From IMG/VR virus record IMGVR_UViG_3300047095_000699, positions 1-43,353 of that record: a DNA stretch of 43,353 nt, one strand, 5' to 3'. This DNA is from a virus. The position numbers and the translations under genes are program-made. Below the pieces are notes generated by a model. The model saw only the letters and a list, made by a program, of their open reading frames with translations, did no database searches and was not told the origin of the DNA. Below, one piece after another: positions 1 to 43,353 of the stretch. Position 1 is the first letter of the stretch, and each line of letters opens with the position of its first letter.

Positions 1-3000
1 AGGGATAGCCGTGAATCCGGTAACGATGCCATCGCTTCCGGCTGTCATCGCCTTTACGAGGGCAGTAACCTCAGCGAGCGTCATCGGCTTCTCAAACATA
101 ATGTCGAGCGCCGGTCTGGCGTTAGGATGATCAGGGCCGACAGTCTCGCCGATCATCACGTCTTTCTGGAGGTAGTTCTTGGCGAGTTCAATGAAGCCTT
201 CGGCGAGAAGACCGAGTTGGTTCTTAACGGTGACGTTGGACTTCTCAGCGTTCACTTCAGCCAGAACCTTGTCGTATTCTGCCTTGGCCTTCTTGTAAGA
301 CGTTTGAGCGGACTTAAGCGCGCTTTCGGCCTCCTTCTTATTGGCAGGATCGGCCTTGGCGGCTCTCTCAGCCCAGATCTCCATACGAGCCTTTGCGCGC
401 TCGTACTTGCCGGTGACCTTGGCGAACTGGTTTTCAAGGACGGTTCTGTTTCCTCGTCTGGCGACAGCGTCAAAGGAGACTGAGTGTTCCACGGAGTCTC
501 CGTACAGACCGTGCGTCTGGTTTACGTTGAGACCTCTGAGCGTGTCGCCCAGCGTACGGCGAGCCATACCCTTGACTAGGTCGATCACCTTGGAAGGCTG
601 TGCGGAGTTTCTGGCTACAGCGGAAGAGTCAATAGGCTCTCCGTTGACCACCACGCGAACGGACTCAGGGCCATAACTTCCGGTGAAGCCGGCGATGAAT
701 CTGCGGACGTTGCTCCATCCTTCGATTCCGTTAGGATCAACAACACCGGAGAATCTGCCGAGCGGATCCTCGAAAGAGGACATCTCAGCGCCGGCGCCTT
801 CAGTCCATCCCTTCTGCGCCCAAAGTTTCTTTTCGGCGAACCACATCAGAGCCTGAAGGTCATCAGCGGTAAGATCCTTGAATGTCTGCGGATCCTTAAG
901 TCTAAGGGCTTCGGTTGCCTTTCTGAAGATCTCCTGAGCAAATCCAAAGTCGCCGCCAACCTGAATGTTGGGGTTCTCAGGTACGCCGTGATCCTGCCAG
1001 ATGTAGTCAACGCCTGTCTCCATACCGGCGGAAAGTCTCCACTGGGATCTCTTTAGGATCCTGTCGTTGATGACTCTATGGATCGTTCTAGCGGCCCACA
1101 CGTCAATGGTGGCCTCTCTGATCGTGCCTTCCAGATTGCCGGCGAAGTTAGGAGTCTTGGGGCCGTCAGTAAGTTGGCGCCAGAGGCCATATAGAACCTG
1201 ACCAACTTTTACAGTGTTGGCGTTGTACTTCTTTCCGTTGGCGCGGAACATCAGGTTCTCCTTGTTTCTGAAGATCTGAGACTGGGACAGTTTGATCGCT
1301 TCGGAGATCTCCTCGTTGTTCAGTCTCTGCTTCTTGCGTCTGGAAGAAACAAGAGCCATCTCGCGCTCAAAAGCCTGATAGTGTTCTTCGGTAAGTCCGG
1401 ATTCAGGATCGCGCTCAAGGAAGTCAAAGATCTCGTAGTCATCCTTGTCGAAGTTGAACTCCTTCAGGATGTTCTTGAGAGCCTTCTTAGCGATGATCAT
1501 ACGCATCGCATCTGCCTCAAATGCGGACACTCCGTTGGAGTCTTTGGACGTGATTCTTCTCTGGAGATCAAGCAACTGCTGGTTGATCCTCTGGAGCGTG
1601 ACATCGTACGCGCCCTGAGAGAACAGGGCGATGGCCTCTTCGGCCTGAATGAAATTCTGCTCAACGTCTGTTCTGGCGCTTGTGGCGCCGAGCGATTCGG
1701 TGAACAGTCCGTACATAGTGCCGTAGATCGAATAGCCGTTCTTCACCATATGGCGGTACCAACCAAGCGCCTTCTTGACGTCAGGATCCTTCGCCGCTTC
1801 GATCGCTTCTTCGACCACGAAGTGGGAAGCCTGTTCTGCGCCTCTCTGGACAACAGGGGAATCCACGCGCAAGGTCTGCTGACCGAACATCGTGTTCATC
1901 AGGTTGTATCCGACCTTCTGGAAGACCAACTTCTTCTTGATCGTACCGGCCTTAACAAGGCCAGCAACAACCTCCGGATCGCTTTCGGTGTACTTTACGG
2001 ACTTGCCGCCCTTCTTGATGGTTTCAAGTTTCGGAGATCCGTCCTTCATAATCTGAAGTCGGGGCGGAAGAACCTCAGGCTGACGAGGATTGATCAGGGG
2101 AAGATCCGCGTAAACGCTACGGATCAACTTGGCGCTGGCCTTGTTTGGAGACTTCTCCAACTTGGCAAGAGCCTGTTCGTTGTGCATCGTGACAGCCGCA
2201 AAGACCGCTTGGTCTTCAGTGGCAAAAGTGCGACCGCCGGCAACGATCTGATAGTTCTTATTTGAATCTACGAGTACTAGATTGCCGCCGATGTTAGCGA
2301 CTAGGATGCCGCTATCACCAGCCATAAGGGTCTTCGGAAGCAAGTTCTTAGCGGCAAGCATATGCCGCTGGCTGAGAATGTGAGCGAACCGCTTGGCTTC
2401 CTCTACGGTGCTGAAAGAGATCTCCTTGGTCGTACCAACCGCCTCGTTGTCGGCAGTGATGTAGTAGCGCTGGTCTTTCTTCTGGTAGATCCTGTAGTTG
2501 ACGCTGATCTGATCAACGTCTCCGGTCTCTTGGTTCTTCTGGCCCTCAAATTCGTGCTTACCGGCAATCTCAACCAGTCCGCTCTTAAGCGTTCTGGCCT
2601 CGCCAAGATTGAGCGGGGAGTAGTTCTGGCTGACTCTAGGATAGGCCAGACGCTCGTTGAACGCCCAGCGCTGAGAGCCGACAGAGAGGTCGCTCATCAG
2701 GTCTAGTCTGAACGTGGTGAAGACGAAGTTCGGCCCTCTCTGCGTATGTTCAAACGGAGAGATGATAGGATTGTTGATCAGCAGGGGGTTGCCAAGGCTG
2801 TCTCTTCCTGTCGTGCCTCTGATGGCGCCAACAGTCTTGAACATAATGTCTCTGATCGCCGCGCCGATCTCGCCGCCACCAAACAGGTCTGCGCCGGCAG
2901 GAGCGTTGCGTTCAGACATACTCTGAAGGTAGCGCTGGAGTTGGTGCTTGAAGATGTCGAACGATCCGCCGAACAGGTCGGAGGCTCTGATCACCTTGCC

Positions 3001-6000
3001 GCTAGGCAGGGTGTACTGAGCGTTGAAGTTTTCAGCGCCATTGCGAAGCAACACCTCAAGGTCTAACGTGGTGACCATCATCTCGAAATGAGGCGCGACC
3101 TTTGAGCCGTCAGCCGCATTGGTGGTCATAACTAGGTCGAGCCTGTAAGGAACGACCTTTCTGTACGTAGGATTAACGATGTTCTTAGGTCTGCGATCCT
3201 GAACAACGTTGCCGGACGTATCGAAACTTTCGTGGCTCAGTCCGTGGTAAAGGAACGTATATTCGCTACCGCCAAGGGTGGAGATACCCATAGCGGTCTT
3301 GATGCCTTCTAGGATCGCAAGAGCGTTCTTGGCCTCGTTAGGCAGGATCGCATCGCCGGCGACAAGCGCGTCCAGACCCTCCTTTGTAAGTACGCCAGAA
3401 GCCCTAGTTACGCCTGTAGCGGGATCCGTGTGGATCACCATACCGGACAATGGGCCAAGCGTCTGGATGATATTGATCGCCTTCTTCCCGCGCTCTACCG
3501 CTTCCGCGTTGATTCTTTCCTGCGGCTTGAGTCTTCCGTTCTCGTCCAAGAAGTGCGTGAGGCCGGCCTTTCTAAGCACGGCGGCAAGTTGATCCGGAGG
3601 AAGGCTTGTCAGATCAAGGGCGTTCGTCCGGTTACCGTTGGCCTCAGTTCTCTGGATCAGGTTCTTGATCAGTTTATCGACCTGAGGAATGACGAGGTGG
3701 GCGCCGCTGGCATCGGTGAAGATGTCGCCGATCTGAACCTTGCCGATGCTGTCGTTAATGTTCTGTAGATCCTTGAGTTTGCGCTCGATGAGTCTCTGGT
3801 ACTTATCGACAAGAGCCGGATCCTTGAAGTGGTAGGTGTTGACGGATCCGTCCTTGTTTCTGCTGGTGACAACTGTGAGTTTCCCGATGCGAGCCTGAAG
3901 TTGAGCGATGGTAGATCTGATACCGCTCATCTTGAGAAGTTTGTCTTCAAACTCCTTGGACTTTCTGTTGTCCAGAGTCTTCTGCAACTGGAGGCTGATG
4001 CCATCGCCGTTCAGGTCAGTCTTGATCTGGAAGTCGATGTAGTTCTCTACGTTGTTAAGAAGAGTCTTAAGAACGCCGTACTTGCCCTGCTTGAACAGGT
4101 AGTCCTTCCGGTTTCGCTGTAGATAAGCCTCGAAATAAGAGGCTCCGAATTCTTCTGCGGTTCTTCTCAGCGTATCGTACGCTTCCTTGATCGCTTCAGG
4201 GTTCATACCGCTCTGATCCTTGCTTAGGATGTCAAACGCGGCATCGATCTTGTCTCTTGCTTCCTGCCTTCTTCTTTGGAGAAGAGCCTGTGTGGCGGCA
4301 TCGTCAGTAGGCGCGGCGCCGATAAGGTCATCGGCGTAAAGTTCGGCAAACTGCTTGAGCAGTTCGATGTTGGAAATAAGTCCGTCCTGAGCGACAACCT
4401 GACCGTCCAAGATCCGGATACCGAAGACCTGATTGGCGAAGTGATTCATCGCCTGAGATCTGTAAAGGGCAAGTTGGACTCCGTGGAACACTTCGTGGGC
4501 AAGAGTGGTGTTAGCCATCACGTCCGTGTTCACGTAGATCACGCCGTTGCCGACCTCTCCGCTCATATGGACGCCCTTGAACAGGGTGGAGGCCGCTCTG
4601 ACTCTAAGTCTCTGGCCTTCTGATCCGTGCATTCTGACAGCCGAAAGCCAGTCGTTGAATTCGGTGTGGGCTTCGACTTCGGCGCGCTCAGCATCTTTTG
4701 CGGCCTGTTCGGCTTGGGCAAACTCAGCCTCCGTCTTAGCGCTTTCGGCGAGCATCTTCGCTCTTGTTCTGGCTAATTCAGCCGCCGCTTTCTTCTGCTG
4801 TACGAGGAAGGTCTTAGTCTGCGGGTTGCCGTTTTCGTCCTTAACACTGATATCGTAGTCAGTAGGCAGGACTTGGTCATCCTTGAGCAGTTCGATCGGG
4901 ATATCGATCTGGTTCGCTTCGTTGAACAGGAAGACCTTAACGTTGTTGTTGCCAGCCATTTTGATCGCGCCGACAGCCAGAGGAATGAGGTTCCAGTCCT
5001 GCGTGTCGTTCGCTCTCTTGATCAGATCTTCATACACCGTCTTGTTCGGCGTATCCTTGATCATTGTACGAAGTTCGTTTTCGGCGAGAGAGTGCGTGTA
5101 GATGCCGGATCTGTACATCTGAACCACGGCGTGAACCGCTCCGGCGCCGCCCATACCGACTCCACCCCAGAAACCGTTAACTGCGCCTCTGGCACCGTCC
5201 TGAATGAAACCGAGTCCTAGAGCGACACCGCCGCCGTGCCATCCGCCCTTGACAAAGTCGTAAGCGGCGGCGGCTGGAATTCCGTCCCAAATGTTTCCTA
5301 CTTTGGCTAGGTTTCTGGCAACGAGGTTAAGCGATGCGTCCTTAGACGCCTCAGTGAGGGCGCCAGCGAAAGTTCTTCCGCTGAGATTCGTGCCTCTGTA
5401 ACCATACTTGTAAAGAAGACCGCCGGCGGCTTCGGCGCCTTTGCCGATGCCGTAAAGAGCGGCAAACTGCTTGGCGATGTCGAATTGGTAAAACGCGGAC
5501 GTGACACCGATTCCAGAAAGAACCTTTCTGACGATAGCACCTTCAGCCGCACTTGAGGCGAACTCAGGAGCGATCTTTGCAATAGCCTTATTAGCGGCTT
5601 TGCCGATCGCTTGAACGGCACCGCCGCCGGCGTAAACGATGACCTTTCCAGTCCCCAAAGTCAGCGCGCCCACAACCTTAACAGGCATTCCGAACGTAGC
5701 GGCTTCGATCGCCTGAACTTTTCCGCCAAATTTATACAGGCCAATGTTGAGCCTTCTGAAGTTATCAACGGAGATCAATCCAAGTTGGGAGGCAGTTCTA
5801 GCGACCCTAGACGCGGCACCAAGCGTACCCATACCGCCCCTGAGCGCGGCTCCATTGAACACGGCGCCTCTACCAACGAGGGCAGATGGCATCACCTTCA
5901 TCATACCAACGTTAATGAACTCTTCGTTCAGGAAGCCATTCTTCGCCATATATGCCTGAGCCTCCTCAAGCGTTACACTGCTAAACGCGGACGCCAGTCT

Positions 6001-7554
6001 GGCTCCGATCTGAGATCTTTCGCCTGAAGTCCACGCTCTCATTTCTTCGTTCGTGTTGAGCGCTGAGTCATACCAAGCAATCAGCGACTTGATGTCGCTA
6101 GATCCGGATCCGAATCTGATGGCTCTCTTGATGCCTGATATCCAAGTGTGCGGATCCTCGCCGGCGCCAAATACCTGATACGCGAGGGTAGCCGCACCGG
6201 CAATGCCACCTTCAATCTTTCTGGTAAGGTAGCCATAGGTCATAGCCACCTCTCCTGTGGCTACCCTGTCTACGCTGGTCTCAAGACCTCCAAAGACGCC
6301 TTTGCCAACGTTCTCCTCAGCAAACAAAACAGGATCGACACGTCCTGCCTTTGTCTTGGCTCGTCTTTCATCTCGTCTCTTAAAAGCCTTAGATTCTTCC
6401 GATTCGCTGAGAGAGAAGTCAGGAACGTCACCAAAAGCAGTGGCTCCGCTAGCGCCGATTCTGAGAGTCATTGCATAGTCAACTGATTCCTTGTAGTCGT
6501 ACTTGTCCGGAACCATATCCAGATCGAAGTCGTCAATCGTGATCGGAGGAGTATCCTTGCCGAACTTTCGAGACGGCTTCTTGTGCTTGAGGCGGATGAA
6601 CAAGTCCATAGCCTCTACCTCATTTAGAGATCTAATCTTAGCAACGACCTCCGGATCCTTCACGGCTCCTTCCGCGCCCATCAACTCCGGCTTTTCTAAA
6701 AACAGTTTGTACAGGTCATCGACCTTCTTCTTGTTTCTGACCTCAGGGTTTTCTTTGAATTGTTTAAGGTAACCAAAGAAATTGCTAAAGGCACCATCTC
6801 GCCTTTCGGCATTGATCTTGTTGAGTTCGATGTTGGTCTCCATCGTCTTCCAAGCGCCCATAATAGCGCCGGCTCCAATGCCCTTATATTCAATAGACTT
6901 TGCGTACGAAGCGGCGCCGTGCAGAAGCAAGTCACTCCAATTCTGGTCTGGGCCGTACTTGTCTCTCATACCGTTCCAAGCCTCGTTGTTGTTGAACTGG
7001 TACTCGACCATAATGGCCTTCTGCGCGTAGTTCAGGCTCTTCCAGAACCTAGGATTCTGGATCTGCTCCTGCCACAATATGCGAGCCATTCTTTCTTTCT
7101 CCTGAGGAGTCAGTTCCGACTCTGACTCAATCTGCACCTGAGCAAGCGCCGCCTCTGTCTCCTTAGCCCTGTCCTCTGTCATCTTTACGACAGCATCGGC
7201 GACCTTCTTCTCGCCTTCGGTCAACTCAGCCTTTGGATTTCTGTAGGCGGCAATTCCAAGTTCCAACTTAGCCTGATTCTGCTGTGCGGCCTTGATCTCC
7301 TCAGGAGTGTATACGACATCGGCAAACGGATCTTCGGACTTCTTTTCAGCCGCGACCTGTTCCGGTGTCTTTACTGGAATTCTGTAGTCAACAGTCTCTG
7401 GCTCCTTAGGCTTCGCGGCGGCGGCAGGATCAGCCGGCGCCGCAAGGTCTTTCCTTGTTACCTTAGCCTCGACTTTCTTGTCCTTCTCAGGAGCAAGAGG
7501 CGAAGGGGAAATCCCTGCGGCAATAGGTTGTGTCGGGAAGTAAGGATTATTCAT
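1..7554 (-). CDS. Giant virion-associated multidomain protein with HExxH metallopeptidase motif (N-terminal 2,518 residues; runs off left edge)
   Basis: The frame is open from the ATG at 7554 to base 1 with no stop. The first 130 or so residues are charged and low-complexity (many K, E, A, P). Residues about 560-860 are rich in Gly and Ala with several hydrophobic stretches that could cross or insert into membrane. Residues 1020-1024 read HEVFH, the HExxH zinc-peptidase signature, followed about 100 residues later by an EEFGASYFEAY segment that could supply the third ligand. A YSPLN motif at residue 1645 resembles motifs in the right-end fragment. It starts 6 bp after the 806-residue gene and is the last gene of the virion operon. 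By position it is probably an ejected internal virion protein of the large polyvalent type; that role is inference. It very likely continues into the frame at 43353-40887. Confidence 0.85.
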   Translation of the reverse strand, partial: MNNPYFPTQPIAAGISPSPLAPEKDKKVEAKVTRKDLAAPADPAAAAKPKEPETVDYRIPVKTPEQVAAEKKSEDPFADVVYTPEEIKAAQQNQAKLELGIAAYRNPKAELTEGEKKVADAVVKMTEDRAKETEAALAQVQIESESELTPQEKERMARILWQEQIQNPRFWKSLNYAQKAIMVEYQFNNNEAWNGMRDKYGPDQNWSDLLLHGAASYAKSIEYKGIGAGAIMGAWKTMETNIELNKINAERRDGAFSNFFGYLKQFKENPEVRNKKKVDDLYKLFLEKPELMGAEGAVKDPEVVAKIRSLNEVEAMDLFIRLKHKKPSRKFGKDTPPITIDDFDLDMVPDKYDYKESVDYAMTLRIGASGATAFGDVPDFSLSESEESKAFKRRDERRAKTKAGRVDPVLFAEENVGKGVFGGLETSVDRVATGEVAMTYGYLTRKIEGGIAGAATLAYQVFGAGEDPHTWISGIKRAIRFGSGSSDIKSLIAWYDSALNTNEEMRAWTSGERSQIGARLASAFSSVTLEEAQAYMAKNGFLNEEFINVGMMKVMPSALVGRGAVFNGAALRGGMGTLGAASRVARTASQLGLISVDNFRRLNIGLYKFGGKVQAIEAATFGMPVKVVGALTLGTGKVIVYAGGGAVQAIGKAANKAIAKIAPEFASSAAEGAIVRKVLSGIGVTSAFYQFDIAKQFAALYGIGKGAEAAGGLLYKYGYRGTNLSGRTFAGALTEASKDASLNLVARNLAKVGNIWDGIPAAAAYDFVKGGWHGGGVALGLGFIQDGARGAVNGFWGGVGMGGAGAVHAVVQMYRSGIYTHSLAENELRTMIKDTPNKTVYEDLIKRANDTQDWNLIPLAVGAIKMAGNNNVKVFLFNEANQIDIPIELLKDDQVLPTDYDISVKDENGNPQTKTFLVQQKKAAAELARTRAKMLAESAKTEAEFAQAEQAAKDAERAEVEAHTEFNDWLSAVRMHGSEGQRLRVRAASTLFKGVHMSGEVGNGVIYVNTDVMANTTLAHEVFHGVQLALYRSQAMNHFANQVFGIRILDGQVVAQDGLISNIELLKQFAELYADDLIGAAPTDDAATQALLQRRRQEARDKIDAAFDILSKDQSGMNPEAIKEAYDTLRRTAEEFGASYFEAYLQRNRKDYLFKQGKYGVLKTLLNNVENYIDFQIKTDLNGDGISLQLQKTLDNRKSKEFEDKLLKMSGIRSTIAQLQARIGKLTVVTSRNKDGSVNTYHFKDPALVDKYQRLIERKLKDLQNINDSIGKVQIGDIFTDASGAHLVIPQVDKLIKNLIQRTEANGNRTNALDLTSLPPDQLAAVLRKAGLTHFLDENGRLKPQERINAEAVERGKKAINIIQTLGPLSGMVIHTDPATGVTRASGVLTKEGLDALVAGDAILPNEAKNALAILEGIKTAMGISTLGGSEYTFLYHGLSHESFDTSGNVVQDRRPKNIVNPTYRKVVPYRLDLVMTTNAADGSKVAPHFEMMVTTLDLEVLLRNGAENFNAQYTLPSGKVIRASDLFGGSFDIFKHQLQRYLQSMSERNAPAGADLFGGGEIGAAIRDIMFKTVGAIRGTTGRDSLGNPLLINNPIISPFEHTQRGPNFVFTTFRLDLMSDLSVGSQRWAFNERLAYPRVSQNYSPLNLGEARTLKSGLVEIAGKHEFEGQKNQETGDVDQISVNYRIYQKKDQRYYITADNEAVGTTKEISFSTVEEAKRFAHILSQRHMLAAKNLLPKTLMAGDSGILVANIGGNLVLVDSNKNYQIVAGGRTFATEDQAVFAAVTMHNEQALAKLEKSPNKASAKLIRSVYADLPLINPRQPEVLPPRLQIMKDGSPKLETIKKGGKSVKYTESDPEVVAGLVKAGTIKKKLVFQKVGYNLMNTMFGQQTLRVDSPVVQRGAEQASHFVVEEAIEAAKDPDVKKALGWYRHMVKNGYSIYGTMYGLFTESLGATSARTDVEQNFIQAEEAIALFSQGAYDVTLQRINQQLLDLQRRITSKDSNGVSAFEADAMRMIIAKKALKNILKEFNFDKDDYEIFDFLERDPESGLTEEHYQAFEREMALVSSRRKKQRLNNEEISEAIKLSQSQIFRNKENLMFRANGKKYNANTVKVGQVLYGLWRQLTDGPKTPNFAGNLEGTIREATIDVWAARTIHRVINDRILKRSQWRLSAGMETGVDYIWQDHGVPENPNIQVGGDFGFAQEIFRKATEALRLKDPQTFKDLTADDLQALMWFAEKKLWAQKGWTEGAGAEMSSFEDPLGRFSGVVDPNGIEGWSNVRRFIAGFTGSYGPESVRVVVNGEPIDSSAVARNSAQPSKVIDLVKGMARRTLGDTLRGLNVNQTHGLYGDSVEHSVSFDAVARRGNRTVLENQFAKVTGKYERAKARMEIWAERAAKADPANKKEAESALKSAQTSYKKAKAEYDKVLAEVNAEKSNVTVKNQLGLLAEGFIELAKNYLQKDVMIGETVGPDHPNARPALDIMFEKPMTLAEVTALVKAMTAGSDGIVTGFTAIP

Positions 7555-7560
7555 CAGATG

Positions 7561-9981
7561 TTATTCCGAAGCAAAGTAGCGTTTAAAGATTTCGTTGCAC
7601 TGTTCGTCAGTCATACCTCTGCTTTTCAGGAAAGCCCTGTATACGCTTCTGGCTTCCTTGAACTTGTTCATAGCCTCAGTGGAAGCCCTACGCGTCTCGT
7701 AGGCGATCTTAAGGCGAGCGTGTCCGTCAGCGAGGTCGTTGGACTCGTTAAGGGTGTCGTAGTCAGACGTAAGGTTGATGTCGTACCATCTGGCAAGAGA
7801 GTCACCTCTCATCTCCTCGCCTGTTTCAAGGCGAGCGAGTCCTCCGGTAACCTCAAGCACTCCGCTTGCGGTTCCAGTGGCAGGGATGTTCTTGAACGAA
7901 GTAATCAAGCCGGCCCTAGAATCAGCCTGTAGCGTTATGGCGTTAGAGATGATCGACTCAGAAGTTCTGGAGTAGTTAGTAATAACGTAATCCAAGATCT
8001 TAGGCATCAGGGAGGTGACGGACTGACCGGCAGTGATGTTTTCCTTAAACTGAGCGCTGATCTGAGGAATGAGCGTATCAAGGTACGCCCAGTCCTGCGC
8101 GGAAAGAACACCAAGTTTCTCGGCTCTGATTCTAATGAAGTTCGCGATACCGATAGCGAGAGACTTCTTTTCAGGATCTCCCAACTTATCTAGAGACTCT
8201 ACTTCAGGAACCGGCTGTCCTCTTACTAGGACAGGCTTTCCGGCATCTGGGTGTCCAGTGGGGTGTACCTTGTAGACAACAGCGCCTGACTCATCCTTCT
8301 TGGCGATCGTGCGAATGATCGAGGACAGGGAAGCCATCTCATTGTTCGTGTAATTGATGGCCTTGTGCAGTTCCTCAACCTTGGCATCCGGAGCGTTTGC
8401 CTGTCCACGGATGAACACGCTGTTGTTTCCGAACGTAGAATCGAACACCCATCTTCGGGCCTTCTGTTCTCCGTTGGGAGTTTTAGACCCGAACGTACGT
8501 CTGTCGGACGCATACGCGATCTGATTGAGTTCTGCCTGTCTTTTTTGGTGAGCCTGAATGTCTGTCTGACTCCACAACAGCGGGTTCTTGTTATTGAATT
8601 CAACCCACTGCTGATCTCTCTTGGCCTCAATTCTTCCGGTCTTAGGATCGATGGAGATAAGCATACCATCATCCGTCACGGCTCCATCGTACTCAGCCAA
8701 GTCAGCCACCCAGTCCAGTTCGTTCTGGGAAGGCGTGTATCCAAACATAGCCGACTCAGAACTATACACCGCTTGAGCGCGCTGTCTGCGAACCATACCA
8801 TCCGCTCTCATATTGGCGGAAGGAGGAACGAATACGAAGTCTCTCTTGATCGGATTGCCGTCCTTGTCCTTTTGCGGCCTCTTCGCCTCTTCTCCAAGCG
8901 TCTTTTCAAGCGCCATAATGTCGGCTTGCAGATACTGAAGTTCCTTTCTGATCGGGGCAGGAACGGCATCAATGGCCTTATCTCCGACAGTGAATCCGGT
9001 CATCGCGCCGGTCTTAGGATCAACGCTTACGGCTGTTCCATCTTCAAATCTCTTCAGCAGTTCAGGCACACCACCAAGCAGTGACGCGCGCTGTTCCTTA
9101 AGGATCGCAAGAAGAGTGCCGGCGGAATTCGCATCCTTGATCGTCTGTGCCGCCGTGATCTCTTGAATCTTGGCGATGTCGCGTCTCTCTTGCTCAATCG
9201 ATGTCTCGTCCACTTTAACGAGTTGATCGATAACCGTCTTGATTCGCGCCTTTCTTTCCGGATCAACCTCCTCCTTTTCCTGAACGCGAAGTCTGCTGAT
9301 CCTACCTCTCAATTCATCTCTGTTCTTGGCAAAGTCCCTAGCCTCTACCTTACCTCTACGTACGGCCTCAGAGAAAGCGCTAGCCAGACCAGCCGGCGCG
9401 GCTTCTCTAAGAGCCTTATCGGCGGCGATTCCGGCAAGTCTTTGCTCCTTTAGTCTAGCGGCCTCGGCGGCGGCTTTAGCCGCTTCATCCTGCGTCTTCT
9501 CCCTTCCTCGCGTGTAAGTCTTCTGCTCGTCATCCTCAGCAAACTTGATCAGGTTGACGGCGGCTCCAAGCCACTGCTCCTTCTTGCTGTTGGACATATC
9601 CTCAAACTTGGGAATGCCGCCGACAAGATCAGCCCTAGCCTTAGAAAGCGCGCGGTAAAGGACGACCTCGTCCTCGGTGTTAGACTCGTCTAGAGCCTTT
9701 GTCTTAATGTCTTCCGAAGCGCCGGCTAGTTTCTTGTCTAGGCTGTCCAGCGTAGGCTTGAGCCTAGGTGCAAGGCTTCGGAACGATGCGGTAGACGCCT
9801 CGGACTTTTTCTTGCTTTCGATGTACGCCGCGACAGCGGTGCCGATCCCCTTGCCAAGCGTCTCGCCGGCATCCGCGTAAGTCTTGCCGACATTGGCGTA
9901 AGCCGCGAGGAAGCCCTCAGGAACAGGGTTGACGCGCTGGCCCTCGTAGGGGCGGGAAAGAGGTCTAGATCCGTCAGCCAT
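7561..9981 (-). CDS. Putative internal virion (ejection) protein, 806 aa
   Basis: I do not recognise a named family. The protein is long, hydrophilic and predicted largely helical, with Lys/Glu/Ala-rich stretches (residues about 130-290) that look like coiled coil. The N-terminus (PVPEGFLAAYANVGKTYADAG, then GKGIGTAVAAYIESKKK) has a short glycine-rich amphipathic segment. I see no lysozyme or transglycosylase motif. It sits between a smaller glycine-zipper protein and the giant gene, where podoviruses place proteins ejected into the cell, so an internal virion role is inferred from order. Only 3 bp separate its ATG from the preceding stop, and no Shine-Dalgarno sequence precedes it. A general structural protein is the main alternative. 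Confidence 0.8.
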   Translation of the reverse strand: MADGSRPLSRPYEGQRVNPVPEGFLAAYANVGKTYADAGETLGKGIGTAVAAYIESKKKSEASTASFRSLAPRLKPTLDSLDKKLAGASEDIKTKALDESNTEDEVVLYRALSKARADLVGGIPKFEDMSNSKKEQWLGAAVNLIKFAEDDEQKTYTRGREKTQDEAAKAAAEAARLKEQRLAGIAADKALREAAPAGLASAFSEAVRRGKVEARDFAKNRDELRGRISRLRVQEKEEVDPERKARIKTVIDQLVKVDETSIEQERRDIAKIQEITAAQTIKDANSAGTLLAILKEQRASLLGGVPELLKRFEDGTAVSVDPKTGAMTGFTVGDKAIDAVPAPIRKELQYLQADIMALEKTLGEEAKRPQKDKDGNPIKRDFVFVPPSANMRADGMVRRQRAQAVYSSESAMFGYTPSQNELDWVADLAEYDGAVTDDGMLISIDPKTGRIEAKRDQQWVEFNNKNPLLWSQTDIQAHQKRQAELNQIAYASDRRTFGSKTPNGEQKARRWVFDSTFGNNSVFIRGQANAPDAKVEELHKAINYTNNEMASLSSIIRTIAKKDESGAVVYKVHPTGHPDAGKPVLVRGQPVPEVESLDKLGDPEKKSLAIGIANFIRIRAEKLGVLSAQDWAYLDTLIPQISAQFKENITAGQSVTSLMPKILDYVITNYSRTSESIISNAITLQADSRAGLITSFKNIPATGTASGVLEVTGGLARLETGEEMRGDSLARWYDINLTSDYDTLNESNDLADGHARLKIAYETRRASTEAMNKFKEARSVYRAFLKSRGMTDEQCNEIFKRYFASE

Positions 9982-9984
9982 AAA

Positions 9985-11028
9985 TTACGTCTTAAGGGCG
10001 CCGTAGGCGCCAAGGCCGGATCCCACAAGGCTACTGACACCGGACATAATGCCGGACTTAACTTGAGCCTGAGCGGCGGCGTAAGCGGCGGCTGTCTGCT
10101 GGTTGGAACCCTGCATATCAGCCATATACTGGGACTCGCCTGTGAAGAGTCTAGGCCCGATGTTGCCGGCGAAGCCGCTGGCGAACTGTTGCTGACCGAT
10201 GGCGGCGCCGAACGCCTGACCCTGACGACCAAGCACGGCTTGGAACGGATCGGCGGTAAACGACTTGTTGAGGGCAAGGGTGGCGTTGGCGTTCTGGAGG
10301 GCCGTCTGCTGGCGCTCGATACCAAGCCTGTAGGTGCCTAGGACGTCCGCGATCAGACCCTGATTGCTCATACCAAGGCCGCGTTCGGACATACCTCTTC
10401 TGGCGACCTGAAGGGCATAACGCTCCTGCGCCGGATTGAGGCCGGTGCCGGCCTTGACGTTGGCTAGGGCTTCGGCGTTCAGCGCCTCAAGCAGTGACTT
10501 AGATCTAGGATCGGCGTCAAGGTAGGCTTGGCTTGCCCTTCTGCCTAGCGTCTCGACAGCGCTGATATCTGCCTCTCTTTGCGCCCTGAGGGACGCGGCC
10601 TCGGTTCTGGCAAACGAGGGCATAATCTGATTCTCAAGCATTGAGAGCAGACCCTCATCAGCAAAGGACGCAGGATCAGGCGTAGCCTCTGACAAAGTCT
10701 TAAGCCTGTTTAGTTCTGTCTTTTGCTCGGTGGTGCCTCCATTACCGATCCTAGCAAACAGATTGTCGTAATCGGTCTTAGCCTTATTCTGTGTGGCTAA
10801 GGCACCGTAATAGTCAGCCTGAGCCGCATTAGAAAGATCCATCGGCCTTGTTCTACCAAGCAGAGCGTTACGGTAGCCGGCTAGTTCCAACTGCCTGTAC
10901 TTTGGCTGAAAAGCGGCCTCGGCGGCGTACAGAGACGGCGCCATCTCGACCTGAGCGCGCAGGGAGTCGCTGGTCTCCTTGTAGTAGTCGCGAGGCGGCG
11001 GCGCCTTTGGGCCTTTACCGCCCCCCAT
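9985..11028 (-). CDS. Putative internal virion protein, 347 aa, glycine-zipper C-terminus
   Basis: It begins MGGGKGPKAPPPRDYYKE, a head commonly seen in small ejection or neck-associated proteins of marine-type podoviruses. The middle is Ala/Arg/Gln-rich and helical. The last 30 residues (SGIMSGVSSLVGSGLGAYGA) form a glycine-zipper hydrophobic segment able to enter membrane. The gene overlaps the upstream 147-residue gene by 14 nt. It has a fair Shine-Dalgarno (GGAG, about 8-11 nt before the ATG), unlike most genes here. Position and composition suggest a protein ejected with the DNA; this is inference, and the family name is not certain. Confidence 0.8.
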   Translation of the reverse strand: MGGGKGPKAPPPRDYYKETSDSLRAQVEMAPSLYAAEAAFQPKYRQLELAGYRNALLGRTRPMDLSNAAQADYYGALATQNKAKTDYDNLFARIGNGGTTEQKTELNRLKTLSEATPDPASFADEGLLSMLENQIMPSFARTEAASLRAQREADISAVETLGRRASQAYLDADPRSKSLLEALNAEALANVKAGTGLNPAQERYALQVARRGMSERGLGMSNQGLIADVLGTYRLGIERQQTALQNANATLALNKSFTADPFQAVLGRQGQAFGAAIGQQQFASGFAGNIGPRLFTGESQYMADMQGSNQQTAAAYAAAQAQVKSGIMSGVSSLVGSGLGAYGALKT

Positions 11029-11458
11029 TGTTAGTTCTCCGGCTAAGGAGACCCCTCGCGATTTTATGAACGTTCATAGGTACAAATTTGCCACGCCGAA
11101 TGGCATAACTGGGCTTCTCGTCAGGAAAGTACTGAAGGAACCCTTCCGCAAGAAGATCGCGCGCATCTTCGTCCTTTGCGGCAAGTTGGGCAACAAAGAT
11201 ACACTTTTTACCATAGGGCGGATCCCAGATAAACGGATTTTTTGCGTATTCCTCATCGCACTCGTAGCAGATCATAGCCCCGCTCACTTTGCCGGTCTTT
11301 GGGTCTACCGTGATAATGGTGTTTCCAAGCGAGTAGTGGAAGGCCACGTACTGCTTGAGCGCCTCCTTATCCTCGTAAATCGTGCCGGCAATCTCTTCTG
11401 CCGGAACCGTCTGTTCGACCAGATCTACGACCCCATCGATGACGTTAGGAGCGATCAC
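11015..11458 (-). CDS. Small virion-operon protein, possibly acetyltransferase-like fold, 147 aa
   Basis: The protein is compact, about 50% charged or polar, with no signal or membrane segment. The middle (VAFHYSLGNTIITVDPKTG, then GAMICYECDEEY) alternates strand and helix in a way that recalls GNAT-like small internal virion proteins of T7-type phages, but I see no clear acetyl-CoA loop. The gene overlaps the fibre gene by 4 nt (ATGA) and the downstream ejection-protein gene by 14 nt, so it is translated within the virion operon. The gene is well supported; its function is not. Confidence 0.75.
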   Translation of the reverse strand: MIAPNVIDGVVDLVEQTVPAEEIAGTIYEDKEALKQYVAFHYSLGNTIITVDPKTGKVSGAMICYECDEEYAKNPFIWDPPYGKKCIFVAQLAAKDEDARDLLAEGFLQYFPDEKPSYAIRRGKFVPMNVHKIARGLLSRRTNNGGR

Positions 11459-12831
11459 AGGAGCGCCGTTGTGCCGGCTGTGATGTCGTCCTTGTTCCAG
11501 AGTTCAGCCGTAGAGCGAACGATGAAATGGTGGTATGCGATTCCGATATTAGACTCGGTAAACTGAATCTGAAGTTGGCGAGCAATGTCTTCGCTACCGA
11601 TCGGGAAATCAGATCTTTCAATTTTGAAGATCATCGAGTGGTTCACATTTCCCTGACCGCTCGCAATCTGGAATCTTCTTACCTGAATTTCTTTCATCGG
11701 ATATGTAGCACCTCCGACAGTCTTTGCTTTAAGTCTAAGCCTGTAGTCGATGTACGCACTTACACCTGTTGACAGGTCATTGTGCCATACATCGATTCTA
11801 AGAAAGTATGTTTCATTGGCTTTGATCGAGATCTCAGCGTTAGATTCCCACATCAGGAAACCACCACTAGTAAGTGCGTTAAGTTTGAAAGAGTTGGCAA
11901 CATTGTACCCTGCCGCAAAAATACTATCGGGGACATTTACATAAGCAGTAGATTCAGAACCCCATTCAAACTCTCTGTATCCTCTTTTGAGCGGAAAGAC
12001 AGACGTGGTTCCGGCCTTCTTGTACGTGGTAGCGTCTACTGTCGTAGCGTTTACAACAGGAACCGTAAGTTCTTCCTGCAACCTGACCTCAACCGTATCA
12101 GTAGCCTTTCCTTCTACCACTTTCTGCCCGATCTCGACAGCCTTTGCGGTCTTTCTTCCAAGGCCAGCGGACTGAAGTCCGGCAGTGTCGTACCTATCAA
12201 ACTCCTTCTCGATCTTGTAGACGCTGGAGTAGTTGCCGTTTACCTGAGCGCTCTGCGTAATCGTCCAATCGTTAAAGTAGTTTGTCGTGTTACCTTGAGT
12301 CCTGAGCGTGATAGATCCGTTATTGCCCCATCCGCCTCTGGAAATGGCGCCTCCGGCAAACAACTGGAAGTTTTGAACTTCGTGCGTCTCACTTGTAAAA
12401 ACGCCCAAGAGAGACGATGTGTTGCTGACGTTAAGCGTACCAAAGTTGACGGTGTTGATCGTCTGACCGTTGCTACCGCCTGAGGAATCCATAAGAAATC
12501 CGCAGTAGGTATTAAGGACTGGTGTCGCCGTATATAGCCAAGTCTTTCCGTAGGGACTGCTAGGATTGTCGTATCGGTGGAACTTAAGACCTGTATCGGA
12601 TAGCAGGATGCCACCCTTAACGAAGTCCTCTACAGAGGTCTTCATATAAGAGTTGATGCTGGAATCGTAGATCAGGAGAGCATCGTTAAGCGAAATCGTG
12701 TCAGCGAAAAGAATGCTTTTGCCGTAAACGAACGAAGGACTGATCGAGGAGTTATCGATCAGGTTCTTGAGTTTCTCGGCGGTTACCAGATCGCCGTCAT
12801 TAAAGTTTTGGAGTCGTGTAATGTCGGGCAT
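11455..12831 (-). CDS. Putative tail fibre / receptor-binding protein, 458 aa
   Basis: The N-terminus (MPDITRLQNFNDGDLVTAEK) resembles particle-binding ends of phage fibres that start with a short 'inventory' helix. The rest is rich in Ser, Thr, Asn and Gly with predicted beta structure, typical of trimeric fibres. The C-terminal half (from about residue 290, after KRGYREFEWGSESTAYVNVP) is a compact beta-rich region that could be the receptor-binding head. Its ATG lies 1 nt after the nozzle gene stop, and it overlaps the next gene by 4 nt. Assignment rests on composition and neighbours rather than a diagnostic motif. Confidence 0.7.
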   Translation of the reverse strand: MPDITRLQNFNDGDLVTAEKLKNLIDNSSISPSFVYGKSILFADTISLNDALLIYDSSINSYMKTSVEDFVKGGILLSDTGLKFHRYDNPSSPYGKTWLYTATPVLNTYCGFLMDSSGGSNGQTINTVNFGTLNVSNTSSLLGVFTSETHEVQNFQLFAGGAISRGGWGNNGSITLRTQGNTTNYFNDWTITQSAQVNGNYSSVYKIEKEFDRYDTAGLQSAGLGRKTAKAVEIGQKVVEGKATDTVEVRLQEELTVPVVNATTVDATTYKKAGTTSVFPLKRGYREFEWGSESTAYVNVPDSIFAAGYNVANSFKLNALTSGGFLMWESNAEISIKANETYFLRIDVWHNDLSTGVSAYIDYRLRLKAKTVGGATYPMKEIQVRRFQIASGQGNVNHSMIFKIERSDFPIGSEDIARQLQIQFTESNIGIAYHHFIVRSTAELWNKDDITAGTTALL

Positions 12832-12832
12832 T

Positions 12833-14803
12833 TTATTCTTTGTTTGTAAGGTTTCGTCCGGTCAGCGTAGCGTCAACGGCAACCCCTCTGATCGCCGGTC
12901 TGCCTGTGATGATCCTAAATTCGGCTTCTACTCCGTACCCTCTTTGAGCGATCGAAGCCCTTCGCGTGACGTCAGGCTCTGGAACCGATTGATAGAAATC
13001 AGCCTCAAGCGTTCTGTCTGGGTTGTAGACGTTTACGAGAGTCTTGATGGCGCCGCCGGTCTGGAAAGTTAGATCTGCCTGAACAGAAGAGAACCGTTTC
13101 TCAAACAGGGTTCCGAACGTGAACCTTCTTGTGGTCATCCTGCTGTCAGGAGGAACTACTCTGTTTGCGTTTGGCCTAAGCCAAAATCCGTACTCGCGCT
13201 GGGGCGTAGCAGGATCATCCTCAGTAAGGCTCGCCGGAAGCACGGAAATGCCAGTTCTGTCGGTCTCATCGCCTGTCTCCGTTTCCTCGCACAGGAATAC
13301 GCCGCCGGCAGGGGGAGGAATAGGGACGCCTGAGTTCACATAGGCAAGGCGTCCGCCTCCGTAATTCACCGCAAACAGGCGCTTCTTGTTTCCGTAGTTT
13401 ACAACGGCGAAGTCGTCTACGTAAAAGTCCCAAGACTCAGGAACGCCTGTGGCCCTATGAGCGTAGGTATCGACTGACTCCCACGCCTTATTTAGGATGT
13501 TAAAAATGAACACCTTGTTCGGCCTTGTGTGCGGGTTTCCGTTGATGTCGTTTCCGACCGGAAGCGCCATATACAAGCGGTTGTCAAAGAATACGCCGTG
13601 GGCCTTATCCAAGTAGTCCCTGTTGTACTGGAGCAACTGGTCGTTGATCGGAGAGGAGACAGGATCCAGCGTGTTGATCGTCTTAAGATCCAACTGGGGT
13701 TCCAGCATATAGATGCCGCCGTCAGACAGGAAGAACACGTATCTGCCGGTGTTAACCATAGCCCTTCGGCCTACGCAACCGAACGAATTTGAGATACTTG
13801 TGATGTAGGACTGGTTGTCCGGAGACTCTCCAACCAAGAACTGCTCGTTTACCACCCTACCTTTGTAGATGGAGTTCCGCTGGAAGATGATGAACTCGTT
13901 ATCTAGCCAAGGCGTGAATCCGATCAGTTCATCGTATCCGCCTAGGTTGATCGTGAACTGACCGTACGTTAGGTCAAAAGTGTTGAAGTCTAGGAAGTCG
14001 GAAACCGCAAGGCTGTCCCTGTTTACCTTAACGACCATCCGGTTGTTCTGGTAGATCGCCGTATCGGTAGGCGGCATATTTGCTACGGCGCCGGAATCAA
14101 CGCCTTGAACGACCGTAGAGATCTGCGAGCCGTCATAGACTAGCGCGCACTTTGCTCTTTGTGCTAAGCAACTTTCGGTTTTAGAAGGATGAGTCGCATC
14201 CAGTTGGTATGTGAAAGTGCTATTGCTTGTCACGGTCACCACCTTGCTTCCGTTAAAATGAGCGTCCGTAGCCGTTGTGATGCTTACCTCGTTACCACTG
14301 ACGTAGCCGTGCGCTGTAGGGATGGTTCTAGCGGCATCTGAATAAGTAGTGACCGTAACGGTCAGCGACTGATGTCCAGTGTATACTAACTTCGCAAAGT
14401 ACTTGGATAGATCCGGAAGACCTCTGTGAATGTAGAGTTTGTTCACGGCCTGAACCAACTGAACCCTATCCGTAGATCCTACTGATCTGCCGGCAGGAAA
14501 CAGGATCTTAGCCTCAAAAAGGTTAGCGTCTGGGCTGAACAAATACAGTCCGTTGCTCGCGACCACGGCGATCTTTTCGACCCCTGACTGCGTGACGTAC
14601 CTACCGGAGGCAAACAACGATTCGCCGTCTAGGGCGTCATTGTTCATTCTCTTGTTGCCCTTTCTTCCTTGGGCAACGCCTCTTTCAAGCCTGATGTTCT
14701 GCGCGTACTGAAGAAACTGCTCTTTCAGCAATACCGGATTGGTACGGCTCTCCATTCCAATGAAGCCGCCGTCTTTCTCGATCTGGTATTGAGCATTAGG
14801 CAT
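12833..14803 (-). CDS. Tail nozzle / hub protein, beta-propeller type (T7 gp12 or P22 gp10-like), 656 aa
   Basis: The first 60 residues follow the pattern of podoviral nozzle or stabilisation proteins: a GGF segment, a Pro-containing loop, then QYAQNIRLERGVAQGRKGNKR. Repeated beta-rich units with aromatic-Gly motifs (for example GLYLFSPDANL and GGIYMLEPQL) suggest a propeller-like body. It overlaps the preceding 217-residue gene by 1 nt (TGATG) and precedes the fibre gene. It would close the tail channel below the adaptor. Three AGA arginine codons occur close together near its start, typical of the late genes. The fold class is inferred; a structural tail role is likely. Confidence 0.75.
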   Translation of the reverse strand: MPNAQYQIEKDGGFIGMESRTNPVLLKEQFLQYAQNIRLERGVAQGRKGNKRMNNDALDGESLFASGRYVTQSGVEKIAVVASNGLYLFSPDANLFEAKILFPAGRSVGSTDRVQLVQAVNKLYIHRGLPDLSKYFAKLVYTGHQSLTVTVTTYSDAARTIPTAHGYVSGNEVSITTATDAHFNGSKVVTVTSNSTFTYQLDATHPSKTESCLAQRAKCALVYDGSQISTVVQGVDSGAVANMPPTDTAIYQNNRMVVKVNRDSLAVSDFLDFNTFDLTYGQFTINLGGYDELIGFTPWLDNEFIIFQRNSIYKGRVVNEQFLVGESPDNQSYITSISNSFGCVGRRAMVNTGRYVFFLSDGGIYMLEPQLDLKTINTLDPVSSPINDQLLQYNRDYLDKAHGVFFDNRLYMALPVGNDINGNPHTRPNKVFIFNILNKAWESVDTYAHRATGVPESWDFYVDDFAVVNYGNKKRLFAVNYGGGRLAYVNSGVPIPPPAGGVFLCEETETGDETDRTGISVLPASLTEDDPATPQREYGFWLRPNANRVVPPDSRMTTRRFTFGTLFEKRFSSVQADLTFQTGGAIKTLVNVYNPDRTLEADFYQSVPEPDVTRRASIAQRGYGVEAEFRIITGRPAIRGVAVDATLTGRNLTNKE

Positions 14804-15456
14804 CAGTAGGGCGGGTTGTTCCCATTGTCAGCCGTGTAGAAGCCTCCAGAACCATTAAGGTAGACGTAGCGGTACATCCAGTTCAGAGTATTGCTGTCGT
14901 AGAAGTAAGCATTAGCAATAGGGCTGTCCCAGTTGCCGGCGTAGTTAGGCCCAGTTCCAGCAAAAGGATTATTGCTAGGAGATGTGTAATAGGTCGTGTT
15001 ATTTACGCTATCCCAGTAGCCTAGGGTGTAGTAATTAATCGTTTGAAGACCTACATTAGCGGTTCCGTTCAGGTTGACAAAGTTCATATTACCATCGTAA
15101 AAATCGAAATTGTACGATGCTTCATATGCTCCACCGGACATACCGCCAAGATGGGTATTAGCGCTGTTCCAAGGCCACCACGTGTTGGTATCAGGTCTGT
15201 AAACCAGAACAAAGTTCCCAGACATCGAAAACGGATGGTTCCAACTGGCGGAAGGAAGATGCACCTTGTTGCTTATGCTAGGATAAATGTTTGTGTTAGA
15301 AAAGTTCCACAGAAATGTGTTAGTCACAAACGGATTACCAGTAGACGGAGTAGCAGACGCCGTAATGGCGTTCAACGCGTTCTGGGTAATCTCGTTACCC
15401 ACCTCGACCACATTGGTCGGGATTTGGGTGCTAGGCCCACTGATCGTGATTCCCAT
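14803..15456 (-). CDS. Asn/aromatic-rich structural protein of unknown function, 217 aa
   Basis: I do not recognise the family. After a short helical head (residues 1-40) the protein is extremely rich in Asn, Tyr, Trp, Ser and Gly, with segments such as NTWWPWNSANTHLGG and TLNWMYRYVYLNGSGG. Lys and Arg are nearly absent, which is unusual beside its neighbours. This composition fits a beta-structured exposed protein, such as an accessory fibre, decoration or glycan-binding domain. It overlaps both neighbours by 1 nt (TAATG and TGATG), so it is expressed with them. Confidence 0.7.
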   Translation of the reverse strand: MGITISGPSTQIPTNVVEVGNEITQNALNAITASATPSTGNPFVTNTFLWNFSNTNIYPSISNKVHLPSASWNHPFSMSGNFVLVYRPDTNTWWPWNSANTHLGGMSGGAYEASYNFDFYDGNMNFVNLNGTANVGLQTINYYTLGYWDSVNNTTYYTSPSNNPFAGTGPNYAGNWDSPIANAYFYDSNTLNWMYRYVYLNGSGGFYTADNGNNPPY

Positions 15457-15755
15457 TAGGAATTAGCGTAAGCGAGGTGAACCTGAGTGCTGGCGGCGCT
15501 GGAGATCAGTCGGACTGGGCCGTTGTAATTCTCCTGAGTGATGCTACCAAGCGGAGGGATCCGGATGCCAACGGCTCCGGTTTCGGCGAAGATGGCCTGA
15601 ACGGTGGCTGTCGCGGATGTGTTCTGGATGACCAGAGCAACGCGGCGTGTGCCGGCTGGGGCCGTGGGAAGCACGGCTACTGCGGAGGTACCAACGGTGG
15701 TGTCGGTGTGGACGTAGCCCTTGATAAAGGCTCCCTGATATTCGTTTCTGCTCAT
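15456..15755 (-). CDS. Small beta-rich virion protein (decoration or head-fibre like), 99 aa
   Basis: The protein reads as a single beta-sandwich: VALVIQNTSATATVQAIF, then GIRIPPLGSITQENYNGPVR, then QVHLAYANS. This pattern of alternating strands ending in a hydrophobic edge is common in small phage head- or tail-decorating proteins. It has no cysteines, signal or membrane segment. It lies between the adaptor and the Asn-rich protein and overlaps the latter by 1 nt. A decoration or tail accessory role is inferred from fold pattern and context. Confidence 0.65.
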   Translation of the reverse strand: MSRNEYQGAFIKGYVHTDTTVGTSAVAVLPTAPAGTRRVALVIQNTSATATVQAIFAETGAVGIRIPPLGSITQENYNGPVRLISSAASTQVHLAYANS

Positions 15756-15756
15756 T

Positions 15757-16536
15757 TTAGTAAGGGTTAATGAAATTCATTCTTCTGATCTGGCCTTGCT
15801 GGCGAAGTTCCTTGTCGAACTCCTGCTCAAGAACAACAGATGCGTCCACGTCAGCCTTGCCGGCGTCTTCGTACTGCTGTTCGGATCTAAGGAAGTCAGA
15901 GAAAACGCCCCTAGCGATGTAAGAGGCAAAGATATAAGGAACCTCTACCTTTTTCCATCGCGCATCCCCTGAGGACACTGCGTTGATCGGCATAGTGCCG
16001 GCAGGAATGGCTTCCGTAGCCGTGTAGAAGTTGCCTGTGTGAGGCTTGCCGGCGACCGGCATATAGACAGGCGTACCTGATCCGGAATCGAAATAGCACT
16101 GGGCGCCGGCGGCGTAGGCCACTGTCGGAGACCAGAGGTCACCTGTGAACTGCGGACACTTCGTGCGGTATTCGATCCACACGGTAGTCACAGGAGCGTT
16201 TACAACGATCTTTTCAACACCGTTGACTTGGGCCAGCGCGTACGAGACGTACAGACCTTCGGTCGTTGTTAGCGGATTCCTAGAGTAGACCCCAACGACT
16301 TCTCCTGAGTCGGCAGGGATAGCAACGGATCTCAGATCCGTGACCGTATCGTGGGCCACGGCGCCCTCGACATACTTTGTCAGGGAAGACCACGGATAGG
16401 CTTCCCACGACATCCGGATCCGTTGATTGGAAAATTGCCTGACCGTCCGGAAGGACTGATCAGTGATGTTTGAAAGGTCAAACCCGCATAGGTTGACCGC
16501 GTCAAACAAGACCGTACTGAAATCGGCTAGTCTCAC
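15757..16536 (-). CDS. Head-tail adaptor / gatekeeper (T7 gp11-like tail tubular A type), 259 aa
   Basis: The N-terminal region (residues 1-60, helical, NQRIRMSWEAYPWSSL) and the C-terminal helical segment (IFASYIARGVFSDFLRSEQQ, then DKELRQQGQ) match the pattern of podoviral adaptors that sit under the portal. A beta-rich insertion lies between them. The start is GTG at 16536, overlapping the preceding stop as GTGA. Order (capsid, small protein, adaptor, nozzle) supports the call. A different neck protein is possible. Confidence 0.65.
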   Translation of the reverse strand: MRLADFSTVLFDAVNLCGFDLSNITDQSFRTVRQFSNQRIRMSWEAYPWSSLTKYVEGAVAHDTVTDLRSVAIPADSGEVVGVYSRNPLTTTEGLYVSYALAQVNGVEKIVVNAPVTTVWIEYRTKCPQFTGDLWSPTVAYAAGAQCYFDSGSGTPVYMPVAGKPHTGNFYTATEAIPAGTMPINAVSSGDARWKKVEVPYIFASYIARGVFSDFLRSEQQYEDAGKADVDASVVLEQEFDKELRQQGQIRRMNFINPY

Positions 16537-16898
16537 TTTCTGGACTTCCGATTACCAGCGATCTTCTTGTTTACGGAGACTTGGCTCTTCTTTGCTGTAT
16601 TGACCACGCACTCAGGATTATCCTTAAGGAACTCCCCTAAGAATCCTTTGTCTTTCCAGCAGTCATACGTGCCAAAGTACTGTCCCCAAAAGTGGTAGGA
16701 CTCAGGAGGGATTCGGGCAACGAGTTGCCCGATCCCATCCACAGCCCTATCGACACCGTTATAGTTGGCTTGCGCCACCCTACGCAGAGTGTCTTGAGCC
16801 TTCTGCTTCTGGGCGTCCCAACCAGCGCTGAGTTCCTTATGAACCCCTTTTAGGAGATCAGAAGGAAGAGTCTCAGCGATCTGGCGGGAGACGTCCAC
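16533..16898 (-). CDS. Small conserved-looking structural-operon protein, 121 aa, function unknown
   Basis: I do not recognise this gene. The N-terminal half is helical and amphipathic; the second half has a distinctive aromatic stretch (ESYHFWGQYFGTYDCWKDKG) with two cysteines, then a strongly basic tail (KKIAGNRKSRK). It lies between capsid and adaptor and overlaps the adaptor by 4 nt. The position suggests a head-completion or neck role, but nothing in the sequence proves it. Confidence 0.65.
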   Translation of the reverse strand: MDVSRQIAETLPSDLLKGVHKELSAGWDAQKQKAQDTLRRVAQANYNGVDRAVDGIGQLVARIPPESYHFWGQYFGTYDCWKDKGFLGEFLKDNPECVVNTAKKSQVSVNKKIAGNRKSRK

Positions 16899-16906
16899 GG
16901 CTAGGC

Positions 16907-18061
16907 TCAGAGGTCGAACTTACCGAAGGCGAGCGGGTTATGGATGCAAAGACCCAGAACCATCTCGATCGCGTTAGCAGGGCCACCACCGTTGTCGGTC
17001 AGTTCAATGACCTCAGCGATGTTGCCGCCGTAGCGGATTTCGGTATGTTCAAACGGAATGATGAAGCCCTTATCGAGGTCAGGGGTGAAGTTACCGAAGG
17101 TGCCAGAGGCCGGATCGGTGTCCACATCGCCAAGCCAGTTGGAGACGTGAAGGTTGATCTGACCGAAGTCGCCTTGGAAGACATCGATGTACTGCTTGTA
17201 GGTGGTGTCGCCACCTTCGCGCATCGTACGGATCGGGCTGGAGGAAACAGCGCCACCGTTCGGAGTGGTGTAAACCAGACCGGAGAAGGCGCGCTTCAGG
17301 TTGACGGCAACGAGAGCGTCCCAAGTGCGGGACTGACCGGTCTGCTTGTACAGGGCGGTCAGCATATCCTGACAGTGGGATTCGTTGAGGGCCGAGGCCG
17401 AGGCGCACGTGTTGGCGTTCGCGACAGTACGGCTGGTGCCACCGATAGTCTTCGTGGCAGAGGCCGCGATGATGTTATCGGCAGGGGTGCAGTACTGGTC
17501 AGGAACCGGAAGCGTGGAATCCTTTTCCCACTTGGTCTTCGTCCAAGAGTTAAGCGCGCGGGTGCGGTAGCCGACCGTGCCGTTGTCCGCCTGAGCGGTC
17601 TGGGACGAGGTCAGCGCGACTTCAACGTCACGCTTGATGGCGAGCATCGCCTTAGCCATCTGGCGCGAGCGCTCAGAAGGGGTGCCGGCGAGGCGAACCA
17701 TATTGGATTCGACCAGTTTCGAGACGCGGAACTTGCGTCTGAAGATCTGGGGATAGGCCGCGAGCGTGGCTCTGTAGCCGATGGTGAACTGATCCATCTT
17801 GGCGCCGCCGACCGTATCGGTCATCGTGTTTTCATCCGTACCATCGATGACCGGCTGGACGCGCGGATCGGGGTTGGAATCAACCTGCCACTGGAACAGT
17901 GTGTTAGAGGGTTCAGCGCCCTTTCGGCACATCGCGGTGAAGGGGGTGTCCTTCGCCTCGACCAGCGTGATCATATCCGCGATATCCTCGCGGCGACCGA
18001 CTCTGTTGGCTTCGTTGGCGGCATTGTAGCCCTGCAATTCTCTTTCAAACAATCTAGGCAT
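16907..18061 (-). CDS. Major capsid protein, SU10/DUF5309-like HK97 fold, 384 aa
   Basis: The segment ADMITLVEAKDTPFTAMCRKG followed by FQWQVDSNPDP near residues 28-65 is the usual start of the capsid domain in this family. Further family-like features are the YPQIFRRKFRVSKLVE spine-helix region and the C-terminal beta strands ending in CIHNPLAFGKFDL. Length is normal for the family. It follows the scaffold gene by 29 bp. Translation initiates without a Shine-Dalgarno; an ACCAAATACT leader precedes the ATG. The shell is built with the scaffold and portal products. Confidence 0.88.
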   Translation of the reverse strand: MPRLFERELQGYNAANEANRVGRREDIADMITLVEAKDTPFTAMCRKGAEPSNTLFQWQVDSNPDPRVQPVIDGTDENTMTDTVGGAKMDQFTIGYRATLAAYPQIFRRKFRVSKLVESNMVRLAGTPSERSRQMAKAMLAIKRDVEVALTSSQTAQADNGTVGYRTRALNSWTKTKWEKDSTLPVPDQYCTPADNIIAASATKTIGGTSRTVANANTCASASALNESHCQDMLTALYKQTGQSRTWDALVAVNLKRAFSGLVYTTPNGGAVSSSPIRTMREGGDTTYKQYIDVFQGDFGQINLHVSNWLGDVDTDPASGTFGNFTPDLDKGFIIPFEHTEIRYGGNIAEVIELTDNGGGPANAIEMVLGLCIHNPLAFGKFDL

Positions 18062-18090
18062 AGTATTTGGTGCCTTGCGGCGGTTTAGAA

Positions 18091-19101
18091 CTAACGAGAC
18101 TTTAACCTTGCCTCAATAAGGAGCGCTAGATCATCGCGAGAACCACTCTGTGAAAACCTACTTTCGGCTTCCTTGGCATTCTGGAATTTTGTTGAGTTTG
18201 CCGTGGGGCTAACCGAAGGGCGAGTGGGCTGTAGTTGAGGTTTTCTCAGGTTCTGCTGAACAGAGGATTTGGCGTTTCTCATCTGACGGCTTTGTAGGCC
18301 ATAGACGAAGTCCCCGATGACCAACTTGTAGTCAGGGAACTGAACCAATTCAGGGAAGTTCTTGAGGAGTGCCACGGCTGTCTGGTACTCCTTGGTATCC
18401 TTCTTCTTCCACCACGGATATTCGGCCTCAGCGACCGGATCGAAGTGTCTGCGAGCGTTGATGAACTGAGACTGCGCCGGAATGTTGACTTCGATATCCT
18501 TGAGGGCGTTGATCTTCATCTTGCGGACTTCTGCTTCGTCCACGTTGAGGAATTCACCGTTACCTTTCGGGATCTCTCCGCCATACGGATTCTCTTCGCA
18601 CCAGTCTCTGATCTGTCTAGCCTGTTCCAGCGCTTTGTTTAGACCGGCGTCATCCAGCACGTTTCCGTACGGATTCTTCGTTCTAGACGGCGTGGGCAGT
18701 TCCTTCTCGTTCCGCAGTTTATCCAGTTCGGACTTCAGCCTTTCGGCTTCAGCCTCCGCCTCGCGGCGCTTAGCAGTGATCTTATCGATCCGCTTCTGGA
18801 TATGCTTGGGGATACCATTCCCCTCTTCTCTATCATCAGATCCAGAGTCCTCTGCCGAGTTCTCTTCTGATCTGTTGCTATCGCCAATGTCGCGCTGGAG
18901 TTCCTCTGCCAGAGGGTCATCGAGGGCGGTTGATTGGTCTTCCACCGAGTTGTTATCGGATCCGGTGGCCTCCGAGGAGCCGAGACCAGTTTCGGCTCCA
19001 GTCTCGATGAGGGCGGCAAGACCCTCTAGCGACAGAGCGCTGGATTCGCTCTGCGGATTTGCCTGTGAGGCAATATCATTGTTGTTTTCTGCGTTGGGCA
19101 T
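18091..19101 (-). CDS. Scaffolding protein, 336 aa
   Basis: The N-terminal third is Ser/Glu/Asp/Asn-rich and disordered. A central coiled coil (about residues 100-140, RRREAEAEAERLKSELDKL type) and a basic helical C-terminus follow. This is the classic layout of phage scaffolds, which bind capsid through the C-terminus. The gene lies directly upstream of the capsid gene, as expected. There is no Shine-Dalgarno before the ATG at 19101; a 142-bp gap separates it from the next gene upstream. Confidence 0.82.
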   Translation of the reverse strand: MPNAENNNDIASQANPQSESSALSLEGLAALIETGAETGLGSSEATGSDNNSVEDQSTALDDPLAEELQRDIGDSNRSEENSAEDSGSDDREEGNGIPKHIQKRIDKITAKRREAEAEAERLKSELDKLRNEKELPTPSRTKNPYGNVLDDAGLNKALEQARQIRDWCEENPYGGEIPKGNGEFLNVDEAEVRKMKINALKDIEVNIPAQSQFINARRHFDPVAEAEYPWWKKKDTKEYQTAVALLKNFPELVQFPDYKLVIGDFVYGLQSRQMRNAKSSVQQNLRKPQLQPTRPSVSPTANSTKFQNAKEAESRFSQSGSRDDLALLIEARLKSR

Positions 19102-19243
19102 ACAATTTAAGGACTTGTAAGATGTCCGACAGGGTTTTGTGGATCCCAGAACCGAAGGTAGTTTTTGCCGGCAATATCAACAGGTCAACAAAGAGAGCCT
19201 GTGACTGCTACTTCGCGCATCTTTTAGCAAGTTTTGGTATACA
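19102..19243. other. Intergenic gap before the scaffold gene
   Basis: This is the largest gap inside the late operon (142 bp). On the minus strand it has TTGACC followed 17 nt later by AAAACT, a weak promoter-like pair. I see no hairpin with a T-run. It could hold a separate promoter for the scaffold and capsid genes, which must be made in excess, but the evidence is slight. Confidence 0.3.
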
Positions 19244-19498
19244 TCATTCAACATCGGGCGCATTCTTGCGATCCGCGTTAGATCTGATGTCCAAAAGAAA
19301 GACTTTCAGGTCAACAAGACCCTCCGCGCGTCCGCACTGGTGTGCGCGCTTGTCCGGAGTTACGTCTTGCGCGATAGCGCCGGCTGTTTCAATGCTCACA
19401 AAACTATCGATGACCGCGATCACGGCTTCAAAGACCTCATTGCGTCCCTTGAAAGACAGTTTTCTGGCAATTTCCTCAGTGGTCTGTAGGTTTTCCAT
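19244..19498 (-). CDS. Small hypothetical protein between portal and scaffold, 84 aa
   Basis: The protein is not recognised. It is acidic and helical, contains a hydrophobic run (EAVIAVIDSFVSIETAGAIA) too polar to be a sure membrane segment, and ends in a charged tail. Its ATG lies 3 bp after the portal stop, so it is probably translated with the portal gene. The position between portal and scaffold is often used by small head-assembly factors; that is inference. Confidence 0.65.
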   Translation of the reverse strand: MENLQTTEEIARKLSFKGRNEVFEAVIAVIDSFVSIETAGAIAQDVTPDKRAHQCGRAEGLVDLKVFLLDIRSNADRKNAPDVE

Positions 19499-19501
19499 AG
19501 A

Positions 19502-21937
19502 TTACATCATTGGCTGTTCGCCTTCGGGAGGCATTCCCTCAGGAGGAGCGCCACCGCCGCCGCCCATCTGTTGTTCTACCATAGCGATCGCTTCCTGTTC
19601 GGACATACCCTGCTCCATAAGTTGGGCCACGGCTTGCATCGCGGCGTCACCCTGAGCGTTCTGAGCCATCGACTCCTGTGTCTGCTGGCCCCTCATAGCC
19701 GCAACCTCTTGGTTGACGTCCTGCTGAGCCTGAGCCGTGCCTTGAGCCTTACCCTTTTGGGCTTCCTTGGCCTGATCAATGAGGCTCTTGACCTGATCGG
19801 CAAGGTTCGGGCCTTGCGGCGCAACGCCTGTTCTACCGGTCTCCTTGTTCTGGGCCTGTTGAACGGACATAGACAGGTTCTGGACGTAGGTCTGGAACAA
19901 TTGCTGGAAGATCTGATCCCCTTGGAGCGCTTGCTGGGCCTTCGGGTTCTGCTGAAGGATCTGCTGGGCCAACTGCAACTTTGTCGGGGCTGATGGATCA
20001 TTCTCAACCAGAGCAGGAGCGTTACCAAGGAGCATAAGACCAATGTCAGTCTGAACGTCCCTGAACATCTTCTGGGAAGCCTGTTCGTTGGCGACAATGA
20101 GTTCCTTCGCGGCGTCAGGAGAGATGGTCTCAATGACAAGTTTGACGAGTTTAGATCTGTCAACGATGCCGGACTGGTCGAGCGGAACGGCGAACTTGGT
20201 GATCGCGTCCAGTTTCTCCATAACGAGGTTCGTGTCCACTTCGCGCACGTCAAACTTAACGATGAAGTCAAAGCCTCCGTGGATCTCTGTCGCTCTTGCC
20301 GGAAGATCAATGCCGGTGATGCGAACCTTTTCTTCGGGGGAAAGATACTGCAAGGCTAGCGAGAAGACTTGTTGGTAGATCTCAGTCCAAGCCATAAGCC
20401 ATCCGTTAACCGTGGTCTGCTGGATAAGTTGAGATCTGACGTCTTCAACGTACTTGGAGGTAAGTCCATAGTAAGCCGCGTGTTGGGCTTCGACTCGCTC
20501 GATCATCGAAAATGCCATTTGTGGATTGCCGGCAGGAGGCTCAAGGAAAGAGTAGTCGTCCTTTGTCGTCACAGGCAACACGACAGCCGGCCCGATTCGG
20601 TTAATGGCGCCAATTCGCTTAGCCACCTTCATCGGCGGAAGCGTTTCGATCGCCGTACGATCTCTGAGGGAATCGTGCTGAGCCTTGATTTCGTCCTGAT
20701 CCGTTCTGCTTACTTCAGGGACTCCGCGAGACTCCATAATGGGCCTTCGGGTGATCTCCCTGCTCCAGCCAACGAAAGGATATCTACCGTGGTAGTAATC
20801 AAGGATTTCGTGCTTGGCGTAAAGTTTGTTGCCGACCTGAGGAGAAAACACCGTGTAGTAGATAGCAGGGAGTCCGTCCTTGTTGATCTGCCGTGCGTAT
20901 GCGTACACGATCTCGATCATATTCTTACCTCTCCAGACGTTTGTCGTAAGGACATTAGTCACCGGAGTGAGTGACGGATCGTTGTACATAGACGCTTTAC
21001 CAAGTTGAGCGGCGGCGGCTTCTACGAATTCCTTGTCCCATCCGTCATCTACAACCATTGCTCTAAGTTCGACTTCAGTGAGGAACGTGCGGCGGAAGAT
21101 CACGCGCGCGCGCTGAAGGTCTGTAGTCTCCTGAGGGAACGTGATTTCATCGTAAGGCTTAAGGGCAGTAACGCTTGGGGCGTTCTTGAAGACATAAGGC
21201 TCTTCGATTTCAGTCTCTCCCTTTTCGCGGAGTTCGCGAACCATCCTGAGCGCCTGATTGGGCTTTATGCCTTCCATAATCTGGAGAAGCGAATGAGCCA
21301 GATAGTCGTCATTTTCGCCTGACTGGATCATCTGCGTGATGTTAGACAGGACTCCTTCAGGATCCTGCTGTTTGGTCATCTCTTCGATGGCCTTAAGGTC
21401 GTCCATCGTAACCTTCTGCCGGCGAACCGCCGACTGCTGATCCCAAGTAACGTGGAAGACCGTCCATCCGTAGGTTAGAGCGTACTGGGCGCCAAGATAG
21501 GCTTCCATATACATTTCTCTTCCGTAACGGTTCTCAAGCATCCAGCGCATCAAGTTAGCCGAAGCGGAGGCTGGGCCACCGTCTTCAACGGTAACGCCGC
21601 TGACGCGGAGCGTGGATCTCTGGAACGCGGTAATCAGAAGCGCGCACAAGTCATTGATCGTTCGGTCAACAAGCCTGACGCGAACGTCAGAAGCGCCTTC
21701 CCACGGCATAGCAGGATTGCCATCTCCGCGCACATCGCTGTGCTTTTTGCCGTCATCAGACTGTCCGTCCCAGCGGCAATAACGAATGTCGTCAAGGGCG
21801 GCGAGGCGATCAAGTGACGAGCCGTTGTAGAGCGACTCGTTGTACTCCTTCGTCAGGTTGCCGATGTCCGGCGTGTCAGACGCTTGTGCTGTCGGGTCGC
21901 TTGTCGGCGAGTTCCAAGGTGTTCTTTGGGGCTTCAT
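19502..21937 (-). CDS. Portal protein, 811 aa
   Basis: Features typical of large podoviral portals are present: an N-terminal head (YNESLYNGSSLDRLAALDDI), a wing with a membrane-protein-like helix region (MYMEAYLGAQYALTYGWTVF), a stem region around residues 440-520 (SRTDQDEIKAQHDSLRDRTA), and a long Gln/Ala/Glu-rich helical C-terminus that would form the barrel. The extreme C-terminus is Gly/Pro/Met-rich (MGGGGGAPPEGMPPEG). The gene lies one small gene downstream of the terminase and overlaps that HTH gene by 62 nt. It forms the dodecameric DNA gateway of the capsid. Confidence 0.88.
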   Translation of the reverse strand: MKPQRTPWNSPTSDPTAQASDTPDIGNLTKEYNESLYNGSSLDRLAALDDIRYCRWDGQSDDGKKHSDVRGDGNPAMPWEGASDVRVRLVDRTINDLCALLITAFQRSTLRVSGVTVEDGGPASASANLMRWMLENRYGREMYMEAYLGAQYALTYGWTVFHVTWDQQSAVRRQKVTMDDLKAIEEMTKQQDPEGVLSNITQMIQSGENDDYLAHSLLQIMEGIKPNQALRMVRELREKGETEIEEPYVFKNAPSVTALKPYDEITFPQETTDLQRARVIFRRTFLTEVELRAMVVDDGWDKEFVEAAAAQLGKASMYNDPSLTPVTNVLTTNVWRGKNMIEIVYAYARQINKDGLPAIYYTVFSPQVGNKLYAKHEILDYYHGRYPFVGWSREITRRPIMESRGVPEVSRTDQDEIKAQHDSLRDRTAIETLPPMKVAKRIGAINRIGPAVVLPVTTKDDYSFLEPPAGNPQMAFSMIERVEAQHAAYYGLTSKYVEDVRSQLIQQTTVNGWLMAWTEIYQQVFSLALQYLSPEEKVRITGIDLPARATEIHGGFDFIVKFDVREVDTNLVMEKLDAITKFAVPLDQSGIVDRSKLVKLVIETISPDAAKELIVANEQASQKMFRDVQTDIGLMLLGNAPALVENDPSAPTKLQLAQQILQQNPKAQQALQGDQIFQQLFQTYVQNLSMSVQQAQNKETGRTGVAPQGPNLADQVKSLIDQAKEAQKGKAQGTAQAQQDVNQEVAAMRGQQTQESMAQNAQGDAAMQAVAQLMEQGMSEQEAIAMVEQQMGGGGGAPPEGMPPEGEQPMM

Positions 21938-22103
21938 TGGTAGAAATGTGTTTTAGGATTTCGTCACGGTAGAACCTGTGCTGTCCTCCGATAGTTCTAT
22001 AGGTGCTAAGTTTCCCCTCCTTACGCAACCTATCAAAGTAGCGAGGGGACAAGCCGGTCATCTGGGAGGCGGCTTTTCTGGACATCAGGGGCGGGTAGGT
22101 CAT
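21876..22103 (-). CDS. Small MerR/excisionase-type HTH DNA-binding protein, 75 aa
   Basis: The start at 22103 is chosen because its ATG follows the terminase stop by 1 nt (TGATATG); a longer version would lie inside the terminase gene. Residues about 7-45 (MSRKAASQMTGLSPRYFDRL, then RKEGKLSTYRTIGGQHRFYR) are the winged helix-turn-helix of the excisionase/MerR type. Its last 62 nt overlap the portal start. Such a protein between terminase and portal could be the small terminase or a late-gene regulator; neither is proven. Confidence 0.75.
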   Translation of the reverse strand: MTYPPLMSRKAASQMTGLSPRYFDRLRKEGKLSTYRTIGGQHRFYRDEILKHISTNEAPKNTLELADKRPDSTSV

Positions 22104-22104
22104 A

Positions 22105-23712
22105 TCAGTAGGAAAATGGCTGGGTGGCTTTGTAGGTCTTGCTGTCCTCAAATTCTGGATTCATCACCGCTAGATATCTCAGGCAGTCCACCGGATCCTT
22201 GCTGGCCCCCTTCTGACCGTCCTGCCCAGTCCACTCCCTAAGGCAGTAGATCAGGTTCTGGCAGTCTTCTGAGATGTAAAGTTTAGGGCAGTTCAAGCCG
22301 GACAGGGGCTGGCTCATATCGTAGGCAAGCCAGTTGTTGATCAGGCCAACGCCCTCTTCGATCGCGATGCCGGCGGCTGGGATCAGGAACATCGGCCTGT
22401 CCCCTTCTTGGAACAGGTCGATCAGGGACGTACCACCGTCTCTGCCGGCTACCTGTTGCGCCCCCGCGCGCGGGTCTACGTAGCGCTCTACGATCGTTTC
22501 ACCCTTCTCAAGGAAGAAGATCAGTTCCTTGTACTCATCCAGACCTCTGCCGGCGTTGGTCATTTGCGCCGGCCCGATCTTACCGTCCGGCTTGTCAGAG
22601 GGTAGCGCCCATTCTCCAACCGAAGCGTCAGGCCACTCCCTGTAGATGAACCTAGTTCCGTCTGGGGTTACCCTGCACCAGATCATAAACCAGTTTCTGG
22701 CGCCGGCTGGATCTACAGCCGTATAGTTGGCGCCTTCCTTTGGCACGGCGCTAGCAGGAACGATGTGAACCTCGCCAAATCTGGCAAACTGGGTACCCTG
22801 AAGGCTCTCCGCGTATCCATACGCGCGGATCTTGATCTCGTAGGAAGACCGGCCCTTCAGCCCCTTCGCAAGGTGTTCAAATGGGTTATAGGGGTTAAAT
22901 TCTGAGAAGAACCACATCGCCATAGCCCCTCTTCGGACGCATTTGGCTATAAAAGGCATTTCTCCAGACTTACAACCTTGCACGGTATTCATCCCATCCA
23001 TCAGGCGCGCCGGCTTTGTCTCGATGACCCTGCAACCGGCTAGGTAGTCTTTGACCACCTGTGTATAACCTGTGACCGGTGTGAATGTAACCAGCAGTTT
23101 GCCCTTTCTGGTGACGTTTCGGAACCGGAGCGTTTCCACCCAGTCCAGCGGCACAAGTTCATCGCACCAGATCAGATCGGTCTCGCCACCTTCAATGACC
23201 GTACGCTCCTGCGCGTAGTTCATAAAGAAGCACTGCGAACCGTTCGGAAGGACAAAAGAATTCTCCGAAAATCCGTTCTTCTGCGTGTAGGCGATGTTCG
23301 TTACCTTTGTCTTCTTGGCCTGTTTGAGTTCGCTGGGTAGGTACTTCCATATCACGCTCTGTTGCATCTGGATGCTCGACTGGCTTGTCGTGTGTAGGCA
23401 CCATACGCGGGAGTTCGGCTTGTTGATCAGAGTATATACCACCCGCTTGGCGGCGTATTCGGTCTTCCCCGCTCGATTGCCTCCAGAAAGAAGGAGTTCA
23501 TCGGCCTCTCCAAGGACTCTGTCTGCGTCTTTCCAGTACCAAGGTTCGTAGCCGTGGCGGTAAGGATCTGCTTTCTCAGCGACAATCTTATCCTCTCTTG
23601 CTTGGAGGAACTCAATTGTCTTTTCTTCGCCATACGTTGCTACAAGCGCCTTAATCTGCTCCGCAGAAGGCGCGTGTATCACCGGATGAGGCGTCAGCGC
23701 GATCCGCTCCAT
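22105..23712 (-). CDS. terL: Terminase large subunit (packaging ATPase/nuclease), 535 aa
   Basis: Walker A is GGNRAGKT at residues 77-84; Walker B is DLIWCDE with D184 and E185; the coupling motif is LVTFTPVTGY (about 207-216). Candidate RNase H-like nuclease acidic residues are D334 (AVDPAG), D413 (YVDPRAG) and D506/D509 (KDPVD). Length is normal. It would cut concatemers and pump DNA through the portal. It starts 2 bp after a small basic gene and heads the virion operon. Confidence 0.95.
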   Translation of the reverse strand: MERIALTPHPVIHAPSAEQIKALVATYGEEKTIEFLQAREDKIVAEKADPYRHGYEPWYWKDADRVLGEADELLLSGGNRAGKTEYAAKRVVYTLINKPNSRVWCLHTTSQSSIQMQQSVIWKYLPSELKQAKKTKVTNIAYTQKNGFSENSFVLPNGSQCFFMNYAQERTVIEGGETDLIWCDELVPLDWVETLRFRNVTRKGKLLVTFTPVTGYTQVVKDYLAGCRVIETKPARLMDGMNTVQGCKSGEMPFIAKCVRRGAMAMWFFSEFNPYNPFEHLAKGLKGRSSYEIKIRAYGYAESLQGTQFARFGEVHIVPASAVPKEGANYTAVDPAGARNWFMIWCRVTPDGTRFIYREWPDASVGEWALPSDKPDGKIGPAQMTNAGRGLDEYKELIFFLEKGETIVERYVDPRAGAQQVAGRDGGTSLIDLFQEGDRPMFLIPAAGIAIEEGVGLINNWLAYDMSQPLSGLNCPKLYISEDCQNLIYCLREWTGQDGQKGASKDPVDCLRYLAVMNPEFEDSKTYKATQPFSY

Positions 23713-23714
23713 AC

Positions 23715-23906
23715 TTAGGCGCCACCTCTGGCGCGGTGCTTACGGCTGTAGTCCCTGTGGTACTTGCGGTTGACAGGATTAGCCGGCGAGGACGCAAGCG
23801 TAGTCCCCTTTCGGCGGGTCTGGAACTTGACCGCGCTCTGGTAGTACGAAGACGCTTTTTGGTAGCGCCTCGTACCCCCGCGAGCAGAGTTCCTAGCCTC
23901 TTTCAC
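23715..23906 (-). CDS. Very basic small protein upstream of terminase, 63 aa
   Basis: It starts with GTG at 23906, overlapping the preceding stop as GTGA, and ends 2 bp before the terminase ATG. The product has about 18 Arg/Lys and many Tyr and Ser (KYHRDYSRKHRARGGA at the end) and no hydrophobic core, so it is probably disordered and may bind nucleic acid. It has no recognised family. Context suggests a packaging accessory, by inference only. Confidence 0.55.
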   Translation of the reverse strand: MKEARNSARGGTRRYQKASSYYQSAVKFQTRRKGTTLASSPANPVNRKYHRDYSRKHRARGGA

Positions 23907-24076
23907 CGCTTGATGTCGTCAGACCACTTGGTCATATAGTTCTTGTACTTCTCGCTGACGCCGTCCGCCTTATCGAGAACCTTCTCGATCTTGGAACGGT
24001 TGTTGCGAGCGACAAGAACTGCGCCGACAGCGCCGGCGAGAACGCCAGCAATGAAACTCAGGATCGCGGTTAGCAT
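23903..24076 (-). CDS. Small single-pass membrane protein, 57 aa
   Basis: Translation from the ATG at 24076 gives an N-terminal hydrophobic helix (ILSFIAGVLAGAVGAVLVA) and a charged helical tail ending WSDDIKR. The topology resembles small YtxH-like or holin-like proteins. The TGA overlaps the GTG of the next gene. A membrane protein at the head of the packaging operon is unexpected; it may be a small pinholin-like or accessory lysis protein, but there is no direct evidence. Confidence 0.6.
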   Translation of the reverse strand: MLTAILSFIAGVLAGAVGAVLVARNNRSKIEKVLDKADGVSEKYKNYMTKWSDDIKR

Positions 24077-24111
24077 CGCTTTCCGCCCTTCTTCTTCTTT
24101 TTATAGGCCAT
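24070..24111 (-). CDS. Lysine-rich 13-residue micro-ORF (MAYKKKKKGGKRC)
   Basis: A 13-codon frame from the ATG at 24111 encodes five consecutive lysines and ends inside the start of the 57-residue membrane protein gene (7-nt overlap). It may be a real peptide or a leader that couples translation to the next gene. At this length coding status cannot be judged from one sequence. Confidence 0.3.
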   Translation of the reverse strand: MAYKKKKKGGKRC

Positions 24112-24121
24112 AGTGGTAAAG

Positions 24122-24128
24122 TGTCATA
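24122..24128 (-). promoter_or_regulatory. TATGACA box before the late operon
   Basis: On the minus strand this is TATGACA, the same heptamer found 9 bp before six early -35 elements. Here the sequence 9 bp further on is TATGGC rather than TTGACA, and the ATG of the micro-ORF lies 10 nt after the heptamer. It may therefore be an operator controlling the late operon rather than part of a promoter of the early type. Confidence 0.45.
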
Positions 24129-24133
24129 AAACG

Positions 24134-24862
24134 TCAGGTTGACAAGTCCGGATTTACGAAACCGTTGATCGCCGGCTGAACCTTCTTGGCTTTGCCCTTG
24201 GCCCTGAGGCCGACAATGACCCCCTTGGGGTCTAGGAACCGGAGATCGTGCAAGTCCCCATCGATCACCTTGAAGCCGTTCCAGTGCGCCGGCAAAGGGT
24301 GGCCCTTCTTGGTGGCGAACACGACCGTGGCGTTCACGCCGGCCTCAACGTGCTGGATCGTCTTGTCCATCGTGCCGATGCCGCCGTGGCTGTACGTAAA
24401 GTGATAGAAAGTGTCCCGATTTGTCAGCGCCCTAGTCGGATGCTTGGTGTAGTCGTACCAGACCAAAGGATCCAAGCCCTGATCCAGCCGCAGTTCGTTG
24501 AACAGGCTGATGAAAGCCCTGTGGTCTAGGTCGGATGTACCGTTCAGCCGGATCGCCGGCTTGAGTCCCATCTTCTTGGCCTTTCGCTCCAGCGCGTGAA
24601 CTTCTTCGGTCACCTGACGGTAGAAGCCATCGCGGTCGTTCCAGTAGAACCTAGTACGAGCGATCCGCGCCTCCTGCACGTTGGACATCTGGCCTCGACC
24701 GCTTGTGTTAAGGCACACCTTCTTGCATTCATCTGTCGCAAACTTACACACGTTGATTCCGCCGCCAGCCACCTGTTCCGGCGCCAGATAGATGATGCCG
24801 GCTAGGTAGCCTTCCGACATCCCATTCGCCAAACGCTCGACCGATGTCGTGATCAGGGGCAT
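24134..24862 (-). CDS. GP88-family (gene product 88-like) Cys-rich protein, 242 aa
   Basis: The segment from residue 36 (INVCKFATDECKKVCLNTSG) carries C39, C46 and C50 in a CX6CX3C pattern followed by GRGQMSNVQEARIARTR, and later PAIRLNGTSDLD. This arrangement is the hallmark of the GP88 family spread across many unrelated phages. Biochemical function is not established; the cysteines could bind a metal or an iron-sulphur cluster. Its ATG overlaps the preceding stop (TGATG). It is probably an accessory early or middle gene. Confidence 0.75.
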   Translation of the reverse strand: MPLITTSVERLANGMSEGYLAGIIYLAPEQVAGGGINVCKFATDECKKVCLNTSGRGQMSNVQEARIARTRFYWNDRDGFYRQVTEEVHALERKAKKMGLKPAIRLNGTSDLDHRAFISLFNELRLDQGLDPLVWYDYTKHPTRALTNRDTFYHFTYSHGGIGTMDKTIQHVEAGVNATVVFATKKGHPLPAHWNGFKVIDGDLHDLRFLDPKGVIVGLRAKGKAKKVQPAINGFVNPDLST

Positions 24863-25332
24863 CAGAACCTCCCGAAGAATCTAGGGTTCCTAAGCGGGAT
24901 CAGAAACTTGCTCATCCCTTGTTCCTGCCTAGCCATAACCTTCATCCCCTTAGCCCACTTCCGATTATCCTTCACGCGCATCATTCGGGGCTGACCGCCG
25001 GCGATGACTTGCACAAGAGTCGGGTTGCGGGGGAAGGCTTGAACCACCAAGCACTCGACCGTCTCGGTCGCGCTAGCGACCGAAAAATTTTTTTTCTCCG
25101 CTTCGATTTGTTCGGTCTTAAGCCCCAGAATGACGGATAGGGCCACCACACCCTCGGCGGTGATCCAAACCGGCCTACGAGCCTCAGGAGCGTTGGTTTC
25201 TTCGCGGTACCAATCGAGTTCGGGCCGGAGACTTTTCACCCTCAGGTCGCTCAGGTTCTTCCGGCTCATCCCCAGCACCTTAGCCAGTTCGGACTCCCGC
25301 GTAGGCTCGATCTTGATAAGCATAGTGTACAT
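24862..25332 (-). CDS. Putative DNA-binding protein, 156 aa
   Basis: The ATG at 25332 is preferred; an upstream GTG at 25434 lies in a G-run with no leader, and an ATG three codons further in (25323) is also possible. Residues about 9-32 (PTRESELAKVLGMSRKNLSD) form a helix-turn-helix. The C-terminus is basic. I do not recognise the family. A perfect inverted repeat lies just upstream of the chosen start, so it may be autoregulated. It is translationally coupled to the GP88-like gene. Confidence 0.6.
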   Translation of the reverse strand: MYTMLIKIEPTRESELAKVLGMSRKNLSDLRVKSLRPELDWYREETNAPEARRPVWITAEGVVALSVILGLKTEQIEAEKKNFSVASATETVECLVVQAFPRNPTLVQVIAGGQPRMMRVKDNRKWAKGMKVMARQEQGMSKFLIPLRNPRFFGRF

Positions 25333-25338
25333 CTGATC

Positions 25339-25354
25339 ACAGGTGAACACCTGT
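25339..25354. promoter_or_regulatory. Perfect palindromic operator-like site
   Basis: ACAGGTGAACACCTGT has 7-bp arms around a 2-bp centre. It lies 7 bp before the preferred ATG (25332) of a helix-turn-helix gene, the classic place for an autoregulatory operator. If the longer GTG start is used it would instead be inside the coding region. Confidence 0.45.
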
Positions 25355-25437
25355 CCAGCCTCTTTTGCACAAAATTTCTCTGGGGTGAAATGCGCCGCGT
25401 AATAGATCGGGGTCAATTTTCCTACCCCCCCCACCCC

Positions 25438-25634
25438 TATGACACACTATGACAGGGATCGCTATGACAGGGATATGACACGGTTTGGCTATGACACGGT
25501 TATGACGCGCTGGGTATGCCATACCTATGACACAGAGATGTGCCGGTCGTAACTGTCATACTGGGGCCGGCTGTAAGGCGCTAGGAGGCCGGCTTCTGAT
25601 CTGGCTAGGGTCAGTGGCCTCAGGTGCTATGACA
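25438..25634. repeat. TATGACA iteron-like array
   Basis: Plus-strand copies start at 25438, 25448, 25463, 25474, 25490, 25501 (TATGACG), 25526 and 25628; one inverted copy (TGTCATA) is at 25554-25560. Start-to-start distances in the dense part are 10, 15, 11, 16, 11 and 25 bp, close to one or one-and-a-half helical turns. The 16-bp interval equals the distance from TATGACA to TTGACA in the early promoters. This looks like a cooperative protein-binding array. Confidence 0.75.
25513..25525. repeat. Short inverted repeat GGTATGCCATACC
   Basis: Six-base arms flank a single central base, and the repeat sits directly between two TATGACA heptamers of the array. It could be a second type of protein-binding site in the same control block. 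Confidence 0.4.
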
Positions 25635-25676
25635 ATGGCCTTGTAGGGGCCACAGCGGCGTTCTTTTGGGCCATTG
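25633..25676. repeat. 8-bp inverted repeat with 28-nt loop
   Basis: CAATGGCC at 25633-25640 pairs with GGCCATTG at 25669-25676. The left arm overlaps the end of the last TATGACA copy. It could form a stem-loop in single-stranded DNA or RNA; no T-run follows, so it is not an obvious terminator. Confidence 0.35.
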
Positions 25677-25736
25677 CCACGTGATCAGGGGTGTCCGTAG
25701 GACAGGTGCCGATCGATGGGATACCGGCTAGGCTTA

Positions 25737-25857
25737 GGGGCGCGGGTGGGATCAGGGCTAGGGCGCGTGGGCCAAGGGGTCTGGCTGGCCCTAGGAGCGG
25801 CTCTATGGGCTGGGGAAGGGGATGGTGCGGCTTGGGGTGCGATCGGGGCGTGGTGGG
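25737..25857 (+). other. G-run tract with G-quadruplex potential
   Basis: Seven runs of three or four G occur between 25737 and 25779 with spacers of 1-5 nt, satisfying the G3+N1-7 quadruplex rule more than once. A second group of runs follows at 25807-25857 (GGG, GGGG, GGGG, GGGG, GGGG, GGG). All are on the plus strand, giving a very strong local G skew. Confidence 0.6.
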
Positions 25858-25944
25858 CCGGCTGGACGTGCTGGCTGGACTGGGGCAACAAGAAGGCTCA
25901 CCTTGCGGCGAGCCGTTGATCTGGCGTGGACTGGGATCGAGGGC

Positions 25945-26091
25945 TTAGGGCCGGTCGATGAAGTGCTTGGCGATCTTGGCGGCGATCCAAGCCTTGAGGC
26001 CGAAGGCGAGGCCGGCGCCGATCGCGGCGATCAGCCACGCGAGGAGGCCGATGCCGCAGATCAGGAGGAACGTGGGATCGAGGAGGTGCAT
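25945..26091 (-). CDS. Small membrane protein, 48 aa
   Basis: The ATG at 26091 overlaps the stop of the 172-residue gene as TGATG, implying translational coupling. The product is almost wholly hydrophobic (FLLICGIGLLAWLIAAIGAG, then LAFGLKAWIAAKIAKHFIDRP), with one or two membrane helices and a short basic-ended tail. It has no recognised family. It is the last gene before the non-coding block. Confidence 0.6.
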   Translation of the reverse strand: MHLLDPTFLLICGIGLLAWLIAAIGAGLAFGLKAWIAAKIAKHFIDRP

Positions 26092-26609
26092 CAGGACGAG
26101 GTGATGATGCCGGTGCCGGAGCGGCGGCAGGGGATGATCTGGATCCGGCGCCAGTGAGGGCCGGCCCAGCGCTTCGCGGCCTTGTGAGCGTTGGCCTCGG
26201 ACTGAGACCAGCCGGCGCACCAGACCTCAGGCTTGCCGTCCTCGACATCGCGGCGCAACTGGGCGAGGCGATCGTAGTCGCGGTCGATCGAGGCGCGGAG
26301 ACGTTCGGCCCAAGCGTTGTAGTGATCGGCGCCGTAGACGGTGTTGATCCACTTGGTGCCTTTCGGATCGGTCGGGTTCTCGTAGCGACCGGCGATCGTC
26401 TTCTCAGGCGCGGCGGCGGCGAGCGCGAGCGTCTTGGCGAGATCGGCCTCGTTGCTCTGGATGCCGGCGAGGCACTTGTCGATGTGTTCGCTGGTCTTGG
26501 TGTCGATGATCACGATCGCGTGGGTGTACACGCGCGGCGACTTGCGCTGGAAGAACTCGTTCGGGTCGATCGGGTTCGTGACGGTGTGGGTGGCGGGTTT
26601 GTTGCTCAT
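26091..26609 (-). CDS. Early hypothetical protein, 172 aa
   Basis: I do not recognise the family. The protein is soluble, with a helical central part (residues about 55-130) containing DHYNAWAERLRASIDRDYD, a Trp-rich patch (EVWCAGWSQSEANAHKAAKRW) and a basic C-terminus. It is preceded by a leader with CCTCCACCC (26626-26634), a variant of the common early leader. I see no promoter of the early type directly in front, so it is probably read with the gene at 26646-27197. Confidence 0.7.
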   Translation of the reverse strand: MSNKPATHTVTNPIDPNEFFQRKSPRVYTHAIVIIDTKTSEHIDKCLAGIQSNEADLAKTLALAAAAPEKTIAGRYENPTDPKGTKWINTVYGADHYNAWAERLRASIDRDYDRLAQLRRDVEDGKPEVWCAGWSQSEANAHKAAKRWAGPHWRRIQIIPCRRSGTGIITSS

Positions 26610-26645
26610 TGGTGTGCTGGGTTGTGGGTGGAGGTGGAGGTGGGA

Positions 26646-27197
26646 TCAGAGGGACGTCAGGCCGGCGGCGAAGGCTTCGCGATCAACGTTGCTGATCTCG
26701 GCCTTGATCACGGCGATGTCGGAGCGCAGGGCGGTCAGGTCGGCGCGGAAGGCGCGCAGGGCGCTGTGGTCATCGGCGGTCAGGGTCGGGTAGAGGATGT
26801 TGCCAACGCGCTCCAGTTCGCAGTCGATCTGCTCGATCGCGTAGCCGGCATCGATCGACACGTGGTTGAGTTGCTTGGTGAAGCGCTCAAGCACGGTGCG
26901 GCTCAGGCTGAGGTTCGCGCGGAGGCGCTTGCGGGTCTTGGACTCAGGCGAGTACTTGTAGAAGATGTCGCAAGCGGCTTCGACCTCCCACTGGGAGACG
27001 TAGTTCGACTTCGCGTAGAGCGCGGGGACGATCGCCTTGCTAGCGGCATTGAACGCGGCGTTGACAGCCGGCACGGAGTTGATGCGCGCGTTGCACTTGG
27101 AGATGGCCTTGGCGACCGGAGCCTTGAGCGCGTTGAAGCGCTCGATCAGGCTGGCGGTGTTGCGGAGGGCGTGGGAGGGAGTGTGGATCAGGCTCAT
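26646..27197 (-). CDS. Early helical protein, 183 aa, function unknown
   Basis: The start at 27197 is set by the early leader (CCTTCACCC at 27215-27223). The upstream extension to 27257 would read through the promoter. The protein is alpha-helical and charged, with several Ala/Leu/Arg heptad-like stretches (for example DDHSALRAFRADLTALRSD) suggesting coiled coil. There are no catalytic motifs. It is the first gene of a two- or three-gene unit ending at 25945. Confidence 0.7.
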   Translation of the reverse strand: MSLIHTPSHALRNTASLIERFNALKAPVAKAISKCNARINSVPAVNAAFNAASKAIVPALYAKSNYVSQWEVEAACDIFYKYSPESKTRKRLRANLSLSRTVLERFTKQLNHVSIDAGYAIEQIDCELERVGNILYPTLTADDHSALRAFRADLTALRSDIAVIKAEISNVDREAFAAGLTSL

Positions 27198-27257
27198 TGT
27201 TGTATCTGGGTTGTGGGTGAAGGAGGACAGTAGATCAGATGTTCCAGTGGGTGTCAA
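27198..27257 (-). promoter_or_regulatory. Early promoter and leader (no TATGACA box)
   Basis: On the minus strand TTGACA (27257-27252) is followed after 17 bp by TCTACT (27234-27229) with a TGA extension before the -10. The leader contains CCTTCACCC and ends ACAACA before the ATG. No TATGACA occurs 9 bp upstream, so this promoter differs from most others here. Confidence 0.75.
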
Positions 27258-27261
27258 GCGC

Positions 27262-27783
27262 TCAGTAGGGGTTGGCGTACTGGGCGGCTTTGACCACCGG
27301 CTTGAACTCCCACGCGTGGGTGATCCGGCAGAGGGAGCGATTGGTGAAGCGATCCTCGACCACGCCGTTGATCACGGTGAAGGCGTGACCGGAGCGGCGG
27401 ACGAGGAAGCGGCCCACCGGATGCTCGCGGCAGAAGCGCGCGATCGAGACGGTCTCGCCACGGTAGGCGTCATTCACGATGCCGGTGGCGCCGATCGTGA
27501 CGTCAAAGTTGTGACCGTGCTTGCGAGCCTCGGCGATCAGTTTGACGGTGCTGAAGCCGCAGTTACGGCGGCGACCAGCGGCCTTAGCGATCGCCTGAGC
27601 CTCGGCGAAGGGGATGCCGGTGACGTTGCTGAGCGCGACCACGGTACAGCAGTTCCGATCGCTGTCAGCGGCGGCGGTGTCGATGCTGATGAGGCGGTGA
27701 GGCGCGCCGGCTTTGACGGCGCGAGAGACGCGCTTCCAGTTGGCGAGGCGGGATCCGGTGGACTTGTCGATGATGTTGTTCAT
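27262..27783 (-). CDS. Papain-like/C39-like cysteine peptidase-fold protein, 173 aa
   Basis: The start at 27783 follows the early leader. The segment RNCCTVVALSNVTGIPFAEA (candidate nucleophile C45 or C46 at the start of a helix), then SGHAFTVINGVVEDRF with H133 and D144, gives the Cys-His-Asp order of papain-like folds found in C39-type and phage/Bacteroidetes peptidase-like families. There is no signal peptide, so it would act in the cytoplasm. A role in attacking or processing host proteins early in infection is possible but unproven. Confidence 0.6.
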   Translation of the reverse strand: MNNIIDKSTGSRLANWKRVSRAVKAGAPHRLISIDTAAADSDRNCCTVVALSNVTGIPFAEAQAIAKAAGRRRNCGFSTVKLIAEARKHGHNFDVTIGATGIVNDAYRGETVSIARFCREHPVGRFLVRRSGHAFTVINGVVEDRFTNRSLCRITHAWEFKPVVKAAQYANPY

Positions 27784-27852
27784 AGGTAGGATTGGGTGAA
27801 GGCAAGCAGTAGAACAGATCTTCCACGGTCTGTCAAGCACGTGAGTGTCATA
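27784..27852 (-). promoter_or_regulatory. Early promoter with TATGACA box and leader
   Basis: Minus strand: TATGACA (27852-27846), 9 bp, TTGACA (27836-27831), 17 bp, TCTACT (27813-27808), then a leader with CCTTCACCC (27802-27794) and CCTACCT before the ATG. There is no Shine-Dalgarno. Confidence 0.8.
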
Positions 27853-27931
27853 TCCGGCGGATCCGCCGAAGGGCCGGCCCCTGATCTGGAGCCGGCCCGA
27901 ATGACCCTCTGGCTTGGCCTAGGAAGCCCGA

Positions 27932-28963
27932 TCAGGCGCTGGCCTGACCAGCGACAGGGCCGGAGGCGATACGGCGCCCAGCGGCGGTCAGGACGGCGAG
28001 GATCGCGTTGACCTCGTCCACGGTCAGGTTCGCGGTGCGGATGTCGAGGCGACCGGCGGACAGACCCTCGGCGCTGTAGTCGGCGATCCGGCGGCTGTCG
28101 TAGGAGGACTGGGCGCCGGCGTTGGCGTTGGCCTGATCGACCTGAGCGTTGACCCAGTCGGAGCGGATCTTGCGAGCGTTGAACTCGGACTCGCGAGTGG
28201 CCTTGGCGGCTTCTTCGGCGGCGCGGTCGTAGGCGCGGCCCAGATCCTCAACGCGGTCGGCGGTGCGACCGATCTTGCTGATCAGTTCGGCGGCGGCTTC
28301 TTCGGCCTTGTCGAGGAACACGGCGACCTTGCAAGCGCGGGTCGAGGAGTCGTAGCGGCGACCGATGTAGCCCTCAACGCGATCGCCGTTGGCGCTGTCG
28401 AGGCTGGCGGTCAGTTCAAGCGAGCGAGCAACGATCTGGGCCTTCGGGATGAAGACCTGTTGGCGCTCGGCGCCGTTGTTGGTGTACTCCCAGCGGAACC
28501 AAGTCTGATCGCCTTCGCCGGCGTAGGGCTGAGCGCGGACGCCGCTGTCGAACGTGTTGAGGCGGACGGTCACGTTGAAGACGGTCTGGGCTTCGGCGCC
28601 ACCGTTGACGAGGCGGTCGAGGGTGATCGTGGTGCGATCCCACTGGTTCGGCTTGCCGCCGGTGATGCGGACGTCATCGGCATCGATGCCCTTGGCGAGC
28701 GCGGCGTTGGCGCCGGCGATCCAGCGCTTGGCGGCGCTGGTCTTGGTCAGGTCGATCTTGACGGCGAGGTAGGCTTCGGCGCTGTAGGCGAGGCCGGAGG
28801 ACTCGCTGATCTTGCGCTTGATCTCGGAGGTCTCGATCACGCACTCGGCGCCGAACTTGGCGCGGAGGGAATTCGCGATCTCGGACTGGGCGAGGCGCGC
28901 GGAGGCGAGGGACTCGACCTTGATCTGGGTGACGGACGTGGACTTGGTGCTGTTGGTGTTCAT
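27932..28963 (-). CDS. Early hypothetical protein, 343 aa
   Basis: Not recognised. The start at 28963 follows the leader. The N-terminal half is mixed alpha/beta (TSEIKRKISESSGLAYSAEA, then TWFRWEYTNNGAERQQVFIP); residues about 225-300 form a long charged helix (AEEAAAELISKIGRTADRVE) that is probably coiled coil. It is strongly biased to CGC arginine codons, unlike the late genes. It is the only gene of its transcription unit, with a well-conserved promoter, so it is probably made in quantity early. Confidence 0.7.
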   Translation of the reverse strand: MNTNSTKSTSVTQIKVESLASARLAQSEIANSLRAKFGAECVIETSEIKRKISESSGLAYSAEAYLAVKIDLTKTSAAKRWIAGANAALAKGIDADDVRITGGKPNQWDRTTITLDRLVNGGAEAQTVFNVTVRLNTFDSGVRAQPYAGEGDQTWFRWEYTNNGAERQQVFIPKAQIVARSLELTASLDSANGDRVEGYIGRRYDSSTRACKVAVFLDKAEEAAAELISKIGRTADRVEDLGRAYDRAAEEAAKATRESEFNARKIRSDWVNAQVDQANANAGAQSSYDSRRIADYSAEGLSAGRLDIRTANLTVDEVNAILAVLTAAGRRIASGPVAGQASA

Positions 28964-29039
28964 TGTCGTATTTGGGTTATGGGTGAAGGACTGGGAGTAG
29001 ATCAGAATTTCTACGGTTGTCAAACGCGATAGTGTCATA
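28964..29039 (-). promoter_or_regulatory. Early promoter with TATGACA box and leader
   Basis: Minus strand: TATGACA (29039-29033), 9 bp, TTGACA (29023-29018), 16 bp, TCTACT (29001-28996) with a TGA extension, then CCTTCACCC (28989-28981) and a leader ending ACGACA before the ATG. Confidence 0.8.
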
Positions 29040-29051
29040 GGTTCCGGCGGC

Positions 29052-29921
29052 TCAGTCGCGCGGGGCGGACTGGGCGGCGCCGGTCTTGATCTGGGCCTTG
29101 TACGCGGCCTTGAGGGCGGCGCCGGCTTCCTGCGCGGCGGCGGTGATCACGGCCTCAGCGGCGGCGTAGGCGGTCGCGAGGAACTGGGCCTCAGGCGTGG
29201 TCACCACGCGCTGGGAACCGACCCAGTAGGCTTCGCGGACGGTGTTGCCGATCGGGCCAAGGCCACCCTTGGAGATCAGGTCGAGCGCCTGTTCGCGGAC
29301 GGCGGCGAGGCCAGCGGCGACAGCCTGATCGCGGAGGCCGGCAGGGATGTCGAGGCTGAGGTTGTCGGCGCTGATCCAGACGGTCTGACCGGCGACCTGA
29401 AGGCCGGCGCGGAAGCCGTACTGGGATTCGCCGTGCCAGAAGAAGACGCCCTGCGTACCCTTGGCGACCTTGCGACCCTTGACCACGGTGGCGTTGAGAC
29501 CCTTGAACTTCCAGCCGTGCTTGGAGCCGATCACGACATCGAGGCGCTCGTTCAGGAGGCGCGCCAGAGACGTCTCAGTGACGGCGCCGGCGGCGGCGTT
29601 GACGCTGTCGCTGTGGATCGCTTCGGCGGCGGCGCGGTTGGCCTCAGAGAGGTCAGGCTTGATCGCCTGATAGAGGGCGTAGACCTCGTCAGGGGTCTCA
29701 GACCAGCGCACCGGATCGATGCCGCTGAAGTTGGTGTAGCCGGAGGTGCAGACGCGGACGGTCTCGACCTTGGCGCCGTCCCAGATCTCGACCACGTACG
29801 AGGTGCCGTAGTAGTCGGTGTCGAAGGACGAGCGGACGTCTTCAGTGGTGGCCCGAACGATCGCGCCGGCGTGGTCGGCGAGGAAGGTGCGGAAGGAGGG
29901 CTTGGATTCGGTGTTGTTCAT
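29052..29921 (-). CDS. Early protein with SH3/KOW-like segment, 289 aa
   Basis: Not assigned to a named family. Residues about 140-190 (KGLNATVVKGRKVAKGTQGV, then FFWHGESQYGFRAGLQVAGQ and VWISADNL) look like a small beta-barrel of the KOW/SH3 type seen in several phage early proteins. The C-terminal 90 residues are Ala-rich helix. It has its own promoter and leader and no partner gene. It may bind nucleic acid or a host protein; this is inference from the barrel pattern. Confidence 0.7.
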   Translation of the reverse strand: MNNTESKPSFRTFLADHAGAIVRATTEDVRSSFDTDYYGTSYVVEIWDGAKVETVRVCTSGYTNFSGIDPVRWSETPDEVYALYQAIKPDLSEANRAAAEAIHSDSVNAAAGAVTETSLARLLNERLDVVIGSKHGWKFKGLNATVVKGRKVAKGTQGVFFWHGESQYGFRAGLQVAGQTVWISADNLSLDIPAGLRDQAVAAGLAAVREQALDLISKGGLGPIGNTVREAYWVGSQRVVTTPEAQFLATAYAAAEAVITAAAQEAGAALKAAYKAQIKTGAAQSAPRD

Positions 29922-29990
29922 CGGTAGGATTGGGTGAAGGCAGACAGTGGATCATAAGTTCCACCGTCTGTCAACACGCAAAGTGTCATA
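29922..29990 (-). promoter_or_regulatory. Early promoter with TATGACA box and leader
   Basis: Minus strand: TATGACA (29990-29984), 9 bp, TTGACA (29974-29969), 17 bp, TCCACT (29951-29946), then CCTTCACCC (29940-29932) and CCTACCG before the ATG. The -10 deviates by one base from the other promoters. Confidence 0.78.
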
Positions 29991-30000
29991 GGCTTTCCGG

Positions 30001-30384
30001 TCAGGGAAGCCAGTTGATCACCTCGCTGATCTGGGCGCCGTAGAGGTAGTCCGGCGGAAGGCCCAGCCGGCCTTCGCACGTGAAGCCGGTGATGCGCGGA
30101 CGGTTCACGACATCGGACGCGGACGTCCGGCCCATCCGGTTGAGGAACGCGATCCAGATCTGGTGACCGAAGCACTGGAGCAACGTCTCTTCCGTCATTA
30201 CGATCTGGATACGCTTGTCCTGATCGAGCAACAGGACGTGCGGCTCGTAGAGGTACGAGTAGTGGCACAGGTGCCAGTCCTTCAACTTGAGCGCCAGCGA
30301 TTCGCCGGTGTGCGAGAGTTCGTGCGCCTGATGTAGCAGGACGCGCGCGCGCTCGATGTCTCGCGCCTTGATCAGGATGCTCAT
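30001..30384 (-). CDS. Early hypothetical protein, 127 aa
   Basis: The start at 30384 overlaps the preceding stop as ATGA; a longer frame would overlap it by 60 nt. The protein is soluble and aromatic, with His and Cys scattered (KDWHLCHYSYLYEPHVLLLD). I see no motif I can name. It is the last of four coupled or closely spaced genes reading from 31338. Confidence 0.65.
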   Translation of the reverse strand: MSILIKARDIERARVLLHQAHELSHTGESLALKLKDWHLCHYSYLYEPHVLLLDQDKRIQIVMTEETLLQCFGHQIWIAFLNRMGRTSASDVVNRPRITGFTCEGRLGLPPDYLYGAQISEVINWLP

Positions 30385-30686
30385 TGCTCGTCCTCGTTGT
30401 GGTGGCCCAGCGCGATGCACTGGATCCGACCGAAGTTGTAGCAACAGGTGCCGGTGGTCAGGTACAGGTGCGGATCTCGCTCGACCGCGTTAACGATCTC
30501 GATTGCCTGATCCTGATCCGGAGTCTTGCCAATGCCGGCGAGGATCGCGTAGATCTCTCCGGCGTTGAGGTTGAAGGGCCGGCCTGACTTGCGGTCAGCC
30601 TCGTACGTGGCCTCGACACTCTGGAGGCGCTTGTCGGCCTCGTCTTCGATCCGCTTGATCTTCGCGGCGCGTTTGGAGTTAGCCAT
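30381..30686 (-). CDS. Early hypothetical protein, 101 aa
   Basis: The start at 30686 is chosen because the longer frame begins with an Arg-rich shadow of the preceding gene. There is a basic N-terminus (KRAAKIKRIEDEADKRLQSVE, helical), then LNAGEIYAILAGIGKTPDQD, and a cysteine pair (TTGTCCYNFGRIQCIALGHH) that might bind metal with the nearby histidines. It overlaps both neighbours (8 nt and 4 nt). Confidence 0.62.
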   Translation of the reverse strand: MANSKRAAKIKRIEDEADKRLQSVEATYEADRKSGRPFNLNAGEIYAILAGIGKTPDQDQAIEIVNAVERDPHLYLTTGTCCYNFGRIQCIALGHHNEDEQ

Positions 30687-30873
30687 TAGCGTTGCCCTCC
30701 TTATTGCGCGCGGCGTGTTCGATCGCCTCGATCTCCGCGCGGAGCGAGTTGAGTTCGGCTTCGTACCGGTTGCGTTGATCAGGCGAGAGCCAGTCATCGC
30801 CGGCGCACCCGAAGGGCGCCGCGAGGATCGCGCACAGGTGACGTGCGCGGAGGGTGAGGATGTTGATGTTCAT
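30679..30873 (-). CDS. Small early hypothetical protein, 64 aa
   Basis: It follows a leader with CCTTCACCC (30891-30883) but no promoter, so it is read from the unit starting at 31338. An N-terminal hydrophobic part (ILTLRARHLCAILAAPFGCA) is followed by an acidic helix (NRYEAELNSLRAEIEAIEHA). It overlaps the next gene by 8 nt. Function unknown. Confidence 0.6.
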   Translation of the reverse strand: MNINILTLRARHLCAILAAPFGCAGDDWLSPDQRNRYEAELNSLRAEIEAIEHAARNKEGNANG

Positions 30874-30891
30874 CGGTGTTGGGGGTGAAGG

Positions 30892-31338
30892 TTAGCGGAG
30901 GTTGAAGTGCGCCTTGAAGGCGGCTTCCTTGATCTGCTCGCGCAGGGCGGCGTGTTCGGGCTTGTAGCCGATCTCGTTGACGAAGACCTCAGCGGCCCAG
31001 TCGGCCTTCTCCTGAGCGGCTTCATCGGCATCGATCTCAGCCTCGGTCAGGTCGCTGTATTTCCAGCCGGCGCCGCGACCCTCAGGGGTCGGGACGTGAC
31101 CGGCGACCTTGGTGAAGCGCTCGATCTGGAGGTCGGTGGTCAGGACGAACTGACCGTCCTTGAGGTCAGTCCACGTCTGGAGGATCACGGTGACGTCCGC
31201 GTAGAACGTCAGACCCTGATCGGTGATGCCCTCGATGTTGAAGTCGAGAGCGTGCTTGGTGCCGTCAGCCCAGATCGCGGAGCGGTTGCGCTCGGACTTG
31301 TGGCTGAGGTCGATGGACTTGATGGTGGGCTTATTCAT
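30892..31338 (-). CDS. Early hypothetical protein, 148 aa
   Basis: Not recognised. The N-terminal half is beta-rich (GITDQGLTFYADVTVILQTW), and the C-terminal half is an acidic helical domain (SDLTEAEIDADEAAQEKADW). It lies directly behind a well-formed early promoter with box and leads a four-gene unit. Confidence 0.68.
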   Translation of the reverse strand: MNKPTIKSIDLSHKSERNRSAIWADGTKHALDFNIEGITDQGLTFYADVTVILQTWTDLKDGQFVLTTDLQIERFTKVAGHVPTPEGRGAGWKYSDLTEAEIDADEAAQEKADWAAEVFVNEIGYKPEHAALREQIKEAAFKAHFNLR

Positions 31339-31406
31339 TGGTGTTATGGGTGAAGGAGTACCAGTAGATCAGGAATTCTAGGGATGTCAAGCGCGCGGGT
31401 GTCATA
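31339..31406 (-). promoter_or_regulatory. Early promoter with TATGACA box and leader
   Basis: Minus strand: TATGACA (31406-31400), 9 bp, TTGACA (31390-31385), 16 bp, TCTACT (31368-31363) with a TGA extension, then CCTTCACCC (31356-31348) and ACACCA before the ATG. The heptamer includes the stop codon of the upstream gene. Confidence 0.8.
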
Positions 31407-31968
31407 CGGCGCTGGATCCGTTGCCGGAGAGCAGGGTGATCGGGCCATCGTACCACTGGCTCAGGATGGACTTCCAGTTGCACCGGCGACCAACGGTGAA
31501 GTCGCCAACGATCGAGGCGGCGTGGGCCTTGAGGCGTTCGTGGTTGGCGAAGTCTTCAGCGAGGCCGGCCTTGTTCGCGGCGATCACGCGGTCGCGCTCT
31601 TCGCTGGGCGCCTTGGCTTCCCAGTTCTTGATGCACTGCTGGGTCGCGTTGATCTGGACGCTGAGGTCGGAGAGCCTCAACAGCACCGGCTTCGGGAACG
31701 TGTCACGGAAGGCCGCGAGAAGCACCGTGAAGTCAGCGCTCTTGCGCTGAGGGTTGCCGGCCTGAGCGAGCAGGGCGTGGACGTCTTCGCGCAGACCCTT
31801 GTGGCGCTTCTGACCGGAGACCTGTTGCTGAAGCGCGCCGTGCCAGTAGAGCCAGAGCGCTTCGTGCTTGGTGAAGCCACGCTCGTAGACGCTGACGCCG
31901 GCGGTGAGGATCTCAGCCGCTTGATCGTGGCTGACGGTTTCGTTGATCGGGAGGAACGGATTATTCAT
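31402..31968 (-). CDS. Early hypothetical protein, 188 aa
   Basis: Not recognised. The start at 31968 follows the leader. The protein is helical, with a possible helix-turn-helix-like N-terminus (SHDQAAEILTAGVSVYERG) and a Trp/His-rich stretch (KHEALWLYWHGALQQQ). The C-terminus (VGRRCNWKSILSQWYDGP) is basic and aromatic. The stop TGA lies inside the TATGACA box of the next promoter. Confidence 0.68.
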   Translation of the reverse strand: MNNPFLPINETVSHDQAAEILTAGVSVYERGFTKHEALWLYWHGALQQQVSGQKRHKGLREDVHALLAQAGNPQRKSADFTVLLAAFRDTFPKPVLLRLSDLSVQINATQQCIKNWEAKAPSEERDRVIAANKAGLAEDFANHERLKAHAASIVGDFTVGRRCNWKSILSQWYDGPITLLSGNGSSAV

Positions 31969-32039
31969 CGGTGTAGGATTGGGTGAAGGCACACAGTAGA
32001 ACACCAGTTCCTCCCTTTGTCAACTACGACTTTGTCATA
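31969..32039 (-). promoter_or_regulatory. Early promoter with TATGACA box and leader
   Basis: Minus strand: TATGACA (32039-32033), 9 bp, TTGACA (32023-32018), 17 bp, TCTACT (32000-31995), then CCTTCACCC (31989-31981) and CTACACCG before the ATG. The box contains the TGA stop of the ribbon-helix-helix gene. Confidence 0.8.
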
Positions 32040-32211
32040 GGCCGGCGCTGGTCAGGCCAAGCGCTTTCCGGATCAACTGGCGAGCCGTGGTCGTGCGGCT
32101 CAGGCCGGTGCGCTTGGAGATCTCGTTGATCAGGCGCTCCTCCTCAGGGTGGATCCGGATCTGGCTCCACTTGCGCGCCGGCTTGCCGGCCTTGGGCTTA
32201 AAGGTAGTCAT
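32035..32211 (-). CDS. Ribbon-helix-helix (Arc/MetJ-type) transcriptional regulator, 58 aa
   Basis: After a basic arm (FKPKAGKPARK), residues 15-21 (WSQIRIH) form the DNA-contacting strand, then two helices (PEEERLINEISKRTG and SRTTTARQLIRKAL). This is a complete ribbon-helix-helix fold, which works as a dimer on short repeated sites. It overlaps the upstream gene by 14 nt, and its stop lies within a TATGACA box. It is the best candidate in the window for the protein that reads the TATGACA heptamers; that link is inference. Confidence 0.8.
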   Translation of the reverse strand: MTTFKPKAGKPARKWSQIRIHPEEERLINEISKRTGLSRTTTARQLIRKALGLTSAGL

Positions 32212-32512
32212 CGAGGCAACGGTTCAGGATCACCGGCGCGCCGGCTTGGCCTAGAGAGCCGATGATGTTGTAGTCGATCCACTCGACCGCGTCCTCTTCG
32301 CTCTGACCGCTCTCGATCAGCGCCTCCACGATCAGGCCGTAGTCGTAGACCACGACCGGCTCGATGCCGGACGTCAGGCCGATGATGGCCTGATCGTAGA
32401 TCTCAGCCGGCTCCAGAAGGAGCGCGGCCTCGTTGGCCTCCGCGATCTGTTCGCGCAGGGCGGAGACCTTCGGCTTCGATTTTCCGCGCTTGGGCCGCTT
32501 AGAAGGGGACAT
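32198..32512 (-). CDS. Conserved-type phage protein of unknown function, 104 aa
   Basis: After a basic tail (SPSKRPKRGKSKPK) comes a compact helical domain with EPAEIYDQAIIGLTSGIEPV, then ALIESGQSEEDAVEWIDYNI. This D-x-A-I-I-G ... A-x-E-W-I-D-Y-N pattern recurs in small proteins from many phages and has no assigned function. It overlaps the Rad52-like gene by 14 nt and the regulator gene by 14 nt, so all three are one unit. Confidence 0.72.
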   Translation of the reverse strand: MSPSKRPKRGKSKPKVSALREQIAEANEAALLLEPAEIYDQAIIGLTSGIEPVVVYDYGLIVEALIESGQSEEDAVEWIDYNIIGSLGQAGAPVILNRCLDDYL

Positions 32513-33290
32513 CGTCTTGGGTCTCCGGTTCTTCGGCGCTCAGGGCCATCGGGCGGTCGCCCATCGACTGATCCAGCGCGGATCGGAACGCCTGATCCTT
32601 CGCGCTGATCGCGCCCTTGTAAGGCTTGGGCTGGTAATTTTCCTGCCACCACTGGAGGCTCTTCGGCGGGAGGGATCCAAGCGTCTTGCCCTGTTGCTTG
32701 CCGAAGGGAATGACGACATCGCGCCAGTTGCCGGACGTAGCCGGCGCGGCGGCGCGCGCAGGGCTGGGCTTGGACTCAACGTGGGCCGGCTCGTAAGGTG
32801 CCGGCGCAGTGGCGCCAAGGCTGGGAGGATTCCACTTGAAGCGTACGCCCTCCTTCGTCTTGCCCTGATAGATTCCGGAGTCAGTGACTTCAGCCCACGC
32901 GTCAGGCATCTCGTAGAGATACCGGCCTACCCCTAGGTTCACCACGGCCCTCTTCATCGCGCCGGACGCGGCGCTCTTGAACGGATCGATGTCATCGGTC
33001 TTGTTGAGTTCGACCTCGCAGGATCCGCAGACCGTGCGCTGGAACTCGCCTTCTCCGGCGATCGTGATCGCGACCGTGCAGACGGCGGAGTTGCCGATCT
33101 GGCGGAAGTCTTCGCGGTGGCTCCAGTCCTCGCCGTAGACTTCGTCTAGGCGCTCCATTGCCGCGCGGTTGTCGATGTACGCAAGGCATCGCGCCCAGAT
33201 CGTACCGTCCGGCTTGGAGCCGCACGATTGAAGGCGCCATTCGATCCGGTCAGGGCTGAACGGCGCACGTAGTTTTTGGATGTTACTCAT
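32499..33290 (-). CDS. Rad52/Rad22-type single-strand annealing protein with ExoX-like C-domain and SSB-like tail, 263 aa
   Basis: Residues 31-60 (ARCLAYIDNRAAMERLDEVY, then GEDW) and 98-126 (TDDIDPFKSAASGAMKRAVV, then LGVGRYLY) match the Rad52/Rad22 annealing core. After a Pro/Ala linker, residues 191-216 (DVVIPFGKQQGKTLGSLPPK) resemble the small PFGK-xxGK domain found at the end of exonuclease X-like proteins. The protein ends EEPETQDDVPF, closely resembling the acidic tail of bacterial SSB. It would anneal complementary strands in recombination with the RecE-like nuclease. It overlaps both neighbours. Confidence 0.8.
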   Translation of the reverse strand: MSNIQKLRAPFSPDRIEWRLQSCGSKPDGTIWARCLAYIDNRAAMERLDEVYGEDWSHREDFRQIGNSAVCTVAITIAGEGEFQRTVCGSCEVELNKTDDIDPFKSAASGAMKRAVVNLGVGRYLYEMPDAWAEVTDSGIYQGKTKEGVRFKWNPPSLGATAPAPYEPAHVESKPSPARAAAPATSGNWRDVVIPFGKQQGKTLGSLPPKSLQWWQENYQPKPYKGAISAKDQAFRSALDQSMGDRPMALSAEEPETQDDVPF

Positions 33291-33567
33291 TGGTGGTGTT
33301 GGGAGAAATTTCTTCGTACGCGCCGATCACGTGGTTCAGTACGAACTCGCGGACAAGTTTGATGTGCTTGCAACGGTGCTTGTCCGGATCGTCAAAGGTG
33401 ACTGAGCCGGCCTGATCAAGCGCCGGCTTGATCTTGAGCGTGAAGTGCTGGCAGGAGCATTCACCGATCAGTCCGTAGCCGGTGAGATCAACGAGGTGAA
33501 CCTCGTCCGGCTTGGATTCTGAATCGACCAGAAATCTGGTCAGGCTGTCGTATGGTCTTGGCTTCAT
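33283..33567 (-). CDS. SWIM-type zinc-finger-like small protein, 94 aa
   Basis: C38-S-C40 in GECSCQHF and HRCKHIKLVREF about 30 residues later give the CxC...CxH order of the SWIM zinc finger, which binds DNA or partner proteins. In other systems SWIM proteins cooperate with recombinases. It overlaps the Rad52-like gene by 8 nt, which supports a shared role in recombination. The start overlaps the previous stop as ATGA. Confidence 0.65.
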   Translation of the reverse strand: MKPRPYDSLTRFLVDSESKPDEVHLVDLTGYGLIGECSCQHFTLKIKPALDQAGSVTFDDPDKHRCKHIKLVREFVLNHVIGAYEEISPNTTNE

Positions 33568-34019
33568 AGGTTGGCTGAGGAAAGGCTTACGAAATTCTGA
33601 GTCGGGATATGAATGACAGGTTCGATGTCCTGATCGTCTCCCCTTGATACTCTTGTCCGCCCTCCAACAGTGATCCGATATCGTTTAAGGTCATCAGGTA
33701 GTACTTGGTAGATCCTGACTGGCTCGTCTTGCCACTTGCAGAGGATGAAGGACGGCAGACCGGTCGCTTGCGAGAAGCGGCAGAGGGTGATGTACTTCTT
33801 GAGTGACGTGTAGAACGTCTTGTGCGCGTCACGGCGGAAGCCTTTGCACCGGATCTCGATCCAGCCTTGGACTTCTTCCGCCGGATTGACGATGCAGTAG
33901 TCGATCTCGTAGTACCTTGGCGTCTTGCGGCACTGGACGCCGCAGATCGCTTCAAGCGCTTCGATCGCTTCCTGCTCTTTACGTAGGTCGTCTTCGCTTT
34001 CATAAGAGGGCCGGCTCAT
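33564..34019 (-). CDS. Possible PD-(D/E)XK-like protein, 151 aa
   Basis: The start at 34019 (ATGA overlap) is preferred over a longer Arg-rich extension. RYYEIDYCIVNPAEEVQGWI followed by EIRCKG resembles the D...(E)xK core of small phage nuclease-like proteins, in which an acidic residue before a strand is followed by E-x-K. Here the lysine is replaced by Arg at the usual place, with a Lys two residues later, so activity is doubtful. A strand-helix pattern (TSLKKYITLCRFSQATGLPS) follows. Context is the recombination group. Confidence 0.55.
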   Translation of the reverse strand: MSRPSYESEDDLRKEQEAIEALEAICGVQCRKTPRYYEIDYCIVNPAEEVQGWIEIRCKGFRRDAHKTFYTSLKKYITLCRFSQATGLPSFILCKWQDEPVRIYQVLPDDLKRYRITVGGRTRVSRGDDQDIEPVIHIPTQNFVSLSSANL

Positions 34020-34318
34020 TCTTGGGACGGAGACACCGCTTTGAGCGTTGCCTCGTATTCGCCGTGTTCGTCTTGGACTTCGACCCTGACGTAGAGGTGG
34101 CCCAGTTCGCACTTGTGCGTGACCTGAACCTTGCGGCAGATCATCGACAGCCTGTTGACGAACGAGGACGTGGCCTCACTCAGGATTCCCTTGGCCTTGT
34201 CGCCTTCGCCCCTGACGATGTGGGACTGGGCGAGGTTGGCGCTGTCCATCAGGTCAGCGATCCGGTGGATGATCAGATCATCACGATCGACCTTGCGCGT
34301 GTTCTTGAAGTCGCTCAT
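34016..34318 (-). CDS. Small early hypothetical protein, 100 aa
   Basis: Not recognised. A basic N-terminus and helix (DDLIIHRIADLMDSANLAQS) are followed by a beta-rich end (VQVTHKCELGHLYVRVEVQD). It overlaps both neighbours as ATGA, so it is translated as part of the chain running from 35281 to 32035. Confidence 0.62.
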   Translation of the reverse strand: MSDFKNTRKVDRDDLIIHRIADLMDSANLAQSHIVRGEGDKAKGILSEATSSFVNRLSMICRKVQVTHKCELGHLYVRVEVQDEHGEYEATLKAVSPSQE

Positions 34319-34452
34319 CGGCGGGGGCGCTTGTCGAAGGCGGCGAGCGCCTTGTTGATGTTGTCTCTGATCAGGACGAGCCTGATGTACCAGTTCGGCT
34401 TGCGGCCTGAACGCTTGCCGGACTTGCGGCGGTAGTTTCCGTGGTGCTTCAT
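34315..34452 (-). CDS. Very basic 45-residue protein
   Basis: Its ATG overlaps the lysozyme stop and its TGA overlaps the next ATG. The sequence begins MKHHGNYRRKSGKRSGRKPN and ends FDKRPRR, with a short hydrophobic helix between. It is probably a nucleic-acid- or membrane-binding peptide. Both ATGA junctions argue that it is a real gene. Confidence 0.6.
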   Translation of the reverse strand: MKHHGNYRRKSGKRSGRKPNWYIRLVLIRDNINKALAAFDKRPRR

Positions 34453-34880
34453 AGTTTGCTGATCGCTTTCTTGGTGATGGAAGGGACTTTGCTTAGGTCG
34501 TAGCCGCGCTTGGCGAACGATCCAAGGCCGAGGTTCCAGCCGGCGTAGATCTCAGCCTTGGTAGGCTGGCGCTTCAGTTTTCGGCTGAGGTTGGATTCGA
34601 CCCACTTGAGGTATTCGGTCGCGTAGGCGAACGCAACGTTCTTGTCGTGCGCGCCGGAGCGCCAGTTGTACGTGGGCTGACCGCGCACCTTGCGAGCCGC
34701 GCTGATCTGTTCCCACGCGGCCTGATGGATCTGGAACTCGCCTCTGGCGGCGCCGGCGTCTCCGATCGCAGTGGGGTTGTTGTTGGACTCGACCTTGCCG
34801 ACAGCCTTGACGAAGGCCGTATCGACAACGCTGGCACAGGCCAGCGCCGGCAGAAGGAGCAGGAGGGACGCGTAGTTCAC
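34449..34880 (-). CDS. Secreted transglycosylase-type lysozyme, probable endolysin, 143 aa
   Basis: An N-terminal signal-like hydrophobic segment (residues 4-17, ending ALACAS) is followed by AFVKAVGKVESNNNP with the catalytic glutamate E31, then GARGEFQIHQAAWEQI and, near the end, AGWNLGLGSFAKRGYD. This is the soluble lytic transglycosylase/goose-type lysozyme pattern. With a signal sequence it could reach the periplasm by Sec without the holin. No other endolysin was seen, and the holin is 6 kb away. It overlaps both neighbours by 4 nt inside the early operon. Confidence 0.8.
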   Translation of the reverse strand: MNYASLLLLLPALACASVVDTAFVKAVGKVESNNNPTAIGDAGAARGEFQIHQAAWEQISAARKVRGQPTYNWRSGAHDKNVAFAYATEYLKWVESNLSRKLKRQPTKAEIYAGWNLGLGSFAKRGYDLSKVPSITKKAISKL

Positions 34881-35281
34881 GACAGACCTCCGTTCTTCAG
34901 GAGAAGACCGATCACGCGCGCGCGCTGATCAGGCTTGTCGTGCGTGGCCCAGACGGACGCGACTGCGGCCTTGGAGTCGTTCTCGTCCTGATAGTCGGCG
35001 GCGGATCCGGCGATGTCAGGAGTCTCAGCGATGTCCGCCTTGCGGCGGCTGAGGAACGCCTCGCTGTCGTGGAACCGGACGTCAGTCCACTTGGGCTGAG
35101 TCAGAACCTTGACGGTGAACGTGACGTGCGCCTTGTGTTCGATGAACGAGTTGTTGGACTCAGGCGCAACGGTGAAGGGGGCCACGCTGATCAGGTAGTT
35201 CACATCCACGCTGTACGCGCGCTGTTCGCCGCTGATCGATTCGATGACCCCTTGGATCTTGTCTGTGATGATTGCTTTCAT
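34877..35281 (-). CDS. Early hypothetical protein, 134 aa
   Basis: Not recognised. The N-terminal 75 residues are beta-rich (AYSVDVNYLISVAPFTVAPE, then KAHVTFTVKVLTQPKW), the C-terminus acidic then basic. It overlaps the lysozyme gene by 4 nt. It is the first gene of the long overlapping chain down to 32035 and is driven from the divergent region at 35282-35408. Confidence 0.65.
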   Translation of the reverse strand: MKAIITDKIQGVIESISGEQRAYSVDVNYLISVAPFTVAPESNNSFIEHKAHVTFTVKVLTQPKWTDVRFHDSEAFLSRRKADIAETPDIAGSAADYQDENDSKAAVASVWATHDKPDQRARVIGLLLKNGGLS

Positions 35282-35295
35282 AGGTGTGCGTCACC

Positions 35296-35324
35296 AATCT
35301 GCACTGTGGGGCATTTGGTGTCAA
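35296..35324 (-). promoter_or_regulatory. Leftward early promoter (weaker match)
   Basis: Minus strand: TTGACA (35324-35319), 17 bp, CAGATT (35301-35296). The -35 is perfect, the -10 poor, and the leader lacks CCTTCACCC. It faces away from the rightward promoter 14 bp upstream, so the two may share control by the TATGACA box between them. Confidence 0.55.
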
Positions 35325-35337
35325 GCCGGCGGAGAAC

Positions 35338-35408
35338 TATGACACACGGCGATTTGACATCTGTAGAAAATCTGTTCTAATGCTAGGTCTTCACCCAGTA
35401 CTATACCT
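35338..35408 (+). promoter_or_regulatory. Rightward early promoter with TATGACA box and leader
   Basis: Plus strand: TATGACA (35338-35344), 9 bp, TTGACA (35354-35359), 16 bp, TCTAAT (35376-35381) with a TGT extension, then CTTCACCC (35389-35396) and ACTATACCT before the ATG. It reads into the recombination and replication genes. Confidence 0.8.
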
Positions 35409-35627
35409 ATGAACAACATCACTCCAGAAATCCGGAAGCGCGTCTACGATCTCTACTACGCGTGGCTCGACCAGATCACGATCCGTGGTCACAGCAAGTG
35501 GGGATCCGCTCGCTACAACAAAGCGGACGAGAAGGCCGAGGCGCTTGAGAACGAAGCCTCCCTGCTCGTCTTCGGCGACACCAACCACACGGCGACCGAA
35601 GCCTACGAAGAGAAGGAGGCCGAGTAA
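35409..35627 (+). CDS. Small early hypothetical protein, 72 aa
   Basis: Not recognised. An N-terminal helix with aromatic residues (EIRKRVYDLYYAWLDQITIR) is followed by a polar loop and an acidic helical tail (NHTATEAYEEKEAE). It has a strong early promoter and leader of its own and lies first in the rightward unit, positions typical for a host-takeover or regulatory protein; that is inference. Confidence 0.7.
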   Translation: MNNITPEIRKRVYDLYYAWLDQITIRGHSKWGSARYNKADEKAEALENEASLLVFGDTNHTATEAYEEKEAE

Positions 35628-35630
35628 GCC

Positions 35631-35685
35631 TTGACAGCCTCTAGAACTTCTGATCTACTCTAACCCTTCACCCAGTACTACACCT
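35631..35685 (+). promoter_or_regulatory. Rightward early promoter and leader (no TATGACA box)
   Basis: Plus strand: TTGACA (35631-35636), 17 bp, TCTACT (35654-35659) with a TGA extension, then CCTTCACCC (35665-35673) and ACTACACCT before the ATG. It begins 3 bp after the upstream stop. No heptamer precedes it. Confidence 0.78.
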
Positions 35686-35874
35686 ATGATCTACATCAAG
35701 CCCAGCACCGTCCGTAAGTTCATCAAGAGCCACGGCAAACGCACGTCCAAGGAATTCCTTGAGGCGCTCGATCGCTACATCGAGAAGAAACTTCTCACCG
35801 GCATCGCCGAACACAACGGCGGCAAGAAGACTCTCGATGCCGCTGTCGCGGCCTACATCTTCGGCAACCGCTGA
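35686..35874 (+). CDS. Histone-fold-like small protein, 62 aa
   Basis: The pattern is that of a minimal single-domain histone: a short first helix (STVRKFIKSHG), a loop with KRTSKEF, a long second helix (EALDRYIEKKLLTGIAEHNG), a GKKT loop and a short third helix (LDAAVAAYIFG). The KRxSxEFLEALD motif is close to that of bacterial and archaeal histones. Length is right for a protein made of the fold alone. It has its own promoter and sits before the RecE-like gene. It may compact phage DNA or remodel host chromatin. A similar-looking unrelated three-helix protein cannot be excluded. Confidence 0.65.
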   Translation: MIYIKPSTVRKFIKSHGKRTSKEFLEALDRYIEKKLLTGIAEHNGGKKTLDAAVAAYIFGNR

Positions 35875-35902
35875 TCTAAACCTTCCACCCACCCATACAC
35901 CA

Positions 35903-36712
35903 ATGAAGAACCCGCAAGACATCGAAGTCACCGCCACTCTGGCGGCTGACGAGTACCACAGCCGCGCCGGCCTCAGCAAGACCCAGTTGGGCTACTTGCT
36001 CAAGTCGCCGTCTCACCTCAAGGCGTACCTCAGCGCGCCGAAGAGCGAACCCAGCAAGGATCAGATCTTCGGCACCGCCGTCCACGCGGCTGTGCTGGAG
36101 CCTGAGCGCTTCGCCACCGAATGGGTCGTTGCTCCGGTCGTTGATCGCCGCACCACGGTCGGCAAGCAGATCTGGCAGGAGTTCCAGACTGCCAACGCCG
36201 GCAAGACCCTGATCGATGCCGAAGACCGCCAGCGCGTCCTCGACATCGCCGCGTCCCTCCGCGACAACCTGATCTTCGGCGGCGCCCTTCGCAACGGCAC
36301 CCCTGAACTCAGCGTGTTCGCCACCGCCGACAATGGCCTTCCGATCAAGGGTCGCTTCGATCTCTGGGATCCGGAGACCAACACGATCTATGACGTCAAG
36401 ACGTGTACCAGCGCGGACAAGTTCACGTTCCCCCGCGAGATCCGCAAGTGGGCATACGCCCTACAAGCAAGCCACTATCTGGACTTGGCTCGCCGCGCCG
36501 GCTTCGGCAACGCGCAGACCAAGTTCGTCTTCGTGGCTGTCGAGAAGACCGAGGCGCCCTTCGCGGTCGCGCTCTACCAGATCGATGCCGCCAGCCTGAC
36601 GAAGTGGGACGGCATCCGCACCAGCCTTCTAGATCAGTGGAAGAAGGCCGACCACATCGGCACGTACCCCACGTACTCCTACTCCACCACGATCATCGAT
36701 GTCGAAGCCTAA
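35903..36712 (+). CDS. RecE/exodeoxyribonuclease VIII-like PD-(D/E)XK nuclease, 269 aa
   Basis: The start at 35903 follows a leader variant (CCTTCCACCC); a longer frame would run through the histone-like gene. Landmarks are SKTQLGYLLKSPSHLKAYL (28-43), FGTAVHAAVLEPERF with H61, GRFDLWD with D153, YDVKT with D164 and K166, and QASHY with Q188 and Y192. These are the motifs of the RecB/RecE (DUF3799) nuclease family. It would resect DNA ends to give tails for the Rad52-like annealing protein. Confidence 0.85.
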   Translation: MKNPQDIEVTATLAADEYHSRAGLSKTQLGYLLKSPSHLKAYLSAPKSEPSKDQIFGTAVHAAVLEPERFATEWVVAPVVDRRTTVGKQIWQEFQTANAGKTLIDAEDRQRVLDIAASLRDNLIFGGALRNGTPELSVFATADNGLPIKGRFDLWDPETNTIYDVKTCTSADKFTFPREIRKWAYALQASHYLDLARRAGFGNAQTKFVFVAVEKTEAPFAVALYQIDAASLTKWDGIRTSLLDQWKKADHIGTYPTYSYSTTIIDVEA

Positions 36713-36713
36713 T

Positions 36714-36980
36714 ATGAAGACCGACACTCCCAACGCGTTCCTGATCGAACGCTCCGCCTACGAGGCTCTGAACAGGCACTGCCTGTTCACCCTCGTCCAC
36801 GGCTACCTCCGCTCCAGATCCGTGGGCGGCGTGGCTCGCGTCCCGAACAAGGAAGCCAGCGAGTACTTCGGCGTCACGCCGAGGTACATCACCGCCGCGA
36901 TCACCGCTCTCCGCAAGGCCGGCCTGATCACCCATCACGAATACGATGGGCGCAACCGAATCGTATACCTCGCTAAGTAA
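36714..36980 (+). CDS. Winged-helix DNA-binding protein, 88 aa
   Basis: The start at 36714 is 1 bp after the nuclease stop. NKEASEYFGVTPRYITAAIT, then ALRKAGLITHHEYDGRNRIV, is a winged helix with recognition helix and wing. The stop overlaps the initiator start (TAATG). It may bind the origin together with the next protein or regulate the operon. Confidence 0.75.
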   Translation: MKTDTPNAFLIERSAYEALNRHCLFTLVHGYLRSRSVGGVARVPNKEASEYFGVTPRYITAAITALRKAGLITHHEYDGRNRIVYLAK

Positions 36981-37660
36981 TGGAAAACCCATCACTAGGA
37001 TTTGTGGGGATCTTCATCCCCCGCGAACTTTGGCTTAAGCCGGATCTCAGCGTCACGGAGAAGGTTCTCCTTGGCGTGATCGATGCCCTCGACAAGGGTG
37101 ACGGCGCTTGGGCCAGCAACGCGTACCTTGCCAACACCGTTGGCGTGGGCGAGCGCCAGATCAGGGAGTACCTGACTAGGCTTGAAACCGCCGGCGTCCT
37201 GAAGCGCTGGTCGGTCGATGGCAACCGGCGCCTCGCTTCCGCCTTCGCCCAGTCGAACTCCAGTTCCAAGGCGGAAAACCTCCTACCCCCTAGGCAGGAA
37301 ATCGCCACCAATAGAGTAGTAGATAAAGTAAAAGATAATAAGAATAAGGGAGTCCTTGTAAGCGTTGCTCTTGTTAAGTTCAAGGTGGAGTCGGACAACG
37401 AGGTGGTCGAACTGATCAACTCGTTCATCGATCACCGAAAGGAGATCAAGCGTCCGCTTACCCAGCGCGCGCTGGAGTCGAACATCGAGACCATCGAGGC
37501 CGAGTCCAAGCGCCACTCGATCACGTTCAAGGTCGCCGCCAAGGAAATGATCGAAGCCTCCATCCGCAACGGATGGTACGGACTGTTCCCTGTTCGCCGG
37601 CCTGATCAGAAGCACGGCAAGAAACCCTTGAGCGCGGAGGATCACAGCCGTGGATTCTGA
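36980..37660 (+). CDS. Replication initiator, winged-helix plus DnaD-like C-domain, 226 aa
   Basis: N-terminal residues 1-75 include IFIPRELWLKPDLSVTEKVL and ASNAYLANTVGVGERQIREY, then LTRLETAGVLKRW: a typical winged helix of phage replication O/DnaD-type initiators. A Lys/Asn-rich linker (about residues 105-125, AT-rich DNA) leads to a helical C-domain ending EMIEASIRNGWYGLF, a DnaD-like tail. It would bind the origin and recruit the loader encoded next. It overlaps the loader gene by 11 nt. Confidence 0.78.
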   Translation: MENPSLGFVGIFIPRELWLKPDLSVTEKVLLGVIDALDKGDGAWASNAYLANTVGVGERQIREYLTRLETAGVLKRWSVDGNRRLASAFAQSNSSSKAENLLPPRQEIATNRVVDKVKDNKNKGVLVSVALVKFKVESDNEVVELINSFIDHRKEIKRPLTQRALESNIETIEAESKRHSITFKVAAKEMIEASIRNGWYGLFPVRRPDQKHGKKPLSAEDHSRGF

Positions 37661-38330
37661 AAAAGGAAAGTGCATCCACTGCGGAGGCGAGACCATCGGC
37701 CTTGTCTTCGGATCCATCTCCTTCCCCGCTCCGGAGGTCTGCTCCAAGAAGGAGTGCGTTGAGACCAGCACCGCCGCCTTCATCGCGAAGGAGGCCGAGC
37801 GCAACAAGAAGCCGGCGCTGGAGATCCCAGCCGTCTTCGCCGACACGGATCCGGATCGTCTTCCCCCCAAGTTCAAGCAAGTCTGCGAGTCTTGGACTCC
37901 TGAGTCCGGCAAGGGTAGCCTCCTGATCCACGGCACGACTAGGGTCGGCAAGAGCCGCACCGCTTGGTACGTCTGCAACCGCCTACACGCCTCTGGAGTC
38001 AAGATTACGGCCCTGACTATGCGCGACATCGAGTTCGGGCTTCAGGAGGGCTTCCAGAGGGGTGATTGGCACCGTGTGGTTGACCGGTGGTGCCGCTCCC
38101 AGTTCCTCTACATTGATGATCTGGGCAAGGAGAAGTTGACCGAGCGTACCCAGTCCTGCCTGTTCCAGATCGTGGACGACCGGAGCGCCAACAAGCGCCC
38201 GACCCTGATCACCACGAACTACACAGGCCAGAGCCTAGGCGCACGGTTCCCAGATCCGGAGACAGGCGCGGCCTTTGTGGCGAGGCTCAGGGAGTTCTAC
38301 GACCTGTGCGCGACTGCGGCGGTCAACTGA
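37650..38330 (+). CDS. DnaC/IstB-like AAA+ helicase loader, 226 aa
   Basis: The GTG start at 37650 has a Shine-Dalgarno (GGAGG, 9 nt upstream). An N-terminal four-cysteine finger (C8, C11, C31, C36) precedes the AAA+ core: Walker A GTTRVGKS (95-102), Walker B FLYIDDLG (D156, D157) and sensor LITTNY. It would load the host replicative helicase at the phage origin with the initiator. No helicase gene was seen. It overlaps the convergent rusA gene by 8 nt. Confidence 0.85.
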   Translation: MDSEKGKCIHCGGETIGLVFGSISFPAPEVCSKKECVETSTAAFIAKEAERNKKPALEIPAVFADTDPDRLPPKFKQVCESWTPESGKGSLLIHGTTRVGKSRTAWYVCNRLHASGVKITALTMRDIEFGLQEGFQRGDWHRVVDRWCRSQFLYIDDLGKEKLTERTQSCLFQIVDDRSANKRPTLITTNYTGQSLGARFPDPETGAAFVARLREFYDLCATAAVN

Positions 38331-38769
38331 TGCTGTTGCCGGCGAAGGGATTGCAGGCGTCTACCATCACCTCGACAAAGCCGCCGTGATCCCACTCAAG
38401 TTTCATCACTCTGAGATCGGCGATCTTCTGGTCGGCCTCGATGTAGCCGCAGTCAACCAGTGAGTCTAGGATCACCTTGACCACGTTGTCGGCGTCCGGC
38501 TTCGTGGTCTTCCATTCGATCTCAGGACACTTGCGGCTCTTCGGCGGCTTGTAGAACAGGCCAACGATCAGCCGCAGAGGCTTGTCCTTATGCAGTGGTT
38601 CCTTGGGCCGCTTGTAGGCAAGCACCGACCTAAAGCCGTCTTCCCACTTCTTGGTTTTAGACTTCTTCATCTTGCCGACAAACATCTTGCCGGCTTTGTT
38701 CTTGAGGATCCTAAGCGCGGCCTGATGGGTGGACTCCGGCGGCGCGATATCAAAATGATACGTGATCAT
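38323..38769 (-). CDS. rusA: RusA-like Holliday junction resolvase, 148 aa
   Basis: TTKPDADNVVKVILDSL, with D92, D94 and N95, plus D102 and D113 in EADQKIADL, are the conserved acidic residues of the RusA family. A basic patch (VGKMKKSKTKKW) would contact DNA. It resolves recombination intermediates and branched concatemers before packaging. It is convergent with the loader gene and divergent from the next gene. Confidence 0.88.
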   Translation of the reverse strand: MITYHFDIAPPESTHQAALRILKNKAGKMFVGKMKKSKTKKWEDGFRSVLAYKRPKEPLHKDKPLRLIVGLFYKPPKSRKCPEIEWKTTKPDADNVVKVILDSLVDCGYIEADQKIADLRVMKLEWDHGGFVEVMVDACNPFAGNSIS

Positions 38770-38817
38770 TCGATGTCAGTAGTTGACCGGTTGTTACAAG
38801 TCGAGCATCTTGTGGGT
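38770..38817. promoter_or_regulatory. 48-bp divergent gap between rusA and the HTH gene
   Basis: On the plus strand TTGACC occurs here, but no good -10 follows at the proper distance. An ATG at 38773 could start the rightward gene instead, but the codons between 38773 and 38817 include TTA and TCA and are unlike the GC-rich codons further in. The gap probably holds a weak divergent promoter. Confidence 0.35.
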
Positions 38818-39282
38818 ATGGAATACGAACCTCAGCCTGAGCGGATCAAGACCGACACGCAGTCCAGACACACCGGTAGCCAGATCGAGCCGGAGAAGCG
38901 CGCAGAGATCGAGCGCTTGCTCAAGGCCGGCGAAGGCATCGTCTCCATCGCTCGCACCGTCAAGTCCTCCGAGCATACCGTGTCCGCGATCCGCAACGAA
39001 CTGGGCAAAGGCATTGACGTCAACGCGTGGAAGAAGGGCCACAGCCAGAACCTTATGGCGGCGGCTCAGCGTATGGGCGAACGTCTTCTTAACGAGGTGG
39101 ACAACATCTCGCCATCTCAGTTGCCGCTCGCGATCGCGATCATCACTGACAAGGCGCTGGCCCTGAATGATCAGCCGACAAGCGTGACCGAACACCGGCT
39201 CAGGATCAGCCACGATCAGTTGGACAAGATTATGAAAGGCGAAGTCGTGATCGACCTTCCTCCAGATTCTTCGCCTCAGTAG
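38818..39282 (+). CDS. HTH protein, possible terminase small subunit, 154 aa
   Basis: The ATG at 38818 is preferred to the one at 38773 on codon use. Residues about 22-55 (PEKRAEIERLLKAGEGIVSI, then ARTVKSSEHTVSAIRNEL) form a helix-turn-helix; the C-terminal half (PSQLPLAIAIITDKALALND, then SVTEHRL) is a helical segment I associate with small-terminase-like phage proteins. The gene lies 15 kb from the large subunit. The alternative is a transcription regulator. Its TAG lies inside the tRNA-Thr gene. Confidence 0.6.
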   Translation: MEYEPQPERIKTDTQSRHTGSQIEPEKRAEIERLLKAGEGIVSIARTVKSSEHTVSAIRNELGKGIDVNAWKKGHSQNLMAAAQRMGERLLNEVDNISPSQLPLAIAIITDKALALNDQPTSVTEHRLRISHDQLDKIMKGEVVIDLPPDSSPQ

Positions 39283-39344
39283 TTCAGTGGTAGAACACCT
39301 GTTTTGTAAACAGGTTGTCGCGGGTTCAATTCCTGCCTGAGGCT
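39273..39344 (+). tRNA. tRNA-Thr (anticodon TGT)
   Basis: The acceptor GCCTCAG (39273-39279) pairs perfectly with CTGAGGC (39337-39343). The anticodon stem CCTGT/ACAGG encloses TTTGTAA, giving TGT. The T arm is GCGGG/CCTGC with loop TTCAATT. Discriminator T is at 39344; CCA is not encoded. It reads ACA codons. Its first 10 nt overlap the end of the preceding CDS. Confidence 0.93.
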
Positions 39345-39347
39345 TTC

Positions 39348-39422
39348 GTGGGTGTAGTTCAATGGATAGAACCGCCGCCTTCTAAGCGGCTGATCTGGGT
39401 TCGATTCCCAGCACCCGCACCA
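39348..39422 (+). tRNA. tRNA-Arg (anticodon TCT), CCA encoded
   Basis: The acceptor GTGGGTG pairs with CACCCGC (one G-U). The anticodon stem GCCGC/GCGGC encloses CTTCTAA, giving TCT. The T arm is CTGGG/CCCAG. The discriminator is A39419, followed by CCA at 39420-39422. It reads AGA codons, which are common in the late genes and rare in the early ones. Confidence 0.94.
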
Positions 39423-39432
39423 GAAAGCGAAA

Positions 39433-39476
39433 CTCCCTAGCCACCGAAGCAACTAGGGAGAAGGCTCTCGCCTTTT
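39433..39476 (+). terminator. Tandem hairpins after the tRNAs
   Basis: CTCCCTAG (39433-39440) pairs with CTAGGGAG (39453-39460) over a 12-nt loop. AAGGC (39461-39465) pairs with GCCTT (39470-39474) over TCTC, and the run CCTTTT follows. This looks like a rightward terminator for the tRNA transcript, with a short U-tract. Confidence 0.55.
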
Positions 39477-39479
39477 GAT

Positions 39480-39503
39480 CTTCACCGCTGAAACACCTAT
39501 GAG
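39480..39503 (+). other. Stray copy of the early leader
   Basis: CTTCACCG (39480-39487) followed by AAACACCT and an ATG at 39500 matches the early leader pattern. The frame behind it is only 27 codons and runs antisense to the spanin-like gene. It may be a decayed gene start or mark a very short peptide; no promoter precedes it. Confidence 0.35.
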
Positions 39504-40262
39504 TCAGCGATCTTCAGTTATGGGAGGGTCTACAGGCTTGTCAACAGGCTTGACCGCAGTCCAGAGCCGGCGGCTCAGGTAGATCAGCGCCTGAATCGCC
39601 GCGATGCCGATGAAGGCTAGGCTGATCCAGACGAACTCGCTGGAGTCGAACAGGCGAGGGAGGGCGGCTGTCCCCGCTCCGGCTACTAGGAGTCCTATTG
39701 CACCCAGTTTCCCGATACCCACCCAGTGACCGAACACTAGGGACAGCGCGCCCAAAGCGATCAGACCGGCGCCGACCATACCCAAGAGGTTATCCCTCTC
39801 GCGCTTGGACGCCGCGTCTAGTTCCATCTGCGCTCGTTTAAGGTTCTGCTCAGCCTCAACGCGCCGGCGCTCCGCGTCTTTGACTACCGTCTCCCAAGCC
39901 GTGTTGATCTCCTTGATCGTCTTGTCGGCCTCCTCCTTGACCTTGGTCAACTTACCGTGGTCTCCTGCCAGAGCAATGGCGTGATCAATGTTCTTCTGGT
40001 TCGGCTTGTCTAGATATGATCCAGCCGCCTCAAGAAGCACACCGACCGTCTTGGTAGACGGAGTCTGCTCCGCCTTGCCGTTGACGTCCTTTGCTACCTT
40101 TACGTAACCAGCCGCGCGCTCGATGGCCTTGTCCTGCTTGTCGGCAAAGTTGTCCGATGCCACGATCGGAGCCTCCGCCACAGCCGGCACGTCAGGCTTC
40201 TTTGTCGAACAGGCGATCAAAGCCAGCGCGACAAGAGAGAACGAAAGCGATCGAAGATCCAT
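39504..40262 (-). CDS. Lipoprotein with coiled coil and membrane helices, probable unimolecular spanin-like protein, 252 aa
   Basis: A signal segment ends in a lipobox L15-I16-A17-C18, so the N-terminus would be lipidated in the outer membrane. Residues about 60-155 are charged helix (TAWETVVKDAERRRVEAEQN and similar) forming coiled coil. Three hydrophobic helices follow (about 160-235), then a Pro-rich tail (KPVDKPVDPPITEDR). Outer-membrane lipid plus periplasmic coil plus inner-membrane helix is the topology of u-spanins, which fuse the two membranes at lysis. Three helices rather than one is unusual. It is last in the lysis unit. Confidence 0.6.
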   Translation of the reverse strand: MDLRSLSFSLVALALIACSTKKPDVPAVAEAPIVASDNFADKQDKAIERAAGYVKVAKDVNGKAEQTPSTKTVGVLLEAAGSYLDKPNQKNIDHAIALAGDHGKLTKVKEEADKTIKEINTAWETVVKDAERRRVEAEQNLKRAQMELDAASKRERDNLLGMVGAGLIALGALSLVFGHWVGIGKLGAIGLLVAGAGTAALPRLFDSSEFVWISLAFIGIAAIQALIYLSRRLWTAVKPVDKPVDPPITEDR

Positions 40263-40266
40263 TTGA

Positions 40267-40608
40267 TCAGGATTTTGGTTTCAGAAGTAAGCGTACCCCA
40301 GACGCTAGGGCCACGATTCCTCCTATTGTTAGTGCTATGGCGCATACGATGTGAAAGTTGTTTACGATCCCTTCGACTCGCTCGATCGGGATGTTGTCGC
40401 CGGCGTCAGTGATTACCGCCTTGTCGGTGATCAGGGCCACTGCGGAGTTGGCGTTGGTGATCGCCTTGAATCCGGCAACGATCGTTGTAGCGCTCAGGAT
40501 GCCGGCGATGCCGACAAGCAGGAGCATAACGCTCTGGATCGCAATGATCGCCTCAGCGGCGCTTCTTCTTTGCGGCGGATTTTGGCTTTTTAATTTTGGC
40601 TGTTTCAT
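40267..40608 (-). CDS. Small membrane protein of the lysis cassette, 113 aa
   Basis: Two hydrophobic helices (SVMLLLVGIAGILSATTIVA and HIVCAIALTIGGIVALASGV) flank a polar periplasm-sized loop; both ends are basic. If the ATG at 40608 is used, 56 nt overlap the holin gene; a later ATG at 40527 would avoid this. It may be a second holin, an antiholin or a spanin partner. Position supports a lysis role. Confidence 0.6.
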   Translation of the reverse strand: MKQPKLKSQNPPQRRSAAEAIIAIQSVMLLLVGIAGILSATTIVAGFKAITNANSAVALITDKAVITDAGDNIPIERVEGIVNNFHIVCAIALTIGGIVALASGVRLLLKPKS

Positions 40609-40897
40609 TGTTGATCTTGGAGATGATGAATTCGACCACCTCTGGTGATGCCATACCTGAGAACGACATAATCAATGCCTTGTAGATACCGGACATATCT
40701 ACGCCGTGTAGCGCGAAGTAAACGATCACGCCGATGATTCCGGCGGCAAGTATCTTCCTGACCCATATGATCACCGGAGACGTCTGATCCGTGATGAGCA
40801 TACGCGCAAGCATACCGGCTCCGCCTAACAGGCTTACGATCCAGCCGCCTCGCTTGAAGTCGTCAGCCGCCGCTTGGAAGTCTGGACTAGTTGCCAT
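40553..40897 (-). CDS. Putative holin, 114 aa
   Basis: Two or three membrane helices (WIVSLLGGAGMLARML; ILAAGIIGVIVYFAL; possibly IYKALIMSFSGMASP) are followed by a strongly basic tail (KIKKPKSAAKKKRR), the usual layout of phage holins. It starts within the last 11 nt of the giant gene and heads the lysis genes. It would set lysis timing by forming inner-membrane lesions. Confidence 0.7.
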   Translation of the reverse strand: MATSPDFQAAADDFKRGGWIVSLLGGAGMLARMLITDQTSPVIIWVRKILAAGIIGVIVYFALHGVDMSGIYKALIMSFSGMASPEVVEFIISKINNETAKIKKPKSAAKKKRR

Positions 40898-43353
40898 TGC
40901 CTTTGCCTTTCTTCTTTTCTTCTGATGCGCGCAGGGCCGCTCTTACGAGAGCCTGATTGGGTTCTCCTGTTACGGAGTTCTTAGAACGAGCGTTCTTGTC
41001 GGTCGGGCTGTACTGCTCGTTCCGCTTGATCGAGTACATCAGCGTAGGGCCAGCCTCCATTTTGACTTCTTGTCCGAACATATTGTCCTTCATAACGATT
41101 CTCAGGGCATCGTGTTCGTCAACGATCGTGCTGACCTCCGGCCCTTCGTAGTCGATTCCCTCCGCGATGGCTTCGCTCTTGGCCTTCTCCAGATTCTTTC
41201 TAAGTTGGAAAGCCATCTCAGGCCACGGCTTCTTAGGAACCATCAACTGCGTGATGCCGGTCATCTTGAGTCGTTCGACAACCTCAGACAAAACACCGAC
41301 CAGAGGCTCCACTGTGATGTCGCCTTTCTTTCTGCTCATCTGAAGCACAGCCATACGGCTCATAATCTGAGGACGTCCTGCTTCGGATTCCCTGTTCACC
41401 ATCAGGTAGAATTCCACGGAAGAATCCTTTGCGCCCTTCTTGGTAAGCCTGATGATGGACATCGGGTTGGTCGTGTCCGGAAGTTTGTTGGCGCCCATAG
41501 GAGCGTCATCCATACCTTCCTTCAGTTCCTGATCCTTGATCTGGACGAAGTCCAACTCGTAGTCTCCAAGTTTCGCCTTGGCGTTTTTGCTGTACAGGGA
41601 GCCGGTGGCGTTCTCCTCGTCAAACAGACGCTCGTAAGGAACAAACCCTTCTGGGGTGTTCCGGTTCACAGGCGAGTAGTTGGGGTTTTTCGAGACACGG
41701 TTGAACCGTTCAAAGATCGGAATGAGTGTTCCGTTAGAATCGTAGGTAACAGGGTTTACGCTCTTGGTGCCGCCCTCGCCTTGAACAGCGGGGTTGACGG
41801 ACGTCTGTCCGGAGGTCTCAGTCTCTTCGCCCTTCTGGGTGTAACCCATTCTTTCTGAGAACGCTTGGGTGATCTCGCCAAGGCGCTTCCACTCAGGGGA
41901 TAGGTGATCCTTCCACTTATCTCCTCTGGTGATGCCCATATACTCATCAGCCAGCGGCTTCATCTCAGGAGGTAGCATCTTGTACCTAAACGCTGAAGAG
42001 CCGCCGACAGAATTGGTAACGTAGTCCCTGCCAGCCGCGCGGTAGGCCGTCACCTGAGCGTCATCGATCCTGTCTACAGGAGAGTATCTAGGATCGGCGT
42101 TGTTGACGTTGAACCTTTCGTGGATCGGGATCACCGAGCCGTCCGGCCCGAACGTGACTAGGTCAGACATCTTGACGTTGTTAGACTTAGTGATCGCAAC
42201 GTGCGGGAGAGGATCATCGGAACCCATTCCCTGACCGGCTTCCATTTCCCTGTAGCCAGTGAATCCGGCTTTTTCCAGAGCGGTCTTCAGATTGGCGTTC
42301 ATTCCAATGCGCTCCCACCGATGGAATTGGCCCCTGCCATCTCTGATGTTCGCAATGGTACCAACCGCTGTTTCCATCTTGTACAATCGAGCGTTGCCGT
42401 CTCGACCGGCTTTTATCCAGTTGCCAGCATCGACTAATTTCTGGATCTCAGTCTCCAGTTTCGCCATATGGGTGTCGTTCGTGTAGTCAAAGAACTCGCC
42501 TCTCGCCTTCATCGGGTACCTGTATTCACCAAATCCGCCGATGCTATAAGGCTCACCCTTGATGCCGGCGTGTAGGGCAACGCCCATATCCGAGTAAGTA
42601 CCCTTCATCGGGCCTTCAAGAGACTTAGATCTGCTGGCGTGGGCAAGGTCAGTAAAATACCCATTGCGCTTGGCGAACTGCAATACGATCTCAGAGAGAC
42701 GCTTCCTATCCTCTACGGAGATGTTCAGGACTTCGCGTCCGGTACCGCGCTCTGTTGCTTCACCGTGGCTGTACCTGTTTGCGATGCCCTCATCGACAAG
42801 ATCCTCGCGCACGTTAGCCGCTGTCTTGGTCGTAAGTTTGCGCTTGGTCAGGCCGTACTTGGACAGGATCTGCGTGTACTCATCAGACAGAGCCTTGAGC
42901 GGATCAGGCAGTCTGTCGTAGGCCGGCGAGTACTCGACCTTCGGGTTGATCTTCCAGTTAGGCTCGTCCTGCTCCCAGCCCTTAGTCCACTTTGAAGGAT
43001 CTTCGCCCTTCATTGCGTCCTTGATCTGATCGAACATACGAGTGGCTTCCATCGGATCTTCGCCGATCATCTTGATGCCGGCCTGTCTCAGGCGCTCGAC
43101 AACTTCAGCGATGACGGCGGCTTCGATCTTAGGATCTGCGGCTCTAGGCTGAGAACCGACCATACGTCTCTTTCTCTTGTCGTAGTAACTCTCGACAGTA
43201 TCAACGTCTCCGATGATATCTCCTTCCGCGTCCGTGACGTCCTGAGAGACGTCATCGTTCCAACTGCTTCGATACGGATCCTTCTTAGGTCTCCACATAC
43301 CGGTGATGGTTACGTCTCCGGTCGTAGGAACAGATCTACCATCAGTGGTCGTG
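40887..43353 (-). CDS. C-terminal part of the giant virion protein (runs off right edge)
   Basis: The frame is open from the right edge to TAG at 40887; the first ATG is at 43298, but 18 further codons upstream are open, so this is a fragment. It has four YSP motifs (Tyr at residues about 123, 405, 541 and 762 from the ATG). Two copies of a related block precede the second and third: PDGSVIPIHERFN and SNGTLIPIFERFN. The region about 210-400 (AHASRSKSL, then ALEKAGFTGYREME and VTFGPDGSVIP) resembles the ADP-ribosyltransferase-like ART-PolyVal domain of large polyvalent phage proteins, apparently degenerate. Two EVVERL...GI segments also look duplicated. It probably joins the gene at 7554-1. 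Confidence 0.8.
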   Translation of the reverse strand, partial: TTTDGRSVPTTGDVTITGMWRPKKDPYRSSWNDDVSQDVTDAEGDIIGDVDTVESYYDKRKRRMVGSQPRAADPKIEAAVIAEVVERLRQAGIKMIGEDPMEATRMFDQIKDAMKGEDPSKWTKGWEQDEPNWKINPKVEYSPAYDRLPDPLKALSDEYTQILSKYGLTKRKLTTKTAANVREDLVDEGIANRYSHGEATERGTGREVLNISVEDRKRLSEIVLQFAKRNGYFTDLAHASRSKSLEGPMKGTYSDMGVALHAGIKGEPYSIGGFGEYRYPMKARGEFFDYTNDTHMAKLETEIQKLVDAGNWIKAGRDGNARLYKMETAVGTIANIRDGRGQFHRWERIGMNANLKTALEKAGFTGYREMEAGQGMGSDDPLPHVAITKSNNVKMSDLVTFGPDGSVIPIHERFNVNNADPRYSPVDRIDDAQVTAYRAAGRDYVTNSVGGSSAFRYKMLPPEMKPLADEYMGITRGDKWKDHLSPEWKRLGEITQAFSERMGYTQKGEETETSGQTSVNPAVQGEGGTKSVNPVTYDSNGTLIPIFERFNRVSKNPNYSPVNRNTPEGFVPYERLFDEENATGSLYSKNAKAKLGDYELDFVQIKDQELKEGMDDAPMGANKLPDTTNPMSIIRLTKKGAKDSSVEFYLMVNRESEAGRPQIMSRMAVLQMSRKKGDITVEPLVGVLSEVVERLKMTGITQLMVPKKPWPEMAFQLRKNLEKAKSEAIAEGIDYEGPEVSTIVDEHDALRIVMKDNMFGQEVKMEAGPTLMYSIKRNEQYSPTDKNARSKNSVTGEPNQALVRAALRASEEKKKGKGNGN

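What the first reader, a model, noticed from the sequence alone, without database searches (positions are those of the whole stretch)
1..43353. CATG and AGCT appear to be completely absent from the genome
Reading every 'cat' and every 'gct' in the window, I found none followed by g or preceded by a, respectively, so both self-complementary tetramers seem to be missing. At 43 kb and this base composition roughly 150 of each are expected. Other palindromes (GATC, GGCC, GCGC, TCGA, ACGT, CCGG, CTAG, TTAA) are present. CATG avoidance forces codon choices before Met, which explains why start codons follow T, G or A here. The simplest reading is elimination of sites for two restriction systems (NlaIII-like and AluI-like specificities) carried by the usual host.
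Basis: seen in the sequence. Interest (0 to 1): 0.92.

Follow-up and report, generated by a model that had tools for sequence, protein, structure and literature searches.

The report
Phage genome purged of restriction sites
This virus of bacteria has erased from its whole genome not two but about eighteen different short DNA words of the kind that bacterial restriction enzymes cut, and its relatives have each erased a partly different set, so the genome looks like a negative imprint of the defences its lineage has met.

Summary
It is also far too modest. The window lacks about 18 site classes: AGCT, CATG, CCNGG, CGWCG, GGWCC, GCWGC, CYCGRG, GDGCHC, YGGCCR, AGGCCT, CCGCGG, GTCGAC, TTCGAA, TGCGCA, CTGCAG, CACGAG, CCCGT, GCCCGC. 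About 1,100 sites are missing, evenly along the genome. Synonymous codon shuffling restores them, so codon usage is not the cause. The window is a tailed-phage contig with a SU10-type capsid protein and no recognisable methyltransferase or anti-restriction gene. Eleven IMG/VR relatives each lack 13-25 motifs of a 32-motif panel, but sets differ: GATC, GCGC, CATG, ACGT, CCGG, CGWCG, GGWCC and YGGCCR are near zero in some and normal or enriched in others. Bipartite Type I-like sites are not missing. Best explanation: selection by many Type II restriction systems in the host population, answered by site elimination instead of DNA modification. Site avoidance is a known strategy; the number of motifs and their turnover among relatives make this an extreme variant. 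The host is unknown, so no matching restriction gene could be shown. Enrichment of GATC and GCCGGC beyond a constrained null is unexplained.

The parts
1..43353 (.). Whole contig: zero copies of about 18 restriction-site-like motif classes (about 1,100 missing sites)
16907..18061 (-). major capsid protein, SU10 type; query that found the relatives
   Evidence: PF17236 3e-37, phrog_1328; relatives 72-96% identical
22105..23712 (-). terminase large subunit; used for the tree
   Evidence: PF03237 4.9e-8, phrog_2; 69-92% identical in 11 relatives
18091..19101 (-). probable scaffolding protein; at about 18900-18950 the window has lost, by a synonymous Asp codon (GATGAC for GACGAC), the one CGACG site that four relatives keep
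   Evidence: phrog_8865 E=4.8e-4; residual site
19502..21937 (-). portal protein
   Evidence: tblastn to annotated portal proteins and to Phage C75C1
32499..33290 (-). Rad52/Erf-like single-strand annealing protein
   Evidence: PF04098 4.8e-13; Erf-annotated phage proteins 39% identical
35759..36712 (+). exonuclease VIII-like nuclease
   Evidence: PF12684 7.7e-25, phrog_412 3.9e-62
36980..38330 (+). O-like replication initiator (36980-37660) and IstB/DnaC-like helicase loader (37650-38330)
   Evidence: phrog_678, PF13730 and PF01695
39273..39422 (+). tRNA-Thr(TGT) and tRNA-Arg(TCT)
   Evidence: ARAGORN

Best explanation
The window is a contig of a phage lineage that escapes host restriction by not having the sites. 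The host population carries many Type II restriction-modification systems. Genomes that keep a site are cut, so surviving lineages lose sites, mostly by synonymous change, until whole site classes reach zero. When the locally common systems change, pressure on a motif ends and its sites return by ordinary mutation while other motifs are purged; hence relatives carry different, almost all-or-none sets. Shown: total absence of about 18 site classes, independence from codon usage, synonymous differences at sites that relatives keep, switching of motifs between relatives, no bipartite Type I avoidance, no recognised modification gene. Inferred: that the cutter is host Type II restriction enzymes and that the host population has, or recently had, of the order of 20 of them.
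For: Zero counts against 8-145 expected per motif under synonymous codon shuffling; even along the genome. Missing words assemble into known Type II-style degenerate sites such as CYCGRG, GDGCHC, YGGCCR, GGWCC (names of sites from general knowledge). Related contigs have near bimodal motif states and switch 0-14 of about 31 scorable motifs with distance. 19 of 23 GGWCC sites of G010 are replaced in the window with the peptide unchanged. No Type I-like gapped word is missing in five contigs apart from extensions of the known sites and one borderline case. No methyltransferase, anti-restriction or defence family in the window. Order-2 simulations give 0 such words in 20 runs. Published surveys find elimination of orthodox Type II sites in non-temperate phages lacking other protection (PMC6286503); bacteria with about 16 R-M systems per genome exist (PMC8262939).
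Against: Host unknown, so no R-M gene is matched. Several missing words are asymmetric (CACGAG, CCCGT, GCCCGC; in relatives ACGGT, TCCGCC, GCACGC) and some have no enzyme that I can name; the 2018 survey saw little avoidance outside orthodox Type II. GATC and GCCGGC are enriched beyond the constrained null, which simple elimination does not predict. Many early genes are unassigned, so a hidden anti-restriction gene cannot be excluded.
Confidence: 0.87

Rival explanations
1. Composition, codon usage or a mutational spectrum makes these words rare without selection on sites.
For: Codon usage in the window is uneven, e.g. AGA-rich for Arg, CAT rare.
Against: Shuffling synonymous codons with the same usage restores 8-145 copies of each; relatives with the same G+C keep full numbers of the same words; loss is word-exact, e.g. 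CGSCG 395 beside CGWCG 0.
Confidence: 0.02
2. Same mechanism, different history: no single host has about 20 systems; the phage lineage passed through many hosts with few systems each, and the missing set is the sum of past pressures.
For: Sets differ between relatives; AGCT, CCWGG, GRGCYC and AGGCCT are absent in all 12 contigs as if under older or wider pressure. Intermediate depletion exists: CGATCG 10/37 in G008, GDGCHC 23/72 in G002.
Against: Exact zeros for about 18 classes at once need pressure that is maintained or very recent, because relatives show sites at near-normal numbers when a motif is not avoided (CATG 113/121 in G007, GGWCC 27/44 in G010).
Confidence: 0.35
3. The sites are avoided because of a phage-encoded nuclease or another sequence-specific process of the phage itself, not host restriction.
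For: The genome encodes exonuclease VIII-like and RusA-like nucleases and many unassigned early genes.
Against: Those nucleases are not known as site-specific cutters of such words; no R-M gene found; no MTase-like motif in credible genes of 12 contigs. About 18 specificities would need many genes.
Confidence: 0.03
4. Artefact of library preparation, cloning or assembly that removes fragments with certain sites.
For: Only metagenome contigs of this group are available.
Against: Contigs are continuous with long open frames across positions where relatives have sites; independent contigs from different metagenomes share sets (G001, G004, G005, G008) while others differ. A digest would break contigs, not recode them synonymously.
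Confidence: 0.01

Closest known systems
Restriction-site elimination by dsDNA phages (survey: Rusinov 2018, PMC6286503)
   Same: Near-total loss of Type II-like sites, no Type I avoidance, no recognised modification gene
   Different: About 18 site classes at zero in one 43 kb genome and a partly different set in each relative; the survey reports elimination in about a tenth of genomes; the parts I read give no count per phage, so I cannot rank this against its maximum
Anabaena phage A-4L (KF356198)
   Same: Many words absent at once, 22 in 41 kb, including GGWCC, CTCGAG, TTCGAA, CTGCAG, GTCGAC
   Different: About 603 missing sites against 1,121; keeps some of the window's missing words; unrelated capsid and terminase genes as far as the protein searches show
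Phage T7 of E. coli (NC_001604)
   Same: Classic loss of restriction sites; 27 absent words
   Different: Nearly all are contexts of two or a few motifs (GATC, CCWGG) plus some 6-mers; 403 missing sites
Phage C75C1 (OQ984151)
   Same: Nearest GenBank relative: terminase 32%, portal 28% identical; also lacks GATC, CGWCG, TTCGAA, GDGCHC
   Different: Keeps AGCT, CCWGG, GCWGC; has an annotated DNA methyltransferase

Membership tests
Restriction-site elimination (sense of Rusinov 2018) | Observed/expected below 0.1 with more than 15 sites expected | tested here: met
   15 classes with 0 observed and 17-142 expected under an order-2 Markov model (not the paper's own estimator)
Restriction-site elimination (sense of Rusinov 2018) | The site is the target of an R-M system of the host | not testable with these tools
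   Host not found
Restriction-site elimination (sense of Rusinov 2018) | Type II sites avoided, bipartite Type I sites not | tested here: met
   Only extensions of the missing words among 3+3 gapped patterns, one borderline exception in G008. Some missing words are asymmetric and could be Type IIS, IIG or III
Restriction-site elimination (sense of Rusinov 2018) | Non-temperate phage | tested here: inconclusive
   No integrase or repressor family recognised and no capsid relative in 84,980 genomes, but many genes are unassigned
Restriction-site elimination (sense of Rusinov 2018) | No other anti-restriction strategy such as DNA modification | tested here: inconclusive
   None recognised; base modification itself not testable
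Tailed phages with SU10-type capsid protein | Capsid protein of PF17236 with terminase and portal genes beside it | tested here: met
   nearest GenBank capsid proteins under 30% identical, so no genus is claimed

The most novel reading that the evidence does not exclude
The phage family is a readable negative imprint of the restriction repertoire of an uncultured host population, including specificities I cannot assign to a known enzyme (CCCGT, GCCCGC, GGCNGCC in the window; ACGGT, TCCGCC, GCACGC in relatives). Words that are not purged (GATC, GCCGGC) are enriched beyond what the constraints explain, so a second force beside cutting shapes site content.
Probability: 0.3. Interest if true: 0.8.

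Novelty: new variant of a known kind. Interest (0 to 1): 0.62.

Why it matters
Site avoidance is usually described for one or a few words per phage. A family whose members each lack 13-25 words of one panel, and switch them between relatives, lets the restriction arms race be read as discrete events: which specificities acted, and how fast a 43 kb genome is cleared and refilled. It suggests predicting host R-M repertoires, and hosts, from uncultured phage sequence, and bears on the open question why some bacteria pile up so many R-M systems.

Tried and rejected
Host search: capsid alignment against 84,980 genomes gave no relative; window 7000-26900 against 386 cyanobacterial genomes gave no match, but only two candidates per genome were scored, so this negative is weak. 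Exonuclease and Rad52 relatives are scattered over many hosts. Papers naming the IMG samples or C75C1 gave nothing; literature searches found no earlier report of comparable multi-motif loss, within an open-access library only. I first took the residual CGACG of four relatives for a conserved non-coding element; it is inside the scaffolding gene, so that idea was dropped. A DPPY-like motif at 11018-11503 was rejected as a methyltransferase (147 aa ORF, no Pfam match). Type I avoidance was looked for and not found. Compensation by neighbouring words was tested as the cause of GATC and GCCGGC enrichment and does not suffice.

Full report
Observation. The window is a whole IMG/VR viral record of 43,353 bases. 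AGCT and CATG are absent on exact count, against maximal-order Markov expectations of 142 and 96; every other tetramer has at least 10 copies.

It is only the beginning. Minimal absent words of 5 and 6 bases assemble into degenerate sites: CCWGG and CCSGG (together CCNGG), CGWCG, GGWCC, GCWGC, CYCGRG, GDGCHC, YGGCCR, AGGCCT, CCGCGG, GTCGAC, TTCGAA, TGCGCA, CTGCAG, and the asymmetric CACGAG, CCCGT and GCCCGC. GCACGC and GCAGGC have one copy each where 20 and 37 are expected, and GGCNGCC is missing too. By a uniform measure the window lacks 23 words, about 1,121 expected sites, one per roughly 39 bases. They are missing evenly: 165-231 expected and 0 found in each sixth. My assembly of words into degenerate sites is a reading; for example GCWGC and asymmetric GCAGC cannot be told apart.

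Chance and composition. Shuffling synonymous codons among the window's genes, keeping proteins and codon counts, gives on average 145 AGCT, 95 CATG, 109 CCWGG, 116 CGWCG, 91 GCWGC, 76 GGWCC and 8-69 of the other missing classes. Order-2 simulations gave no absent word of this strength in 20 runs. The loss is not codon usage.

What carries it. The contig is a tailed phage with SU10-type capsid protein, scaffold, portal and terminase genes, Rad52-like and exonuclease VIII-like recombination genes, an O-like initiator, an IstB/DnaC-like loader, RusA and a lytic transglycosylase. No methyltransferase, restriction, defence or anti-restriction family was recognised. Many early genes are unassigned.

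Relatives. Two capsid searches of IMG/VR gave 18 related loci; eleven contigs of 16-47 kb were read whole (G010 is L015). Each has its own list of absent words, up to 34 words and 1,778 expected sites in G002. On a panel of 32 motifs the states are nearly all-or-none. AGCT, CCWGG, GRGCYC and AGGCCT are gone in all 12. CATG is present in G006, G007 and G011 (113/121 in G007), while GATC, 556 copies in the window, is 0 there and in G009. GCGC is 1 or 0 in G002, G006 and G009. CCGG is absent in ten of twelve but has 315 copies in the window. CGWCG, GGWCC, YGGCCR, ACGT, CCCGT and ACGGT also switch. Contigs lack 13 to 25 panel motifs; some panel words are nested (TGCGCA in GCGC, CGATCG in GATC), so these are upper counts. 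G001, G004, G005 and G008, 77-85% identical, share one set; G006 and G011, 81% identical, differ in 8 of 31. The same set in contigs from separate metagenomes speaks against an assembly artefact.

How sites go. In codon alignments with G010 (85% amino-acid, 79% nucleotide identity) all 23 GGWCC sites of G010 are missing from the window, 19 with the peptide unchanged, whereas GATC, not avoided in either, shares 71 sites. The direction of these changes is inferred. The one CGWCG site kept by G001, G004, G005 and G008 lies in the scaffolding gene; the window has a synonymous Asp codon there. A single surviving site is what an enzyme needing two sites would tolerate; that is inference.

Mechanism. 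Word-exact loss of Type II-like sites, synonymous replacement, near bimodality, turnover and the lack of bipartite Type I avoidance fit selection by Type II restriction enzymes. This agrees with the published survey, where elimination concerns orthodox Type II sites and non-temperate phages without DNA modification (PMC6286503). That some bacteria carry enough systems is documented: about 16 per genome in Microcystis (PMC8262939). Whether one host population or a succession of hosts is responsible is open.

Host. Not found. Two leads only: few genes have Shine-Dalgarno-like sequences (25% against 16% background; T7 100%), and Anabaena phage A-4L shows the broadest loss of distinct motifs among nine named phages tested. 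Neither proves a cyanobacterial host, and the empty spacer search gives no support to it.

Unexplained. GATC (411 against 264) and GCCGGC (79 against 40) exceed a null that keeps proteins, codon counts and all missing motifs forbidden. I have no mechanism for this.

Verdict. Observation confirmed and greatly extended; interpretation right in kind, too small in scale. A known strategy in an extreme, mosaic form.

Noticed in passing
window 1-43353: GATC (556 copies) and GCCGGC (112) are enriched beyond a null that keeps proteins, codon counts and the missing motifs forbidden. In relatives GATC is either enriched or exactly absent.
   Followed up: partly
window about 27200-32000 (-) and 35350-35700 (+): At least eight early genes share a repeated upstream block: TTGACA, then GATCTACT-like, then the leader CCTTCACCCA just before the start codon, without a Shine-Dalgarno sequence. 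Looks like a repeated early promoter and leader.
   Followed up: partly
window 1-7554 (-): An open frame of at least 2,518 aa runs off the contig's left end; only a weak, sub-threshold Pfam match (DUF7178). Probably a giant virion protein.
   Followed up: no
G003 (L030-L032), L005: A relative with 90% capsid identity to the window but 43% G+C (40% in L005), against 56% in the window: strong synonymous drift in composition between close relatives.
   Followed up: no
L045 (Anabaena phage A-4L): The asymmetric tetramer AATC/GATT appears to be completely absent from the 41 kb read, beside GATC and GGCC.
   Followed up: no
L003 in G002, terminase gene G002:C1:4302-5903: The terminase reading frame of this relative holds one TAG stop; sequencing error, pseudogene or recoding not examined.
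   Followed up: no
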